The position numbers were made by a program, and so were the translations under genes. A stretch of 64,000 nt of DNA, from contig OZ038433.1 in NCBI GenBank assembly GCA_964036275.1, positions 51,849,902 through 51,913,901 of the forward strand, given 5' to 3'. Origin of the DNA: Litoditis marina (taxonomy: Eukaryota; Nematoda; Chromadorea; Rhabditida; Rhabditidae). The notes beneath the pieces were generated by a model. It saw nothing but the letters and a program-made list of their open reading frames with translations. It had not been told where the DNA came from and made no database searches. This document shows positions 1 to 64,000 of this stretch, one piece after another (position 1 is the first letter of the stretch; the number at the start of each line of letters is the position of its first letter).

Positions 1-172
1 GAGTTACATCCATACACCTTGTGCATATATATGGTGTTTGGTTCATGTGCGTCTGTTCTGCAGCTTGTCACTAGCGCATATGAATGTTTCGCGTGTTGTT
101 GATAGGCGAACAAACTTTGTGGTGCTAATGTTGACTAAAGTTTTCCAATATAAATAATTGTCGTGTTGTCAG

Positions 173-285
173 ATGTGATGGTTTGCGTGAATGTGTGGAA
201 TCTGCCGAAGTCGCCAACTTTCTGCCGGATCCCTGTCCAACTGTCAGCAAATACCTGGATGTCACGTATTCTTGCGTCGCTCAAG
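173..285 (+). CDS. lat-1: lat-1 exon: end of the RBL/SUEL galactose-binding lectin domain
   Basis: The frame reads CDGLRECVES, then DPCPTVSKYLDVTYSC, the typical last strand of the rhamnose/galactose-binding lectin domain (family form DPCPGTxKYLxVxYxC). It is the first complete exon in the window; earlier lectin exons lie to the left. It ends in phase 1 at AAG/GTTGG. Confidence 0.85.
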
Positions 286-3200
286 GTTGGAATTCGTCGA
301 TACTCATAGTTCGCACGTTTTTATTTTGCTAGACTATTGTATAGATCGATTGAGATTTTTGTTGTGGTTATAGTGCTTTGACTAGTAACTAGTAGCAAAG
401 TCGCACCTGAAAACAACAATAGTTTTGTACATTGTGTGTTTGCATGTTGACATTCGTAATGTGTTGTCTATGTAAGTGTTTAATTTTCATACTATTCGAG
501 GACATTTGAAACATTCAACTCCTTTAGCGACTTCTTCAACGTCTACGACTACCACCACTACGACGACAACCACCACTCCAAAGCCTCTTTCTTCTCACGA
601 AGAGAAAAATGAAGTGAACGCTGTGCAGACTACTGACAACAGGTGAGTTATGAGATAATAATGAAAAATTGAATTTAGTTCATTGTCATAGGAAATAGGT
701 TACTACTGAAGAGCAAAAAATGACAAAATTATCACTGAACTATTAACTATCATTGTGATTACTAGTAGTTCACTGAATTATCGATAGTAGAAAATTTCCC
801 ATAGTGGCGGCGTATTGGAAAAGAGGGGAAAAGGGTAGCTATTTTGTGTTTTACCTTCGGTAATTCTATGCTACTTAGGTTGTCTAGTTAGAGTATGTTA
901 CGATTGATTGGTTCTAGTACCCCATCTCCCGTTGTTCACTGTTCCCCGCGAATTTCGAATGGAATCGAGTATTCGAGGACAGAAGCTGGTCGAAAGTCAA
1001 CATTACAGTCATGTATGGATGGGGCTACCGGTATGTTTCACATAACTACTTGAATGTTTCAACTTGCCGTCGTAGAGAAGTGAGATTATTTGACCTCCAT
1101 TCTTCCCGAGATATCATCTCTAATAATAATCTATGAGCGTAATTCAATTACAAATCTTTAAAAAAAGCTCTTGTATTACAAATGAGAAAAATTACTCTAA
1201 ATGACTCGAATGTCTCAGGTGAATCGTGGTGGGAGTGTGGCTCTGACGGTTTCTGGATCGGCAAATATCCAAATACAACTCGATGTGCTAGTGATTGGAC
1301 CTACACAAAGACTGGGAGATTGGCTGAATTGAAGGCAAAGAAGGACGGACCCGGACTGCCGGAGGTAATATAGAAGTAATGAGAATAGTCATGCGAAACG
1401 TGAAAATACATTAGAACTGCGCACTTGATATTTGAACTTGTGACGCATTTCACATGCTTTGTGAAAGAGGGTATGACTATAAGTTTTACATGGAAAGGTT
1501 GTCTCATCCAAGTTGGGACTTGGGGTTCTCTCACAGTTCCATTTAGCTTGCTCTTATCTTCATATTTCACATGATATGCAGATTCATTCCCCAAAATGTT
1601 CGTTTAAATGTTTCACGGTTCCTATTTAGGACAACACCATTCCAGTCATAAGTCATTCTGTCGAGCATCTTGGAAAACTTCATGTAAATGTTTCACGGTT
1701 TATATTAATCACACAAATATTCTAGTAATTAGTTATCTCCTTGTTCATTGTTTATCTTTCAAATTATCTCCTTCAGTCTTTGATATTCCAGTTTCTGCGC
1801 GGTCTTGCCCAAGACACGAGACGTCCTATGCAAGCAGGTGACGTTCCGCGACTTCTCCACCTTCTGTCGCAGGTCACAGAAATGCTGATGACGTCAGAAT
1901 GGACGACGTCCGTCAGAAGTCTGTGCAACGATGTGAGTCGGGTCATAGAATATTTATAAGACAAACTTTTCAACAGCAATGCATTGAAAGTTTTTCTCCC
2001 GTAAAGCAGTAGAAAAAAGTTTCAGCTAAAAATTTCTCTTTTTTTAGCTGAAACTTCTTCTTTCTACTTCGTTAGTTTTTGGAAATAATCGGTTTGTGAT
2101 AACATCCAATACGTTTTCTGACTTTTAGAAGAACCGATGATGTTAACGTTGTTTAGCTTAAAGTTTAGTTGAATGTTTCAATATTTCAGAAGTTGGTGGA
2201 AATCGTGAACTACGTGAGTCGATCCCCGGAGGCGTGGCCTAGTTGGTCGATTGAAAGAAGACGAGAAATGAGCAGTCAACTATTATACATAATGGAAAAG
2301 GTAACGGTCGATTCTGTTCTTGTACACTTAAAGAAGGACGAATATGTGGACCAATCCCGTGTCAACTCAGCGGTCCTTTAAACTGTAATTGAAAAATGTA
2401 TTGCAGTTTAAAGGACGGAAGCGTTGCGATTGGACCACATAATCGTCCTACTTAAACTTTTTGTTGGAAATCGAAACTGAAAATGAGAACAAATTATATA
2501 TTATTTCGAGGCTAAATGAGTCTCGGAATGTAGGTGTCTCTAAACACTAGCTGAAACGTGCAATTTTGTCGTTTTCATCTTTTCTTGTCTTTCATGTCGA
2601 ATTTCGTGTCGCTATCTCTAGAATTGAAGAAATCGAGTTTGTGTAGGTTATCCAAATGTTTCAGGTGCTTTCATGGAGTACTCTGGGAGAGCTGTCGACA
2701 TCGTCGCTGATTTACGCGCAGCCATCTGTAACAGTACAAATCAGTGACGCGGCAACGGTTGGTTACATTGCTTCTAGTTTTTGTTTTCGAAAGACTGTCG
2801 GTTTCTTAGAAAAGGAATATGATAGTTTTTAGTTTGTGATCTCGTAAGGTAAGCTGTAATGATATTCAATTCAGTTTGTTCTGTGAACTACCCTGTTATA
2901 ATCTCCAAGTTCTGTCTAACAATATACCTTTTTCTTCCATTCACTAAACGGTTACACAGTATTGCCCACCTTACTCTTTGTAGAAGAAGTAACCGGCTTC
3001 AGTTACAGTAATCTTTTCAGTCCTTTGACTCCGCTGGTATTGATTACATCACCCTCCCCTCCTCCCCCATCTGGGATGATCTACACAATCAGGACAGTGT
3101 GGATGTACCCATCGAGGCTCTCAAGACGACCGGATACGGTAACATTTTATTTCATCTGTGTTTTCAACCCTAAGAGTCGAAAAAATCAGCCTTTCCATTC

Positions 3201-6200
3201 GCCAATATCGGGAAAATTTTTGTATTCCCGATGAAAGAGTTGTGTGCTTTTATGACGAAAATGGGTTGTATTTAGTACAGTACAATTGAGTTTATACAGA
3301 TGACAGATGAATAATTGGTGTTTAGGTGTTTAGGAACCTCTAACTTGAGAAAATTCGGATACAGTGATGTTTGGAAGAATAAAACATGTATACATCACGG
3401 TGGTCATTTTAGTGCGACACATTTTCTCCATGCAATCGTTCTTTTATACAGATGACGCACGTATTTTCTTCTCTACCGTGTCGAGTTTGTCTTCGAACAT
3501 GCAGCCGCGTCCCATTTTGAGAAAAGGGGCTGATGGACAGTTTTTCGATGGAGATATGGTATGTTTTTTGGTCTACCGGGAGTTGGAAAAAATGGGGGGG
3601 GGGGGTAAATATAGTTTATGTTTCATCGATATGGGTTAGGTCGGGTGATTTTTTCGAATGAAATTGAAGATTGTATTAGCGCATAACAGAAAATATCATA
3701 TTGGTATGAATATCACACACTTTTTATACAAAACGAGTTGTATAGTTGGGGAGAAGGTGTAACATAACACCAATGTTTTAGCGAATGCATATAATTATCA
3801 ATCAGGGGCCAGCATTTGTTTAGTTTATCATAGATTTCTGCATTGTTTTGCTCCAGGTGGAGCGCCGTGTTGTTTCGAATATCGTGACTGCTTCGGTGGT
3901 AGCTGGTGGAAGAACGAGAAAAATCAGACTGCTCGATCAGCCGGTTGGTTATGAAACATTTATGTGCATTAGGGTAATTTACAGGAAATGTTTTCAACTT
4001 ACTAATTTTAAAACCACTGTGTTCTATATGGTTTGTGTTGCATTTTCTTAGCTTCAAGAAATAGCAACATGTTTAACTTGGAAGAGTCAATAATGTAAAT
4101 TTTTCATTAAAAGTAATTGTGAAGTTGACTAATAGTTGTGGTTTTGCAGGTGTTTATCACATTTCTCCATCGTCCGGACCATATTCGTCACATGAGCCAT
4201 CCGGAATGTTCTTGGTGGAGCGAGGATAGACTGAAGGTTGGTTGAAACATTCGAACGATGTTCACTTCTCGCTCAATTAAGATTTTTTCATGAGCAAGCT
4301 GAGTGAAACTGAAACGAATTTCAAACGTATTCGAAGTTGTTGATTTCCAGTATTTACATGTTTTCTTGTATGTTCTATAATATATAGTTGATTTCCAATA
4401 TTTGTGTCTAATTTAGTCCTTTAAGTGGTCTTCAACAGGATGTGATTTGCGTAGTCACAATGAATCTCACTCGGTCTGTGCCTGTTCTCATCTTACTCAT
4501 TTCGCCCTTCTCATGGATGTCAGGGGACACGAGGTGAGTGCATTAGATACGTATCGATTGATGTCAAAAATTTTGATTCATCGATATTTGAATTCGTTGA
4601 TTAAGCAGGAGCATATACCAGTAAGGTCTGACTGAGCGCCGAAAAGTAGTCCGTTTTCAGATTTCAACACGTGAAAATTAATGATTTTTCATCAAAGGTA
4701 GACCGATTTTCTTCTTTTTGGCGAAAAAGTAGTTCGTTTTTCGAATTTTTCTGACTATCTGGACAACTTTACTGGTGTATGAGCAGGAGTATGATTCAAT
4801 ATTTCACTTGCACTACTAGTACTTCTTTGACAATAAACTCGGTTCGATTTTCTTTTCTGATAGGATTACGCTTATACTAAAAGTACAGCTATTATTTATT
4901 GACTTTCGACTTTCCAGTTATCCGCATGGGATAATCAGATGTTGACCTTTTTGACCTACTTTGGCTGTACTCTATCGATCGTCTGCCTGCTGTTAACCTT
5001 CTTTTGTTTCGTGGTTTTCTCAAAGGCTGGAGGCGATAGGTTAGTTTTTGGATATTGTTTTTTACCAGTTCATTCATATAAACAGTGATTCATTCGAGTT
5101 TGAAATAGGGTTTAACCAAGTTTGTGCAGTTTACGGATTTGGAACTGTGTCGGAACCTCGGAACCTCAACGTGATGAAACCACAAGTACAGTAGAATCGA
5201 ACAGAATAGTCCCTAGTGTGTTGTCCCCAAAGCCCCAAAGCTAGAATAGTCCCCAAAGCAAAGCTAGGATTGAAAATAGTCGAACCATATTGATCAAAGG
5301 CTTTTTTGTAAGAAATATTTCATGCAAACCACCGTTTCAGGCTTTTCATTCACAAAAATCTGTGTTTGATGCTAGCTTTTGCTGAGCTTCTCTTCTTGTT
5401 CGGAATTTGGAGAACAGGAAACAAGGTCAGTATCTCATCTTTTCAGCTTTCCCAGTCTTTTCTACATTTTATCGAGCCTAATCATCACAATTCTCGGTTG
5501 TGTAGCAATTTGTATGTTGAGTTATTCAAAGTTTCCGTTAAAAGCTCTGGTTGCAAAATTTTTGATAAACATTCGGAAATCACATGAAGCAGACATTTAA
5601 TTGGATTTTCTCAGATCTACAGTGTTCATTAAATTGTAGTTTGATTTTAGTTGGAATGTAGTGTGATCGCCGGCGCCCTGTTGTATCTGTTCCTATCTGC
5701 ATTTACTTGGATGTTATTGGAGGGATATCAGCTGTATCAAATGCTCGTCCAGGTAATCAATACGCATCAATCGTTCATTCAATGAACAATGGTTCACAAC
5801 TGAAAAATGAATTCAATAGGTGTCTGAAGAACCTTACCGAGTGTTAACATAAGAATATTTATTGAACCTATGATTCAAATTATAGAAGGAAATGCTTAGA
5901 CGAAGGAAGTAACCATATAATAAACAGACTTGGATTGATTTTCAATTTCATGTCTCTTCAGACCTGATTTACTGCTTTAATTGATCTAAATGTTTCAGGT
6001 GTTTCCGACGGGCTCCAGAAAGTGTCTTTTCACCCTCCTCGGCTATGGGTTTCCTGCGCTGGTTACAGCCGCAGCCGTCTATTTCCAACCGGAAGGATTT
6101 GGAACCAGCGATCATTGCTGGTTAGTTATCAATGTTCAAATTATTCAAAGTTCTATTATTAATTAATCACTATATATCAACATCCAATATCAATATGCAA

Positions 6201-9200
6201 TTTCATCAGAGGTTTTCAATTTATGTAAACAATCAGATTCTCTTTTCGTTCAACTGACCATATTTCTTGCAGGCTCCGAACTGACAATCTGTCCATTCTG
6301 TTCTTTGTTGGTCCCGCAGCGCTTATCCTGATAATCAATACCGTATTCCTGGTGATGACCATGTGTATTGTGTATCGCCATTCAAATGGTGGATATTTGC
6401 CTTGTAGACACGAGCCCGATGTCGGCAAGAATATTAGGTCAGTTACTTGTTCTTAACCAATCAATATTTCTCTCGCATCGCATTCCAAAAATAAAATCGC
6501 GCGGAGCGCGAAGCGCTCTGCGTGAGTTGTCTTTGGTTTGGCCATTGCGGACTCGTTTTTTCCTTTTAATTAACAAAAATCTTCAAACATCATCTTTTTT
6601 TGAAAACTAAAAGGAGAAAACGTTAGAGAATCACGAACTGAACATTGTGTGAAAATTTCAGCCAAATCGGATTATTTTCGCCTGAGTTATGGTTTCGTGT
6701 CGTTGTTGAAAAGTTCCGCCGTAATTCGTCCCTCGTCAGTCGTCAGTCGTCCCTCACGGAATTCTGTCCGCATCGTAGTGGAAAAACTACTAAACCAATT
6801 TGGCTGAAATTTGAAACATCTATTCTATGGCAAAAGTTAGCTCGTCGCGCCAACTATGAGATGTATATGTAATCTCTGGCGCCGGGCGCGGGCGCCAATA
6901 GGCGCCAAAAACGACTATTGGAAAAACTATCGAACCGATTTAGCTGTAATTTGAAACATGAGTTCTAATGCAGAATTTAGCCCGTCGCGCCAAATATGAG
7001 ATGTATAGCTCCTCATTGGCGCCGGGCGCGGGCGCCAATAGGCGCCAAAAACCACTATTGGAAAAACTACCGAACCGATTCAGCTGAAATTTGAAACATG
7101 AGTTATAATGCAGAAGTTAGCCCGTCGCGCCAAATATGAGATGAATACATCACCCTTGGCGCCCGGCGCGGGCGCCAATAGGCGCCAAAAACCACTATTG
7201 GAAAAACTACCGAACCGATTTAGCTGAAATTTGAAACATGAGTTATAATGCAAAAGTTAGCCCGTCGCGTCAAATATGAGATGAATAAATCATCATTGGC
7301 GCCCGGCGCTGGCGCCAATAGGCGCCAAAAACGGCAAAACACTATTTATCGTCAACTAAAATGTTGAACACTAATAGAAATTGAATAAATTGGTGAAAAG
7401 TGTGAAAGTCTTTTTCCAAAACTGAAATTTTTCTTCTGGCGCTCGAACCAGGCGCCAGATGGCGCCAAAACCCAAACTCACGACAGCGTCAATGGAATCG
7501 TCTGAAATTCGGTACACTAAATAACTATCACATGGCAAGTATGCTCAATCTGAAAATCAAAAAAGTTCTGTTGGCACTGTGCGCTGGCGCCAATTGGCGC
7601 CAAAGTTGGAAAAATATCAGTTATTGTTATTCAAACTGTTTCGAGTTAACAGATATTGAATATTCCAATGTGAAATAAAGATCCACAAATTCAAAGTCGA
7701 ATTTTATCGTCTGGCTCGGAACAGACGCCAAATGGCGCCAAAACAAAAACACACGAAACTGACAATCGAATAGTTTGAATATTGCTCCATTCAGTAATTG
7801 ACACATGTAGTGTGTACTGGTAGCTGAAAAACCTAGAAAATTTCGTTTCGTTCTGGCGCCAGACTCGTGTGTCAATTGACGCAGGAATGAAGAAAAGTTT
7901 CAACGAAGGTTTTTGATGTGGTATTGGAAATAATGGCTATATTGTAAGTGAGTTGGTGTCTCTAATTGTAGATTTGTCAATGGCGCCAATCCCCATCGCT
8001 TATCGCCGCTAAAAGCGGTGTACATGTCAATCGGAACGTTTAGCGTTTTTGTTCAGTGGTTGATAGTCACAGAGCCAGTAACCTGCGTTATATTACAACA
8101 CCAGCAATTTTATGGTCTGCATTCGGCTTCGTGCACACACAAAACTGAGATTCCCATATTAATATAATGAGTTCACAAGATCCACTCTGTGAATAGGCAA
8201 CATATGAAGTTGTAGGAGTACAACTAGCAAAAAAAGGACAATTAGTAAAAAGTGGGGGAACCAACAAATGTGTGAGTTGTGTTTGGTTCGACCTTGATAT
8301 CAGCAAAAAGTGAACGATACGAATTGCTGTGATACTGTAGCAGAAGTATTCTGCAAAAATAGAACAATACAAATGTTGCACAATGGTTCACAACGCACGC
8401 ATGTCGTCAAAGTACTCATGAAATACCTTTCGGCAATTTCTGAAATATCATGCGGGCTTCGTGAACCATTGTGCAACATTTGTATTGTTCTATTTTTGCA
8501 GAATACTTCTGCTACAGTATCACAGCAATTCGTATCGTTCACTTTTTGCTGATATCAAGGTCGAACCAAACACAACTCACACATTTGTTGGTTCCCCCAC
8601 TTTTTACTAATCATACTTATAATCTTATAAAACGGCCTACTTTAATATACTTTATTGTTGGGTTACGCGGTTATTCCGTTCGTGACATTGTAAATGAGTT
8701 GAATGTTTCAGGTCCTGGCTAAAGGGTTCTTTGTCGATTTCTTGTCTGCTGGGAGTCACTTGGTCTCTCGGTTTCCTGTGGATAGATGATGACCATTCCA
8801 TCTATATGGCATACGCGTTCACTATCGCAAACAGTCTGCAAGGATTGACTATTTTCCTCTTCCACATTGTCTTCAACGATAAGGTCAGTCAAATGTTTCT
8901 TCTATAGAATCGCGCGCAGCGCGAAGCGCTGTGCGAGATTTGTCTTTGGTCCGGCTAATGCGCGCCTCCGTTTTTTTAGTTTACCCTCAAAAAGGCCCAA
9001 ACGTGCAAATCAAGACTTTTTATGATTTGTTGATTTTTCATGGCATATGTACAAGCTATGTTCCAAATTTGAACAAAATTGATTAAGTTTGAGCGGAGTT
9101 ATGACGTTATGCGCTTCATGCAGACCGCCAACTTCCGTCGTGTGTGTGTGTTAGTGCGCACTCCTGGGAAATTTTTATGTGTCAACCGATTTGACTGAAA

Positions 9201-12200
9201 ATTTGGGAAACGATAGATATCCCACTCAAACCTTGGGGGCGCAAACTTTTTTTCGAAAAAAATTATTTTTCATCAAGTTATAGGTCTTTGAAAATGTCTC
9301 TGCGTCTCTTCATTTCGTGCACTCTCTCGCCCTCTCTGTCGGGGTAAATCAAATTGCGTTATAACTCAGCTCAGTCCTAACCAATTCAAGTAAAATTTCA
9401 AGTATGATACCACGACATGAACTGACATCGATTTAGATGTAAGTCTTCTACAGATGACGTCATCGAGGATTCTGGAGCTCGGATGACGTCATTTTTGAAA
9501 AGTGCAAAGTTGACGTCACATATATTTTCAAATGATGGTAATATCTTAGAAAGGGTCAATTAACGGTGAAACTCAATCTAAGAGTAACGTATTCTGGGAT
9601 TCTGGAGACGTCATTTTTGAAAAGTGCAAAGTTGACGTCACATATATTTTCAAATGCTGAAAATATCTTAAAAATGGTATATTAACGATAAAACTTCATC
9701 TAAATATGACTTATTCTGGAATTCAGAAGGCCAGATGACGTCAACTTTTAAGAAAATTGACGTGATATATGTTTTCGAATGCTGAAAGTTTCTTAAAAAT
9801 GGTCAATTCACGATGAAACTTCATTCAAACATGACGAATTCTGGGATTTTGAAGGGCATATGAAGTAAGTTGTCAGAAGTGCAATGTTGATGTCATAGTT
9901 TCTTCGAATGATGGTAATACTTAACAAGTGGTCAATTGAGAAAACAATTTTACCACCGTACAGATCAAACAACCTCTCTACATACCTACGGCATGTATAC
10001 AAAAATAGAAAAATTCATGAAAAAGTGGGGACCCAACGACTGTGAGATTTGTCTTCTGCTGTGCGCCCCTCAGACAACTACTCTCAAATGCAGCAGCTAC
10101 TGCTACAAAAACCGAAAAATACTAATATACTCAAGTATAACTGTTCATTACAAACATACAAAAGTCGTAAAATATCTTCTCAAACCTGTTAACTAGAATC
10201 TACAAATCACAGATGTTAACTCAACGTACTCAATTATAGAGTTCCTGGTTTTGTGCACAATGGTTGGCATTTTTTGTCATTACTTCAATTCTAGGTGCTA
10301 TAACGTTTGTCATATTATTCAACAGTTGTTCTCTCTTTCGCAGCTGTGACTTGTAGATTCTAGTTAACAGGTTTGAGAAGATATTTTACGACTTTTGTAT
10401 GTTTGTAATGAACAGTTATACTTGAGTATATTAGTATTTTTCGGTTTTTGTAGCAGTAGCTGCTGCATTTGAGAGTAGTTGTCTGAGGGGCGCACAGCAG
10501 AAGACAAATCTCACAGTCGTTGGGTCCCCACTTTTTCATGAATATAAGCTAGGTTAAGTTATGAATCTAGTTGCGAACTGTGAACCGACATCGAATATGT
10601 TGTCATTCAAAAAAGTCAGCGTAATGTTTCATCCACATTACTTTAGTTGAGTTAGGTGGTGTAGTTGATACTACGCCAGAACTCACGAATGAATGAGATT
10701 GTACTATTCTAATTATCACAGTACATGTTTTTTAGATGCGAAAGGACATTTCCCGTTGGTTTTCACGTGGCGGTGACGCGCGCGACGTCGCAAAGCACAA
10801 AGCAAGTCTCGCGCGCGGCACAATGAGTCCGTCCAACGAAAGTGGTACCGGCAGCGAATTCCTGGTGAGACACTTATTAACTATTTCAAATTGACACATT
10901 CTGTAAATCTGATTCTTCACCATTCAACATTTCATGTTTGGTAACCTTCAGTTTTTAACAGAAGAGACCGACTAGTATGAGCAGCACCTATACAGCATTA
11001 CGTCCTACCCAGCAACATCTTCCAAAATGTAAGACAACTAGAGAACACAGTTGCGAAAACATGCTGTTTTGCTCATGCGACTGTATTGTCTGGCTGATTT
11101 TGACTCCCCAATGACACTTAACCACATAACATTCTGCATGAGTTTGGGGCGTGGCCTAATTCATCTGATTCATACTGTCTAGCCATTCTTCCCTCGATAC
11201 AGTGTTCCATTATAGTGTCTTTGATTACAGTATCCCCCATCGGAGAAGTATCATTCCACTCCGCGAGCCACAATGGAAGCTCATCAGGCAGCACTCATGT
11301 ACCAATATCAACAGCATATGGCACAACAAGGTTGGAAATATACAACATTTGTGTTATTCAATGAGTATTAGTCTGTTATGGGTAGATTTTAATCAAGTTT
11401 ACACTTGCAAGTTCACAATGATCAGCACTTTGCCGTTTTTGTGCTTGTTTTATGTTTTACTTTATCTCATTAACAAGTCCTTTATTCAGGTACCTATGAC
11501 TACGCCAGTATTGCCTATGGGGAAATGGTCCCTGGTCAGGTTAATCGTGCTCTACCAAACTACCGTATACAGAATGAGGGCCGCTCACCCGACTATAGAC
11601 CGTATAGTGGAAGTGTACACAGAGATCAGGTAGATAGAGTTTCAATCGCATTTGTTCATTATTTTTTCAATTCACGCGAAGCTTCATGTTATTATTCTTT
11701 GCATAATGAATGGCGTTTCGAAGTTTGAAACATTGAACTGTGTGAGAGAACACCATATTCAGTATAACCTAACGCACTGAAATGTTTCAGCTGTACGGAA
11801 GTGTTCCTCTGACGCACGCCGGCTACCATCGCCCTCCTCCCGAATTCTCTCCGCCGCCCCCTCCCGCTGATCGCGACGGAAATGTGCCGCGCGCGTTGTA
11901 TTACGCGGCGGCGCGACGACCGCCCAGCAGCAAAATGAGCGACGATTCGGCATATTCCGAGGGCGGATCCAGCATGCTGGCCACCGAGGTAATAGCGTCA
12001 TCGTTGTTATTTTAGTCTTCGACAGAATGAATTAGATAGCATACTGTATATCTGAATTCGTGATGCGTACCAATACATGGCCCCGTTTTCTATAAGATCC
12101 CAGCAAAGTTGGCGTTGGCGTCTGTCCAATGAATTGAGTTTGAGTTTACCACCTCTTATATATTAGGGTTCTTCTGGGTTTTACTGTACCTTTTTGTCTA

Positions 12201-12301
12201 GTTTTTCATACAAGTGAATGTTTCAGGTAACACCGAGTGGCGCTACAGTACTTCGCATGGATCTCAGCAAGAATCCACCCGTTTTCTGTCATGAACTCTA
12301 A
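173..12301 (+). CDS. lat-1: Latrophilin-like adhesion GPCR (LAT-1 type), 5' end outside window
   Basis: Plasma-membrane adhesion GPCR; in worms LAT-1 acts in tissue polarity and cell-division orientation (family knowledge). Exons read by eye with continuous phase: 173-285, 528-642, 918-1030, 1219-1364, 1792-1932, 2190-2300, 2665-2757, 3021-3138, 3452-3558, 3857-3943, 4150-4236, 4417-4533, 4918-5039, 5341-5425, 5651-5752, 5999-6120, 6273-6437, 8712-8883, 10736-10864, 11231-11330, 11490-11629, 11791-11988, 12227-12301 (stop TAA). An optional 67-nt exon at 10962-11028 shifts the frame. Domain order is lectin end, Thr linker, HRM, GAIN, GPS, 7TM, tail. The visible part is about 918 residues; adding the missing N-terminus gives about 1,000, near the size I recall for LAT-1 and shorter than LAT-2. 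The choice of lat-1 over lat-2 rests on this and on layout. Most introns end in TTTCAG or a variant. Confidence 0.93.
528..642 (+). CDS. lat-1: lat-1 exon: Thr-rich linker
   Basis: Encodes a Ser/Thr run followed by PKPLSSHEEKNEV, a flexible and probably O-glycosylated spacer between lectin and hormone-receptor domains. Acceptor CCTTTAG, donor AG/GTGAGT. The phase joins both neighbours. Confidence 0.8.
918..1364 (+). CDS. lat-1: lat-1 exons (918-1030, 1219-1364): hormone-receptor motif (HRM)
   Basis: Two exons encode the HRM. The first carries the family signature NGIEYSRTEAG and a Cys (CMDGATG). The second carries GESWWECGSDGFWIG and CASDWTY. These aromatic and Cys positions match latrophilin/BAI HRM domains. 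The second exon continues with a Lys-rich stretch into the GAIN domain. Confidence 0.85.
1792..4236 (+). CDS. lat-1: lat-1 exons encoding the GAIN domain
   Basis: Eight exons (1792-1932, 2190-2300, 2665-2757, 3021-3138, 3452-3558, 3857-3943, 4150-4236 and the GPS exon that follows) make the autoproteolysis-inducing domain. The first three are helical (RGLAQDTRRPMQAGDVPR, KLVEIVNYVSRS); the later ones are beta-rich with the conserved VFITFLH and CSWWSED. Every exon pair keeps phase. The intron 1933-2189 holds a hairpin and the intron 2301-2664 holds a MITE. Confidence 0.85.
2018..2056 (+). repeat. Small hairpin carrying a splice-acceptor-like GTTTCAG
   Basis: In a lat-1 intron, GTTTCAGCTAAAAA is followed after a few bases by TTTTTAGCTGAAAC, a 14-bp inverted repeat. 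Each arm contains a TTTCAG/TTTTTAG-like acceptor sequence; the hairpin may mask them. Confidence 0.6.
2334..2453 (+). repeat. R2 hairpin MITE (GGACGATTATGTGG family)
   Basis: Inverted repeat whose left end reads AAGGACGAATATGTGGACCA and right end TGGACCACATAATCGTCCT, with an inner palindrome around CCTTTAAACTG. Further copies lie near 31.06, 34.84, 35.80, 36.76, 37.72, 38.68, 44.84, 52.34 and 58.00 kb. Confidence 0.8.
4417..4533 (+). CDS. lat-1: lat-1 exon: GPS autoproteolysis motif
   Basis: Reads WSSTGC, then CACSHLTHFALLMD. The two Cys pairs and the HL/T tripeptide are the conserved GPCR proteolytic site; cleavage is expected between Leu and Thr, leaving a tethered agonist that starts THFALLMD. 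All key residues are present, so the receptor should self-cleave. Confidence 0.92.
4918..6437 (+). CDS. lat-1: lat-1 exons encoding TM1 to TM5
   Basis: Exons 4918-5039 (TM1, FLTYFGCTLSIVCLLLTFF), 5341-5425 (TM2, starting LFIHKNLCLMLAFAELLF), 5651-5752 (TM3, FTWMLLEGYQLYQMLVQ), 5999-6120 (TM4, GYGFPALVTAAAV) and 6273-6437 (TM5, ILFFVGPAALILIINTVFLV). The HKNLC and WMLLEGYQLY motifs are diagnostic for adhesion (class B2) receptors. Confidence 0.93.
6492..6560 (+). repeat. R6 dispersed repeat with GC palindrome head
   Basis: Begins TCGCGCGGAGCGCGAAGCGC followed by TGAGTTGTCTTTGGTTTGGC. Related copies start near 8909 and 46411. Confidence 0.6.
6780..7335 (+). repeat. About 140-bp tandem array with GGCGCC palindromes (four copies)
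   Basis: Each unit has GGAAAAACTACCGAACCGAT, TTTGAAACATGAG, CCCGTCGCGCCAAATATGAG and a GC-rich block GGCGCCxGGCGCGGGCGCCAA. The GC blocks recur at about 6875, 7018, 7158 and 7298. Degenerate GGCGCCAAA motifs continue to about 7990. Confidence 0.85.
8241..8611 (+). repeat. Perfect 151-bp inverted repeat with 69-bp loop
   Basis: Left arm 8241-8391 (starts ATTAGTAAAAAGTGGGGGAA) and right arm 8461-8611 (starts GTGAACCATTGTGCAACATT) are reverse complements with no mismatch seen by eye. It lies in the lat-1 intron before the TM6-7 exon. The perfect arms mean a recent insertion or active correction. Confidence 0.92.
8712..8883 (+). CDS. lat-1: lat-1 exon: TM6 and TM7
   Basis: Reads SISCLLGVTWSLGFLWI (TM6) and ends NSLQGLTIFLFHIVFN (TM7). 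LLGxTWxxGFL and NSLQGxxIFxFH are class B2 signatures. It follows a 2.27-kb intron full of repeats, yet the phase (AG+G) matches the exon ending at 6437 exactly. Confidence 0.95.
8909..8985 (+). repeat. R6 dispersed repeat, second copy
   Basis: Begins TCGCGCGCAGCGCGAAGCGC, then TTTGTCTTTGGTCCGGC. Located 26 bp after the TM6-7 exon, in the next lat-1 intron. Confidence 0.6.
9440..9930 (+). repeat. About 120-bp tandem array rich in TGACGTCA
   Basis: Roughly four degenerate copies, each with ATTCTGGGATTCTGGAG, GATGACGTCATTTTTGAAAA, GTTGACGTCACATATATTTT and a GGTCAATTAACG block. Starts of similar phase fall near 9470, 9600, 9721 and 9843. TGACGTCA is the palindromic CREB/ATF core, but this may be chance within a satellite. 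Confidence 0.75.
10013..10543 (+). repeat. About 200-bp inverted repeat with 132-bp loop
   Basis: Left arm about 10013-10212 and right arm about 10345-10543. The arms start ATTCATGAAAAAGTGGGGAC and end GTCCCCACTTTTTCATGAAT. One mismatch was noticed at the inner end (CAAATCAC against CAAGTCAC). Lies in the lat-1 intron before the tail exons. Its outer sequence (AAAAAGTGGGGxxCCAAC) resembles the ends of the 8241-8611 hairpin, so both may be one element type. Confidence 0.9.
10736..12301 (+). CDS. lat-1: lat-1 exons encoding the cytoplasmic tail
   Basis: Exons 10736-10864 (RKDISRWFSRGGDARD), 11231-11330 (YPPSEKYHSTPRATMEAHQA), 11490-11629 (YDYASIAYGEMVPGQ), 11791-11988 (Pro-rich PEFSPPPPPADRD plus an acidic/Ser stretch) and 12227-12301, which ends PPVFCHEL and stop TAA. 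The tail is disordered-looking, with Pro-rich and Tyr motifs. Confidence 0.85.
10962..11028 (+). CDS. lat-1: Optional 67-nt lat-1 cassette exon
   Basis: A well-formed exon: acceptor TTTTTAACAG, open frame KRPTSMSSTYTALRPTQQHL, donor AT/GTAAGA. At 67 nt it is not a multiple of three. The flanking exons (10864 and 11231) join in phase without it. If included, the next exon is read in another open frame (starting LSPIGEVSFHSAS) and translation stops soon after 11490 at YL-stop. It could create a short alternative C-terminus or be a poison exon. Confidence 0.5.
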
Positions 12302-12706
12302 TAACAATCTACTTGGTTTGATATCTCGTTCAAAATGATTTTTCATCTCATATTCTCTATTCATGAGAACATTCTCTCAGTCAGTAACTTCATCAGTCGA
12401 TTTATCCATTAACCGGTCGCTTCACGGGTGACGTCATTGAATTGTTGATTACAGTATCCAGGAATACCTGCTCATCGTTCTCATATATCGTGCAATTTTT
12501 TGTTCTGTGCATGTTCATGTCTGTACTATAGGTTCTCGTTTTTTCGCCATGACTCGATTTCACTTGAAGATTTTTGTGTTTTGTATGTTCGACATATCTA
12601 CGCGTTTACGTTACCGGTGGCTGTGCGTTTTGCGCTACGCAACGCACACTTACGCAATATAGTGTTATTGATGGAAAGATATATTATTGTCCGGCTTATT
12701 GCGGTT

Positions 12707-12712
12707 AATAAA
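12707..12712 (+). terminator. lat-1 polyadenylation signal
   Basis: AATAAA about 405 bp after the stop codon, in GTTAATAAAATG. The 3' UTR would be about 420 nt. No nearer AATAAA was seen. Confidence 0.6.
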
Positions 12713-12725
12713 ATGTTGTGTTGAC

Positions 12726-14755
12726 ACTTGTTTTTGTTCAATACTTGTAAGAGTCAAAACTGTATAAATCGCGTTCAAAACTCAAACTAACTTGAAATTA
12801 TGTTGTATTTCAGTTTTAGGTTAGTCGAAGGTTATTTTGTTTTTCATCGATTTTGAAAAAATCACTGGCAAAGAAAGTTCAGAGTTTATGAAATAGTCAA
12901 CAAATTCAGCATGAAAGTGAAAATCTTGTGATCATGCTCAAAGTTATGGCCAAAAGTAAATCAATTGAACATTTTAACAATTTTGACGATCTAATTATAG
13001 TACCCGTGATTTTTTTCCAGCAATTGTGGGCATCCTTAAACAAAATGTCATGATGTGTTCTCTGGAAATTTATTAACACTCGGAAGTTACAGCCCTGCTA
13101 TATAGATCGCTGTAGAATATGCTTTGTTATTGAAAGCACGAAATAAAACCCTTCTGCAATACAGGCCACCTTGCTAATAAAATATCAGGAGCTTTTTGCA
13201 GTGATCAAATTGTCATGAAAGTTCAGATAGGTATGAACTTTTCCATTTATCGTAGCATAATTATGTTCCAGACCGTTTCACACGCATTATAAGCTATCTC
13301 AACCAAGAACACTCAAAAGTTACAGCCATGCTATATACACAGGTAGATCCTCTAATTATAATCAAGAGAAAATCAGTTATCGTTGAATTATGATTTATCA
13401 GTGCAATTTCGCAATTACAAACCATCTCGAACATTATACTTCAGAAACTGTTTAAAGTTAACCAGTTATATCTTCAGATGATTATGAAGTCCATTTCAAT
13501 TAACATTTCAAACAGTACACTCCAGAATCTGCTCTAAAGTTAGCAAATTCTGACTTTATATGAGTCTGAAGCCGCATTTATCGTACCAAAATTATGTTCC
13601 AGGACTGTTTCGCATTATTATTGTGGTTAACCTTCCACGTGGTGTGGTTCAGTTCAAGTAACCTTTTTAGGGTTATCATGTTTAACCCTTTTAGGGTTAC
13701 CGCTAGGTTTAGGGTTAACTTTGGGTTACGGCTACAAGAGGTTTGGGTTAACGTGGTGGTTCCCAGAAATTGTCGTTAACCCTTTTTCGGGTGTGGTTAA
13801 CAAATAACCGGGTTAAATGCGGAATTCGCCACATGATCATGCACACAGCTATGGTAGAAAGTTGCAAGAACGTACATAGCGTTCCTGTAACTTCTGAGTG
13901 CTCTTGGTTGAGATGGTATACATTTTAGTGAAGGTGATTTGTGAAATTTCCGCACATTTACCGAGAAGTGACTTTATTGTTTAGTTGTTGATATAATACT
14001 ACAAGACATGCGATTTAATAACTTCCTGCTTTATACTACTTTAAAACTGAATAGTAACGCAAAGTATGCATTCTAATGAGGCATCGTGCACGTTGTCATT
14101 GCGTGTTTCCGAATTTTTGTCCTGTTTAACATGTTTCACGTGACTATGCAATTGCCTAACAGTATAGCGGCGAACTGAATGTTACGTTTTCGGAGAGCTA
14201 GCTACATTGCAATCAAAAGTTTTCTAGGCTGCTTAAAATCTCCTAGTGTTGCTAGTCTAGGACCGTGTGCAAGAGTGAAAAAAAGTGAAATAGAGAAACC
14301 AATTTGACGATGAAACACCAGGCTGGAGGTAAATATATTCTCGTGTAACTTCAGACGACTATAAACTTCCAATTATCATACCAATGTCATGTTCCAGACC
14401 GTTTTCCACTCCTATTGTAAGATATCTAAGCCAAGAACACTCAAAGGTTACAGCCCTGCTATATACGACACAGAGGCATCCTGTTGTAGTAAATCTAACA
14501 TGGTACCATCCTTAAAATATATCTTATATCCTAACCATGAAACCTCATAAATGTAGGTTATATATTTCCATTCAACAAAAGAAACTTCAACTTGATGATG
14601 AGAACTTGATGACATCGTACACATTTGTAACCTTCACATAGCGCTTTACTCCAGCTTTCAAGCCAATTTTCCCAACATTATCTGTTGTGAATGGAACATT
14701 AGAGTGCGTATTCATTCCACCATTTGTGTCGGTCGTGTGAGGTGACCCCTCTCGA
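12726..14755. other. Intergenic DNA with degenerate repeats; no gene seen
   Basis: Contains a repeat centred on GTTACAGCCCTGCTATATA (copies near 13084, 13320 and 14448, the last two preceded by a related GTTCCAGACCGTTT block) and an inverted remnant near 13865-13915. A GGGTTAACC-rich patch lies at about 13616-13820. No reading frame with coding character was recognised. Confidence 0.6.
13616..13820. repeat. GGTTAACC/AGGGTTA-rich patch
   Basis: Many variants of GGGTTA, GGTTAAC and TTTAGGGTTA in both orientations within 200 bp. This resembles some telomere-like motifs but not the nematode TTAGGC repeat. A comparable GGTTACC-rich block lies at about 22050-22190. Confidence 0.55.
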
Positions 14756-15727
14756 TTGATTACTATGCCATCGCCTCGTCCAAAAATGGTACCACTTCGA
14801 ACCCATTTTTCCACCCTTTTGAGTGAAATCAAAACACTCAACGACAAACTCGACTCTCTGACCCAATCTCTACCCACTATTATTCAATCCCAACTCCACC
14901 ACTTCAATGATCGTCGCTGTCTCACTATTTATGGTCTACCAGAGGATTCTTCAACAAAGAAAAAGGTGAATGCAGTTTTCAATTTGGTATCCGTCTCTCC
15001 ATCTAATATTTCCATTCTTCACCGTTTGGGTAAACCTCGTCAAGATGGTTTACCTCGTCCACTCAAAGTATCTATCAAAGATGGTATTCCGTTTCCTCGT
15101 CTAATAGATCTATCTACTGCTATGAAATCTGATGCTTCTATGTCAACTTTTCATGTTCGAAAGTTCGAGACTCCGGAACAGCGGAAGGCCGGATTCCTCG
15201 CCAGACAATCGAAACGAGACGCCGCCCGAGCTGAGGTCACCGACCAAACTACAACACCAGCACCGTCTGCCGATCCTATTCTGCCAAACGAAATGGAGTT
15301 AGTTGAACAAACTAGAAATGTCGTTTCCAATCTTGTCTCAGCATTTCCATCTCCAAACTCTATATCTCCTCGTTCAACCCATTTTGATGATCAACCTGCT
15401 ATCCAAAGTCCCGTCCCTGTTGAAGTTACACAAATATCTGATGATCCTTCTCCTATGTGTGATTCACCATCCATAATCGACCCTCCACCGTTCCATGATG
15501 CTCTCGATGATGTTTCTTTGAAATGTGTAAATGACAATGTTGACATGTTGTATAATATGCACCTGAGTGGTGTTTCCATGCGTGAACGTTACAGCTGTTT
15601 CCATGGTTGCTATCAATTGACCCCTCATCTGGCCCTAATTGTATCTGACGTGTACTTTGATCGCTATGGTTTCCGGTTTAACATCAATCAATCTTGGGTA
15701 CCTCTTCCATCTCTGTCTTCTAACTGA
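14756..15727 (+). CDS. LINE ORF1-like protein remnant or non-autonomous retroelement ORF
   Basis: 323-residue open frame with no introns. The N-terminal half resembles nematode non-LTR retrotransposon ORF1 proteins: a helical start (LLSEIKTLNDKLDSLTQSL), then RRCLTIYGLPEDS, ILHRLGKPRQDG, RPLKVSIKDG and FHVRKFETPEQRKAG. The C-terminal half is acidic and Pro/Ser-rich and unlike anything I recognise. An AT-rich tail with TTTATTATTATTAAG follows at about 15850. No reverse transcriptase frame was seen beside it. The start codon is uncertain, with two nearby Met choices. The frame is intact, so insertion is fairly recent or the ORF is retained. Confidence 0.55.
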   Translation: MITMPSPRPKMVPLRTHFSTLLSEIKTLNDKLDSLTQSLPTIIQSQLHHFNDRRCLTIYGLPEDSSTKKKVNAVFNLVSVSPSNISILHRLGKPRQDGLPRPLKVSIKDGIPFPRLIDLSTAMKSDASMSTFHVRKFETPEQRKAGFLARQSKRDAARAEVTDQTTTPAPSADPILPNEMELVEQTRNVVSNLVSAFPSPNSISPRSTHFDDQPAIQSPVPVEVTQISDDPSPMCDSPSIIDPPPFHDALDDVSLKCVNDNVDMLYNMHLSGVSMRERYSCFHGCYQLTPHLALIVSDVYFDRYGFRFNINQSWVPLPSLSSN

Positions 15728-17099
15728 GTCTCAGTAGTATCAACAAATTAGCAACTTGCGTATGTACTAGTTTTTCTTTTTCTTTATTTTCTCAAATATC
15801 AGTTCATATGGTTTAAATTCGTAACTCTTTGTTTGTCACTATACTGATAAAGTTTATTATTATTAAGACGAGGTATCAAATATTCCATTCGTAGTGCCTG
15901 AAATGGACACATCCCGAATTCCTATGTTGGTCTGAAAAAATGCACCTGTCTACGCTGTAAGGGGTCTTCTCCCACATTCTAACAAGTATTTATTGTTCGT
16001 CACTTTTTTCCAAATTAGTCTGGACCCAACACTGTCTTAACTGTGTCAACATCCAATATATAAACTGTAAAGAATTCTATTCTCAAGTTTTGATCTGAAA
16101 GTGTTTAATTTTCTACAATTATGTGATTCTGAGACTAAATGATGGAATAATGTGTTTCTATATTCCTTTAGTGAGATCGATGGGGAAAATCGGGTAACTG
16201 ACGTGATATCAGTTTGTTTGTTTTTCAGTTTGATCTGTCGAAATTTTAATTTGTTTGCAAAGTATTTCACTAATTCCCCTTGCCATCTCTGAAATGTGCT
16301 TCAGAGCTATAAATTATCTTTTCAATTACTTCCAATACTTCCAATTCTGGAGTTTTTTCTCATAGGGAATTTTTCCTTATGCGCTCAACCAATATCCGTG
16401 ACGAAGGAATACTTCGAATAGTGAGAGATAAAGATGGCCTGAGGGCAGTCAAGACACACTATTTCGTAATCTTGGAGTGTAGGCTTTGTAACCTTCTTTT
16501 GACTAAACACTGGTTGGAAAATTGAAACGTAGGCCACCAATGCTCCCTTTTATTACTCACGTGAAACATACGCGTGTATCAGTTGATGGATGGCAGCACG
16601 GAAGCAGCAACATCATCGACAACAACTATATGTATTTTCGTGAAAATCTATGTGTAATCGGTTTTCAAGACAGCTCTAGCAATACTCAGACAATTCCCAG
16701 CCAATTGGCCAGCCACTTTTTTATTGGCTGAGAGAGAGAGTGTACAGGTCAGAGAGACCCAGATGTCTGCGGCCTCATTAACCTGCACACTCTCTCGCTT
16801 TTGTAGCTGGCCAATCGAAGAAAATTGGCGCCAATCGTTCTGAGTAGTCATAGAATGATTTTGATCTAAGATGCTGCGCGGGAAAGTTTGAGCGTTTTAG
16901 CTGCAGTTTAAGCGGGAGCGTTTTAGGCTTATCTCTGAGGACTTGACGTGATGGGATTCGGTCACACCTTGAAAACTGCTCGATCCCGAGATTATCAACG
17001 AACAGATTGTCTGATTTAAAAATGTTGTCTTCAGTATATTTATTACGAACACAAGAATTACATACAAAATATGAACAAGACACACTGAAACACAGAGAC
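15728..17099. other. Intergenic, repeat remnants only
   Basis: Holds the likely AT-rich tail of the preceding retroelement and the foldback at 16692-16820. The rest shows no coding signature. Confidence 0.5.
16692..16820. repeat. Foldback element, GAGAGAGTGTACAGGT family
   Basis: Left part CAATTGGCCAGCCA plus GAGAGAGTGTACAGGT faces right part ACCTGCACACTCTCTCGC plus TAGCTGGCCAATCG, an imperfect inverted repeat. Related fragments (CTCTCGCTTTTGTAGATTG) occur near 43813 and 51315, and a larger piece near 57784-57900. Confidence 0.65.
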
Positions 17100-17830
17100 C
17101 ATCATGTTTATGACAATGCGTACATCAATAAGCTTATAGGTAGGAGGTGTCCCAGGCATACACTTGTGTATATAGAATTCCTTTTCGCTAAAGTTTTTCT
17201 TCGTAGCCCTTCTGAAATGTTGCGCGTTTAGTACTTATTCGTACCATATCACCCACAGGAAGGTGACATAAATGCTTTTATCAATAACCTGCAATTCGGC
17301 TTTCTGGACATCCATCGGGCTCATTCCGATAGGTCAATTCCGATAGATTAATGCTTTTTATTAATAGCTGCTACAACATTGTCTAGAACATAGCCATAGC
17401 GGCGCGTACCATTATGGTACATGTATTTTTCTATTCAGGAGTTCAAAGTCCTATTAGCCCTTTCAACATTTAATATTACTGTCTGGGGAATACACACGGA
17501 TTCCCCTGGCTAACAACATGCTTATCACGGTACTAGTATGATATTCCCTGTCCGGATCTACATATAAGTATAATGGTTCTAGTTTGTTGTCGTTGAGAAT
17601 CTTTTCAAGTGCTCTCGATGTATTAATAGCAGACTTTGACTTGATCGGTTCTGCATAAAGCATGCACGTATAGCAGTCAATAGCAGTAGGAATGACGGTT
17701 CTCCCATAATCATCTGTAATAGAATAGATAATAATTGCTGCAATGTTGAACCGTTGACAGCTGACCTCAGGCATGCAGAACTTTTTGTAGTCGTATGGGC
17801 ATGCTTTAGGCAACCTTCAATGGTGAAACA
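17100..17830 (-). pseudogene. Decayed integrase, Maverick/Polinton-like
   Basis: Read right to left on the - strand, three blocks appear in integrase order. First is a catalytic-core part at about 17463-17813 with IDCYTCMLYAEPIKSKSA and LYLYVDPDREY, where one expects the second acidic residue (D-x-G-x-EF like). Next, at about 17350-17460, comes VERANRTLN and IEKYMYHNGTRRYGYVLDN. Last, at about 17100-17280, is a tail with VGDMVRISTKRATFQKGYEE and YKLID. The blocks are separated by stops and frameshifts, including one just after GYEE, so the gene is dead. The VERxNRTL and FxKGY motifs fit eukaryotic rve integrases best known from Maverick/Polinton elements; an LTR-element origin is possible. 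Confidence 0.6.
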
Positions 17831-18031
17831 TATAAGTGCATTGAAGAAGTAATTGTCCCCTACGTCAGTTTGCTTCATGGTATTATGCTCCTAGCGAGGT
17901 CTCCTTGTTCTTCTATCGTTGCATAGTATTTAGGTAGCATGTTTTAAGCAATCATCCAAAGTGCAAATATAATTGCAAAAGACAACCGTTAAACTGTATT
18001 ATTGTAGACTTATTGTATTTGTATAAGTTAC

Positions 18032-18134
18032 CTTCTATATTGGCCATGTCCATGCATCGGATGATTTGATGTGTCAATGTCCTTCTCTGCGCCCATGTAC
18101 AGCAGGACCGGTGGTGATACACCCACACTACAAC
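18032..18134 (-). other. Candidate exon (weak)
   Basis: Good acceptor (ATTTTCAG) and donor (GTAACT) enclose 103 open bases; one frame reads VSPPVLLYMGAEKD, and other frames are also open. The following DNA (17935-18010) is a diverged copy of 18500-18575, so this is the partner of the next candidate. No family recognised. Confidence 0.25.
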
Positions 18135-18581
18135 CTGAAAATGTCAAATTCAGTTCGTATAATCAATTCGGAAAAGCTTCAATTGATCATTATGATCAGG
18201 TGGAGATACTTTCTAAGAAAGAACTTATGTTGACCTTTAACAGGCTGTAAGATGTAGGGTTCAATCACCGCAGTCCTTTTATTTTCTCGAAACCATTGTG
18301 ATTTAGTTTTGAGAAAATTCAAGTTATTAGCGCACAAGTTTTACGAAGATGTGAGTTTGATCCATTCCCAAAGTTAGCAAACTATTTTTAATGTGTTTTG
18401 AGAACGTTCTGATGCAGGAGTTCTTCCAACTAAGCATGAACAACTTCACACACAACCCATTTATACGAGAGAACAGAAAAAAACTTGTATTGTATTGTGT
18501 TTTAAGCATGTTTCAAGCGACCATCCAAAGTGCAAATATGATTGAAAAAGAATATCGTTAACATACATTGTAGATAGGTAC

Positions 18582-18692
18582 CCCCCGACATTGAGGGCAT
18601 GATGTGCAACGCCAGCTGCATCTGCTGCATATAACCACACTGCATATGCCGCTTGCGCATCCTACATCGTGTCGCAAGATGTCCAGACACAC
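18582..18692 (-). other. Candidate exon (weak), Cys-rich in one frame
   Basis: Acceptor ATGTTTCAG and donor GTACCT enclose 111 bases. One open frame reads CSVVICSRCSWRCTSCPQC, another is Met/Gln-rich. With the 18032-18134 segment it forms an old tandem duplication. The choice of frame is uncertain and it may be noncoding. Confidence 0.25.
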
Positions 18693-20039
18693 CTGAAACA
18701 TTCAGTTGGATTTGAATTAATGAGATCATTTTGTTTAAATACCCTGAAACACACTGATCTTTCGAAATTCGTTTTGTTAATACGCTTCATTATTCATAGT
18801 GAACACGGGGAAATTTTGTGTTGTATTGATTGATTGATTTATTTACATGCAAGTATGTGATATACAAGAGGAGAAACAAAAAATGACAGTAGGATACAAA
18901 CACTCAAAAGCGAAAGAAAAGTGTCAGAAATCAAACATCATTTGGTCATCACAGTAAATGAAAATTGAACAGTATGATAATACGATTGATTTAAATGTTT
19001 AGCATATACTATTTTATCATCGAAAACTTATTCAAACATTGATTTTTGTCGTACTTTTGAGCATGATATAGCATATAGAACTACTTTTTTTCTGTGTCAG
19101 TAATTTGCGGTCGGAGCTAGTTTCACACTTTATTCGCAGAAAAGGAGACTGTTTCTATCGTCACAGAATTTATCAAACGGAGAATGGGTTAGAGCACCTT
19201 TTACTTATTCTCTCTCTCTCTCTCTTTTTTTTTAGCTTACAGATTATTCACATTATGGAGGAAAAGTTGGTTGCAAAACGATAATTCTGTTGAAGGTTTC
19301 ACGCATTCTATATATTATCGAGCAGAAAAACAACCTGATACACGACGGCTATGGAAGACTGACTAACATGGTGAATGATAGGTTAATGAACTCACAATTC
19401 ATTCCTGTGATATGAGGTATATATGTGGAAGCTCTATCTGCTACACCACTACCTCTTAAAAACTTCTCTGCCGATTTATGCCGCAGCAAGGAGAGAAATA
19501 CGCATCTCCTAAAAGAATAGAGTATTGAAAATAAAGAATAAATTAATTTTTGAATGTAAAGGAGCAATTGAATGACTTCAACGTCTCAATGAAAGAGGAA
19601 ATATCCGTTTGAGATGTGAACCTACGAAAAAAGATGATTTGTATATGTGAAATACTTCTCAAAATAGAATGCAACGTTTACCAATGTGAAAACCACGCAA
19701 TTGCACCACAATTGTAGAAATAGGATAACGTGATGAGAAAAGAGGTAACTCCGCCCACGATCCATTGAAAAAGCGTGAAATAATAGGTATAACAATCATA
19801 CTAGCAAATACACACAGAAATAAAGGGACAGGTATACTGCTGAACAACAAATATTTTCGTTTTAAATAAATATAACAATAATGAAACCTAGAGCGTGTTT
19901 CCCTAGAGTTGGTCTGGCGAATTCGCCCCAGCTGCCTTCCACCAGTTTTCTTGGTAAGGTATAACAGCTCTCGAGCTTTAATGTGCAATGAAGTGAAAGC
20001 AATGCCATTTTTACTCATTCTTCGTCAGAAGACGGTGTT

Positions 20040-20190
20040 AAGTCTTCTCGTCCTGTTTTTCAAGTTCTCAGAGGGGTTCAACTGATGATGACCCAACCCT
20101 CTGAGAACAACACCAAAATCGTCTTGAATCAGGGTCGAAACGATTTTGAGTGGCACCTTTCACTGAGCACATATTTCCATAAGACTACTC
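20040..20190. repeat. R4 foldback element (TCAGAGGGTTGGGTCATC family)
   Basis: Contains GTTCTCAGAGGGGTTCAACT facing GACCCAACCCTCTGAGAAC, then AATCGTCTTGAATCAGGGTC and GTGGCACCTTTCACTGAGCA. Other copies lie near 26605, 27570, 48085, 54085 and 61661. Confidence 0.75.
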
Positions 20191-20589
20191 AATGTTGCAG
20201 CTAGTAATCGGAAGATACAGAATATGGGATGCCAAAAGTGTGAAGTTGAAAACTCAAACGAGGCTTACTATACTGTTAGTCAACTGCACAGTCACCTGAA
20301 ACATGATAAACACAGCAGAACTCCGGAACGTGCAATCACAAAGTGCATGATTCCTGATTAGAATGCTAATTTTACGTGACTATTCAATTGATTTATAGTA
20401 TACCTACAACAGCTTACAACATTCACTAGCTCAGCGGTTTACTCTTCTACGCTAGTATTTGAAAGCCAACTGCTACGTTTCAGAGAGTTATGTTAACAAT
20501 AATAAACTGATGCGAAGAAGGGTTGGCGTGCGACAGGTGCGAGAGATGGGGATAAAGATATGAACATTAATAAGGTTACTAATGGTTAG

Positions 20590-20720
20590 CAAGATAGAGA
20601 GCGAGAGAGAAGTAGAGAGGAAGAAAGAAAGAAAGAGAGAGAGAAAGAGAGAAATAGAGAGAGAGAGAAAGAGAAAGAGAAGAAGCAAGGAAGAGAGTGA
20701 TAGTGAGATAGATCGACAGG
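20590..20720. repeat. (GA)n-rich purine tract
   Basis: About 130 bp of nearly pure A/G on the + strand (GAGAGAGAAAGAGAGAAATA and similar); a microsatellite with no coding meaning. Confidence 0.85.
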
Positions 20721-22297
20721 TATAGTGGTAGAGAGGATGATATGTAATCAGCAACATTTCCAACAATTTCTTAGAAATCAACAACGGTAAACTGAGATTT
20801 ATTTGGATTTCAATTGTTGAACATTCGTTTCAATTGAGTGAGCGCTATATAATGCACCTGAAACAGTTGACTGCACCAACAACAATAATACAGCAAACTC
20901 TCGTCATTCGTCACTCCTGAGAGTATCTAAATTGTTCTCATGACAAACTATCACACATTCGAGCCACACCGAGTGTTATGGTGGGTTTGTATTGACTTTC
21001 ATATGAAAGGCAATACAACCCAGCAGTTAGTGCATTCAACTGTTGCAGATATATTATGAAGAGAGGAAATAGGATAGTAGATGGTGGATGGTTTTCAAAC
21101 GAAAAAATAATGAAAATATTCTAACACACGCACACCATTCCGACACATTATTTACAGCACAAAAAAAGGTGATAAGACACTTATAAAAATTGACACAGTA
21201 AATGCGAGTGATAAATTCGATTTAGGATCGAACGTTGAAGCTAGCAACCAATGCTCCAGTGTGAGAGAAATTTATTGTAAAATCATGAGAAAAGTATATT
21301 TTTGAAAAATAAATTCTCAGAGGGGTCGAAGAGAGTCTATGTAACAGCAACATGCTCACCACATTATAACTCATAAAATGTATTGAATTCTATTTATAAG
21401 GTGTTTAATAAATCTATATGTCATACTGCAACCTGACTGAATATGCCTGTAGTCCTTCTGACCTAAATAGGCAGATGGGTTGCAAGATGCACCAGTGTGC
21501 CGTTTCCCAATGCCGTTTCATCGTATGGGATGCTGATCGATAATAAATTATTCATAATTATTTGAGATCGACCATATGGTTCGAAACGATTCGTTCATAT
21601 AAAGGGAATGTTGTATTTTGGTCTCGAAGGGTCAAAACACTCACACTAATAGACCAATGGTTGGAAAAGTGTGACAATTAGTGAAATGTTTCAGGCTGGT
21701 TGTGAAATGCCCTGTGTTCTGCACGTGAACTTTTTCCAGAACACATGAGCTCGTATACTGACAGTCACGAGTACAATTGGTCAGGGTGGAAGAGTATCTG
21801 AGACTGATCAGTGGAGTTCTGTACTCTCCAATTCTATCTCATGGTTTTTGTGTTACCTGGAGAAAAAAAAACTCCCGATGGTTTTTCAATCAAGGTCGTC
21901 AAAGGCACAACACTCGAAATTTTCCAGGAACTGAGGCAAGTTCGGGAACCCGAACCCCTTTATTACGAAGTGTAAATATCTTCTGTTGAATCGAAGGAAT
22001 TTCGCTATGATTGTGGTAATTTCTCCACAGAAACCGAAAATGAAAAACCGGTTACCTGTTTTTCCAACGCAAAATGTGGTTTTCACCGTTTGTTTGTACG
22101 GTAACCGGATTTTAGTTTCAGGATACCTACCGGTTACTTGTGAGGTAACCTGAAAAAGGTTTACCAAAAACCGGCTAGGTTACCTAAAAACTTGGTTGTA
22201 GAATTGGCCTAAAATTGTTTCAAGTTAAGATGTCGAATACTCCAATTTGAAATATAGATTCACTATTTCCGAATTGAATTTTTGGATTATCTTGAAT

Positions 22298-22455
22298 TGC
22301 GTTAGAAATTACGCTGGGTTGTTCATACTTTTACGCTGCGTAAAATTGCAGCTGCATCTGACTGCAGCGGCAGTTTACAGCAACTGCAGAAATGTTGCAA
22401 AGCGACTGCAATTGCAGCCAGATGCAGCGTAAAAAAGTATGAACGTAGCCTAACG
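22298..22455. repeat. Foldback element with CTGCAG-rich core
   Basis: Left TTGTTCATACTTTTACGCTG faces right GCAGCGTAAAAAAGTATGAA; outer CGTTAG/CTAACG also pair. The core has repeated CTGCAG-like words. Confidence 0.7.
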
Positions 22456-23000
22456 ACGCTGGAAGAGGGTCACTTCAATTTCAAGTATGTTTTTGACTCA
22501 GAACACATTAGTTTCACATGACCATTGATATTACAAAGTGCCTTTTTCTTGTTCTGGAACAACGTTTGGATCTGAAAAAAAAACAATGTTTTTGTATTGA
22601 AAACTCTTTTTGTTCTGGAACATCAGAATTTTGATATTTTCTGAATGACCAAGTGCTATAAGTACTCTTATATGTTCGGCAATGGGTTCGATTACTTGAA
22701 TGTTCCATGGGGTCTTTATAAGGAACGATGCAATAATAAAACAGTGCGAGAGCACCACGTTCAACAAAATGGGTTGCTCGATACGATCTTCCTTTTTTCT
22801 TCGACTTTATTTCAAGGTTGCGAATCTATTTTCAGGTTGGTTTCTTTCTCAAGCTGCAGTAATTATAAGCGAGAATGGTGAATTTATGCAACTACCACCA
22901 AGTTTCATTGTGATTTGATAACCGTCCTGTCAATATGGGACCTTATTTTCATCTAATGCTCCCTACCGTACGAGAGTGAGAGCCAAATTTATAAATTCCT

Positions 23001-23079
23001 GTCTATTGCCGGAATCCAGCCTGCGAGCAAAAGTTTCGTGGCAGGCGCCAATCACTGCGCCACTAGAGCACATAACCGG
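23001..23079 (-). pseudogene. Degenerate tRNA-derived (SINE-like) sequence
   Basis: On the - strand, TAGTGGCGCAGTGATTGG resembles an A box and GGCTGGATTCCGG a B box. Flanks are shared with 56080-56290: ATTTATAAATT on the left and a TACAGTACCCTC block on the right. The cloverleaf is poor, so it is not a working tRNA. Confidence 0.6.
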
Positions 23080-23706
23080 AATTTGGAATCGAAGACACGT
23101 GTGCGTACACAGCGGAAAGTGAGAAATACAGTACCCTCTCGCCTTTCCGTTGGCAACGACTATAACTCTTAAAAAATTACTTGGAGAAACTGTTGAACAT
23201 CTGAGGGCATGGATTTATTTGTGAATGAAGCTTTTTGAACAATTGAACATTTTTCAAAGGGTAGGTCAGTAGGCACGCGACCTTTTCATACAGCGATATT
23301 TAATTGAGGACCTGTACACTACAGGTTTCACTACAGGCTAGCGTCAACCATGAACACCATATACATTTTCTGAAGTATCATTGTGGGTTAGTCAGTGAGT
23401 TTCGATTCCAACTTTTATCCTGCATCTCAAACATACGCCATTTCTCTGCGCTCCCATCTCGCTGGGCCACAGCTCACGCAAAATAGTGAGGCAAAGCGAG
23501 AGACGCAGGATAGAAGGAAGGTGCTGGGATGCTGTTGTTTTTGTTGTTTTATGTATTTTTGTTAGGGATCTGGCTCAAATTTCGACTTATTTTTCTGTCT
23601 TCCTCAATGATATTTTATTACATGGTACTACATACACACTAGACTACAGTTTCAGCAGAAAGTTCATATGATCCCAAAATTTCTTTAAAAACCGATTTTC
23701 ATTTGG

Positions 23707-23757
23707 TTCAGTTCCATTACGCAACTATTTTATATATCGTTGCGTAATGGAACTGAA
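23707..23757. repeat. Perfect 19-bp inverted repeat with 13-bp loop
   Basis: TTCAGTTCCATTACGCAAC, then TATTTTATATATC, then GTTGCGTAATGGAACTGAA. An isolated hairpin in intergenic DNA; a short MITE or a small structured RNA cannot be told apart here. Confidence 0.8.
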
Positions 23758-24831
23758 GCATGTTGGTGACGACAATGTGTTTTTGAGAAATAACAATTTT
23801 ATGTCTGACAAATGTTGTAGTTCAGTATTCATTCACCATCAATCTACAACATCATCAATGTGTATTCATTCTGGCTCGTCGACCTCAGTGAACATCTTTT
23901 TTCAGAAAATTCACAAAATCGGAGAACTGAAAAACCAAGTTTACGTATTCCACAACATAAACCACTGAGACAATATCTAAGAGTCTGTGCCCGCTACTTC
24001 GGTGGAGTGTTTCATGCTCGCTATATAGAGTCAAGCGCTAGCTGCACGTGCTGAACCTAACATAATGATGGATAGTTTTCTAATTATAATAGTGGTCAAA
24101 AACTTCATAGCATGAGGTATACCATGAGTGAACACGCAAACGTGAACGAATAATAATCAACAATTGCGTTCCTTCTTGATTGCCATTAAATTTTTCATTC
24201 GTTCTGCTCTAACTCGATCATATATACTCTCTCACCCTGCTCTTAAAATTTTGCATTTGTTTCCTCGCATTTAAAAACTTAGTTTCGTACTATCCGTTCA
24301 TTTTGATTTCAAAACAAAATTATTCCGATTTTATCTACATATGGATAATGAATTATTATTATTAATAATGAAGCATGTTATGTATTTCACGGCACTGTGC
24401 GTTGGTATAGGGTATAAGGTGTATACAGAGTAACCATATTTTCGTTGAAGTTTGGCCGCGAAACACGCTATTGTGTACGATATTCGAAGAAAAAGAGCGA
24501 CAGAAAACTAGAACCATACGGAAAGGAGCAACATGTGCATCACATTATAGTATTATATTACAGTATATACGAACCCATCATCTTCGTGGTTTGATCTCGT
24601 TACTTTTTGGTAAACGTTTGTGATCTAGGGCGTGTTACTGTTCAAACTATAACATTGTTGTGGTCTTTCCTCGAAGTTCAAACTACTACTGTGGACATTT
24701 CCTCCTGTTACCTCTTGATCTGTGGCGTGAGGACGATAGATCTTATAACATTGGTGAGCGCACATTCTGTCCGTGTATTGACAGTTACGAACACAGTTAT
24801 TCAGGTTGGGTGGATATCTGAAATTAGTCTC

Positions 24832-25005
24832 AGAGTACGTATGCTAGAAGATCCCGGCACCTTCAGCCCATCCTGCGTCTCTCGCTCTGCCTTACTACTT
24901 CTCGTCTCTCACATCCCGGCGGAATGTAAGAGCAGAGAAATAGGGCGTGTATGAGGAAACGCAGGATGGGATGAAGGTGCCGGGATCTTCTAGCATACGT
25001 ACTCT
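24832..25005. repeat. R1 palindromic MITE, copy 1 (174 bp)
   Basis: Left end AGAGTACGTATGCTAGAAGA and right end TCTTCTAGCATACGTACTCT, with long imperfect arms extending inward through CCCGGCACCTTC. An inner short palindrome surrounds ACATCCCGGCGGAATGT. Other full copies start at 26137, 33347, 56576 and 60801. Confidence 0.9.
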
Positions 25006-25307
25006 GGTCCAATACTGTCCAGACTATGTCAATTTTACGAAAAACTGGAATATACTTGTGTAAACAAGGTCAGCTGTGTTACTCCAACAGTTTTCCTCTC
25101 ATATATGATTAATGACAATGTATACTGTATACAGCTAAAAAGCATTAGCCAAATACATATACCGCTGCTACGGCAGTGTTCTGATTGGAGGACCTAATTT
25201 ATTAATTTAAACGTTTCAAATCACGAACACACGCTCTGCCTCACGGTGTTGAAGCAAGAAGCAAAAACCATGAGAGAAAAGAAAAGATAAGAAAATGTTT
25301 CACTTAC

Positions 25308-25376
25308 TCGTTCGCGGTAGTCGTTACAGGTTCTTGAGTGGTCGATATCTGCTCCATTTCAGGGATTTCGGTGGTC
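25308..25376 (-). CDS. Exon 1 from the 3' end: Thr-rich tail, possible terminal exon
   Basis: Encodes TTEIPEMEQISTTQEPVTTT with no cysteine. After Asn-Glu the sequence GAGTAAGTG can be read as donor GA/GTAAGT or as Glu then stop TAA. A TTTATT at 25198-25203 (AATAAA on the - strand) about 100 bp further supports a terminal exon. Confidence 0.6.
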
Positions 25377-28300
25377 CTAGAAGCGCATTGTGAAAACTGG
25401 CTTACATCGCTCAACCTTATCAGCTTCTCACATTATTGCATTACTGAGCTTCCTAATACGTCAGCTCGGATATACTGTTAGTCGATTGCACAATCACGTG
25501 AATGCCTGATTAGAATGTGCCTGATTAGCCTGATTAGAATGCTAACTTCATGTGATTGTTCAGTTTACTTCTAGTATACGTCAGCTCGGAGATACTGTCA
25601 ATTACAGTCACGTCAAACAAATTGAACACATCACAACTCAGTAACGTGTACTAATGTATGTAGAAGTGGAGAATGATAGCAATACTTTTTTACGTGAAAC
25701 GTATAGATATAACAAAGGTTTGAAACATATAGGTGAAGTCAGTTGTGTATCGGGCCTGTTATAGGTTTCTCATTTGAAATAGAAGACGTAGTTTGTAAAT
25801 ACTGTTTGTTTCAAACGACCAACATACAAATTCTGTTTCTAATAGATAGCATCATGATACGTGATGTTGCAGAAATGATTCTTCTACAACTGTTTTTTGA
25901 TTGAATGTTCAGTTTGAAATATGTACAAAACACCGTTGTACAGATTGTGTACTGTAGGATTCTTAGTAGAACAGATGAGAACTGTGTTATACTCACACTG
26001 GTATCTCTGTGGGGTATTCTGGAGTCTGTTCACACCTCTCGGCACACTTCTCCACGTCATCCAAAAACTCACATCGTTGCAGACATCGAGCCAGTTTCTC
26101 ATCAACACTGAAACGTTTCTTAGAGAGGTGGTTTATAGTACGTATGCTAGAAGATCCCGGTTCATCCATCCCATTCTGCGTCTCTCGCTCTGCCACACTA
26201 TTTCTTGTCTTTTACATCCCGGCGGGATGTAAGAGCAAAGAAATAGCGTATGTTTGAGGAGACGCAGGATGGGATGAAGGAGCCGGGATCTACTAGCATA
26301 CGTACTCAGAAGAGTAAGGGGTACAAAAACATGTAGTTCTGTTCTGCTGTGTTTGTAGTTTGTATTTTGCAACTGCTGAACTTCATTATCAGTTTTTTAC
26401 AGAATGATGTTGAAACTTATACTAGGAGTGAATTGAATATTCACGTAAAGTTCACGTTTCGATTGACTGACAGTATAGTGGACAGTTTATAGGAGTTCAG
26501 AGTGCTTGGAGGGTCGAGTATCTTATTTTATGTCACTAGAACGAATTATCAAGAAATCCCCAGAGATTGTTATAAAACAGGTATTATAATATTATTATGG
26601 AAATATGTGCTCAGTGAAAGGTGCCACTCAAAATCGTTTCAACCCGATTCAAGACGATTTTGGTGTTGTTCTCAGAGGGTTGGGTCATCCCTTTCATAAT
26701 AACATCGAAAAGTCTTAATGACAACAAATATTTTTGTTTTAAATAAATATAACACTGGTATTATAATAGTTGATGATTTGATTGATTCGGAACATTCGAT
26801 TTGATTGTTATGTGTATGCCCTTGTTGTTAGGTCACATTAGTGTCGATATTAGGTTATTTTATTTGAACAAAATTTAATTGTGTCACTAGTAGGGTTGTT
26901 AATCGAGTTTGAAATTTCGAGTTTTCGAGTTTCGAGTTTTTCGAGTTTTGGGAAAAAACGAGTTTTTCGAGTTTCGAGTTATTCGAGTTTTGGGAATTTC
27001 GAGTTTTTCGAGTTCGAGTTTTTAGCGTTTCAAAAAAACCGAGTTTTCGAGTTTCGAGTTGAACTCGAAAAACTGGATTTTCGAGTTTCGAGTTCGGTCG
27101 TTAGGTTTCGGGATTTTATCGAGATAAAATATAAGAATTTCTCGAGAAATTCGGATTTTTTCTCATGATTAGGCGAGAGTTGTGAAAAAAGAAGCATTTC
27201 ATGTTTGAAATAGCAGAAAAAGTGCTGTGAAACGCTCATTCGTTCATTATTTCTTACTTGGGACGTGGCCAAACTCGAAACTCGAAAACTCGAACTTTTC
27301 GAGTTTCAAAAATTTCGAGTTTTCGAGTTTCGAGTTTTTCGAGTTTTGAGAAAAACCGAGTTTTTCGAGTTTCGAGTTAATCGAATTTTGGAGATTTCGA
27401 GTTTTTCGAGTTTCGAGTCGAACTCGAAACTCGAAATTTCGAGTTATTTCGAGTTTTTTCGAATTTCGAGTTTGGCTTTAACAACCCTAGTCACTAGGTA
27501 AAAACACCGTTGTGCAGATTGTGTACTGTAGGATTCTTGATAGACTGATGTGAACTATATTATAATATTATGAAAATATGTGCTCAGTGAAAGGTGCCAC
27601 TCAAAATCGTTTCGACCCTGATTCAAGACGATTTTGGTGTTGTTCTCAGAGGTTCATAACAATAATATATTATAATAGTTTGAAATAGAGCACATTAACT
27701 TAATCATATCACCATCCAAAAGTCTTAGTGTTGATAATTCACCTTTTGTTGGTGTCCGGAGTGGGTGATGGGTCACATATCATCGCACAATCGTCCTCGT
27801 CGTAGCGAAACTGACAATTATACAGACATCGAGCCAGTTCTCCGTCACTGAAATGTTTCAATCGTTTGTTATAAAAAGGAAAACGCATCATAAAAACAGC
27901 TGCGCATTGCAAAGAGAGTGATTAGTATATTCACTTTCTCAGGCCATACTAATGTTTATATTATACCTTGTTACAGTTTTGTTCTCGGACGGTTGGTTTG
28001 TTGTCGGAGTAGTTAGTGTCATTGATGTTTATTGTTTACGGTTTACCTTTTGGATTCATAATATTTCCTATAGTTTACCTTTTAGTCGGAGGTGTTGGTC
28101 TGTCTATTGTCAATTCACATACTAATACACAATGGTCTCTATCGACTCGAAATTCACACTTATCTAGACACCGAGCCAGCTCTCCATCACTGGAATGTTT
28201 CAATCGTTTTCGATGGTGCGGAAAAGTAGTCAATACGTATCGAAAGTCCATGATATTACTCAAGATCAGCAAAATGCGATCAAACATACTGTAAACTATT

Positions 28301-31300
28301 ATTACTTCGTAGTTTGCACGTTATATTAAATGATTCAAGCTTGGAATGAGGCATTCGTGAACCTAAAACATCCACTTTTGGTAGTAAACAGTTTCATGCA
28401 AAATCAATAGAATAGTGAACATGAAAGAGTTTATTATGATGTAATCGTTCACCCATCGGTTGTTTGGTGGGTTGTTTGTGGAGCAGGAGTGGTTGTTGTT
28501 GAGAATTTCATGGCACATGATTGAGCACACGACTTTTCAGGGTACGACTCAGCACATTCGGACACACACTCTTTTTCCGGACTGAAATGTCGCACTCGGG
28601 TTATATAGTAGTGATATATTCACGATTTACCGGTAGTCTCAATAGTAGATTTTTGGGCACAATATCTGCATCACAGTAGAGATTTATTTTGAAAACTTCA
28701 ATGAGAGCTTCAAATATTACAGCAAAATAGTTGAAAAGTTATATTATACTTCCTTAACTGGTTCTTACTATTTTGATGAAATTTCTGGCGAGATCATGAA
28801 GATTGTGCATGTGCGAATGTATTGTTACTGTGAAAACGCTGGCAGCTTAAAGTACTGGAGAAGATGCATACTTAAATACTGGTGTAGATTTAGCCTGCAT
28901 ATCCTTATGAATTTCAAACAGTACAGGCGACATCTGTGTGAACCCGGTATTTTAAGTTGAAAAATTGGCGAGTCCGCTATTTTAAGTTGCAGCGGTTTTT
29001 CAGAGTTCAATATTATACTACTATGTAACGTTTTTACCCGACTTTATAACGTTTTTTCAAGTCCTCCTACTTTTTGATCACGGCATTTTTGTGTGATAAT
29101 GTACGTTTCATTGAATGAACTAGACTTTCGCGACATGATTTGATGTTCTTCTTTTTTTCTTAACAACATAGTGTAATTTACAATTTGTTAATTGCAAAAA
29201 ACGGTGAACTAGCCGAAGTGTCGCGTTGAGAAATTACAACACCATACCACTTATTTGATTAATTGAACAAAAAGAATACAGAATTACTCGTTAATTCTCT
29301 CACACAGTTGGTGTGTCACTGCAATGTCGCACCAATGTTATATAATTTCGAGAATGGATAATGTCCATTGTCAGTGCAGGATTCGGTATTAATATGGGTG
29401 AATATTTTAAATGTGACATTTGAACTCGTTTCGTATGTAACTTCAGTAATATTTCTTTGGTAGAGGTAAGAAAGAAAGTATCAATTTATAATGTCTACTC
29501 CGCTTCATTCTCAGGAGTTTTCTAGAAAGAGGTTAGCGTATTTATTGATCAAATAAGCGTAGCTTGATTCTGCTAAACACCAGAATGTAAAGTTTGAACA
29601 GAAATCTAACGGGATAAAACCACAAAGAAGTCGTATGGGGAAAAATCACCAGCTTTGGAAAGAGTGAACAGAATAAGTATGGTACGAATAATTAATTCAG
29701 ATTCGACTCCGTTCGTCAGATAAACGTGTGAATAAATATTTTTCCTCTTCAAGGATGAAATAAAACCTCCCACCTCAAAGTAGCCGCTTCAGTGACAGGA
29801 GTTGGTGTGGTCTTCACTGACCCTCTACAATATTTCTCACACTTCGCTGGACTTTCGAACGGTGCACAAGCTCGCATACACTCGCTCAATACGGAGTCAC
29901 TGAAATGTTTCACGCTCTCTATAGTATAGGAAAGCGCCGAATGGGTCGGTATACGGAGTACAGAGTGTGAATGTGATATGTAAATAGTAGACAGTGGTGA
30001 AATACGGAGAATGTTGTAATATCCTGAAAGCGTAAAAGTATTGCACGTTTTTCTGTGAACAAATGTTCCAGTACCCTGAAGGAGTTAGAGAAAGCGCTGT
30101 GAAGTTACGAAATCGCAGTATGATCAAAAAAGTCGCGAACAAAGAGATTGATAGTAGTTTGCATTTCTGTCAACCTGTAAAACGATTGGGTGTTGTATTG
30201 TGAATGGTTCTGGGATTTCGTGAATGAGGCTGTATGCAATAGGGTTGTTAACCGAGTTGGAAACTTTGAGTTTTACGAGTTTCGAATTCGAGTTTTCCGA
30301 ATTTCGAGTGCGAGTTTTCCGAATTTCGAGTTTTTCGAGTTTCGAGTTATTCGAGTTTTCAAAAATTTCGAGTTATTCGAGTTTCGAGTATTTCGAGTTT
30401 TTCGAAATTTCGAGTTTTTCGAGTTTCGAGTTTTTCGAGTTCTGAAATTTTCGAGTTTTTCGAGTTTCGAGTTTCGAGTTATGGATTATTTTCAAACCAA
30501 ATTAACAAAACGTATTTATTTGGCTCTAGCAAACACAGTGTATGGTACATCGAGCATTAGTCCGTTGTTTTCTTCAGTGAATGTTTCAACGATCCATTTT
30601 ACTCTAAAGAACTACAGATCGATTATATTATGTCTTTGAACAAAAGTGATGACAAATGTGTTTTTCGTTGACCTACCTTGTTGTAGGTTCGGGGGTGGTG
30701 GTATCGGCTGGCATGATCAACGTTTGACAGGATATTTTACATCCAACCTGGTCCTCATGAGTTTGACAGGCGTCAATACACGCACCGAGAATCTCCTTCC
30801 TTAAAGGGGGCAGCAATGAATTTTCAAATAAATGATCGAACTGAGACAATTCAATATATGTCCTTTTCTCACTAGAATGTCCAATTCAAAGCTCTATTTT
30901 CCAAAATTTCCCTCATTTTTGCCTACTGTCAGAGACGCAGAGGATGATTTGGAGTGAATGATTATTGATCGCGCGCACTTCTCTGAGTCTCGTGCCTTTT
31001 CGGCTAACACCGTCAGCTAAATCCGGCATTCAATGCAGCCCCCCTTTAAAGCAGGACGATTATGTGGAACAATCCCGTGTCATTGGAATACACTTTTCAA
31101 TTGCAGTTTAAGGGACTGAAGCGTTGGGATTTGACTTTTCTTTAACCACAATTTATATAGGCGACATGAAACATGAAACCGGTCTAATACTGTTCTATAG
31201 AGAAGGTCCATGAAATATCGTGGAAACGTGTCTCATCATGCTAGATGAAATAAACAGAGCCGAAATCTTCTTTTGAGATGCACTTCCCAGTGGCATCGAA

Positions 31301-34300
31301 AGACTGTAAAGTTTCTCTAGTGCTACACAAATTAAAGATACCGTTTCTCTATAATTGGAATCGATTGAAAAACATGAAATTCTTACTATTACACTAAAAA
31401 TAAAAATGGAAATCAGTGAAGACTTTTATGAGCCAAAGTATCTTTAGGGTTACTGTATCGCAAAGTTATTTGGTCAAATGATGTATTCAGTTTTAATACA
31501 CACAACCTCAATCCTAATCAAGACAAAAAAGGAATAGATAACTGAAATACGTTCAAATCTGTCAATTGTTACGTGATAGAATTTATGATACGTTTTGCGG
31601 ACGGCTTGCGGACAAGTTGTGCGTGTTTCCATGAAAATATGGTACGTGCTGTGGCTTGTTGCCGTACTCAAATTTGCTCAAAAACGACCCAAGTTGCCGA
31701 ATTTTCACTAATTCTGACTGTTTCCTTCATTTTTCGTCCCTATGTGTACACTGATAAATCCAATCTTCAAATTGAAAAGGAACGGTCCCTTCAAATAAGG
31801 AACAAATGAGGAAAACAATTAATACTCATTGTAAACAACTAAATGTGGTCGTTTATGAAGTTCAACATTTATGGTTATCGAAGTGTCCAGTCTACGTTAA
31901 CATCCTACCACAAACCTTTCGGGGACGGTTAAGTTTGATGAGTTTTCCCCACCGGAGCTCAAACAGCGGTCAGCACATGCCTCACGATCATCCGAGAGAT
32001 CACATCCAGCCACACAAAATCCGGTTGTGGTAACGCTGTGAATTGCGAACAGTTATGATCAGAAAAACAACATATATTTGTAGATGACGTGACTAACAAG
32101 GAGTGTACACGTGTTGCACTCGTCCTTGATAAAAAAGACTTTTACTACGTATTGCATCGTTCGATTCAGAAGAAATATTGAAGCAATTGTGAAGTGGACG
32201 AAAACAAACCGTAATCGCGCCAACAGAAGAGAACTACATATCCTTCAAGCTGCAACAACTGGTAAATGAGTGTATTCTAATGTTTCGGTGAGCACTTACT
32301 ACACGAGAATGTTGTGTGAACGTATTTGTTGACTAACTTCGGTTTTAATTGTTGGTCGGGGGTTGGCATAATATACGTGTGACAAGTTAGTTCACATCCC
32401 ATCTGGTCATCATAAGTTCGACAGGAGTCAATACATGCATCGAGGATCTGCTTCCTGAACCGCAGTTTATACACGTTATGAAACATACAACCCGTCTAAC
32501 AGAGGGTTCCTTGAATAGTGCGAGTGAAATATTGTAAGAACGCAGATATAAATCTCATAATGTTTGAATACACAACCCGACCGCATCAAAACTATATTCA
32601 GCTTCTTTTGTTAGTTACACGGATCGGTAGATAAATCAGTCCATTTTTACTTTAGTTGTGAACAGGGTTGTCAATCGGGCTCAACATTTTAAGTTATTGA
32701 AACTTCGAGCTTACGCTAACCGTCCTATAGTTGGTTCGACTTACTTGCAGCCCTCTACAGTATTAGGCTCAAACTCCCAGGTCAAAGTTTGCTCTGTTGG
32801 CGTTTCTGGATTCTTTCTAAGTTTTGACAGTATCTACTGCACGTTTACTGCTACAAACTATAAAAGTTTGAAACCAAAAAAAATGAACCATTTATTCGAA
32901 AGAACCTTCTGAATATCTGACAGATTACTGTAGAAGAACATCGATTGGTGAAACGGACTAAACCACAAACCTTTCGGTAACAGTGAAGTTTGGTGAGTTT
33001 TCACCACCGGAGCTCAAACATCGGCCAGAACATCCCTTGCGATCACCAGATAGATCACATGCAGCCACACAAGATCCCAGTTCAGCTGTGCTAGAAGACG
33101 CACGAAAAATCCAATTGGTAAATCAAATATTTCCATACTAGATATTCATGGAAATGTGTAGTCTCATAATTCTCATTGAATCGTTTAGTTCAGAAGACAA
33201 ACTTCACCGTTTGTCTAAACAGCGAAAGATTAGAGCTACAGTTTGAAGATATGATTTGGATCGCGCACACTGAGGGAAGAAGGAGAATGAAATTTCCATT
33301 ACTCAATTTGAAACAAGTAGTAAATGACTGTATCCTGAATGTTCTGAGTACGTATGCTAGAAGATCCCGGCACCATCATCCCATCCTGCGTCTCTCGCTC
33401 TGCCTCACTATTTCTCGTCTCTGACATCCCGTCGGGATGTAAGAGCAGAGAAATAGCGTACGTTTGAGGAGACGCAGGATGGGATAAAGGTGCCGGGTCT
33501 TCTAGCATACGTACTCTGGAGAGCACTTAATACATGTGAATGTTGTGCGAATGTTTTTGTTGACTAACTTCGGGTCAGAGGTTGGCAGGATGTACGTGTG
33601 ACAGGTTAGTTCACATCCCATCTGGTCCTCATAAGTTCGACAGGACACAATACATGCATCAAGAATCTGCTCCCTAAACCACGGTTTATGTACCTCATAA
33701 AACATACAACCCGTTTACCAGAGGGTTCCTTGAATAGTTCAAATGATACATTTTAAGAACGCAAATAGAAATATCGATATCAACAATTAGTTGAGCTTGT
33801 TTATAGAAGCATCGGGTCTTTGTATAATCAGTTCTATTCACTAGTTTCTCTTATAGTTCAATGCTTGGAAACACAACCCAACAGCATCGAAACTACAATC
33901 AGTTTTTCTTGTTGTTATACATGTTGGTAGATAAATTTGTCGATTATTACTTTCGTTGTAAATAGGGTTGTTAATCGACCTCAAAATTTTGAGTTAATGT
34001 AGTCTCGAGCCTAACCATCCTACCACAAACCTTTCGGTGACAGTGAAATTTGGTGAGTTTTCACCACCAAAGTTCAGACATCGGTCAGCACATGCCTTGC
34101 GATCACCAGACAGATCACATCCAGCCACGCAAGATCCCAGTTCAGCTGTGCTAAAAGTTGCAAAGTTTGTAAGCACAAAAAGACGATTCGTAAATCACAT
34201 ATTTTCCTACTCGATTTCCATGGAAATGTGCAGAATTTCACTTTTCACTCAATCGTTCAGCTCAGAAAACGAACGGTAAACCGTTCATACAACCAAAGAG

Positions 34301-37300
34301 TAAAAGGAAAGTAGTTGAGAGAGATAATTTGGATCGCGCACACGGAGAGAACAATAATAGGTTCACATCTTCCCCAAGCTGCCACAAGCGGTAAATGACT
34401 GTATTCTGCATGTTTTGGTGAGCACTACATGTGAATGTTTTCAAAATGTTTCTGTCGACTAACCTCTGTGTTGGTTCGGGGGTGGTTGCATCAGCTATGG
34501 GGATGTAGCGGCGACAGGTTGCTTCACATTTTTCTCCGTCACAGGCCTCGATACATGCAACCAGAATTTCCTCCCTAAAGCATTGCTTATGTAGATTAGA
34601 TGAAACATGCCATTGCGAAATAAAGTGCTCTCGGGTGAAGATCAAACACAATGTTGAAATAACTTAGTCAAGGGTATGGATACCCCACCCAATGTACAGT
34701 TTCTCTCTTCAACACACATATGCATGTATATAAACTCTCAATCAATAACTATTAGAACCAACAAACTAGGATTCTTCATCGAGTCGGAAATTTTGAGTTG
34801 TCGTCGAAGCTATACGAAATAGTGTAGTTTAACGAAGGACGATTATGTGGTCCAATCCTAACGCTTCCGTCCTTTAAACTGCAATACATTTTTCAATTGC
34901 AATTTTAACGACCGTTGACACGTTATTGGTCCACATAATCGTCCTATTTTGAAGGGTTTTTAAAATCGAGTTTTCTGAACTTTTTCGAGTCGAATTAAGT
35001 TTTGAGGCCACCAGTAACGATACAACCACGAACCTTTCAATGACAGTGAAATTCGCTGGGATTTCACCACCGGAGTTCAAACAGTTATTGGCACATTCTT
35101 TACAATTATCCGACAGACTACATTTAGCCACACAAGATCCGATTGTAGTTGTGCTGGAAGGTGCAAACGTTTGAGACCGGAATAAGCACTGAAGTTGTGA
35201 ACGACTTGGCTCTCGATAAGTAAACACGTTTTGCACTCGTCCTCAATAAAAATTACCAGAGTTGAAAAAGTTGTTGTATTGTGCGGTTCAGTGGACAAAT
35301 GTGAAATCATTTATGAAGTGAACGAAAAACTGTAGTTTGGATAATACATTCCGCATCTCCCTCAAGCTGCTACAAGCGGTAACTGTAGGTATTCTAAAGT
35401 TCTTTGAATGTTTTGTTGACTAACCTTTGTGGAGGTTCGGTGGTGATTGGACCATCTATGATGATGTACTTGCGACAGGTTGCTTCGCATTTTTCTCCAT
35501 CACAAGCTTCGACACAGGCATCGAGAATTTCCTCTCTGAACCATTGCTTTGTAGACTACATGAAACACATCACTGCGAAATAAAGTGCTCTCGGGTGAAG
35601 ATCAAACACAATGTTGAAATAACTTAGTCAAGGGTATGGATACACCACCCAATGTACAGTTTTTCTTGTTCATCACACAGATGCATGTATATAAACTCTC
35701 AATCAATAACTATTAGAACCAACAAACTAGGATTCTTCATCGAGTCGGAAATTTTGAGTTGTCGTCGAAGCTATACGAAATAGTGTAGTTTAACGAAGGA
35801 CGATTATGTGGTCCAATCCTAACGCTTCCGTCCTTTAAACTGCAATACATTTTTCAATTGCAATTTAAACGACCGTTGACACGTTATTGGTCCACATAAT
35901 CGTCCTATTTTGAAGGGTTTTTAAAATCGAGTTTTCTGAACTTTTTCGAGTCGAATTAAGTTTTGAGGCCACCAGTTACGATACCACCACGAACCTTTCA
36001 ATGACAGTGAAATTCGCTGGGATTTCACCACCGGAGTTCAAACAGTTATTGGCACATTCTTTACAATTATCCGACAGACTACATTTAGCCACACAAGATC
36101 CGATTGTAGTTGTGCTGGAAGGTGCAAACGTTTGAGACCGGAATAAGCACTGAAGTTGTGAATGACTTGGCTCTCGATAAGTAAACACGTTTTGCACTCG
36201 TCCTCAATAAAAATTACCAGAGTTGAAAAAGTTGTTGTATTGTGCGGTTCAGTGGACAAATGTGAAATCATTTATGAAGTGAACGAAAAACTGTAGTTTG
36301 GATAATACATTCCGCATCTCCCTCAAGCTGCTACAAGCGGTAACTGTAGGTATTCTAAAGTTATTTGAATGTTTTGTTGACTAACCTTTGTGGAGGTTCG
36401 GTGGTGATTGGACCATCTATGATGATGTACTTTCGACAGGTTGCTTCGCATTTTTCTCCATCACAAGCTTCGATACAGGCATCGAGAATTTCCTCTCTGA
36501 ACCATTGCTTTGTAGACTACATGAAACACATCACTGCGAAATAAAGTGCTCTCGGGTGAAGATCAAACACAATGTTGAAATAACTTAGTCAAGGGTATGG
36601 ATACACCACCCAATGTACCGTTTTTCTTGTTCATCACACAGATGCATGTATATAAACTCTCAATCAATAACTATTAGAACCAACAAACTAGGATTCTTCA
36701 TCGAGTCGGAAATTTTGAGTTGTCGTCGAAGCTATACGAAATAGTGTAGTTTAACGAAGGACGATTATGTGGTCCAATCCTAACGCTTCCGTCCTTTAAA
36801 CTGCAATACATTTTTCAATTGCAATTTTAACGACCGTTGACACGTTATTGGTCCACATAATCGTCCTATTTTGAAGGGTTTTTAAAATCGAGTTTTCTGA
36901 ACTTTTTCGAGTCGAATTAAGTTTTGAGGCCACCAGTAACGATACAACCACGAACCTTTCAATGACAGTGAAATTCGCTGGGATTTCACCACCGGAGTTC
37001 AAACAGTTATTGGCACATTCTTTACAATTATCCGACAGACTACATTCAGCCACACAAGATCCGATTGTAGTTGTGCTGGAAAGTGCCAACTTTCGAGACC
37101 AGAATAACCACTGAAGCTGTGAATGACTTGGCTCTCGATAAGTAAACACGTTTTGCACTCGTCGTCAATAAAAATTACCAGAGTTAAAAGAGTTGTTGTA
37201 TTTTGCGGTTCAGTGGACAAATGTGAAATCATTTATGAAGTGAACGAAAAACTGTAGTTTGGATAATACATTCCGCATCTCCCTCAAGCTGCTACAAGCG

Positions 37301-40300
37301 GTAACTGTAGGTATTCTAAAGTTCTTTGAATGTTTTGTTGACTCACCTTGGTGGAGGTTCGGTGGTGGTTGGACCATCTAGGGTTATGTACTTGCGACAG
37401 GTTGCTTCGCATTTTTCTCCATCACAAGCTTCGATACAGGCATCGAGAATTTCCTCTCTGAACCATTGCTTTGTAGACTACATGAAACACATCACTGCGA
37501 AATAAAGTGCTCTCGGGTGAAGATCAAACACAATGTTGAAATAACTTAGTCAAGGGTATGGATACACCACCCAATGTACCGTTTTTCTTGTTCATCACAC
37601 AGATGCATGTATATAAACTCTCAATCAATAACTATTAGAACCAACAAACTAGGATTCTTCATCGAGTCGGAAATTTTGAGTTGTCGTCGAAGCTATACGA
37701 AATAGTGTAGTTTAACGAAGGACGATTATGTGGTCCAATCCTAACGCTTCCGTCCTTTAAACTGCAATACATTTTTCAATTGCAATTTGAACGACCGTTG
37801 ACACGTTATTGGTCCACATAATCGTCCTATTTTGAAGGGTTTTTAAAATCGAGTTTTCTGAACTTTTTCGAGTCGAATCAAGTTTTGAGGCCACCAGTAA
37901 CGATACAACCACGAACCTTTCAATGACAGTGAAATTCGCTGGGATTTCACCACCGGAGTTCAAACAGTTATTGGCACATTCTTTACAATTATCCGACAGA
38001 CTACATTCAGCCACACAAGATCCGATTGTAGTTGTGCTGGAAAGTGCCAACTTTCGAGACCAGAATAACCACTGAAGCTGTGAATGACTTGGCTCTCGAT
38101 AAGTAAACACGTTTTGCACTCGTCGTCAATAAAAATTACCAGAGTTAAAAGAGTTGTTGTATTTTGCGGTTCAGTGGACAAATGTGAAATCATTTATGAA
38201 GTGAACGAAAAACTGTAGTTTGGATAATACATTCCGCATCTCCCTCAAGCTGCTACAAGCGGTAACTGTAGGTATTCTAAAGTTCTTTGAATGTTTTGTT
38301 GACTAACCTTTGTGGAGGTTCGGTGGTGATTGGACCATCTATGATGATGTACTTGCGACAGGTTGCTTCGCATTTTTCTCCATCACAAGCTTCGACACAG
38401 GCATCGAGAATTTCCTCTCTGAACCATTGCTTTGTAGACTACATGAAACACATCACTGCGAAATAAAGTGCTCTCGGGTGAAGATCAAACACAATGTTGA
38501 AATAACTTAGTCAAGGGTATGGATACACCACCCAATGTACAGTTTTTCTTGTTCATCACACAGATGCATGTATATAAACTCTCAATCAATAACTATTAGA
38601 ACCAACAAACTAGGATTCTTCATCGAGTCGGAAATTTTGAGTTGTCGTCGAAGCTATACGAAATAGTGTAGTTTAACGAAGGACGATTATGTGGTCCAAT
38701 CCTAACGCTTCCGTCCTTTAAACTGCAATACATTTTTCAATTGCAATTTGAACGACCGTTGACACGTTATTGGTCTGGTCCACATAATCGTCCTATTTTG
38801 AAGGGTTTTTAAAATCGAGTTTTCTGAACTTTTTCGAGTCGAATTAAGTTTTGAGGCCACCAGTAACGATACCACCACGAACCTTTCAATGACAGTGAAA
38901 TTCGCTGGGATTTCACCACCGGAGTTCAAACAGTTATTGGCACATTCTTTACAATTATCCGACAGACTACATTCAGCCACACAAGATCCGATTGTAGTTG
39001 TGCTGGAAGGTGCAAACTTTTGAGACCGGAATAAGCACTGAAGTTGTGAATGACTTGGCTCTCGATAAGTAAACACGTTTTGCACTCGTCCTCAATAAAA
39101 ATTACCATAGTTAAAAAAGTTGTTGTATTGTGCGGTTCAGTGGACAAATGTGAAATCATTTATGAAGTGAACGAAAAACTGTAGTTTGGATAATACATTC
39201 CGCATCTCCCTCAAGCTGCTACAAGCGGTAACTGTAGGTATTATAAAGTTCTTCGAATGTTTTGTTGACTCACCTTGGTGGAGGTTCGGTGGTGGTTGGA
39301 CCATCTAGGGTTATGTACTTTCGACAGGCCGCTTCACATCCTTCTCGACGACAAGCGGTAATACATGTATCGAGAATTCCCCTTCTTAATTACTGCTCAT
39401 GTAGATGACGTGAAACATTGTAATAAGAAATAACATTCTCTCGAGACAGTTCCAAACAGAATATTGCTGTAACGTAGTCAAGCACATAACGCACTCATCA
39501 GGTTTGAATACACAACCAAATGTACAGTTATCTTGCTCCTCGCCCGTGCTTGTATACGAATTCTCAATCAAAAATCATTGTAAAATTATGAATACACTAG
39601 GATTCTTACTGAAATTCCTAGGGTTTGAGCGGAGGTATTCACAACTTTTCCACTTTTTTGAGACTCGCACAGTAACGGTACTACCGTACTACCACAAACC
39701 TTTGAGGGATAGTGTAATTAGCTGCAGACAAACAGTGTTCAGCACATTCTTCACCATCATCCAAACGAGTACAGTTAGCCACGCACATTCCTACTGCTGT
39801 TGTAGTTTCGCTGAAAGTTGCACGTTTTTAATATTTCTGGACAAGAGAAAAAAAAACAAGTTTGTTGTTCACTTGACTCACGAAGAGACAACATCTATCT
39901 CATTCTGTTTCCAAAATTACGATGGGAACTAAGCCTGGCGCGGTAGCAATACCTTTAAAATTGCATGAGACACATCATGAACATCTCATGATTTGCGAAT
40001 AAGATCCTATTGCTGTGCTCACGAGGGTTCATGACAGTCTCATGAGAAACAGTTACGAACGGAAGTTCGTGTAAATAGTCAAAAGGCAAAAACAAAGGTA
40101 ATAATGTGGTAGAAAACCACTATGGACAAAACAAAAGAATGGGATTTTACTTTATATAGAAACAAAATACAAAAATACTACAAAGGAGACACGGAAAAAC
40201 CCCACCCGAAACTAAAAAACAAACAGCAAGAGACAAGAAGTAACTCAAAACTACAGACCGCCTGTCTAAATTGCCTCAGCCGTGATATTGCACCAGGCGT

Positions 40301-43300
40301 TGACTGTGACGACATTACGTACTACATTATTGCAACGACGGTAATAAATAAACACAATCCAATATCCGAACATCCCCGGGGGCCCGGATGCCTGGTCCCA
40401 CAGGCATAAGTAAGCAAGAACATGATAGAAAACGATGAAATGCACATGAGTATCAATATCTTCTCTTCATATTCCAAAATGTCATTCTTCGCGGATGGTA
40501 TTCTTGCACGGGATTCTTCTTCTGGATAATTCTCGCCGACTGGGATCTGAACGTCACCCCATTGTCAGGATCTTCTTTCCTCTGGTCTTCTTTGAACTCT
40601 CGGACGACTCTCGATGCAAAACTTTCCTTTTTCGGCTCTTCTCTCACGACGTCCAAACTTCGAACATACACTCCAGGCGGAACAGGTTTCGGGACTTCTC
40701 CAGCCCTGCAATACTGAGCAATGTGTCCAAGGCCATTGCACTTGAAACATCTTCTCTCCTCCTTCTGTGTTGATCTCACATCATCACTCGCTTTGAAAGG
40801 CGTACCAACTATCTTGTCGGTAGACATGTCATTGCGGTAGAACCTTTTGTCCGGCAATGAACTCCGATTCCTATCCATACGTAATGCGAGTCGCTTCACT
40901 TCTTCATACGTTTGACTTTCCTCGGAATCCTCCAACGCATTCACCAAATGTACAGCTTCTTGCCAATGTCGTAGTTGCTGGTACAGTATATCAGCTCGCG
41001 TCATTGAAAGAGCCCTATCTGACAGCTGTGGGTAAGCCTTTCCAGTGAGCAATTCCAGTCTCACACAAAATTTTGCCACAGACTCATCCCTTGACTTGCA
41101 CAGACTTCTCACACTTGCTATTGCCTTCAACGTCTCAATTCTTCCTGTTTCGTTCATTCTCAACTTCATGGCCCACACTAGACGGTCAAACGATCCATCA
41201 CGGTCTTCTCTTTTCAAAATCTTGAAGTGATCTCTTGCCGATCCAGTCAGTCTCTCCACTAACATATCCCTGAGATGATCATCTCTCCATACTTCCTTGG
41301 GGTACCTGATCAGAAAAGATTTCACATATGCTGACCATGGCTAAGAGCTATCCCCACTGAAATTACCAATGGGCGGTGCAGCTTGCGATCTCATGAACTC
41401 ATACATCATCGACTTCTGCGAATTTCCCTCGCGTGTCTGCAAAAGATCACGCCCCAGAGGTTGATCACCCTGTCCTATATATGTTCTGCCATGGTTGCTT
41501 CTCTGATCACCGAACCAATCCAAATCATGTTGTGATAGAATATAGTCGCCACCACTATCCCTTTCTCTCATTTGATTATCCTTCCAGTTGTTCACTTTAT
41601 CTCTGCTTCCTTGTACAACGGAACCTGTTATTAACACTGATCCCACTGTACTTCCGTTGCTAGACTTCACATCTCCAGATATCGATCTTCCTTGCTTCAC
41701 TCTATTGAATCGCTCAATCAGCTCATCAAAATCATCATCCTTCACACTTGACTTCTTGTCATCCCCACCTGTCACATCAACAAATGAGTTTCTTTCGATG
41801 CTTTCCAATTGCTTCTTCTCGAGCTCTTCACATCTCATAACCCTGTTGACACACTTCTCAGCAACCACATTTTGATCACAGTTCAAAGTAGTACACACAT
41901 TATTCAACACAGTTTCCTTGACACTCACTGTATCAACCACATCCGCTTCACTACATCCCAACACGTGGCAAATTTCTTGTACAATTGCTCCACTATCAGT
42001 TGCCAAAGCCACCAGGTCCTTGACGTCTCCTGCTGTTGTGATGTTTGCACGTCTCAAAGTATTCTGGAATTCTTCGTCAACCTCTCGTGTCTCATTGTAC
42101 TTGGTTCCAACCACCATGTTGACCAACTTCTCCAATCCTGCTGCTTCTCTGCGAATGTCCATCATTGCATCCTCCCTTTGTGTTCCCAATCTTGTATGCT
42201 TGCTTATCTTCTTCTCAGCATACATCACAATTCGCTTCACCGACTTCAATATCACTGCTTCCATTCCCTTTGCTTGAACTTCAGTCTCATGTACACTGTC
42301 TGCCTCTCTGGGCTCCCTAGGCGCACCTCTTTCGACTGTTCCACTTCTTCCTGACAATCCTGACACACTGTTCCCATTCTCCATTGCAGTGTGTAAATCG
42401 TTCTTGTTTCCTTGTCCACTCATGCTTGTGCTGTTGTTCACTGTACCCATCGATTTCTGTCGTCCACGAATAACTTCTTCAAATTATTTGTGAATGTTGT
42501 CTCCGAGCCGCACGCAATATCACCAAATTGAAAATTTGGGCAGCACCTCCCCTAAGGAAAAGGCTTTACCAGAAATTCAACTGGGCGCTATTACGCGGGG
42601 ATCGGCGACAATACTTACGGTAGACTCTCTACCTAGTATTTCACAACAAACTTTTTGATCTGATCGGTTTTACCCACACCAGAAGATGATATTGTTGCTG
42701 GTCAGTTTTACCCACACCAGTAACGACGAATTTCTCCGGTCAGTTTTACCCACACCAGTGACGAAGAATTTCTTTGGTCGGTGTTACCCACACCAGTGAC
42801 GACGATTTTCTCTGATCAGTTTTACCCGCACCAGAAAAAATGAACCAGATATTTTTGCCTAATGAGCGGTTCGGCCCCCAAGTTACGAACGGAAGTTCGT
42901 GTAAATAGTCGAAAGGCAAAAACAAAGGTAATGATGTGGTAGAAAACCACTATGGACAGAACAAAAGAATGGGATTTTACTTTAAATAGAAACAAAATAC
43001 AAAAATACTACAAAGGAGACACGGAAAAACCCCACCCGAAACTAAAAAACAAACAGCAAGAGACAAGAAGTAACTCAAAACTACAGACCGCCTGTCTAAA
43101 TTGCCTCAGCCGTGATATTGCACCAGGCGTTGACTGTGACGACATTACGTACTACATTATTGCAACGACGGTAATAAATAAACACAATCCAATATCCGAA
43201 CAAACCAACTGAACTTTACATGATTCTGGACGGAATGCTACTCCGCATGAGGTCGTACTGTGATTATCTTTTCACAAGGATATCACAAACTACTCAATAA

Positions 43301-46300
43301 AAATAATACACCATTGGAGGCCGCACTATATTCTATAAGTTGCCCGATTCCGCTCTTTATGTAGTTTGATACAATTGTTTCACGGTTCACATTAATTGAA
43401 GACCAAATGAGCAACGGGGGAGGGGTTGGGTCACTCACTAAATGCTCACGAATTCGAAAAACGTTCATGAAAACGTGACAAACGAATAGTTTTCACGTGT
43501 TTCAAAACCTCTCATTCCACTTACGGTATGGCTGTTGTGACCGTCGTTGGACTTTCAGTAGAGCCTAGCTTCATTTCCAGGCACTCGGTTATACAATCAC
43601 GGTCTTCATCAACCCATTTGCATATGGCCACGCACGTGATGAAGATGGGTGGTCTGTAGTATTACTTATATACTACATACGAAACATTGATCCGATAGCA
43701 AGAGTTCCTAACTGATAAGCAAACCACTTTTAGAGCGTTCTCAACGACAATATTCAGTTCATAGATTCGCAAGCTGTCTCAGTTTGTCTACGGTATCAAT
43801 GATCTACATACTCTCTCGCTTTTGTAGATTGGTAATCGCAGAATATTGACGTAAATGTTGCCGAGTATGCGAAAATATTTGATTGGCTATTTACCGACAT
43901 ATATTAGGTGACCTCTATCCAAACCTACCGAATGTACCGTGAGCTGTCCATTACAGTTTGACGAATTCGTAACGTTTATAGGTAGCATGTATGTGTATAT
44001 CAAATTATTATCTATCAATCGTATGTACTTATATTTATGGTGAATCATTTGAGTGAAGCCTACGCTCTATGATCTCTAGTTCCAAAAAGCAGCTCTTAAT
44101 ACATTGCTCAGCCGATTGAATGGTTTGCCGTCCTTGTATAAGAAATACATACCCTCACACTCTGCGTCAGTAATTTTACGCTACGTTCGTTACGGTAAGT
44201 GACGTTCCACTCGTTACGTTAAGTTACGTTACGTTTCGCTCGTTACGTTAAGTTACTTATGTTACGTTACGTGTTACATTACATAACTTTACGTTCGTTA
44301 CGTCACTCACGTTATGTTATCTATAGTTGTTGTGGGTGCGTCGACAGAGCCATAGACATCTTCGCGACATTTGGGTCTACAATCGATGTCAGTAATCTCT
44401 GAGCAGTTGGCCAGGCAGTAGATGTACTCCTTTTCTTCTCCACTGTAAAACAATTTACTTTCCACAATAGCTTTGATTTTAATATGAAAACCAATGTTAA
44501 CAGTATAGTAAAGTTACATATCATTATAATGTAGTTGCATAATAATTAGTTCGTTTACTGACCACAAGTTGCGATTCACAAAATATTTATTGATTATGTG
44601 TAATTTGATAATAACGTTCTTAATAGAGTATAGTTGTATAAGAATGATATATAATTGTATTGATAATCAACATTCGTATATCTGTATAGTTATAGTAATA
44701 CTAACATTCTTCATAGCAATGTTCGTTTATTGACTTGTGAAAGTTGGCTGACGGAGCTGAGCACTTATTGATCGTGTTACTCATTTATTGTATTTTTAAT
44801 TGAGGTTGTTTGATACATATTATACTCGAATGAGTTATTAATGAAGGAGAACGACTATGTGGTCCTATCCGAACGCTTCAATCCTTTAAACTGCAACAAA
44901 TTGTCCAATTACAGTTTAGAGGACCGTTGACACGGGGTCGGTCCACTTAACCGTCCGATGTTAAGTAACATTCTGTACATTCGTACTTAAGTTACCTTAA
45001 GCATGGTATTGAGCTTTTTGGAGTCGTTTGTACCACTCCACAGCTTTCTAAACATTGATCAAAGTTGAACCAATGTTCACACCCTTTAATACATTCCTCC
45101 GTTGAGTTGGGTTTTCTGTAATCGATCAATCAATAATATACAGAAAGTTGGGTGGAGTCCACGATGAAGAACTCATTTTCCGAGCTACAGACTGTGGACT
45201 TCACCCAACCAGAAATGAGAAACTCATTTCTAAGCTATAGACTAGCAGAGGGTTAAGTCCTCATTTCCCCAACAAAAAGGAAACCGCTGAATTGATTGAC
45301 CAGTTCAAGGAGTGGCTGACGATTAAGCTTAAATACATTGAGCGGATGTCTCTTATCAAAAACTGTATGAGCTGTTTCTCTCCAAACTTTCACTCAGATA
45401 GTGTATTCCTATAAACTACCCATTGTGACATTTTGAACTATCTGTTGATGTTCAAACTTGAGTTATAGGTCGTAGCTCAATGTCTTTGAGCTTAATCGTC
45501 ACCCACTAGTTCAATTGTGGAGGTAGTTCATTGCTCGCCAGCAGGCGAGAGACTGCTGATTTATAACTTTACTTAATTTTGAGGACAACTTCTGTGAAAA
45601 ACAACACATGAAAAAGCATGACAAATCGATGGTGTATTTGTAGTTTACTCACGTAGTTATTGGTTCATCGGTCGTGGTAGGTTTGGGAGCGAGTATGGTA
45701 GAGTTGCATCCCGTCTCGCATACTTGATTACCCTCGCAAGCAGAAACACACGCAGATTCTATGACATCCCTGAAAGATTTCCAAACTTATAGAAGCGTTG
45801 AAACATTTGACCATTCCAAATTCGTGGCGCAGATGGGGATTTTCAACTACTTCTCACGCATCAGGTTTTGCTCCATTTCATTTGTGTTAAAAATAAAGTC
45901 AATTATTACAGTAGCACGTGACTACACAGGACGGAAAGTGTTCCTAATCAAAAATTAATGTTACATCATCTGTTCGCACAAAGTGTCAATTGAGAGGTAC
46001 AGTACCCTCCCGCCTTCCCGTGACGACGACTATATGCATTTTCATGAAGATCGATGATATTTCACAAATCATGAATACTCATAATTGACCTACCGTTGAT
46101 CAGGTGTGATGGTTTCTGGATCCACTCCATCTAGAGCATAACAGTCTTCTGAACATATCTCGGCCTCAGTGGAGAATTGGCAAGCGGCAATGCATTCGCC
46201 CACTTTGTTTTCACTGAAAATAGGTGATCGCGTTAAAAACAAAGTAGAATTGAGATGTTCCAGGAATCGTTGGAATGCATTGATTTTTGAGTCTGAATCT

Positions 46301-49300
46301 GAAATCTGCAAGAAAACTTCCAGAGTACATATGCTAGAAGATCCCGGAATTTTCTTTTAGAAAGATATCACAAACCTCGTAATGAAAAATGATACTTTTA
46401 CGCCGACTTATCGCGCGCAGCGCGAAGCGCTGCGCAGATTAGTTTTTGATCACAACATTGCGGACTTTCAAAAGTGGTTTTATGCCATTTTCTCCAAAAC
46501 TCCTGAACGGATTTTTGAGATTTTGATGGAAAGAGATAGAGGAGGAAAGGCTTTATCATTGAGCTATTCGATATTTAATGTGCGACCAGTGATCTACAGT
46601 TATGCTGAATATCGTCTCGCAAAAATGTCTTCCGACGGCGGCCGCGTGGCGTGGCGCGGCGTGGCGCGGCGTGGCGGCCGCAAAACCGACGAATTTAACC
46701 GATTCGTGTGAAATTTAGAATATAGTTAGAAACAGCAGAGTTATGTGTAAATCTGAAATCTTGGACCAATCGGTTAAAAATGAGTCATTTTATCGCCTTG
46801 GAAACATTGCATTTAGCTGCTTTGACAATCACTTCTAGATGTGCGGAGTGTGCGCAGTGAGCTGTTGTTCCGCCTTTTGGTGGTTTGAATAGATCAAAAT
46901 ATATTGAAAAAACAATTGTGTTAATTCGTAGAGATCCTGACTACATAAAAAGGTTAATCGAACAAAAACAAAAATGCTGTCCGTGAAAGGATTCGAACCC
47001 TCGGCCTACTGAACTGTCGTGCGCTGACCTGCCGACTGAGCCAAATCGTCACGAAGAAAGAAAAAATGGACGGCGCCACACGTGCGCTGCCCGAAATCAA
47101 GGATTGATCACGGTTTCTGAGAGAATGCTTACTAACCAGAGTTCTAACGCAGTTTATGTTCTGCAAATCAACTTAGTATTCATTGTTACGTTCAAAAAAG
47201 TTTAATAATAATTGATTAGATGCTCATTATTTCCTATCTATTGATTCATTATTTCCTTCGGAAATATAGAAAATGATGACAATTTGTATAAAAAACGATG
47301 TAAAGTGAGAGACGATTAGCTTTTGAGATTGAACTGCATGGAATATAGAAAAGGAGGACAATAACTCAAGAGGGAAATAAAAAAATCTAATCTCGCAATT
47401 TTCATGATCATCCTGACAGACTGATTCAAAAAATATATGCTAAATCTTTTAGAAAAGTCCGCTTACACTAAAAACGTATCTGAAACAAAAATCAGCTATA
47501 CTGTCAGTCTATCGCACAGTCACGTGAAACATGTTAAACACAGCAGAACTCGGAAACGTGAAACGACAAAGTGCACACTTAGGCTATTAGAATGCTAACT
47601 TTACATGAATATTCAAGAAACTTATAGTGTACTCTGTTCTGTTATCATTTTTGAATCAATGGTGATAATCATATTAGGACGTTTCATCTAATTGTTTGCT
47701 CATATTAGGACGTTTCATCTAATTGTTTGCTGCAAGGTTTTTTTTCACTGAAAAACAAAATGTTTTTGACCCATGAAAATTGCGAGATTAGATTTTTTAT
47801 TTCCCTCTTGAGTTATTGTCCTCCTTTTCTATATTCCATGCAGTTCAATCTCAAAAGCTAATCGTCTCTCACTTTACATCGTTTTTTTATACAAATATTC
47901 TATAAGTTGACCCTCTGTGTTTGGATTTTGACACCATTGTTCAACTTTCAAACTATTTGGATTCACCAGCTTTCTTGGTAAGGTGAAAACATGCTCTATG
48001 ACAGCTCTCGAGCTTGAATACTAAGTAAAGTGGAGGCAATGTCATTTTCACTCATTCTTTGTCAGAAGACGGTCTTCTCGTCCTGTTTTTCAAGTTCTCA
48101 GAAGGGTTTAACTGATATTACCCGACCCTCTGAGAACCACACCTAAATCGTCTTGAATCAGGGTTCAAAAAGTTTTGAGTGGCACCTTTCACTGAGCACA
48201 TATGCCCATAATTGGAGAACGATCGAGCTACGGGGGGGGGGGGTCACTATATGCTCACGATTTCATAGACATGTTCAAGAACATGTGACAAATATACATA
48301 CTAACTGTTGCTATTTTCTACTTGTTTCAAAACTTCTTATCACACTTACATTGTAGTTTCTGTTGTTCCTATTGTTGTTGTTGATTCTGTTTGGGTCGTC
48401 ACTTCTGTTGTTGTTGCCGTCGTTGGAGGCGGAGTAGACTTCTGTTCAGTTTCAAGACACTCGGTTATACACTCATTGTCTTGGTTCAGATATCTGCAGT
48501 CGGCCACGCACTTGACGAGGCTGGGGGTTCTGTAGAATAAAATAATGATGAAATAATAATAAACGAGAAAAATAAAGTTCCGAAGGTGAACTATATATTC
48601 ATACATTAGGGTTGTTAATCGAGTTTGAAATTTCGTGTTTTCGAGTTTCGAGTTTTTCGAGTTTTGGGAAAAAACGAGTTTTTCGAGTTTCGAGTTATTC
48701 GAGTTTTGGAAATTTCGAGTTTTTCGATTTCGAGTTTTCAGCGTTTCAAAAAAACCGAGTTTTCGAGTTTCGAGTTGAACTCGAAAAACTCGAGTTTCGA
48801 GTTTCGAGTTTGGTCGTTAAGTTTTAGGATTTTATGGAGCTAAACAAATAAGAATTTTTTGAGAAATTCTGAATTTATTTCACATGATTATGCGAGAATC
48901 GTGAAAAAAGAAGCATTTCATGTTGGAAATAGCAAAAAAAAGTGCTCTGAAACGCTCATTCGTCCATTATTTCTGACTTGGGACGAGGTCAAACTCGAAA
49001 CTCGAAAACTCGAACTTTTCGGGTTTCAAAAATTTCGAGTTTTTCGAGTTTCGTGTTTTTCGAGTTTGGAGAAAAACCGAGTTTTTCGAGTTTCGAGTTA
49101 CTCGAGTTTTGGAGATTTCGAGTTTTTCGAGTTATTTCTAGTTCGAGTTTGGCTTTAACAACCCTATCATATATAAAATTTATCATTCATTGCTAATCGA
49201 AAAAGATTGGCGTGAATGTCGCCGAGTATGCGAAAATATTCAATTGACTGTTGATCAACATACATTAGGTGATTTATGCATACTTTACCCACCAAACCTA

Positions 49301-52300
49301 ACAACTTCCGCTTTCAAAGCGTATATCAATTATTGCCCTTAGGTTCGAAGTTGTGAAGTAATGATTTAACATTTGGATACAGTCTACGTTACATTCTCTG
49401 TGTTTGCTCTTTACACACCGGATGAATGTTTTGTTGTCTTTGTTGGTGGAATATATACTCTTACAAACTGTGTCAGTTATGCTACGTACATCACGTTACG
49501 TTATGTTACGTTACGTTACATCACGTTACGTTACGTTACGTTACGTCACATTACGTTACGTTACGTTACGTTACATTACATTACGTTACGTGGCGTCACA
49601 TTACGTTACGTTACGTTACGTTACGTTACGTTGCGTTACGTTACATTACATTACGTTGCGTTGCGTTACATTACGTTACGTTACGTTACGTTACGTTACG
49701 TTTCGTTACGTTGCGTTACGTTACATTACGTTACGTTACTTTACGTTACGTTATTTTACGTTACGTTATTTTACGTTACGTTACTTTACGTTACGTTATT
49801 TTACGTTACGTTATTTCACGTTACGTTATTTTACGTTACGTTTTTTTTACGTTACGTTACGTTATTTTACGTTACGTTATTTTACGTTACGTCACGTTAT
49901 TTTACGTTACGTTACGTTATTTTACGTTACGTTACGTTATTTTACGTTACGTTACGTTATTTTACGTCACTTTATTTTACGTTACGTTATTTTACGTTAC
50001 GTTACTCACGTTATATTGTCTATAGTTGTTGTGGATTTGTTGACGGAGTCGTATACTTCCTCGCGGCATAATGGTCTGCATAGGGAAAGTGAGTCGGCAA
50101 GCTCCGAGCAGTCGGCAAGGCAGTAGATGTACTTCTTGTCTTCTCCACTGTAAAACAATTTGCGATTTCACAATATATTTGTAGATATAATATATTATAT
50201 GATAATATAGTCAATAGTACAATAAATTTATATGATATTACTTTCCTTATAATAATATACGTTTACTGACTTTTGAGAGTTGATTGCCGGATGAGCACTG
50301 AGAGTGTAAACTCACTCATTGTATTTCTGATTGAGTTTGTTCGATACATATTATGCTCGAATGAGTTATTACTAAGCAACATTTTTTTTTGCCTTTTTTA
50401 CTTAAATTACCTTAAATATGGTAGTGGGCTTGGTGTAGTCGGGTCTAGTGTACAGCCTTTTAAACACTGTTCGGCGGTTAACCATTGTTCACATTCCTTG
50501 ATACATTCCTCTGTTGCGTTGGGTTTTCTGTAATCGATCAATTGATTAAATAAAGAAAGTTGGGTGAAATCTAGAATGAGAAACTCATTTCTGAGCTACA
50601 CACCAGCGACCAATAAAAAGAATACATCATTGGAGGCCGCACTATATTCTATAAGTTGCCCGATTCCTCTCTTTATGTAGTTTGATACAATTGTTTCACG
50701 GTTCACATTAATTGAAGACCAAATGAGCTACGGGGGAGGGGTTGGGTACCTATATGCTCACGAATTCGTAAAACGTTCATGAAAATGTGACAAACGAACA
50801 GTTTCCACGTGTTTCAAAACTTCTCATTCCACTTACGGTATGGCTGTTGTTACCGTCGTTGGAGTTGGAGTATAGTCTAGCTCCAGTTCCAGGCACTCGG
50901 TTATACAATCATGGTCTTCGTCCACCCATTTGCATATGGCCAGGCACTTGATAAAGCTGGGGGTCCTGTAGTATTAATTATATACCACATATGAAACATT
51001 GATCTGAAACCATACTAAGAGTGTTCCTAACTAATAAGCAAACCACTTTTAGAGCGTTCTCAACGACATTATATACCTTCGTTTTACAAGCATGGTCTTC
51101 GTCAACCCATTTGTATATGGCCACGCAAGTTATGAAGATGTGTGGTCTGTAGTATTGGTTATATAACACATATGAAACATTGATTTAAAACCATACTGAG
51201 AGAGCTCCTAACCAATAAGCAAACCACTTTCAGAGCGATCTCAACGACAATATCCAGTTCAAAAAATGTAAGCTGTCTTAGTTTGTCTACGGGATCATTG
51301 ATCTATATACTCTCTTGCTTTTGTAGATTGTCAATCGCTGAGTATTGACGTAAATGTTGCCGAGTATGCGAAAATATTCGATTGACTATTTACCGTCCTA
51401 TATCAGGGGACCTCATGCCAAACCTACAAAATGTACCGTGAGCTTTCCATTACAGTTTGATGAATTCGTAACGTTTAGAGGTAGCATGTATGTGTATAAC
51501 AAGTCGTTGCCTATCAGTCGAAGGTTATCATATTTATGGTGAATCATTTGAGTGAAGCCTACGCTCTATGATCTGTAGTTCCAAAGAGCAGCTCTTATTA
51601 CATTGCTCAGCCGATTAAATGGTTTGCCGTCCTTGTAGATGAAATACATACCATCACACACTGCGTCAGTAATGTTACGCTACGTTCGTTACGTTACGTT
51701 ACGTTACACTCGTCACGTTACGTTACGTTACGTTTCGCTCGTTACGTTAAGCTACTTACGTTACGTTACGTGTTAAGTTACATTACGTTACGTTCGTTAC
51801 GTCACTCACGTTATGTTATCTATAGTTGTTGTGGGTGCGTCGACAGAGCCATAGACATCTTCGCGACATTTAGGTCTACAATCAATGTCAGTAATCTCTG
51901 AGCAGTTGGCCAGGCAGTAGATGTACTCCTTTTCTTCTCCACTGTAAAACAATTTACTTTCCACAATAGCTTAGATTTTAATATGAAAACCAATGTTAAC
52001 AGTATAGTAAAGTTACATATCATTATAATGTAGTTGCATAATAATTAGTTCGTTTACTGACCACAAGTTGCGATTCACAAAATATTTATTGATTATGTGT
52101 AATTTGATAATAACGTTCTTAATAGAGTATAGTTGTATAAGAATGATATATAATTGTATTGATAATCAACATTCGTATATCTGTATAGTTATAGTAATAC
52201 TAACATTCTTCATAGCAATGTTCGTTTATTGACTTGTGAAAGTTGGCTGACGGAGCTGAGCACTTATTGATCGTGTTACTCACTTATTGTATTTTTGGTT

Positions 52301-55300
52301 GAGGTTGTTTGATACATATTATACTCGAATGAGTTATTATTGAAGGAGAACGATTATGTCGTCCAATCCGAACGCTTCAGTCCTTTAAACTGCAATAAAT
52401 TGTCCAATTACAGTATAGAGGACCGTTGGCACGGGGTCGGTCCACATAACCGTCCGATGTTAAGTAACATTATGTACATTCGTACTTAAGTTACCTTAAG
52501 CATGGTATTGAGCTTTTTGGAGTCGTTTGTACCACTCCACAGCTTTCTAAACATTGATCAAAGTTGAACCAATGTTCACACCCTTTAATACATTCCTCCG
52601 TTGAGTTGGGTTTTCTGTAATCGATCAATCAATAATATACAGAAAGTTGGGTGGAGTCCACGATGAAGAACTCATTTTACGAGCTACAGACTGTGGACTT
52701 CACCCAACCAGAAATGAGAAACTCATTTCTAAGCTATAGACTAGCAGAGGGTTAAGTCCTCATTTCCCCAACAAAAAGGAAAGCGCTGAATTGATTGACC
52801 AGTTCAAGGAGTGGCTGACGATTAAGCTTAAATACATTGAGCGGATGTCTCTTATCAAAAACTGTAGGAGCTGTTTCTCTCCAAACTTTCACTCAGATAG
52901 TGTATTCCTATAAACTACCCATTGTGACACTTTGAACTTTCTGTTGATGTTCAAACTTGAGTTATAGGTCGTAGCTCAATGTCTTTGAGCTTAATCGTCA
53001 CCCACTAGTTCAATTGTGGAAATAGTTCATTGCTCGCCAGCAGGCGAGAGACTGCTGATTTATAACTTTACTTAATTTTGAGGACAACTTCTGTGAAAAA
53101 CAACACATGAAAAAGCATGACAAATCGATGGTGTATTTGTAGTTTACTCACGTAGTTATTGGTTCATCGGTCGTGGTAGGTTTGGGAGCGAGTATGGTAG
53201 AGTTGCATCCCGTCTCGCATACTTGATTACCTTCGCAAGCAGAAACACACGCAGATGCTATGACATCCCTGAAAGATTTCCAAACTCATAGAAGCGTTGA
53301 AACATTTGACCATTCCAAATTCGTGGCGCAGATGGGGATTTTCAACTACTTCTCACGCATCAGGTTTTGCTCCATTTCATTTGTGTTAAAAATAAAGTCA
53401 ATTATTACAGTAGCACGTGACTACACAGGACGGAAAGTGTTCCTAATCAAAAATTAATGTTACATCATCTGTTCGCACAAAGTGTCAATTGAGAGGTACA
53501 GTACCCTCCCGCCTTCCCGTGACGACGACTATATGCATTTTCATGAAGATCGATGATATTTCACAAATCATGAATACTCATAATTGACCTACCGTTGATC
53601 AGGTGTGATGGTTTCTGGATCCACTCCATCTAGAGCATAACAGTCTTCTGAACATATCTCGGCCTCAGTGGAGAATTGGCAAGCGGCAATGCATTCGCCC
53701 ACTTTGTTTTCACTGAAAATAGGTGATCGCGTTAAAAACAAAGTAGAATTGAGATGTTCCAGGAATCGTTGGAATGCATTGATTTTTGAGTCTGAATCTG
53801 AAATCTGCAAGAAAACTTCCAGAGTACATATGCTAGAAGATCCCGGAATTTTCTTTTAAAAAGATATCACAAACCTCGTAATAAAAAATGATACTTTTAC
53901 GCCGAATTATATTCTATAAGTTGACCCTCTGTGTTTGGATTTTGACACCATTGTTCAACTTTCAAACTATTTGGATTCGCCAGCTTTCTTGGTAAGGTGA
54001 AAACATGCTCTATGACAGCTCTCGAGCTTGAATACTAAGTAAAGTGGAGGCAATGTCATTTTCACTCATTCTTTGTCAGAAGACGGTCTTCTCGTCCTGT
54101 TTTTCAAGTTCTCAGAAGGGTTTAACTGATATTACCCGACCCTCTGAGAACCACACCTGAATAGTCTTGAATCAGGGTCGAAAAAGTTTTGAGTGGCACC
54201 TTTCACTGAGCACATATTTCCATAATTGGAGACCGGTCGAGCTACGGGGGAAGGGTCACTATATGCTCACAATTTCATAGAAATGTTCAAGAACATGTGA
54301 CAAATGTACATACTAACTGTTTCTACTTTCTACATGTTTCAAAACTTCTCATCCCACTTACGGTATGGCTTCTGTTGTTCCTATTGTTGTTGATTCTGTT
54401 TGGGTCGTCACTTCTGTTGTTGTTGCCGTCGTTGGAGGCGGAGTAGACTTCTGTTCAGTTTCAAGGCACTCGGTTATACACTCATTGTCTTGGTCCAGAT
54501 ATCTGCAGTCGGCCACGCACTTGACGAGGCTGGGGGTTCTGTAGAATAAAATAATGATGAAATAATAATAAACGAGAAAAATAAAGTTGCGAAGGTGAAT
54601 TATATATTCATATATATTTATTCATTCATTGCTAATCGAAAAAGATTGGCGTGAATGTCGCCGAGTGTGCGAAAATATTCAATTGACTGTTGATCAACAT
54701 ACATTAGGTGATTTATGCATACTTTACCCACCAAACCTAACAACTTCCGCTTTCAAAGCGTATAGCAAATTATTGCCCTTAGGTCGGAAATTGTGAAGTA
54801 ATGATTTAACATTTAGATACAGTCTACGTTACACTCTCTGTGTTTGCTTTTTACACACCGGATGAATGTTTTGTTGTCTTTGTTGGTGGAATATATACTC
54901 CTACAAACTGTGTCAGTTATGCTACGTACATCACGTTACGTTACGTTACATTACGTTACGTTACGTTACTTCACGTTACGTTACATTACGTTACGTTACG
55001 TTACGTTACGTTACGTTTATTTACGTTACGTTACTCACGTTATATTGTCTATAATTGTTGTGGATTCGTTGACGGAGTCGTATACTTCCTCGCGGCATAA
55101 TGGTCTGCATAGGGAAAGTGAGTCGGCAAGCTCCGAGCAGTCGGCCAGGCAGTAGATGTACTTCTTGTCTTCTCCACTGTAAAAAAAGTTACGATTTCAC
55201 AATATATTTGTAGATATAATATATTATATGATAATATAGTCAATAGTACAATAAATTTATATGATATTACTTTCCTTATAATAATATACGTTTACTGACT

Positions 55301-57501
55301 TTTGAGAGTTGATTGCCGGATGAGCACTGAGAGTGTAAACTCACTCATTGTATTTCTGATTGAGTTTGTTCGATACATATTATGCTCGAATGAGTTATTA
55401 CTAAGCAACATTTTTTTTTGCCTTTTTTACTTAAATTACCTTAAATATGGTAGTGGGCTTGGTGTAGTCGGGTCTAGTGTACAGCCTTTTAAACACTGTT
55501 CGGCGGTTAACCATTGTTCACACTCCTTGATACATTCCTCTGTTGCGTTGGGTTTTCTGTAATCGATCAATTGATTAAATAAAGAAAGTTGGGTGAAATC
55601 TAGAATGAGAAACTCATTTCTGAGATACACACCAGCGATTGAAGACCATACTGTTGGTCATTTGCACAGTCACGTGAAACATGATGAACACAGCAGAACT
55701 CAGAAACGTGCAATTACAAAGTGTACGACGCCAGTTCAATTGTGGAGGTAGTTCATCGCTCGCCAGCAGACGAGAGACAGATGATTTATAATATTACGTC
55801 ATTTTAGGACAACTTCTGTCAAAAAACACATTGAAAAACATGACAAATCGATAGTTTGTAGTTTACTCACGTAGTTATTGGTTCGTCGGTGGTGGTAGGT
55901 TGGGGTGCGAGAATGGTAGAGTTGCATCCCGTCTCGCATACTTGATTACCTTCGCAAGCAGAAACACACGCAGATGCTATGACATCCCTGAAAGATTTCT
56001 AAACTAATAGAAGCGTTGAAACATTTGACCATTCCAAATTCATGTCACAGATGGTAATTAATGTTGTATGCAACCATATAATGGGGGGGGGGGGTGCTCA
56101 ATTTATAAATTGTTGTCTCCCGTCGGAATCGAACCTGCGAGTGACACAATCGAACCTTCGTAGACAAGCGCTAACCACTGCGCTACGAGAGAACATATAT
56201 GTTAGGCGTTGGAACGGGGAACGTGTCCTCACACAGCGTCAATTAAGATGTACAGTACCCTCCCACCTTCCCGTGACGAAGACTATATTCAGTTTCATGA
56301 ATATCGATGATACTTGTCATAAATACTCATAATTGACCTACCGTTGATCAGGTGCGATGGTTTCTGGATCCACTCCATCTAGAGCATAACAGCCTTCTGA
56401 ACATTTCTCGGCCTCAGGCAAAAATTGGCAAGCGGCAATGCATTCGCCCACCTTCTTTTCACTGAAAATAGGTGATCATGTTACAAAAAAGGAGAATACA
56501 AGTGTTTCAGGAATCGTTAGAATGCATTGATTTTTGAATGTGAATCTCAAATCTGAAATATACGAAAATTCCAGGATTACGTATGCTAGAAGATCCCGGC
56601 ATTTTCATCCCATCTTGCGTCTCTCGCTCTGCCTCACTGTTTCTTGTCTGTTACATCCCGACGGGACGTACGAGCAGAGAAACAGCGTGTGTTTGGGGAG
56701 ACGCAGGGTGAGATGAAGGTGCCGAGATCTTCTAGCATACGTACTCATGCCGCATCAGGATGCTATCCCGAGCTCGATTCGGCTGTTTTCTGATTCGAGG
56801 CAGGAATAACATCCCAACCCGGGAATGGAATGATTCATGCATACTTTTTCTTTTGTGGGGTCTGTTGTTCCTATTGTTGTTGTTGATTCTGTTTCTGTTG
56901 TCAATATATGTTTCAAAACTTCTGTTAGGAATTTGACACAATGGTTTATGAGTCGTACAACAAACCAAAACGACTGTGATTATTCTTTTTGAAGTTTATC
57001 ACAAACCACTCCATGAAAAATGATACTCTATTTGAGGCCGCACTTTATTCTAAAAATTGCTTTATCCCGCTCTGTCTGTAATTTGATACAATTATTTTAC
57101 GGTTCAAATTAATTGAAGACCGATCGAGCTACGGGGTGGGGATTGGGTTACTATAGTCTCACTATTTTATGAAAAGTTCATGAGAATGTGACAAGTTGAC
57201 GAACCAACTGCTCCATAGGTTTGATGTATGGATGTGTATGTGTATATATGTATATGTAATATGTATATGTTGTATGAACAATATATGTTTCAAAACTTCT
57301 CATCCCACTTACGGTATGGCTTCTGTTGTTCCTATTGTTGTTGATTCTGTTTGCGTTGTTAGTTCGGTGTTTGTTGTTGTTGCTGTCGTTGGAGGCGGAG
57401 TAGAGTTCGGTTCAAATTTAAGGCACTCGGTTATACACTCATTGTCTTGGTCCAGATATCTGCAGTCGGCCACGCACTTGATGAGGCTGGGGGTTCTGAA
57501 G

Positions 57502-57581
<80 letters not shown>

Positions 57582-57648
57582 CTTCAGTGATTACGACTGT
57601 GATTATTCTTTTTGAAGTTTATCACAAACCACTCCATGAAAAATGATA

Positions 57649-57696
<48 letters not shown>

Positions 57697-60600
57697 GTAT
57701 ACCACATATGAAACATTGACCTGGTACCAAACTGTGAGAGTTCCTAACCAATACGCAAGCTTAGCGCAATCTTAGCGGCCTCAATGAGAGAGTGTGCAGA
57801 TCAGAGAGACGCAGAGTGATGAACTGTATAATGGTTCATTGGTCTTCAAGTTCAAGTTCTCCCGCTTTTGTAGATTGCTAATTGCTGAGAAATGGCGCGA
57901 AGCGAACGTTGTAGGAGAATATATAAAATACACTATTTGTCAACATGTATTAGATGACCTCTTGCCAAACTTCTACCAAATGTACCGTAAGCACAACTGT
58001 TTGAAGAAGGACGATTATGTGGTCGAATCGCAACGCTTAAGTCCTTTAAAGGGGGAATTGCAGTTTGAAGGACCGTTGACATGGGATCGGACCACATGAT
58101 TGTCCTGCTTTTATGGATTACTCATGTAAATACCACTTTCGCTCCCAAATCGTGAAGAAAGTGCCAAATTTCCACCAGTGGGACGGATGTTTCATTTCGA
58201 TTGTTAACCATCTGTGTGCAGCGTGAAGTGGTTTAGTTTCGGTACGTTTGGTTGATCACGTTACGGTATTCACGTTATCTAGTCTTTCGCCACTTAAACG
58301 TTGTGTTGCTCGTGTTACGTTACGTCACTTTTTGTTACGTTTTTGTCGCGTTCGGTTATGTTTACATTACGCTACGTTACGTTACTCACGTTATGTTATC
58401 TATAGTTTCTGTGGGTGCGTCGGCAGAGCCATATACTTCCTCGCGGCATATAGGTCTGCATTGGGAAAGTGAGTCGGCTATCCCCGAGCAGTCGGTCAGG
58501 CAATAGATGTACTCCTTGTCTTTTTCACTGTAAAACAAGTTACTAATTCACAATATATTTATAGTTATAGAATACATTATATATTACTAGAGTTCTGACG
58601 ATATGAGTGTAGTGATGCTATAAAATAATGTAATGCAGTTTTATTGACAATCAATTGTAAGAGTTGATTACGGAGCTGAGCACTCATTGACTAGTGTAGT
58701 TTCACTTATTGTAGTTATCAATGAACATTTTTTATGCATAAGTTAAGTTCCAAGGAATTATTATTAAGTAACATATTTTACACTTATACTTGTACTTTAA
58801 TTACCTTAAAGGTGGTACTGGGCTTTGTGGAGTCGGATGTAGTGTACAGCCTTTTAAACACTGTTCGGCGGTTAACCATTGTTCACACTCCTTGATACAT
58901 TCCTCTGTTGCGTTGGGTTTTCTGTAATCGATCAATTGATTATATAAAGAAAGTTGGGTGAAATCTAGAATGAGAAACTCATTTCTGAGATACACACCAG
59001 CAATTGAAGACCATACTGTTGGTCATTTGCACAGTAACGTGAAACATGTTGAACACAGCAGAACTCAGAAACGTGCAATTACAAAGTGTACGACGCCAGT
59101 TCAATTGTGGAGGTAGTTCATCGCTCGCCAGCAGACGAGAGACAGATGATTTATAATATTACGTCATTTTAGGACAACTTCTGTCAAAAAACACATTGAA
59201 AAACATGACAAATCGATAGTTTGTAGTTTACTCACGTAGTTATTGGTTCGTCGGTGGTGGTAGGTTGGGGTGCGAGAATGGTAGAGTTGCATCCCGTCTC
59301 GCATACTTGATTACCTACGCACGCGGAAATACACGCAGACGCTATGTGACCCCTAAAATATGTTCAAACTCATAGGAGCGTTGAAACAGTTGACCGATTC
59401 ATAATTCTTGCGCAGATAAAACTCTTTTTTAAGGATACACCACGAATAGTTTTGAAAAGAAGAAGCATGTTCCAGGTGCTCGTGACCATATCATACCAAA
59501 CTGAGTACAGTTCTGATCATAGGAACTGTGAAACGATTTTCAATTTGTAGAAACGTGGAAAGAATTTTCTGTGCTGTGTTTGTTCCAGAAACACCATCGT
59601 TTTGATTGTACTTCATGGCTCGAATTAACACTTGCTACACGTGGTTTCTATATATTGATGACTATTCGGTGGTGGTTGACACATTTCACATAACTCATCC
59701 CACTAACTCTTCACTAACTTTTGATCAGGTGTGAGCGTTCCTGCATCCACTCCACCCAAACGATAACAGTATTCTGAACATTTGTCGGCCTCAGGCCGAC
59801 TCTGGCAGAAGGCAACGCATTTGCCCACAGTTTCACTGGAACGTTGTTCAAAGTTGCCAAAACGCAAAATACAAATGTCTTCAGAATCGAAAAATAGCTT
59901 CGATCATGAAATCTAAAACAACTCAGTTGAAGTTTATTTGTGATTATTTCAATTAGATCAAAATTTGCAGATCATCTGATATGCTAGATAATCCCAGCAC
60001 CTTCATCCCATTTCCCAAGACTCGATAATTCTTCTCTTAGTTTTCATCTCAGATTTTCGATAAAACGAAAAACGTTGGTAAAATTACAGTAGTTGTAGTA
60101 GAGTAAGGGTCTATGCACAGAGAAAAAAATTCGAACTTCGATTGAAAATTATTTTTAATCAAACGAACACTACTAAACAAAACTTGATTGTGTCATTTTT
60201 GCACAAGGTCGCTAGATTCAAACTTGAAAATAACTCGCAGAAACAGGGCCAGACCAAATAACAGTTTGAGTGAACCTGACGAACTATCTCGAAGACTCTC
60301 ACTAGTATCAGGAAAAGTTCTGATCAGGAATCAGTTTATAGAGTGTTGATGAACTTCTGCTGAAATGCTGCAACTGAAATGCTGCAGCAGCAATTCCAAG
60401 AAATCATGAAGGTTTGGTGGAAACTACTGCGCCGCCTGAGTTTGCATCGAGTGCATTAGTTCCTATTAATGAGAGCACTTCAAAAGTTCTAATCAGGAAT
60501 CAGTTTATAGAGTGTTGATGAACTTCTGCTGAAATGCTGCAACTTCTGCAACTCACATGGTGGCGGGAGGGATTGTGAGAGTGCCTGGCCCGAATACCAA

Positions 60601-63600
60601 CTTTTTGCAAGGCATCGCACACGTGACATTATATTCACAGCTCATAATGATGTAGTGGAAAATGCGGTACCTGAACAGCAACTTATAAGTAAGTTTCGAA
60701 ACATTCGCTCGAAGTTTACCACCAGCCAAATATCAGAAAAAGTGACTGAGTGAACGGAATTGGCATTTTCCTCAAATAGCATACTCGGCTGTTTGATCTG
60801 AGTACGTATGCTAGAAGATACCGACACCTTCATCCCGTTCTGCGTCTCTCGCTCCGACTCACTTCTTCTCGTCTCTTACATCCCGACGGGATGTACGAGC
60901 AGAGAAATAGCGTATGTTTGAGAAGACGCAGGATAGGATGAAGAAGCCGGGATATTCTAGCATACGTACTCTGCGCAAATACAAGCACAGGTTTCAAATT
61001 CTACTTAACCACTACACCACAAGAAGACACCGCCTCGAAACGACGCAAGAACAATAAACATGGAATAGGAAAAAGCATATTATTTTTGATTTCCCGTTAA
61101 ACCTTTGCAAATAGCTTTCCCAGATGTGGGCTGCGAAAAATTTATAATGTCTCTGCATTTCCTTAGCCTAGTGAATATCATATAATGATGGTATATAGAC
61201 GTACTTCTCAGAAATAGGGGTATTTCTGGGATCCATTATTTCACTAAGATAGCACAAATCTGCACATCTTTGAGATGGATCGTTCCGAGCACAGTCTCGG
61301 ATACAGAGGGCAACCATCACTTCACTGAAAAGAAACCGAGACACTGAGAGAGTTTATGAGAAAGGATTTCCTCCATCTCTCTTTTTCTTTCTCTCAATCT
61401 TGGCACGATGCCAACGGGTCTCAGTGGGACTGAAAAGAACTATACAAACATCGCAGATGGCAACCTGATTTACCTGGTCACATCTTTTCTTGGTGTGAGC
61501 TGTGTTAAGGGGGGAGGCAGAATCGAATGCTCAAATAATAGGAAAAACTGAGACAACTAGTTGCATACTAATCTCATTCTGGAACTCAAACTGTGAATGC
61601 TCTTAGGTTATTTTATTTGAACAAAGTATAATTATGTCATTAGGACTTTTGGATGGTGGTATGATTAGGTTAATGTGCTCAGTAAGAGATGTACTCAAAG
61701 TCTTTTCGACCCCGATCCAAGACGGTTTTGGTTTGAACTGATGATGACCCAACCCTCTGAGAAAAACCCAAATCCGTCTTGAATCAGGGTCGAAACGGTT
61801 TTGAGTACATCTCTTACTGAGCACATTGACCTAATCATTTAAATGCTCTATTATTGGAATTTTACTTCATGTTCATCTCGGTCAGACACGCAGAGGACGT
61901 ATTACAAATAGGTTCGCAATGATGCACGTTTTATGTCGTTTTAATTGAAAAACAAACTCATAATCACCTTCCTGTAAAATCTGGGAACGTGTGCCTGATA
62001 CACTCATCTTTACAAATCAGGTCGCCTTCACATGCCTGAATACATCGCATCACGACTGTATCGGGGGCGCTGCAATTAGGCATTCATTAGAATAAACTGT
62101 TCTTCTTCCATTTTGGATTGAATGAAGAAACAGTTATCACAAACGAATTTACATGTACAGCCTACTCACAAATAAACGTTGCTCAGACTACAAAGTACAA
62201 TTAGGCATCAGTTGGTCGAGCTCGTTCAACGGACCTAGTGGGAGGTTCCATGGTGGTGGTACTGGTTGTTCCGATTTCATCGATAGCAGCATCGCAGCCT
62301 TGCTCACAACTCTCCAAACCCTGACACGCACTATTACATGCCTCCAATATCTCGGCTCTGAATGGTTTATCTGATTAGAGAGATTGAAACACTCACGTGT
62401 GCTACAAAGATGGTTTACGTTTTACGTAAAGCTGTATTTACACATGAACGGCTTCAAGCTTTTGATTTGCCTTCACTTTTTGACAGCTTTTTGCCCATAA
62501 AACATGGTGGGAGTTCAATGTTCTAAATACGAAGAAGGTACTAGGGTTGTTAATCGAGTTCAAAATTTCGAGTTTTCGAGTTTTCGAGTTTTCGAGTCTC
62601 AGGAAAAATCGAGTTTTCGAGTTTCGAGTTCGACTCAACTCGAAATTTTTTGAGTTTTTCCGAGTCGAGTCGAGCTTCGAGTTCGTCTTTAACAACCCTA
62701 GAAGGTACTGACTTTTCTGAAGTAGTGGTCGATTGTGGGTCCTTTCCACTGTAACCAAAACAGTCCTTGGAACACTTCTGAGGTGAAGCAAAGACTGCAC
62801 AGTCGGCGATACATTCTCCTATCACCGTTGTGCTGAAATGTTGGATATGAAGTTTGGAAAATGTGAAAAGAAAGAAGGAAGTGTAAGATGTAACGAATGA
62901 AGAGTAGTTCATACAGACCGTGGTTCAATGATATAGAAAATACCTAGTTTACACATTTAGATCATTATTCCTTCACGTCGCTTCGTTATTGAGCCGTACA
63001 TGAGAAAGAAAGAGACAGAAAAGGAGAGAAAGGTGTATAACAGAAAGACATCTCTCAAACTTCGACGTCAAATTGTAAAGGGCAGTACAAGGTCTACTAT
63101 ATATCCTATGTTTCGTATATTGACGAATCATACAATCAGGATTTTCATTTTCTATAAAAAATGGAAAGAGAACGCAAACCAATATGGAATGTCAGAAAGT
63201 TGATGTATCAATCTATTCTGTGTGGATCAAACTACAAAGTACAACTAAAACCAGTGAGGTCTTTGATCTTGTTCCACTCACTTAGTTACAGGTTCCGGCG
63301 TAGGAGTTGTTCCGATTCCATCCATAGCAGCGTCGCAGCCAGTCTCACACCTCTTCAAACTCTGACACGCAGCATTACACGCTTTCAGGATTTCGGCTCT
63401 GAACGAATATAGACGAATTGAAACATTCACCTGTGCTACAAAGATGGTTTACTTTTCACGTGAAGCTATTTTTACACATGAACGGAAAGTGTGGTTTAAA
63501 CATCACATATAATTCATGCTTTTGATTTGATTTCACTTTCTGATAGCAAAGCTTGAAACATGGTGGAGCTTCAATCGTATTCTTAATACTACCAATAAGG

Positions 63601-64000
63601 TACTGACTTTTCTGAAACAGTGATGGATTGTGGGTCCTTCCCAGCTTCACTAGAGCAGTCTTTCGCACACTTCTGAGGTGAATCGAAGATTGCACATTTG
63701 GCGATACATTTTCCTATCACTGTTGCGCTGAAAGGTTGGAAATGAAGTTCGGAAAAACAAAGTGTAAGTTGATTCTATGATGAAAGATTCTATGATGAAA
63801 CGCATTCCGAAGGATTGATTGTTTTCTGAACGTGAAACCTAGTCACGAGAGAGCGTTGATTAGACTACAGAGTACAATCATGGCCAAGTTGATCTTTGAT
63901 CTCATTAAACCCACCGAGTGGGAGGTCCGTATGTGCTCATGGTAATTCCAGGTATAGCAGCGTCGCAACGTTCCTCACATCTCTTCGAGCCCTGACACGC
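25308..64000 (-). CDS. Giant exon-repeat gene: tandem CX3C-CX3C hairpin modules (5' end outside window)
   Basis: Not recognised. Fifty-five - strand exons (listed one by one) keep one phase: 1 leading base and 2 trailing bases of a split codon at every complete boundary, so all can be joined or skipped without a frame change. Nearly every exon encodes a single C-x3-C-(x4-9)-C-x3-C module, usually preceded by a short acidic/hydrophobic stretch and followed by a Thr/Pro linker (such as TTTPEPTT) with some N-glycosylation sites (NFT, NST). The product in the window would be about 2,200 residues, probably extracellular and mucin-like. By pattern alone the module suits two antiparallel helices joined by two disulphides. 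Treating all exons as one gene is inference from phase and spacing; two or more adjacent genes are possible. No signal peptide or start is visible. Confidence 0.75.
25997..26107 (-). CDS. Exon 2 from the 3' end: CX3C module, spacing 8
   Basis: CLQRCEFLDDVEKCAERC, linker EQTPEYPTEIPV. Acceptor TTTCAG, donor GTGAGT. An R1 MITE begins 30 bp upstream of the acceptor. Confidence 0.8.
26137..26306. repeat. R1 palindromic MITE, copy 2
   Basis: Ends AGTACGTATGCTAGAAGATC and ATCTACTAGCATACGTACT; inner CATCCCGGCGGGATG is a perfect palindrome. Confidence 0.9.
26605..26700. repeat. R4 foldback fragment
   Basis: GTGCTCAGTGAAAGGTGCCA, AAGACGATTTTGGTGTTGTT and CTCAGAGGGTTGGGTCATCC match the R4 family in inverse orientation. 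Confidence 0.7.
26891..27489. mobile_element. Non-autonomous hAT-like element R3, 599 bp, with 8-bp target duplication
   Basis: Terminal repeats TAGGGTTGTTAATCGAG and TTAACAACCCTA; flanked by perfect 8-bp duplications GTCACTAG (26883-26890 and 27490-27497). The inside is mostly arrays of CGAGTTTTTCGAGTTT in both orientations around a unique centre. An 8-bp duplication is the hAT superfamily hallmark. Confidence 0.85.
27570..27655. repeat. R4 foldback fragment
   Basis: GTGCTCAGTGAAAGGTGCCA and AAGACGATTTTGGTGTTGTT again, ending at CTCAGAGG. Confidence 0.65.
27743..27847 (-). CDS. Exon 3 from the 3' end: CX3C module, spacing 8
   Basis: DGELAR, then CLYNCQFRYDEDDCAMIC, then linker DPSPTPDTNKR. 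Acceptor TTTCAG, donor AG/GTGAAT. Confidence 0.82.
28079..28189 (-). CDS. Exon 4 from the 3' end: CX3C module, spacing 8
   Basis: DGELAR, then CLDKCEFRVDRDHCVLVC, then linker ELTIDRPTPPTKR. A close paralogue of exon 3. A second copy of the donor-flanking sequence (GGTTTACCTTTT) lies at about 28040. Confidence 0.82.
28453..28581 (-). CDS. Exon 5 from the 3' end: CX3C module, spacing 8
   Basis: CVSECAESYPEKSCAQSC followed by a Thr-rich linker with STTTTPAPQTTHQTT. Donor GG/GTGAAC. Confidence 0.8.
28582..29773. other. Long intron, AT-rich, nothing recognised
   Basis: About 1.2 kb between exons 5 and 6. A short direct duplication of TATTTTAAGTTG occurs near 28950-28990. No module exon could be read here. 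Confidence 0.5.
29774..29899 (-). CDS. Exon 6 from the 3' end: CX3C module, spacing 8
   Basis: CMRACAPFESPAKCEKYC, linker KTTPTPVTEAATL. Acceptor TTTCAG, donor AG/GTGGGA. Confidence 0.8.
30240..30482. mobile_element. R3 hAT-like element, right end missing
   Basis: Starts TAGGGTTGTTAACCGAG and continues in CGAGTTTTTCGAGTTT arrays, then stops at TTATGG without the second terminal repeat. A truncated copy. Confidence 0.7.
30677..30799 (-). CDS. Exon 7 from the 3' end: CX3C module, spacing 8
   Basis: KEILGA, then CIDACQTHEDQVGCKISC, then linker MPADTTTPEPTTR. Donor AG/GTAGGT. The acceptor reads CCCCCTTTAAG because a TTAA-flanked MITE sits directly upstream. Confidence 0.8.
30801..31049. mobile_element. 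piggyBac-like MITE with TTAA target duplication
   Basis: TTAA at both ends (30801-30804 and 31046-31049). Inverted ends are AGGGGGCAGCAATGAA and TTCAATGCAGCCCCCCT. TTAA sites with C-run ends fit piggyBac-type MITEs. It abuts the splice acceptor of exon 7. Confidence 0.75.
31056..31140. repeat. R2 hairpin MITE, truncated
   Basis: Left end GGACGATTATGTGGAACAAT and centre CAATTGCAGTTTAAGGGACT are present; the right terminal repeat is missing. Confidence 0.7.
31916..32035 (-). CDS. Exon 8 from the 3' end: CX3C module, spacing 8
   Basis: CVAGCDLSDDREACADRC, then SSGGENSSNLTVPER with an N-glycosylation site (NLT). Acceptor TTCACAG, donor AG/GTTTGT. Confidence 0.82.
32338..32454 (-). CDS. Exon 9 from the 3' end: CX3C module, spacing 8
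   Basis: KQILDA, then CIDSCRTYDDQMGCELTC, then HTYIMPTPDQQ. Acceptor GGTTCAG, donor AA/GTTAGT. Pairs with exon 8 type as an alternating doublet. Confidence 0.83.
32971..33090 (-). CDS. Exon 10 from the 3' end: CX3C module, spacing 8
   Basis: CVAACDLSGDRKGCSGRC, then GGENSPNFTVTER (site NFT). Acceptor CTTCTAG, donor AG/GTTTGT. Confidence 0.82.
33347..33515. repeat. R1 palindromic MITE, copy 3
   Basis: AGTACGTATGCTAGAAGATC to GTCTTCTAGCATACGTACT. Inserted in a segment whose paralogues near 32280 and 34410 lack it. Confidence 0.9.
33569..33673 (-). CDS. Exon 11 from the 3' end: CX3C module, spacing 8
   Basis: EQILDA, then CIVSCRTYEDQMGCELTC, then HTYILPTSDPK. Close paralogue of exon 9 with a shorter linker. 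Confidence 0.83.
34031..34150 (-). CDS. Exon 12 from the 3' end: CX3C module, spacing 8
   Basis: CVAGCDLSGDRKACADRC, then GGENSPNFTVTER. Acceptor TTTTAG, donor AG/GTTTGT. A remnant of R3 (TAGGGTTGTTAATCGA) lies at 33964. Confidence 0.83.
34464..34574 (-). CDS. Exon 13 from the 3' end: short CX3C module, spacing 4
   Basis: CIEACDGEKCEATC has only four residues between the pairs; linker IADATTPEPTQR. First of the short type that recurs in the 961-bp array. Confidence 0.83.
35034..35153 (-). CDS. Exon 14 from the 3' end: module with a fifth Cys
   Basis: CVAKCSLSDNCKECANNC, then GGEIPANFTVIER. An extra Cys sits two residues before the third canonical one. Array copy 1. Confidence 0.85.
35425..35535 (-). 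CDS. Exon 15 from the 3' end: short module, spacing 4
   Basis: EEILDA, then CVEACDGEKCEATC, then IIIDGPITTEPPQR. Array copy 1. Confidence 0.85.
35995..36114 (-). CDS. Exon 16 from the 3' end: module with a fifth Cys
   Basis: CVAKCSLSDNCKECANNC, identical module to exon 14. Array copy 2. Confidence 0.85.
36386..36496 (-). CDS. Exon 17 from the 3' end: short module, spacing 4
   Basis: CIEACDGEKCEATC with linker DGPITTEPPQR. Array copy 2. Confidence 0.85.
36956..37075 (-). CDS. Exon 18 from the 3' end: module with a fifth Cys
   Basis: CVAECSLSDNCKECANNC; Lys to Glu change relative to copies 1-2. Array copy 3. Confidence 0.85.
37347..37457 (-). CDS. Exon 19 from the 3' end: short module, spacing 4
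   Basis: CIEACDGEKCEATC with linker TLDGPTTTEPPPR and donor GTGAGT instead of GTTAGT. Array copy 3. Confidence 0.85.
37917..38036 (-). CDS. Exon 20 from the 3' end: module with a fifth Cys
   Basis: CVAECSLSDNCKECANNC. Array copy 4. Confidence 0.85.
38308..38418 (-). CDS. Exon 21 from the 3' end: short module, spacing 4
   Basis: CVEACDGEKCEATC with linker DGPITTEPPQR, matching copy 1 better than copy 3. This patchwork suggests unequal exchange or conversion. Array copy 4. Confidence 0.85.
38883..39002 (-). CDS. Exon 22 from the 3' end: module with a fifth Cys
   Basis: CVAECSLSDNCKECANNC. Array copy 5. Confidence 0.85.
39274..39384 (-). CDS. Exon 23 from the 3' end: diverged short module, spacing 4
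   Basis: GILDT, then CITACRREGCEAAC, then TLDGPTTTEPPPR. Acceptor is ATTAAG, weaker than in the other copies. Edge copy of the array. Confidence 0.75.
39700..39810 (-). CDS. Exon 24 from the 3' end: CX3C module, spacing 8
   Basis: CVANCTRLDDGEECAEHC, then SAANYTIPQR (site NYT). Acceptor CTTTCAG, donor AG/GTTTGT. Confidence 0.82.
40051..40372 (-). repeat. 3' LTR (element on - strand)
   Basis: Shares AGTTACGAACGGAAGTTCGT at one end and AATCCAATATCCGAACA at the other with the repeat at 42881-43202. Confidence 0.88.
40453..42450 (-). pseudogene. LTR-element gag split by one in-frame TAG
   Basis: Two frames, 41341-42450 (369 residues, Met start) and 40453-41325 (290 residues), lie in the same reading frame with a single TAG at 41341-41343 and five sense codons between them. 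The downstream part has a retrotransposon capsid-like stretch (RYPKEVWRDDHLRDMLVERL, then SARDHFKIL) and a CCHC zinc knuckle CFKCNGLGHIAQYC. The upstream part is polar and helical. The stop may be a mutation, or a programmed readthrough site giving two products. Gag packages element RNA (family knowledge). Confidence 0.8.
42640..42845. repeat. Short tandem repeat in the retroelement leader
   Basis: About five copies of a 40-bp unit with GGTCAGTTTTACCCACACCA followed by GTGACGAAGAATTTCT. Lies between the primer-binding site and gag, where leaders and packaging signals sit in LTR elements. Confidence 0.75.
42881..43202 (-). repeat. 5' LTR (element on - strand)
   Basis: Same length as the partner LTR. 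Differences seen: GTCGAAAGG against GTCAAAAGG, AATGATG against AATAATG, ACAGAAC against ACAAAAC, TTTAAAT against TTTATAT. Confidence 0.88.
43525..43653 (-). CDS. Exon 25 from the 3' end: cassette type A, spacing 8
   Basis: CVAICKWVDEDRDCITEC, then a Ser/Thr linker STESPTTVTTAIP. Acceptor CTACAG, donor CC/GTAAGT. Last exon of cassette copy 5. Confidence 0.83.
44180..44310. repeat. ACGTT-type array beside type B donor
   Basis: Interrupted TTACGTTACG and TTCGTTACG words ending directly at the donor of the type B exon. Orthologous arrays: 49487-50009, 51672-51809, 54927-55038 and a sparse one at 58255-58389. Confidence 0.75.
44311..44442 (-). CDS. Exon 26 from the 3' end: cassette type B, spacing 7
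   Basis: KEYIY, then CLANCSEITDIDCRPKC, then REDVYGSVDAPTTT. Acceptor TTTACAG, donor AC/GTGAGT. Confidence 0.83.
44844..44958. repeat. R2 hairpin MITE
   Basis: AACGACTATGTGGTCC facing GGTCCACTTAACCGTCC around CCTTTAAACTG. Diverged copy, shared with 52343-52457 through the segmental duplication. Confidence 0.75.
44996..45115 (-). CDS. Exon 27 from the 3' end: cassette type C, spacing 8
   Basis: KPNSTEE, then CIKGCEHWFNFDQCLESC, then GVVQTTPKSS; a further Cys near the end. Acceptor ATTACAG, donor AG/GTAACT. Confidence 0.82.
45653..45769 (-). CDS. Exon 28 from the 3' end: cassette type D, spacing 5
   Basis: DVIESA, then CVSACEGNQVCETGC, then NSTILAPKPTTTDEP. Acceptor CTTTCAG, donor AC/GTGAGT. 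Confidence 0.83.
46094..46213 (-). CDS. Exon 29 from the 3' end: cassette type E, spacing 8
   Basis: ENKVGE, then CIAACQFSTEAEICSEDC, then DGVDPETITPDQR. Acceptor TTTTCAG, donor CG/GTAGGT. Confidence 0.83.
46322..46349. repeat. R1 MITE solo left end
   Basis: AGAGTACATATGCTAGAAGA followed by TCCCGGAA; the rest of the element is absent. Identical half-element at 53821-53848, so the loss predates the segmental duplication. Confidence 0.8.
46408..47895. mobile_element. About 1.49-kb insertion (empty site at 53907)
   Basis: The duplicate reads straight from CTTTTACGCCGAATTA into TATTCTATAAGTTGACCC at about 53908. Here 1.49 kb intervene: an R6 start (TCGCGCGCAGCGCGAAGCGC), a GTGGCGCGGC repeat near 46650, a tRNA-like unit and a 620-bp foldback at the right end. 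Either one composite element or nested insertions. Confidence 0.75.
46975..47053 (-). pseudogene. tRNA-like sequence with intact A and B boxes
   Basis: On the - strand, TGGCTCAGTCGG matches the A-box consensus and GGTTCGAATCC the B-box consensus. The acceptor arms (GACGATT and CACGGAC) do not pair and no anticodon stem is clear. A tRNA-derived promoter of a repeat rather than a tRNA gene. Confidence 0.7.
47281..47898. repeat. Foldback with about 125-bp arms
   Basis: Arm at 47281-47410 (TATAAAAAACGATGTAAAGT onward, through AAATCTAATCTCGCAATTTT) is matched in reverse by 47774-47898. The loop carries a copy of the ACTGTCAGTC-GCACAGTCACGTGAAA repeat also seen near 20270, 25480, 55645 and 59010. 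Confidence 0.85.
48085..48200. repeat. R4 foldback element
   Basis: GTTCTCAGAAGGGTTTAACT, then ACCCGACCCTCTGAGAACCA, then TGGCACCTTTCACTGAGCAC. Duplicated at 54085-54215. Confidence 0.7.
48350..48529 (-). CDS. Exon 30 from the 3' end: cassette type A with long Thr linker
   Basis: CVADCRYLNQDNECITEC, then a linker over 35 residues rich in Thr (such as PPPTTATTTEVTTQ). Likely heavily O-glycosylated. Donor AT/GTAAGT. Confidence 0.83.
48607..49166. mobile_element. R3 hAT-like element, 560 bp, empty site in the duplicate
   Basis: Ends TAGGGTTGTTAATCGAG and TTTAACAACCCTA; flanks TCATACAT and TCATATAT (7 of 8 match). The duplicate near 54608 has one TCATATAT and no element. Internal arrays of CGAGTTTTTCGAGTTT. 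Confidence 0.88.
49487..50009. repeat. Expanded (TTACG)n array, about 520 bp
   Basis: Runs of TTACG with TTACGTTACGTTATT variants, open in all three forward frames only because the repeat lacks stops. Ends directly at the donor of the type B exon at 50010. The duplicate has about 110 bp. Confidence 0.92.
50010..50147 (-). CDS. Exon 31 from the 3' end: cassette type B, spacing 9
   Basis: KKYIY, then CLADCSELADSLSLCRPLC, then REEVYDSVNKSTTT. The donor is directly followed by the (TTACG)n array. Confidence 0.83.
50411..50527 (-). CDS. Exon 32 from the 3' end: cassette type C, spacing 8
   Basis: KPNATEE, then CIKECEQWLTAEQCLKGC, then TLDPTTPSPLPYLR. Acceptor ATTACAG, donor AG/GTAATT. Confidence 0.83.
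50837..50965 (-). CDS. Exon 33 from the 3' end: cassette type A, spacing 8
   Basis: CLAICKWVDEDHDCITEC, linker LDYTPTPTTVTTAIP. Intact counterpart of the decayed exon at 51077. Confidence 0.82.
51077..51146 (-). pseudogene. Decayed type A exon
   Basis: Reads CVAIYKWVDEDHACKTK between splice-like signals. The second Cys is Tyr, the module is cut off after the third Cys, and at 70 nt it breaks the 1+2 phase rule. The syntenic position in copy 1 holds the intact exon 43525-43653. Confidence 0.7.
51672..51809. repeat. ACGTT-type array beside type B donor
   Basis: TTACGTTACG with TCGTTACG interruptions ending at the donor of exon 34; counterpart of 44180-44310. Confidence 0.75.
51810..51941 (-). 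CDS. Exon 34 from the 3' end: cassette type B, spacing 7
   Basis: CLANCSEITDIDCRPKC; near-identical copy of exon 26. Confidence 0.83.
52343..52457. repeat. R2 hairpin MITE
   Basis: Counterpart of 44844-44958 with AACGATTATGTCGTCC and GGTCCACATAACCGTCC ends. Confidence 0.75.
52495..52614 (-). CDS. Exon 35 from the 3' end: cassette type C, spacing 8
   Basis: CIKGCEHWFNFDQCLESC; copy of exon 27. Confidence 0.82.
53152..53268 (-). CDS. Exon 36 from the 3' end: cassette type D, spacing 5
   Basis: DVIASA, then CVSACEGNQVCETGC; copy of exon 28 with Glu to Ala before the module. Confidence 0.83.
53593..53712 (-). CDS. Exon 37 from the 3' end: cassette type E, spacing 8
   Basis: CIAACQFSTEAEICSEDC; copy of exon 29. 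Confidence 0.83.
54362..54538 (-). CDS. Exon 38 from the 3' end: cassette type A with long Thr linker
   Basis: CVADCRYLDQDNECITEC and a Thr-rich linker one residue shorter than exon 30. Donor CC/GTAAGT. Confidence 0.83.
54927..55038. repeat. Short (TTACG)n array
   Basis: About 110 bp counterpart of the 520-bp array at 49487-50009. Confidence 0.85.
55039..55176 (-). CDS. Exon 39 from the 3' end: cassette type B, spacing 9
   Basis: CLADCSELADSLSLCRPLC; copy of exon 31. Confidence 0.83.
55440..55556 (-). CDS. Exon 40 from the 3' end: cassette type C, spacing 8
   Basis: CIKECEQWLTAEQCLKGC; copy of exon 32. Confidence 0.83.
55871..55987 (-). CDS. Exon 41 from the 3' end: cassette type D, spacing 5
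   Basis: CVSACEGNQVCETGC, then NSTILAPQPTTTDEP. Acceptor CTTTCAG, donor AC/GTGAGT. Confidence 0.83.
56114..56193 (-). pseudogene. tRNA-derived SINE-like unit
   Basis: On the - strand: TCTCTCG, then A box TAGCGCAGTGGTTAGCGC, B box GGTTCGATTCC and CGGGAGA, so the acceptor stem can pair. The middle is long (serine-like variable arm) but the anticodon stem is poor. The surrounding 200 bp match 22980-23170. Confidence 0.65.
56342..56461 (-). CDS. Exon 42 from the 3' end: cassette type E, spacing 8
   Basis: CIAACQFLPEAEKCSEGC, then DGVDPETIAPDQR. Confidence 0.83.
56576..56746. repeat. R1 palindromic MITE, copy 4
   Basis: ATTACGTATGCTAGAAGATC to GATCTTCTAGCATACGTACT; slightly diverged inside (ATCCCGACGGGACGTACGAG). 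Confidence 0.88.
57313..57495 (-). CDS. Exon 43 from the 3' end: cassette type A with long Thr linker
   Basis: CVADCRYLDQDNECITEC, then a linker with PPPTTATTTNTELTTQ. A decayed fragment of a similar linker (CTGTTGTTCCTATTGTTG) lies near 56863. Confidence 0.82.
57506..57587. repeat. (TA)n tract inside an inverted repeat of the exon 43 acceptor
   Basis: About 70 bp of TA run between CTGAAGTATTATA and TATAATACTTCAG, making one long palindrome. A second (TA)n lies at 57651-57700. Confidence 0.85.
58004..58108. repeat. R2 hairpin MITE
   Basis: AAGGACGATTATGTGGTCGA facing TCGGACCACATGATTGTCCT, centre CTTTAAAGGGGGAATTGCAG. Confidence 0.75.
58390..58527 (-). CDS. Exon 44 from the 3' end: cassette type B, spacing 9
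   Basis: KEYIY, then CLTDCSGIADSLSQCRPIC, then REEVYGSADAPTET. Confidence 0.82.
58805..58921 (-). CDS. Exon 45 from the 3' end: cassette type C, spacing 8
   Basis: CIKECEQWLTAEQCLKGC, linker TLHPTPQSPVPPLR. The DNA from here to 59350 is a recent copy of 55440-55987 (offset 3,365). Confidence 0.83.
59236..59352 (-). CDS. Exon 46 from the 3' end: cassette type D, spacing 5
   Basis: CISACVGNQVCETGC, then NSTILAPQPTTTDEP. Acceptor TTTTAG. Confidence 0.82.
59719..59835 (-). CDS. Exon 47 from the 3' end: cassette type E, spacing 8
   Basis: CVAFCQSRPEADKCSEYC, then GGVDAGTLTPDQK. The most diverged E copy; first exon of the first cassette in transcription order. Confidence 0.82.
60300..60560. repeat. 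Short direct duplication in an intron
   Basis: AGGAATCAGTTTATAGAGTG with TTGATGAACTTCTGCTGAAA occurs at about 60327 and again at about 60493; a local duplication without coding sense. Confidence 0.7.
60557..60670 (-). CDS. Exon 48 from the 3' end: module missing its first Cys
   Basis: YIIMSCEYNVTCAMPC: the first Cys position is hydrophobic, the other three remain, spacing 5. Phase and splice sites (TGTTCAG, GTGAGT) are intact, so it may still be used. Has an NVT glycosylation site. Confidence 0.65.
60801..60970. repeat. R1 palindromic MITE, copy 5
   Basis: AGTACGTATGCTAGAAGATA to ATATTCTAGCATACGTACT. A degenerate half copy (ATATGCTAGATAATCCCAGC) lies at about 59979-60012. Confidence 0.9.
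61205..61324 (-). CDS. Exon 49 from the 3' end: CX3C module, spacing 8
   Basis: CIRDCARNDPSQRCADLC, then MDPRNTPISEK. Acceptor TTTTCAG, donor AA/GTACGT. Confidence 0.78.
61661..61838. repeat. R4 element, full-length, 178 bp
   Basis: Outer inverted ends ATGATTAGGTTAATGTGCTC and GAGCACATTGACCTAATCAT, arms continuing through AAGAGATGTACTCAAA. Gives the full structure of the family seen as fragments elsewhere. Confidence 0.85.
61968..62069 (-). CDS. Exon 50 from the 3' end: CX3C module, spacing 5
   Basis: CIQACEGDLICKDEC, very short linker IRHTFPDFTGR. Acceptor ATTGCAG, donor AG/GTGATT. Confidence 0.78.
62235..62357 (-). CDS. Exon 51 from the 3' end: CX3C module, spacing 5
   Basis: AEILEA, then CNSACQGLESCEQGC, then IGTTSTTTMEPPTR. 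Acceptor ATTCAG; donor AG/GTCCGT is weak. Confidence 0.75.
62542..62700. mobile_element. R3 hAT-like element, 159 bp, perfect 8-bp target duplication
   Basis: TAGGGTTGTTAATCGAG to TTTAACAACCCTA, flanked by GAAGGTAC on both sides (62534-62541, 62701-62708). It sits a few bases beyond the donor of exon 52. Confidence 0.92.
62713..62832 (-). CDS. Exon 52 from the 3' end: CX3C module, spacing 8
   Basis: TTVIGE, then CIADCAVFASPQKCSKDC, then SGKDPQSTTTSEK. Acceptor TTTCAG, donor AA/GTCAGT. Confidence 0.83.
63282..63398 (-). CDS. Exon 53 from the 3' end: CX3C module, spacing 5
   Basis: AEILKA, then CNAACQSLKRCETGC, then IGTTPTPEPVT. Acceptor GTTCAG, donor AA/GTGAGT. Paralogue of exon 51. Confidence 0.82.
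63608..63727 (-). CDS. Exon 54 from the 3' end: CX3C module, spacing 8
   Basis: ATVIGK, then CIAKCAIFDSPQKCAKDC, then GKDPQSITVSEK. Paralogue of exon 52; exons 51-52 and 53-54 are alternating doublets. Confidence 0.83.
63915..64000 (-). CDS. Exon 55 from the 3' end: CX3C module, cut by window edge
   Basis: Visible part ACQGSKRCEERC, then DAAIPGITMSTYGPPTR and donor CG/GTGGGT. Same type as exons 51 and 53, so the gene continues to the right. Confidence 0.78.

Follow-up and report, generated by a model that had tools for sequence, protein, structure and literature searches.

The stretch analysed here, hereafter the window, comprises 64,000 nucleotides of the Litoditis marina genome (G000:C4:51849902-51913901 of a 262-Mb assembly) and was studied together with 140 kb of flanking DNA to its right and 60 kb to its left (264 kb in total); positions above 64,000 or below zero carry the window numbering beyond its edges. 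Stop-free segments with the pattern C-x3-C ... C-x3-C recur on the - strand from 24.7 kb to the right window edge, with TTTCAG-like acceptors before and GTAAGT- or GTGAGT-like donors after them, and the array extends a further 61 kb to the right, to about 125 kb. The giant chain of single-exon modules proposed in the first-pass annotation is supported by this array and is larger than claimed. The mitochondrial COX1 of the assembly matches a UniRef entry of Litoditis, a genus of Rhabditidae, at 100% identity over 446 aa, and the next best match stands at 95%. L. marina is described as a marine bacterivore; a parasite as host was considered and dropped on this COX1 match and on the CAP-family matches, of which the assembly holds at least three (a lower bound).

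The array appears to consist of three tandem genes, A, B and C, each opened by a signal-peptide-like exon, and the window covers the 3′ two-thirds of gene C (83 module exons in the gene model, 86,533 to 24,625). Taken from the 3′ end, the - strand exons of gene C begin with a probable terminal exon at 24,625-24,817, which encodes the last module (loop 6), a tail and the stop and has an acceptor scoring 8.2 and no in-phase donor above 2.5; similar terminal exons exist in a second cluster on contig C1 (see below). Module exons follow at 25,997-26,107, 27,743-27,847 and 28,079-28,189, then at 28,453-28,581 (weak donor, 2.9), 29,822-29,899 (the chosen donor leaves almost no linker, a later one being possible) and 30,677-30,799 (with a longer form from 30,871 as an alternative model), and further at 31,916-32,035, 32,338-32,454, 32,971-33,090, 33,569-33,673, 34,031-34,150 and 34,464-34,574, the last with a short loop (n=4). 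A 961-bp two-exon unit recurs between 35.0 and 38.4 kb, pairing the exons 35,034-35,153, 35,995-36,114, 36,956-37,075 and 37,917-38,036 with the short-loop exons 35,425-35,535, 36,386-36,496, 37,347-37,457 and 38,308-38,418, respectively, and is followed by a copy of the same repeat type at 38,883-39,002, another short-loop exon at 39,274-39,384 and an exon at 39,700-39,810. Module exons then lie at 43,525-43,653, 44,311-44,442, 44,996-45,115, 45,653-45,769 and 46,094-46,213 (identical in coding sequence to 53,593-53,712), at 48,350-48,529, which has a long Thr/Pro linker, and at 50,010-50,147, 50,411-50,527, 50,837-50,965, 51,810-51,941, 52,495-52,614, 53,152-53,268 and 53,593-53,712; within the 43.5-53.7 kb interval a larger block is repeated at a distance of about 7.5 kb. 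The remaining exons in the window are 54,362-54,538 and 57,313-57,495, both again with long Thr/Pro linkers, 55,039-55,176, 55,440-55,556, 55,871-55,987, 56,342-56,461, 58,390-58,527, 58,805-58,921, 59,236-59,352, 59,719-59,835, the degenerate 60,557-60,670 (Cys1 lost, as judged by eye, with splice sites and frame kept), 61,205-61,324, 61,968-62,069, 62,235-62,357, 62,713-62,832, 63,282-63,398, 63,608-63,727 and an exon cut by the window edge at 63,915-64,000, which extends to 64,028; beyond it gene C continues to the signal-peptide-like exon at 86,484-86,533. The 54 modules counted in the first-pass annotation are probably 52 strict ones together with the degenerate 60,557-60,670 and the edge-crossing 63,915-64,028. 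A 55th, module-less exon ending at 25,308 had been taken as the left end; none of its in-phase acceptors is credible (the best scores 0.7), and it was rejected as the end of gene C, which is better placed at 24,625, on a last exon (24,817-24,625) outside the coordinates then claimed. Gene C thus probably ends at 24,625, not 25,308.

The exons were modelled with a splice matrix trained on motif exons and with a fixed exon phase (start 1 nt before a codon, end 2 nt into a codon), and motif-less exons were dropped before gene models were built, so that the cleanness of the reading frame is in part a product of how the models were built. On the - strand, the strict CX3C-x(4-9)-CX3C motif is present in each of the 52 modelled module exons that lie wholly in the window, a count that likewise follows from the procedure because the exons were preselected by the motif filter with the phase fixed. 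Across the modelled and motif-filtered module exons the four-cysteine pattern with an inner loop of 4-9 residues is found in 132/133, the distance from acceptor to Cys1 is 19 nt in 102/132, and exactly 4 cysteines are present in 120/132 and 5 in 11/132. A search for the bare motif found it 136 times on the - strand between 24 and 126 kb and 0 times on the + strand, whereas 30 shuffles of non-overlapping base pairs averaged 0.4 matches and never gave more than 2; these counts rule out chance as the source of the array. Strict modules with an in-phase acceptor number 137, at 24.8-125.1 kb and all on the - strand. A module HMM applied to 9,164 ORFs of the 264 kb gave 137 hits of at least 12 bits on the - strand between 24 and 126 kb, with 0 on the rest of that strand and 0 on the + strand; only the zeros serve as a control, as the HMM was trained on the array itself.

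To free the reading frame from these settings, the splice phase of 136 modules was re-tested with plain consensus splice scores and the phase left free. The best acceptor was uniquely in phase 1 in 132/136 modules and the best donor uniquely in phase 2 in 128/136; both best sites fell uniquely in the symmetric phase in 124/136, which upholds the in-phase splicing of the first-pass annotation with no phase imposed. The symmetric phase was found at both sites in 49 of the 53 modules in the window and in 75 of the 87 modules that remain when the near-identical array of gene B (described below) is set aside. Since the phase is the same at both exon ends, gain or loss of an exon leaves the frame unshifted. 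A non-coding or pseudogene cluster was rejected, frames and splice phase being kept at about 25% mean identity.

First exons encoding a signal-peptide-like sequence were sought over 20-126.5 kb with the right phase required, which gave five distinct candidates on the - strand and one on the + strand. Three of them, at 125,488-125,433, 110,963-110,914 and 86,533-86,484 on the - strand, lie at the wanted starts of genes A, B and C, and the last of these answers the earlier suggestion to look for a signal peptide to the right of the window. Near copies of the candidate at 116,802 are found in a tandem repeat, and the one at 48,606-48,512 overlaps the start of a module exon. The first exon of B is a near copy of that of C, and both have TTACAG directly ahead, which gene A's lacks; an acceptor directly before the first exon is the expectation for spliced-leader trans-splicing in nematodes. 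Gene A is modelled with 2 module exons and gene B with 56, 50 of them near-identical, from 110,963 to 89,691. Before splicing in silico, less perfect module exons were added, one to B and five to C, each of the five having a lost or mis-spaced cysteine or a weak splice site; the spliced gene B has 57 exons and 2,147 aa, and the spliced gene C has 84 exons and 3,347 aa (361 kDa) with a single final stop. By hydropathy no segment past the signal peptide in the gene models would qualify as a membrane anchor.

Several medium-sized genes in a row, with their own starts and stops inside 86.5-24.6 kb, form the main rival to this gene model, one we consider rather unlikely. The neighbouring genes A and B look separate, the C1 cluster holds a candidate four-module gene, and internal starts can be proposed at 48,606-48,512 from the strict scan and, from a loose scan of 83.3-24.6 kb, at 60,963-60,863 and 28,422-28,376. 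The first of these has the overlap already mentioned, and 60,963-60,863 lies, by eye, inside a dispersed repeat. The putative signal-peptide exon at 28,376-28,422 (-), between module exons, has a hydropathy of 2.36 and a phase-2 donor of 6.7; if used, a start at 28,422 could open a short 3′ gene and split gene C. Terminal exons are scarce: among 131 stop-terminated module candidates between 126.5 and 20 kb, an in-phase donor above 2.5 is missing in only three, namely 89,820-89,691, the gene C end at 24,817-24,625 and, doubtfully, 83,382-83,124. In the last, the donor site that its relatives use scores a weak 1.4, which makes the exon ambiguous; with so poor a donor it could be terminal, which would split gene C. 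The last exon of gene A, at 124,623, runs into a stop and is not among the three because a weak donor (3.6) precedes that stop.

The history of the array can be read from its duplications. In gene B, 50 exons of 111 bp between 92,302 and 106,252 comprise 18 distinct exon sequences, with a period of mostly 281 or 283 bp (46/49) and a 13-unit block present twice; this array is a natural record of unequal crossing-over within a coding region. It has 21 non-synonymous and 4 synonymous variable exon columns, with 33/170 intron columns variable, and no constraint is apparent, as exon variation is not lower than in the introns. Positive selection, which the raw pairwise pN/pS of 1.6 might suggest, was considered and dropped after this column count, which gives no clear sign of it. 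In gene C the mean identity over all exon pairs is 25%, and pairs in the 50-90% identity bins gave a pN/pS of 0.50-0.61 (102 non-independent pairs).

A query of modules from contig C1 returned 27 rows, 22 of them on C1 at 4.233-4.312 Mb and 5, all weak (E 0.0025 to 0.36), at the C4 locus described here; of the 10 rows returned for a gene A query, 4 fell at its own locus, another 4 in the C1 cluster and the remaining 2 elsewhere (E >1). Judged by these sequence matches, C1:4233000-4312500 is a second, unlinked cluster of the same module family. Within the 21.5 kb of it examined there are 14 motif rows, 13 with a phase-1 acceptor and 10 with a phase-2 donor, while the other 4 are donor-less, like terminal exons; some rows are inverted copies of each other, two signal-peptide-like exons are present, and one stretch could be a complete four-module gene. 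The first-pass annotation was incomplete in this respect: with what look like at least three tandem genes here and a cluster on C1, the module represents a family, not a lone oddity.

Several other features share the region. Two adjoining ORFs lie in a gene C intron at 40,453-42,483 (-), the first with a retrotransposon gag match (E 0.0027, below the curated cut-off) and, by eye, a CCHC-knuckle-like motif, the other with no Pfam match. An integrase-core (rve) match, also below its curated cut-off (E 0.00088), lies at 17,466-17,816 (-), and a 328-aa open frame at 14,741-15,724 (+), which has no Pfam match, is one that we take to resemble LINE ORF1. Dispersed TTTCGAGTT minisatellite-like repeats occur in gene C introns at 26.9-27.5, 30.3-30.5, 48.6-49.1 and 62.6 kb; ACGTT tandem repeats at 49,493-50,013 and 54,933-55,042 stand directly beside paralogous module exons, and four 140-bp tandem copies (90% matches) occupy 6,779-7,332. 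Both arms of an inverted repeat, 9,918-10,193 (+) and 10,363-10,548 (-), encode the same CX3C-pattern peptide, which was left out of the family as no acceptor was found for the - strand copy. An Rfam search over the window gave 0 matches. Kinase-like (136,298-137,193) and DEAD-box-like (about -54 to -56 kb) exons, recognised by eye in translations, flank the cluster.

The helical hairpins with paired cysteines on the helices that the first-pass annotation had foreseen are supported, as predictions, by two AlphaFold models of moderate confidence. The module at 63,608-63,727 was predicted as two helices (mean pLDDT 74.5, pTM 0.43), and a second model, whose first sequence is the module at 38,308-38,418, gave two helices per module (mean pLDDT 72.8, pTM 0.41). 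In fold comparisons with the PDB, one of which (VIA) covered 3 chains only, the first model matched just 6o3q (VBP-8) and 7uv1 (the Ana o 1 leader), each weakly; the second model matched no hairpin peptide in the PDB, only ferritin-like protein chains at E 7-8. On these models the module is predicted to be a helix-loop-helix hairpin, which two disulphides would probably hold closed. As a hint only, the degenerate module at 74,258-74,377, to the right of the window, has lost Cys2 and Cys3 and kept Cys1 and Cys4, as expected if Cys2 pairs with Cys3 and Cys1 with Cys4; other degenerate modules have lost a single cysteine.

Pfam returned weak matches only, all under the curated cut-off wherever one was shown. 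With matches considered at E up to 1, 24 modules gave LRR_13 (E 0.045), Eclosion (0.046), Notch (0.051) and DUF2574 (0.15) in one module each, and 25 wider modules, a set overlapping the first, gave Defensin-like in 3 (best E 0.0027), Ole_e_6 (0.0047), Stig1 (0.016), Toxin_25 in 1/25 (E 0.16) and Keratin (0.65); four spliced pieces gave three chance matches, all far under the cut-offs. For the 20/25 modules with cut-offs shown, Defensin-like scored 18.1 and 14.8 against 27 bits, Ole_e_6 17.3 against 27.7 and Stig1 16.1 against 24.1, and membership in any matched Pfam family was not accepted. Candidates from the protein database, which includes nematode proteins, were drawn by shared exact 5-residue words and a length band, and Thr-rich words may crowd the list; on these terms residues 1-701 of gene C gave no match at E up to 10 among 3,967 candidates, and seven rows of about four modules gave none at E up to 1 among 7,990 that were scored, which leaves room for homologues in other nematodes. 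Among the best matches listed from the open-licence literature we recognised no description of a CX3C-CX3C module in nematodes. Small Tim chaperones carry twin CX3C motifs (PMC3759932 and others). The motif they share with the modules is what would make the chain a secreted relative of these mitochondrial proteins, a very improbable derivation that we rejected on the signal-peptide-like first exons, the Thr/Pro linkers and the absence of zf-Tim10_DDP from the Pfam matches at E up to 1 and from the PDB profile matches.

The composition of the chain bears on its use. Linkers average about 14 residues and consist to 48% of Ser, Thr and Pro over 1,882 linker residues, which supports the Thr/Pro linkers of the first-pass annotation; the mean net charge per exon is -3.3 in gene C and -2.0 in gene B, and is above 0 in only 7/77 and 1/54 exons, respectively. 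The predicted signal peptide, the Ser/Thr/Pro-rich stretches and the anchor-less gene models together give a mucin-like profile by hydropathy and composition. We regard it as slightly better than an even bet (a probability of about 0.53) that gene C is one transcription unit encoding a giant secreted chain of hairpin beads that forms a coat or gel. Its product would start with a signal peptide some 16 residues long, continue through about 80 modules and end in a short anchor-less tail, each module being one phase-symmetric exon that would fold as a small two-helix hairpin. The two CX3C motifs would give each helix a pair of cysteines on one face, and for that reason Cys1-Cys4 and Cys2-Cys3 disulphides, assumed by analogy, could staple both helices together. 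Flexible Thr/Pro/Ser-rich linkers between the hairpins could carry O-glycans, and the whole would resemble beads on a string, acidic, hydrated and resistant to proteases. Most likely it would cover an outer surface (that of the pharynx, gut, cuticle or egg) as a gel or coat; this functional reading draws on composition and architecture. The chain would change length by exon duplication and loss, its frame unharmed thanks to the symmetric phase.

Typical antimicrobial peptides are cationic, which matters for the main rival on function, in which a precursor is cut in its linkers to release dozens of hairpin peptides for defence or signalling. That reading is improbable on balance, although the layout is the one described for plant modular alpha-hairpinin precursors (PMC11591084), the family includes the predicted two-module gene A, and the gene C modules have diverged strongly, to the 25% mean pairwise identity given above. 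R-x-K/R-R sites are absent from gene C, and its dibasic sites follow no regular pattern; there are 32 dibasic pairs, of which 8 lie in linkers and the others in or directly behind the cysteine cores, and the acidic modules are unlike cationic peptides. The missing cleavage sites, the acidic charge and the Ser/Thr/Pro content of the linkers favour the chain itself as the product.

Less probable again is a structural protein, cross-linked by disulphides, in the cuticle or the lining of the pharynx, with odd cysteines joining chains. The module exons with 5 cysteines (11/132) mean that unpaired cysteines may exist, and a secreted cysteine-repeat family, Ctx/abu, is known from C. elegans (PMC3534327). 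The 120/132 exons with exactly 4 cysteines could instead be closed modules, the linkers look ready for glycosylation, and Pfam gave no collagen, chitin-binding or Ctx match. The secreted coat or gel remains our preferred reading.

If the gene models hold, a minimal fold of plant and venom peptides became the repeat unit of a 350-kDa animal secretion, and the tandem genes form a series from 2 to about 80 modules. Repeats of 281 bp, 961 bp and about 7.5 kb are recent enough to show duplication under way, and a cultured, sequenced marine nematode would then allow direct tests both of how giant repeat proteins grow and of how stapled hairpins serve as a biomaterial; nanopore long-read RNA sets have been described for L. 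marina (PMC10970011, PMC13405938). Chains of about 80 beads would be, to our knowledge, longer than any hairpin chain known, and such chains in animals would be new. We tentatively propose, at somewhat less than even odds, an unnamed animal domain family in which a stapled alpha-hairpin arose independently of plants and scorpions and was strung, some 80 beads long, into a new class of mucin-like extracellular polymer, its bead number changing fast through phase-neutral exon duplication.

Secreted mucins combine Thr/Pro/Ser-rich stretches, cysteine-rich modules and very large size. Gene C shares those traits, but its linkers are short, at about 14 residues, and alternate with hairpins, and the Pfam scans of the 24 and 25 modules and the four spliced pieces contained no mucin-type domain. 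The cysteine-repeat proteins of the Ctx/abu genes presumably correspond to the Pfam family C_tripleX (repeated C-x3-C-x3-C), which was absent from both overlapping module sets and the four pieces. These C. elegans genes encode secreted proteins of 300-570 aa with a cysteine-rich repeat (PMC3534327), and thus resemble gene C as secreted nematode proteins with repeated cysteine motifs. SCREPs, the secreted cysteine-rich repeat proteins with tandem disulphide-rich domains on linkers (PMC6262176), share with gene C an architecture class, not homology; in the part of that source available, a CX3C hairpin was not noticed.

That no named domain fits, as the first-pass annotation had it, stands for sequence families as tested and falls for the fold class, given the alpha-hairpinin four-cysteine motif, CX3C-X4-20-CX3C (PMC11591084), and the kappa-KTx peptides that head a PDB profile search. 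Plant modular alpha-hairpinin precursors have, according to the same paper, a signal peptide, up to 12 hairpin modules and a short C-terminal part, and the predicted models of genes A, B and C show this layout of signal peptide, module cassette and short C-terminal end. Like plant alpha-hairpinins and vicilin-buried peptides, the modules have the CX3C frame and are predicted to share the helix-loop-helix, the two disulphides and the precursor layout. They differ in that they are not matched by sequence profile, both module profiles finding no plant hairpin among PDB sequences at E up to 10 (modules of ~38 residues have little power here), in being acidic with Thr/Pro linkers and no regular cleavage site, and in belonging to an animal, with about 80 modules instead of up to 12 and one module per exon. 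Searched against the PDB, the first module profile returned nothing but unrelated chains (E 0.65-1.5) and no hairpin peptide, while a later one placed scorpion kappa-KTx on top (E 0.014-0.21), followed by unrelated erbB-2 chains at E 0.29. Neither this match, at best E 0.014, nor Toxin_25, at 0.16, reached E 0.001 or the curated cut-off, and the profile match, which lacks significance, probably owes its score to the cysteines. Kappa-KTx peptides have a cystine-stabilised helix/helix fold (PMC11722136); scorpion kappa-KTx and hefutoxin (2ndd, 1wqc, 1wqd; Toxin_25) share with the modules the CX3C...CX3C frame, and whereas they are single short venom peptides, the modules form multi-module chains in a free-living worm.
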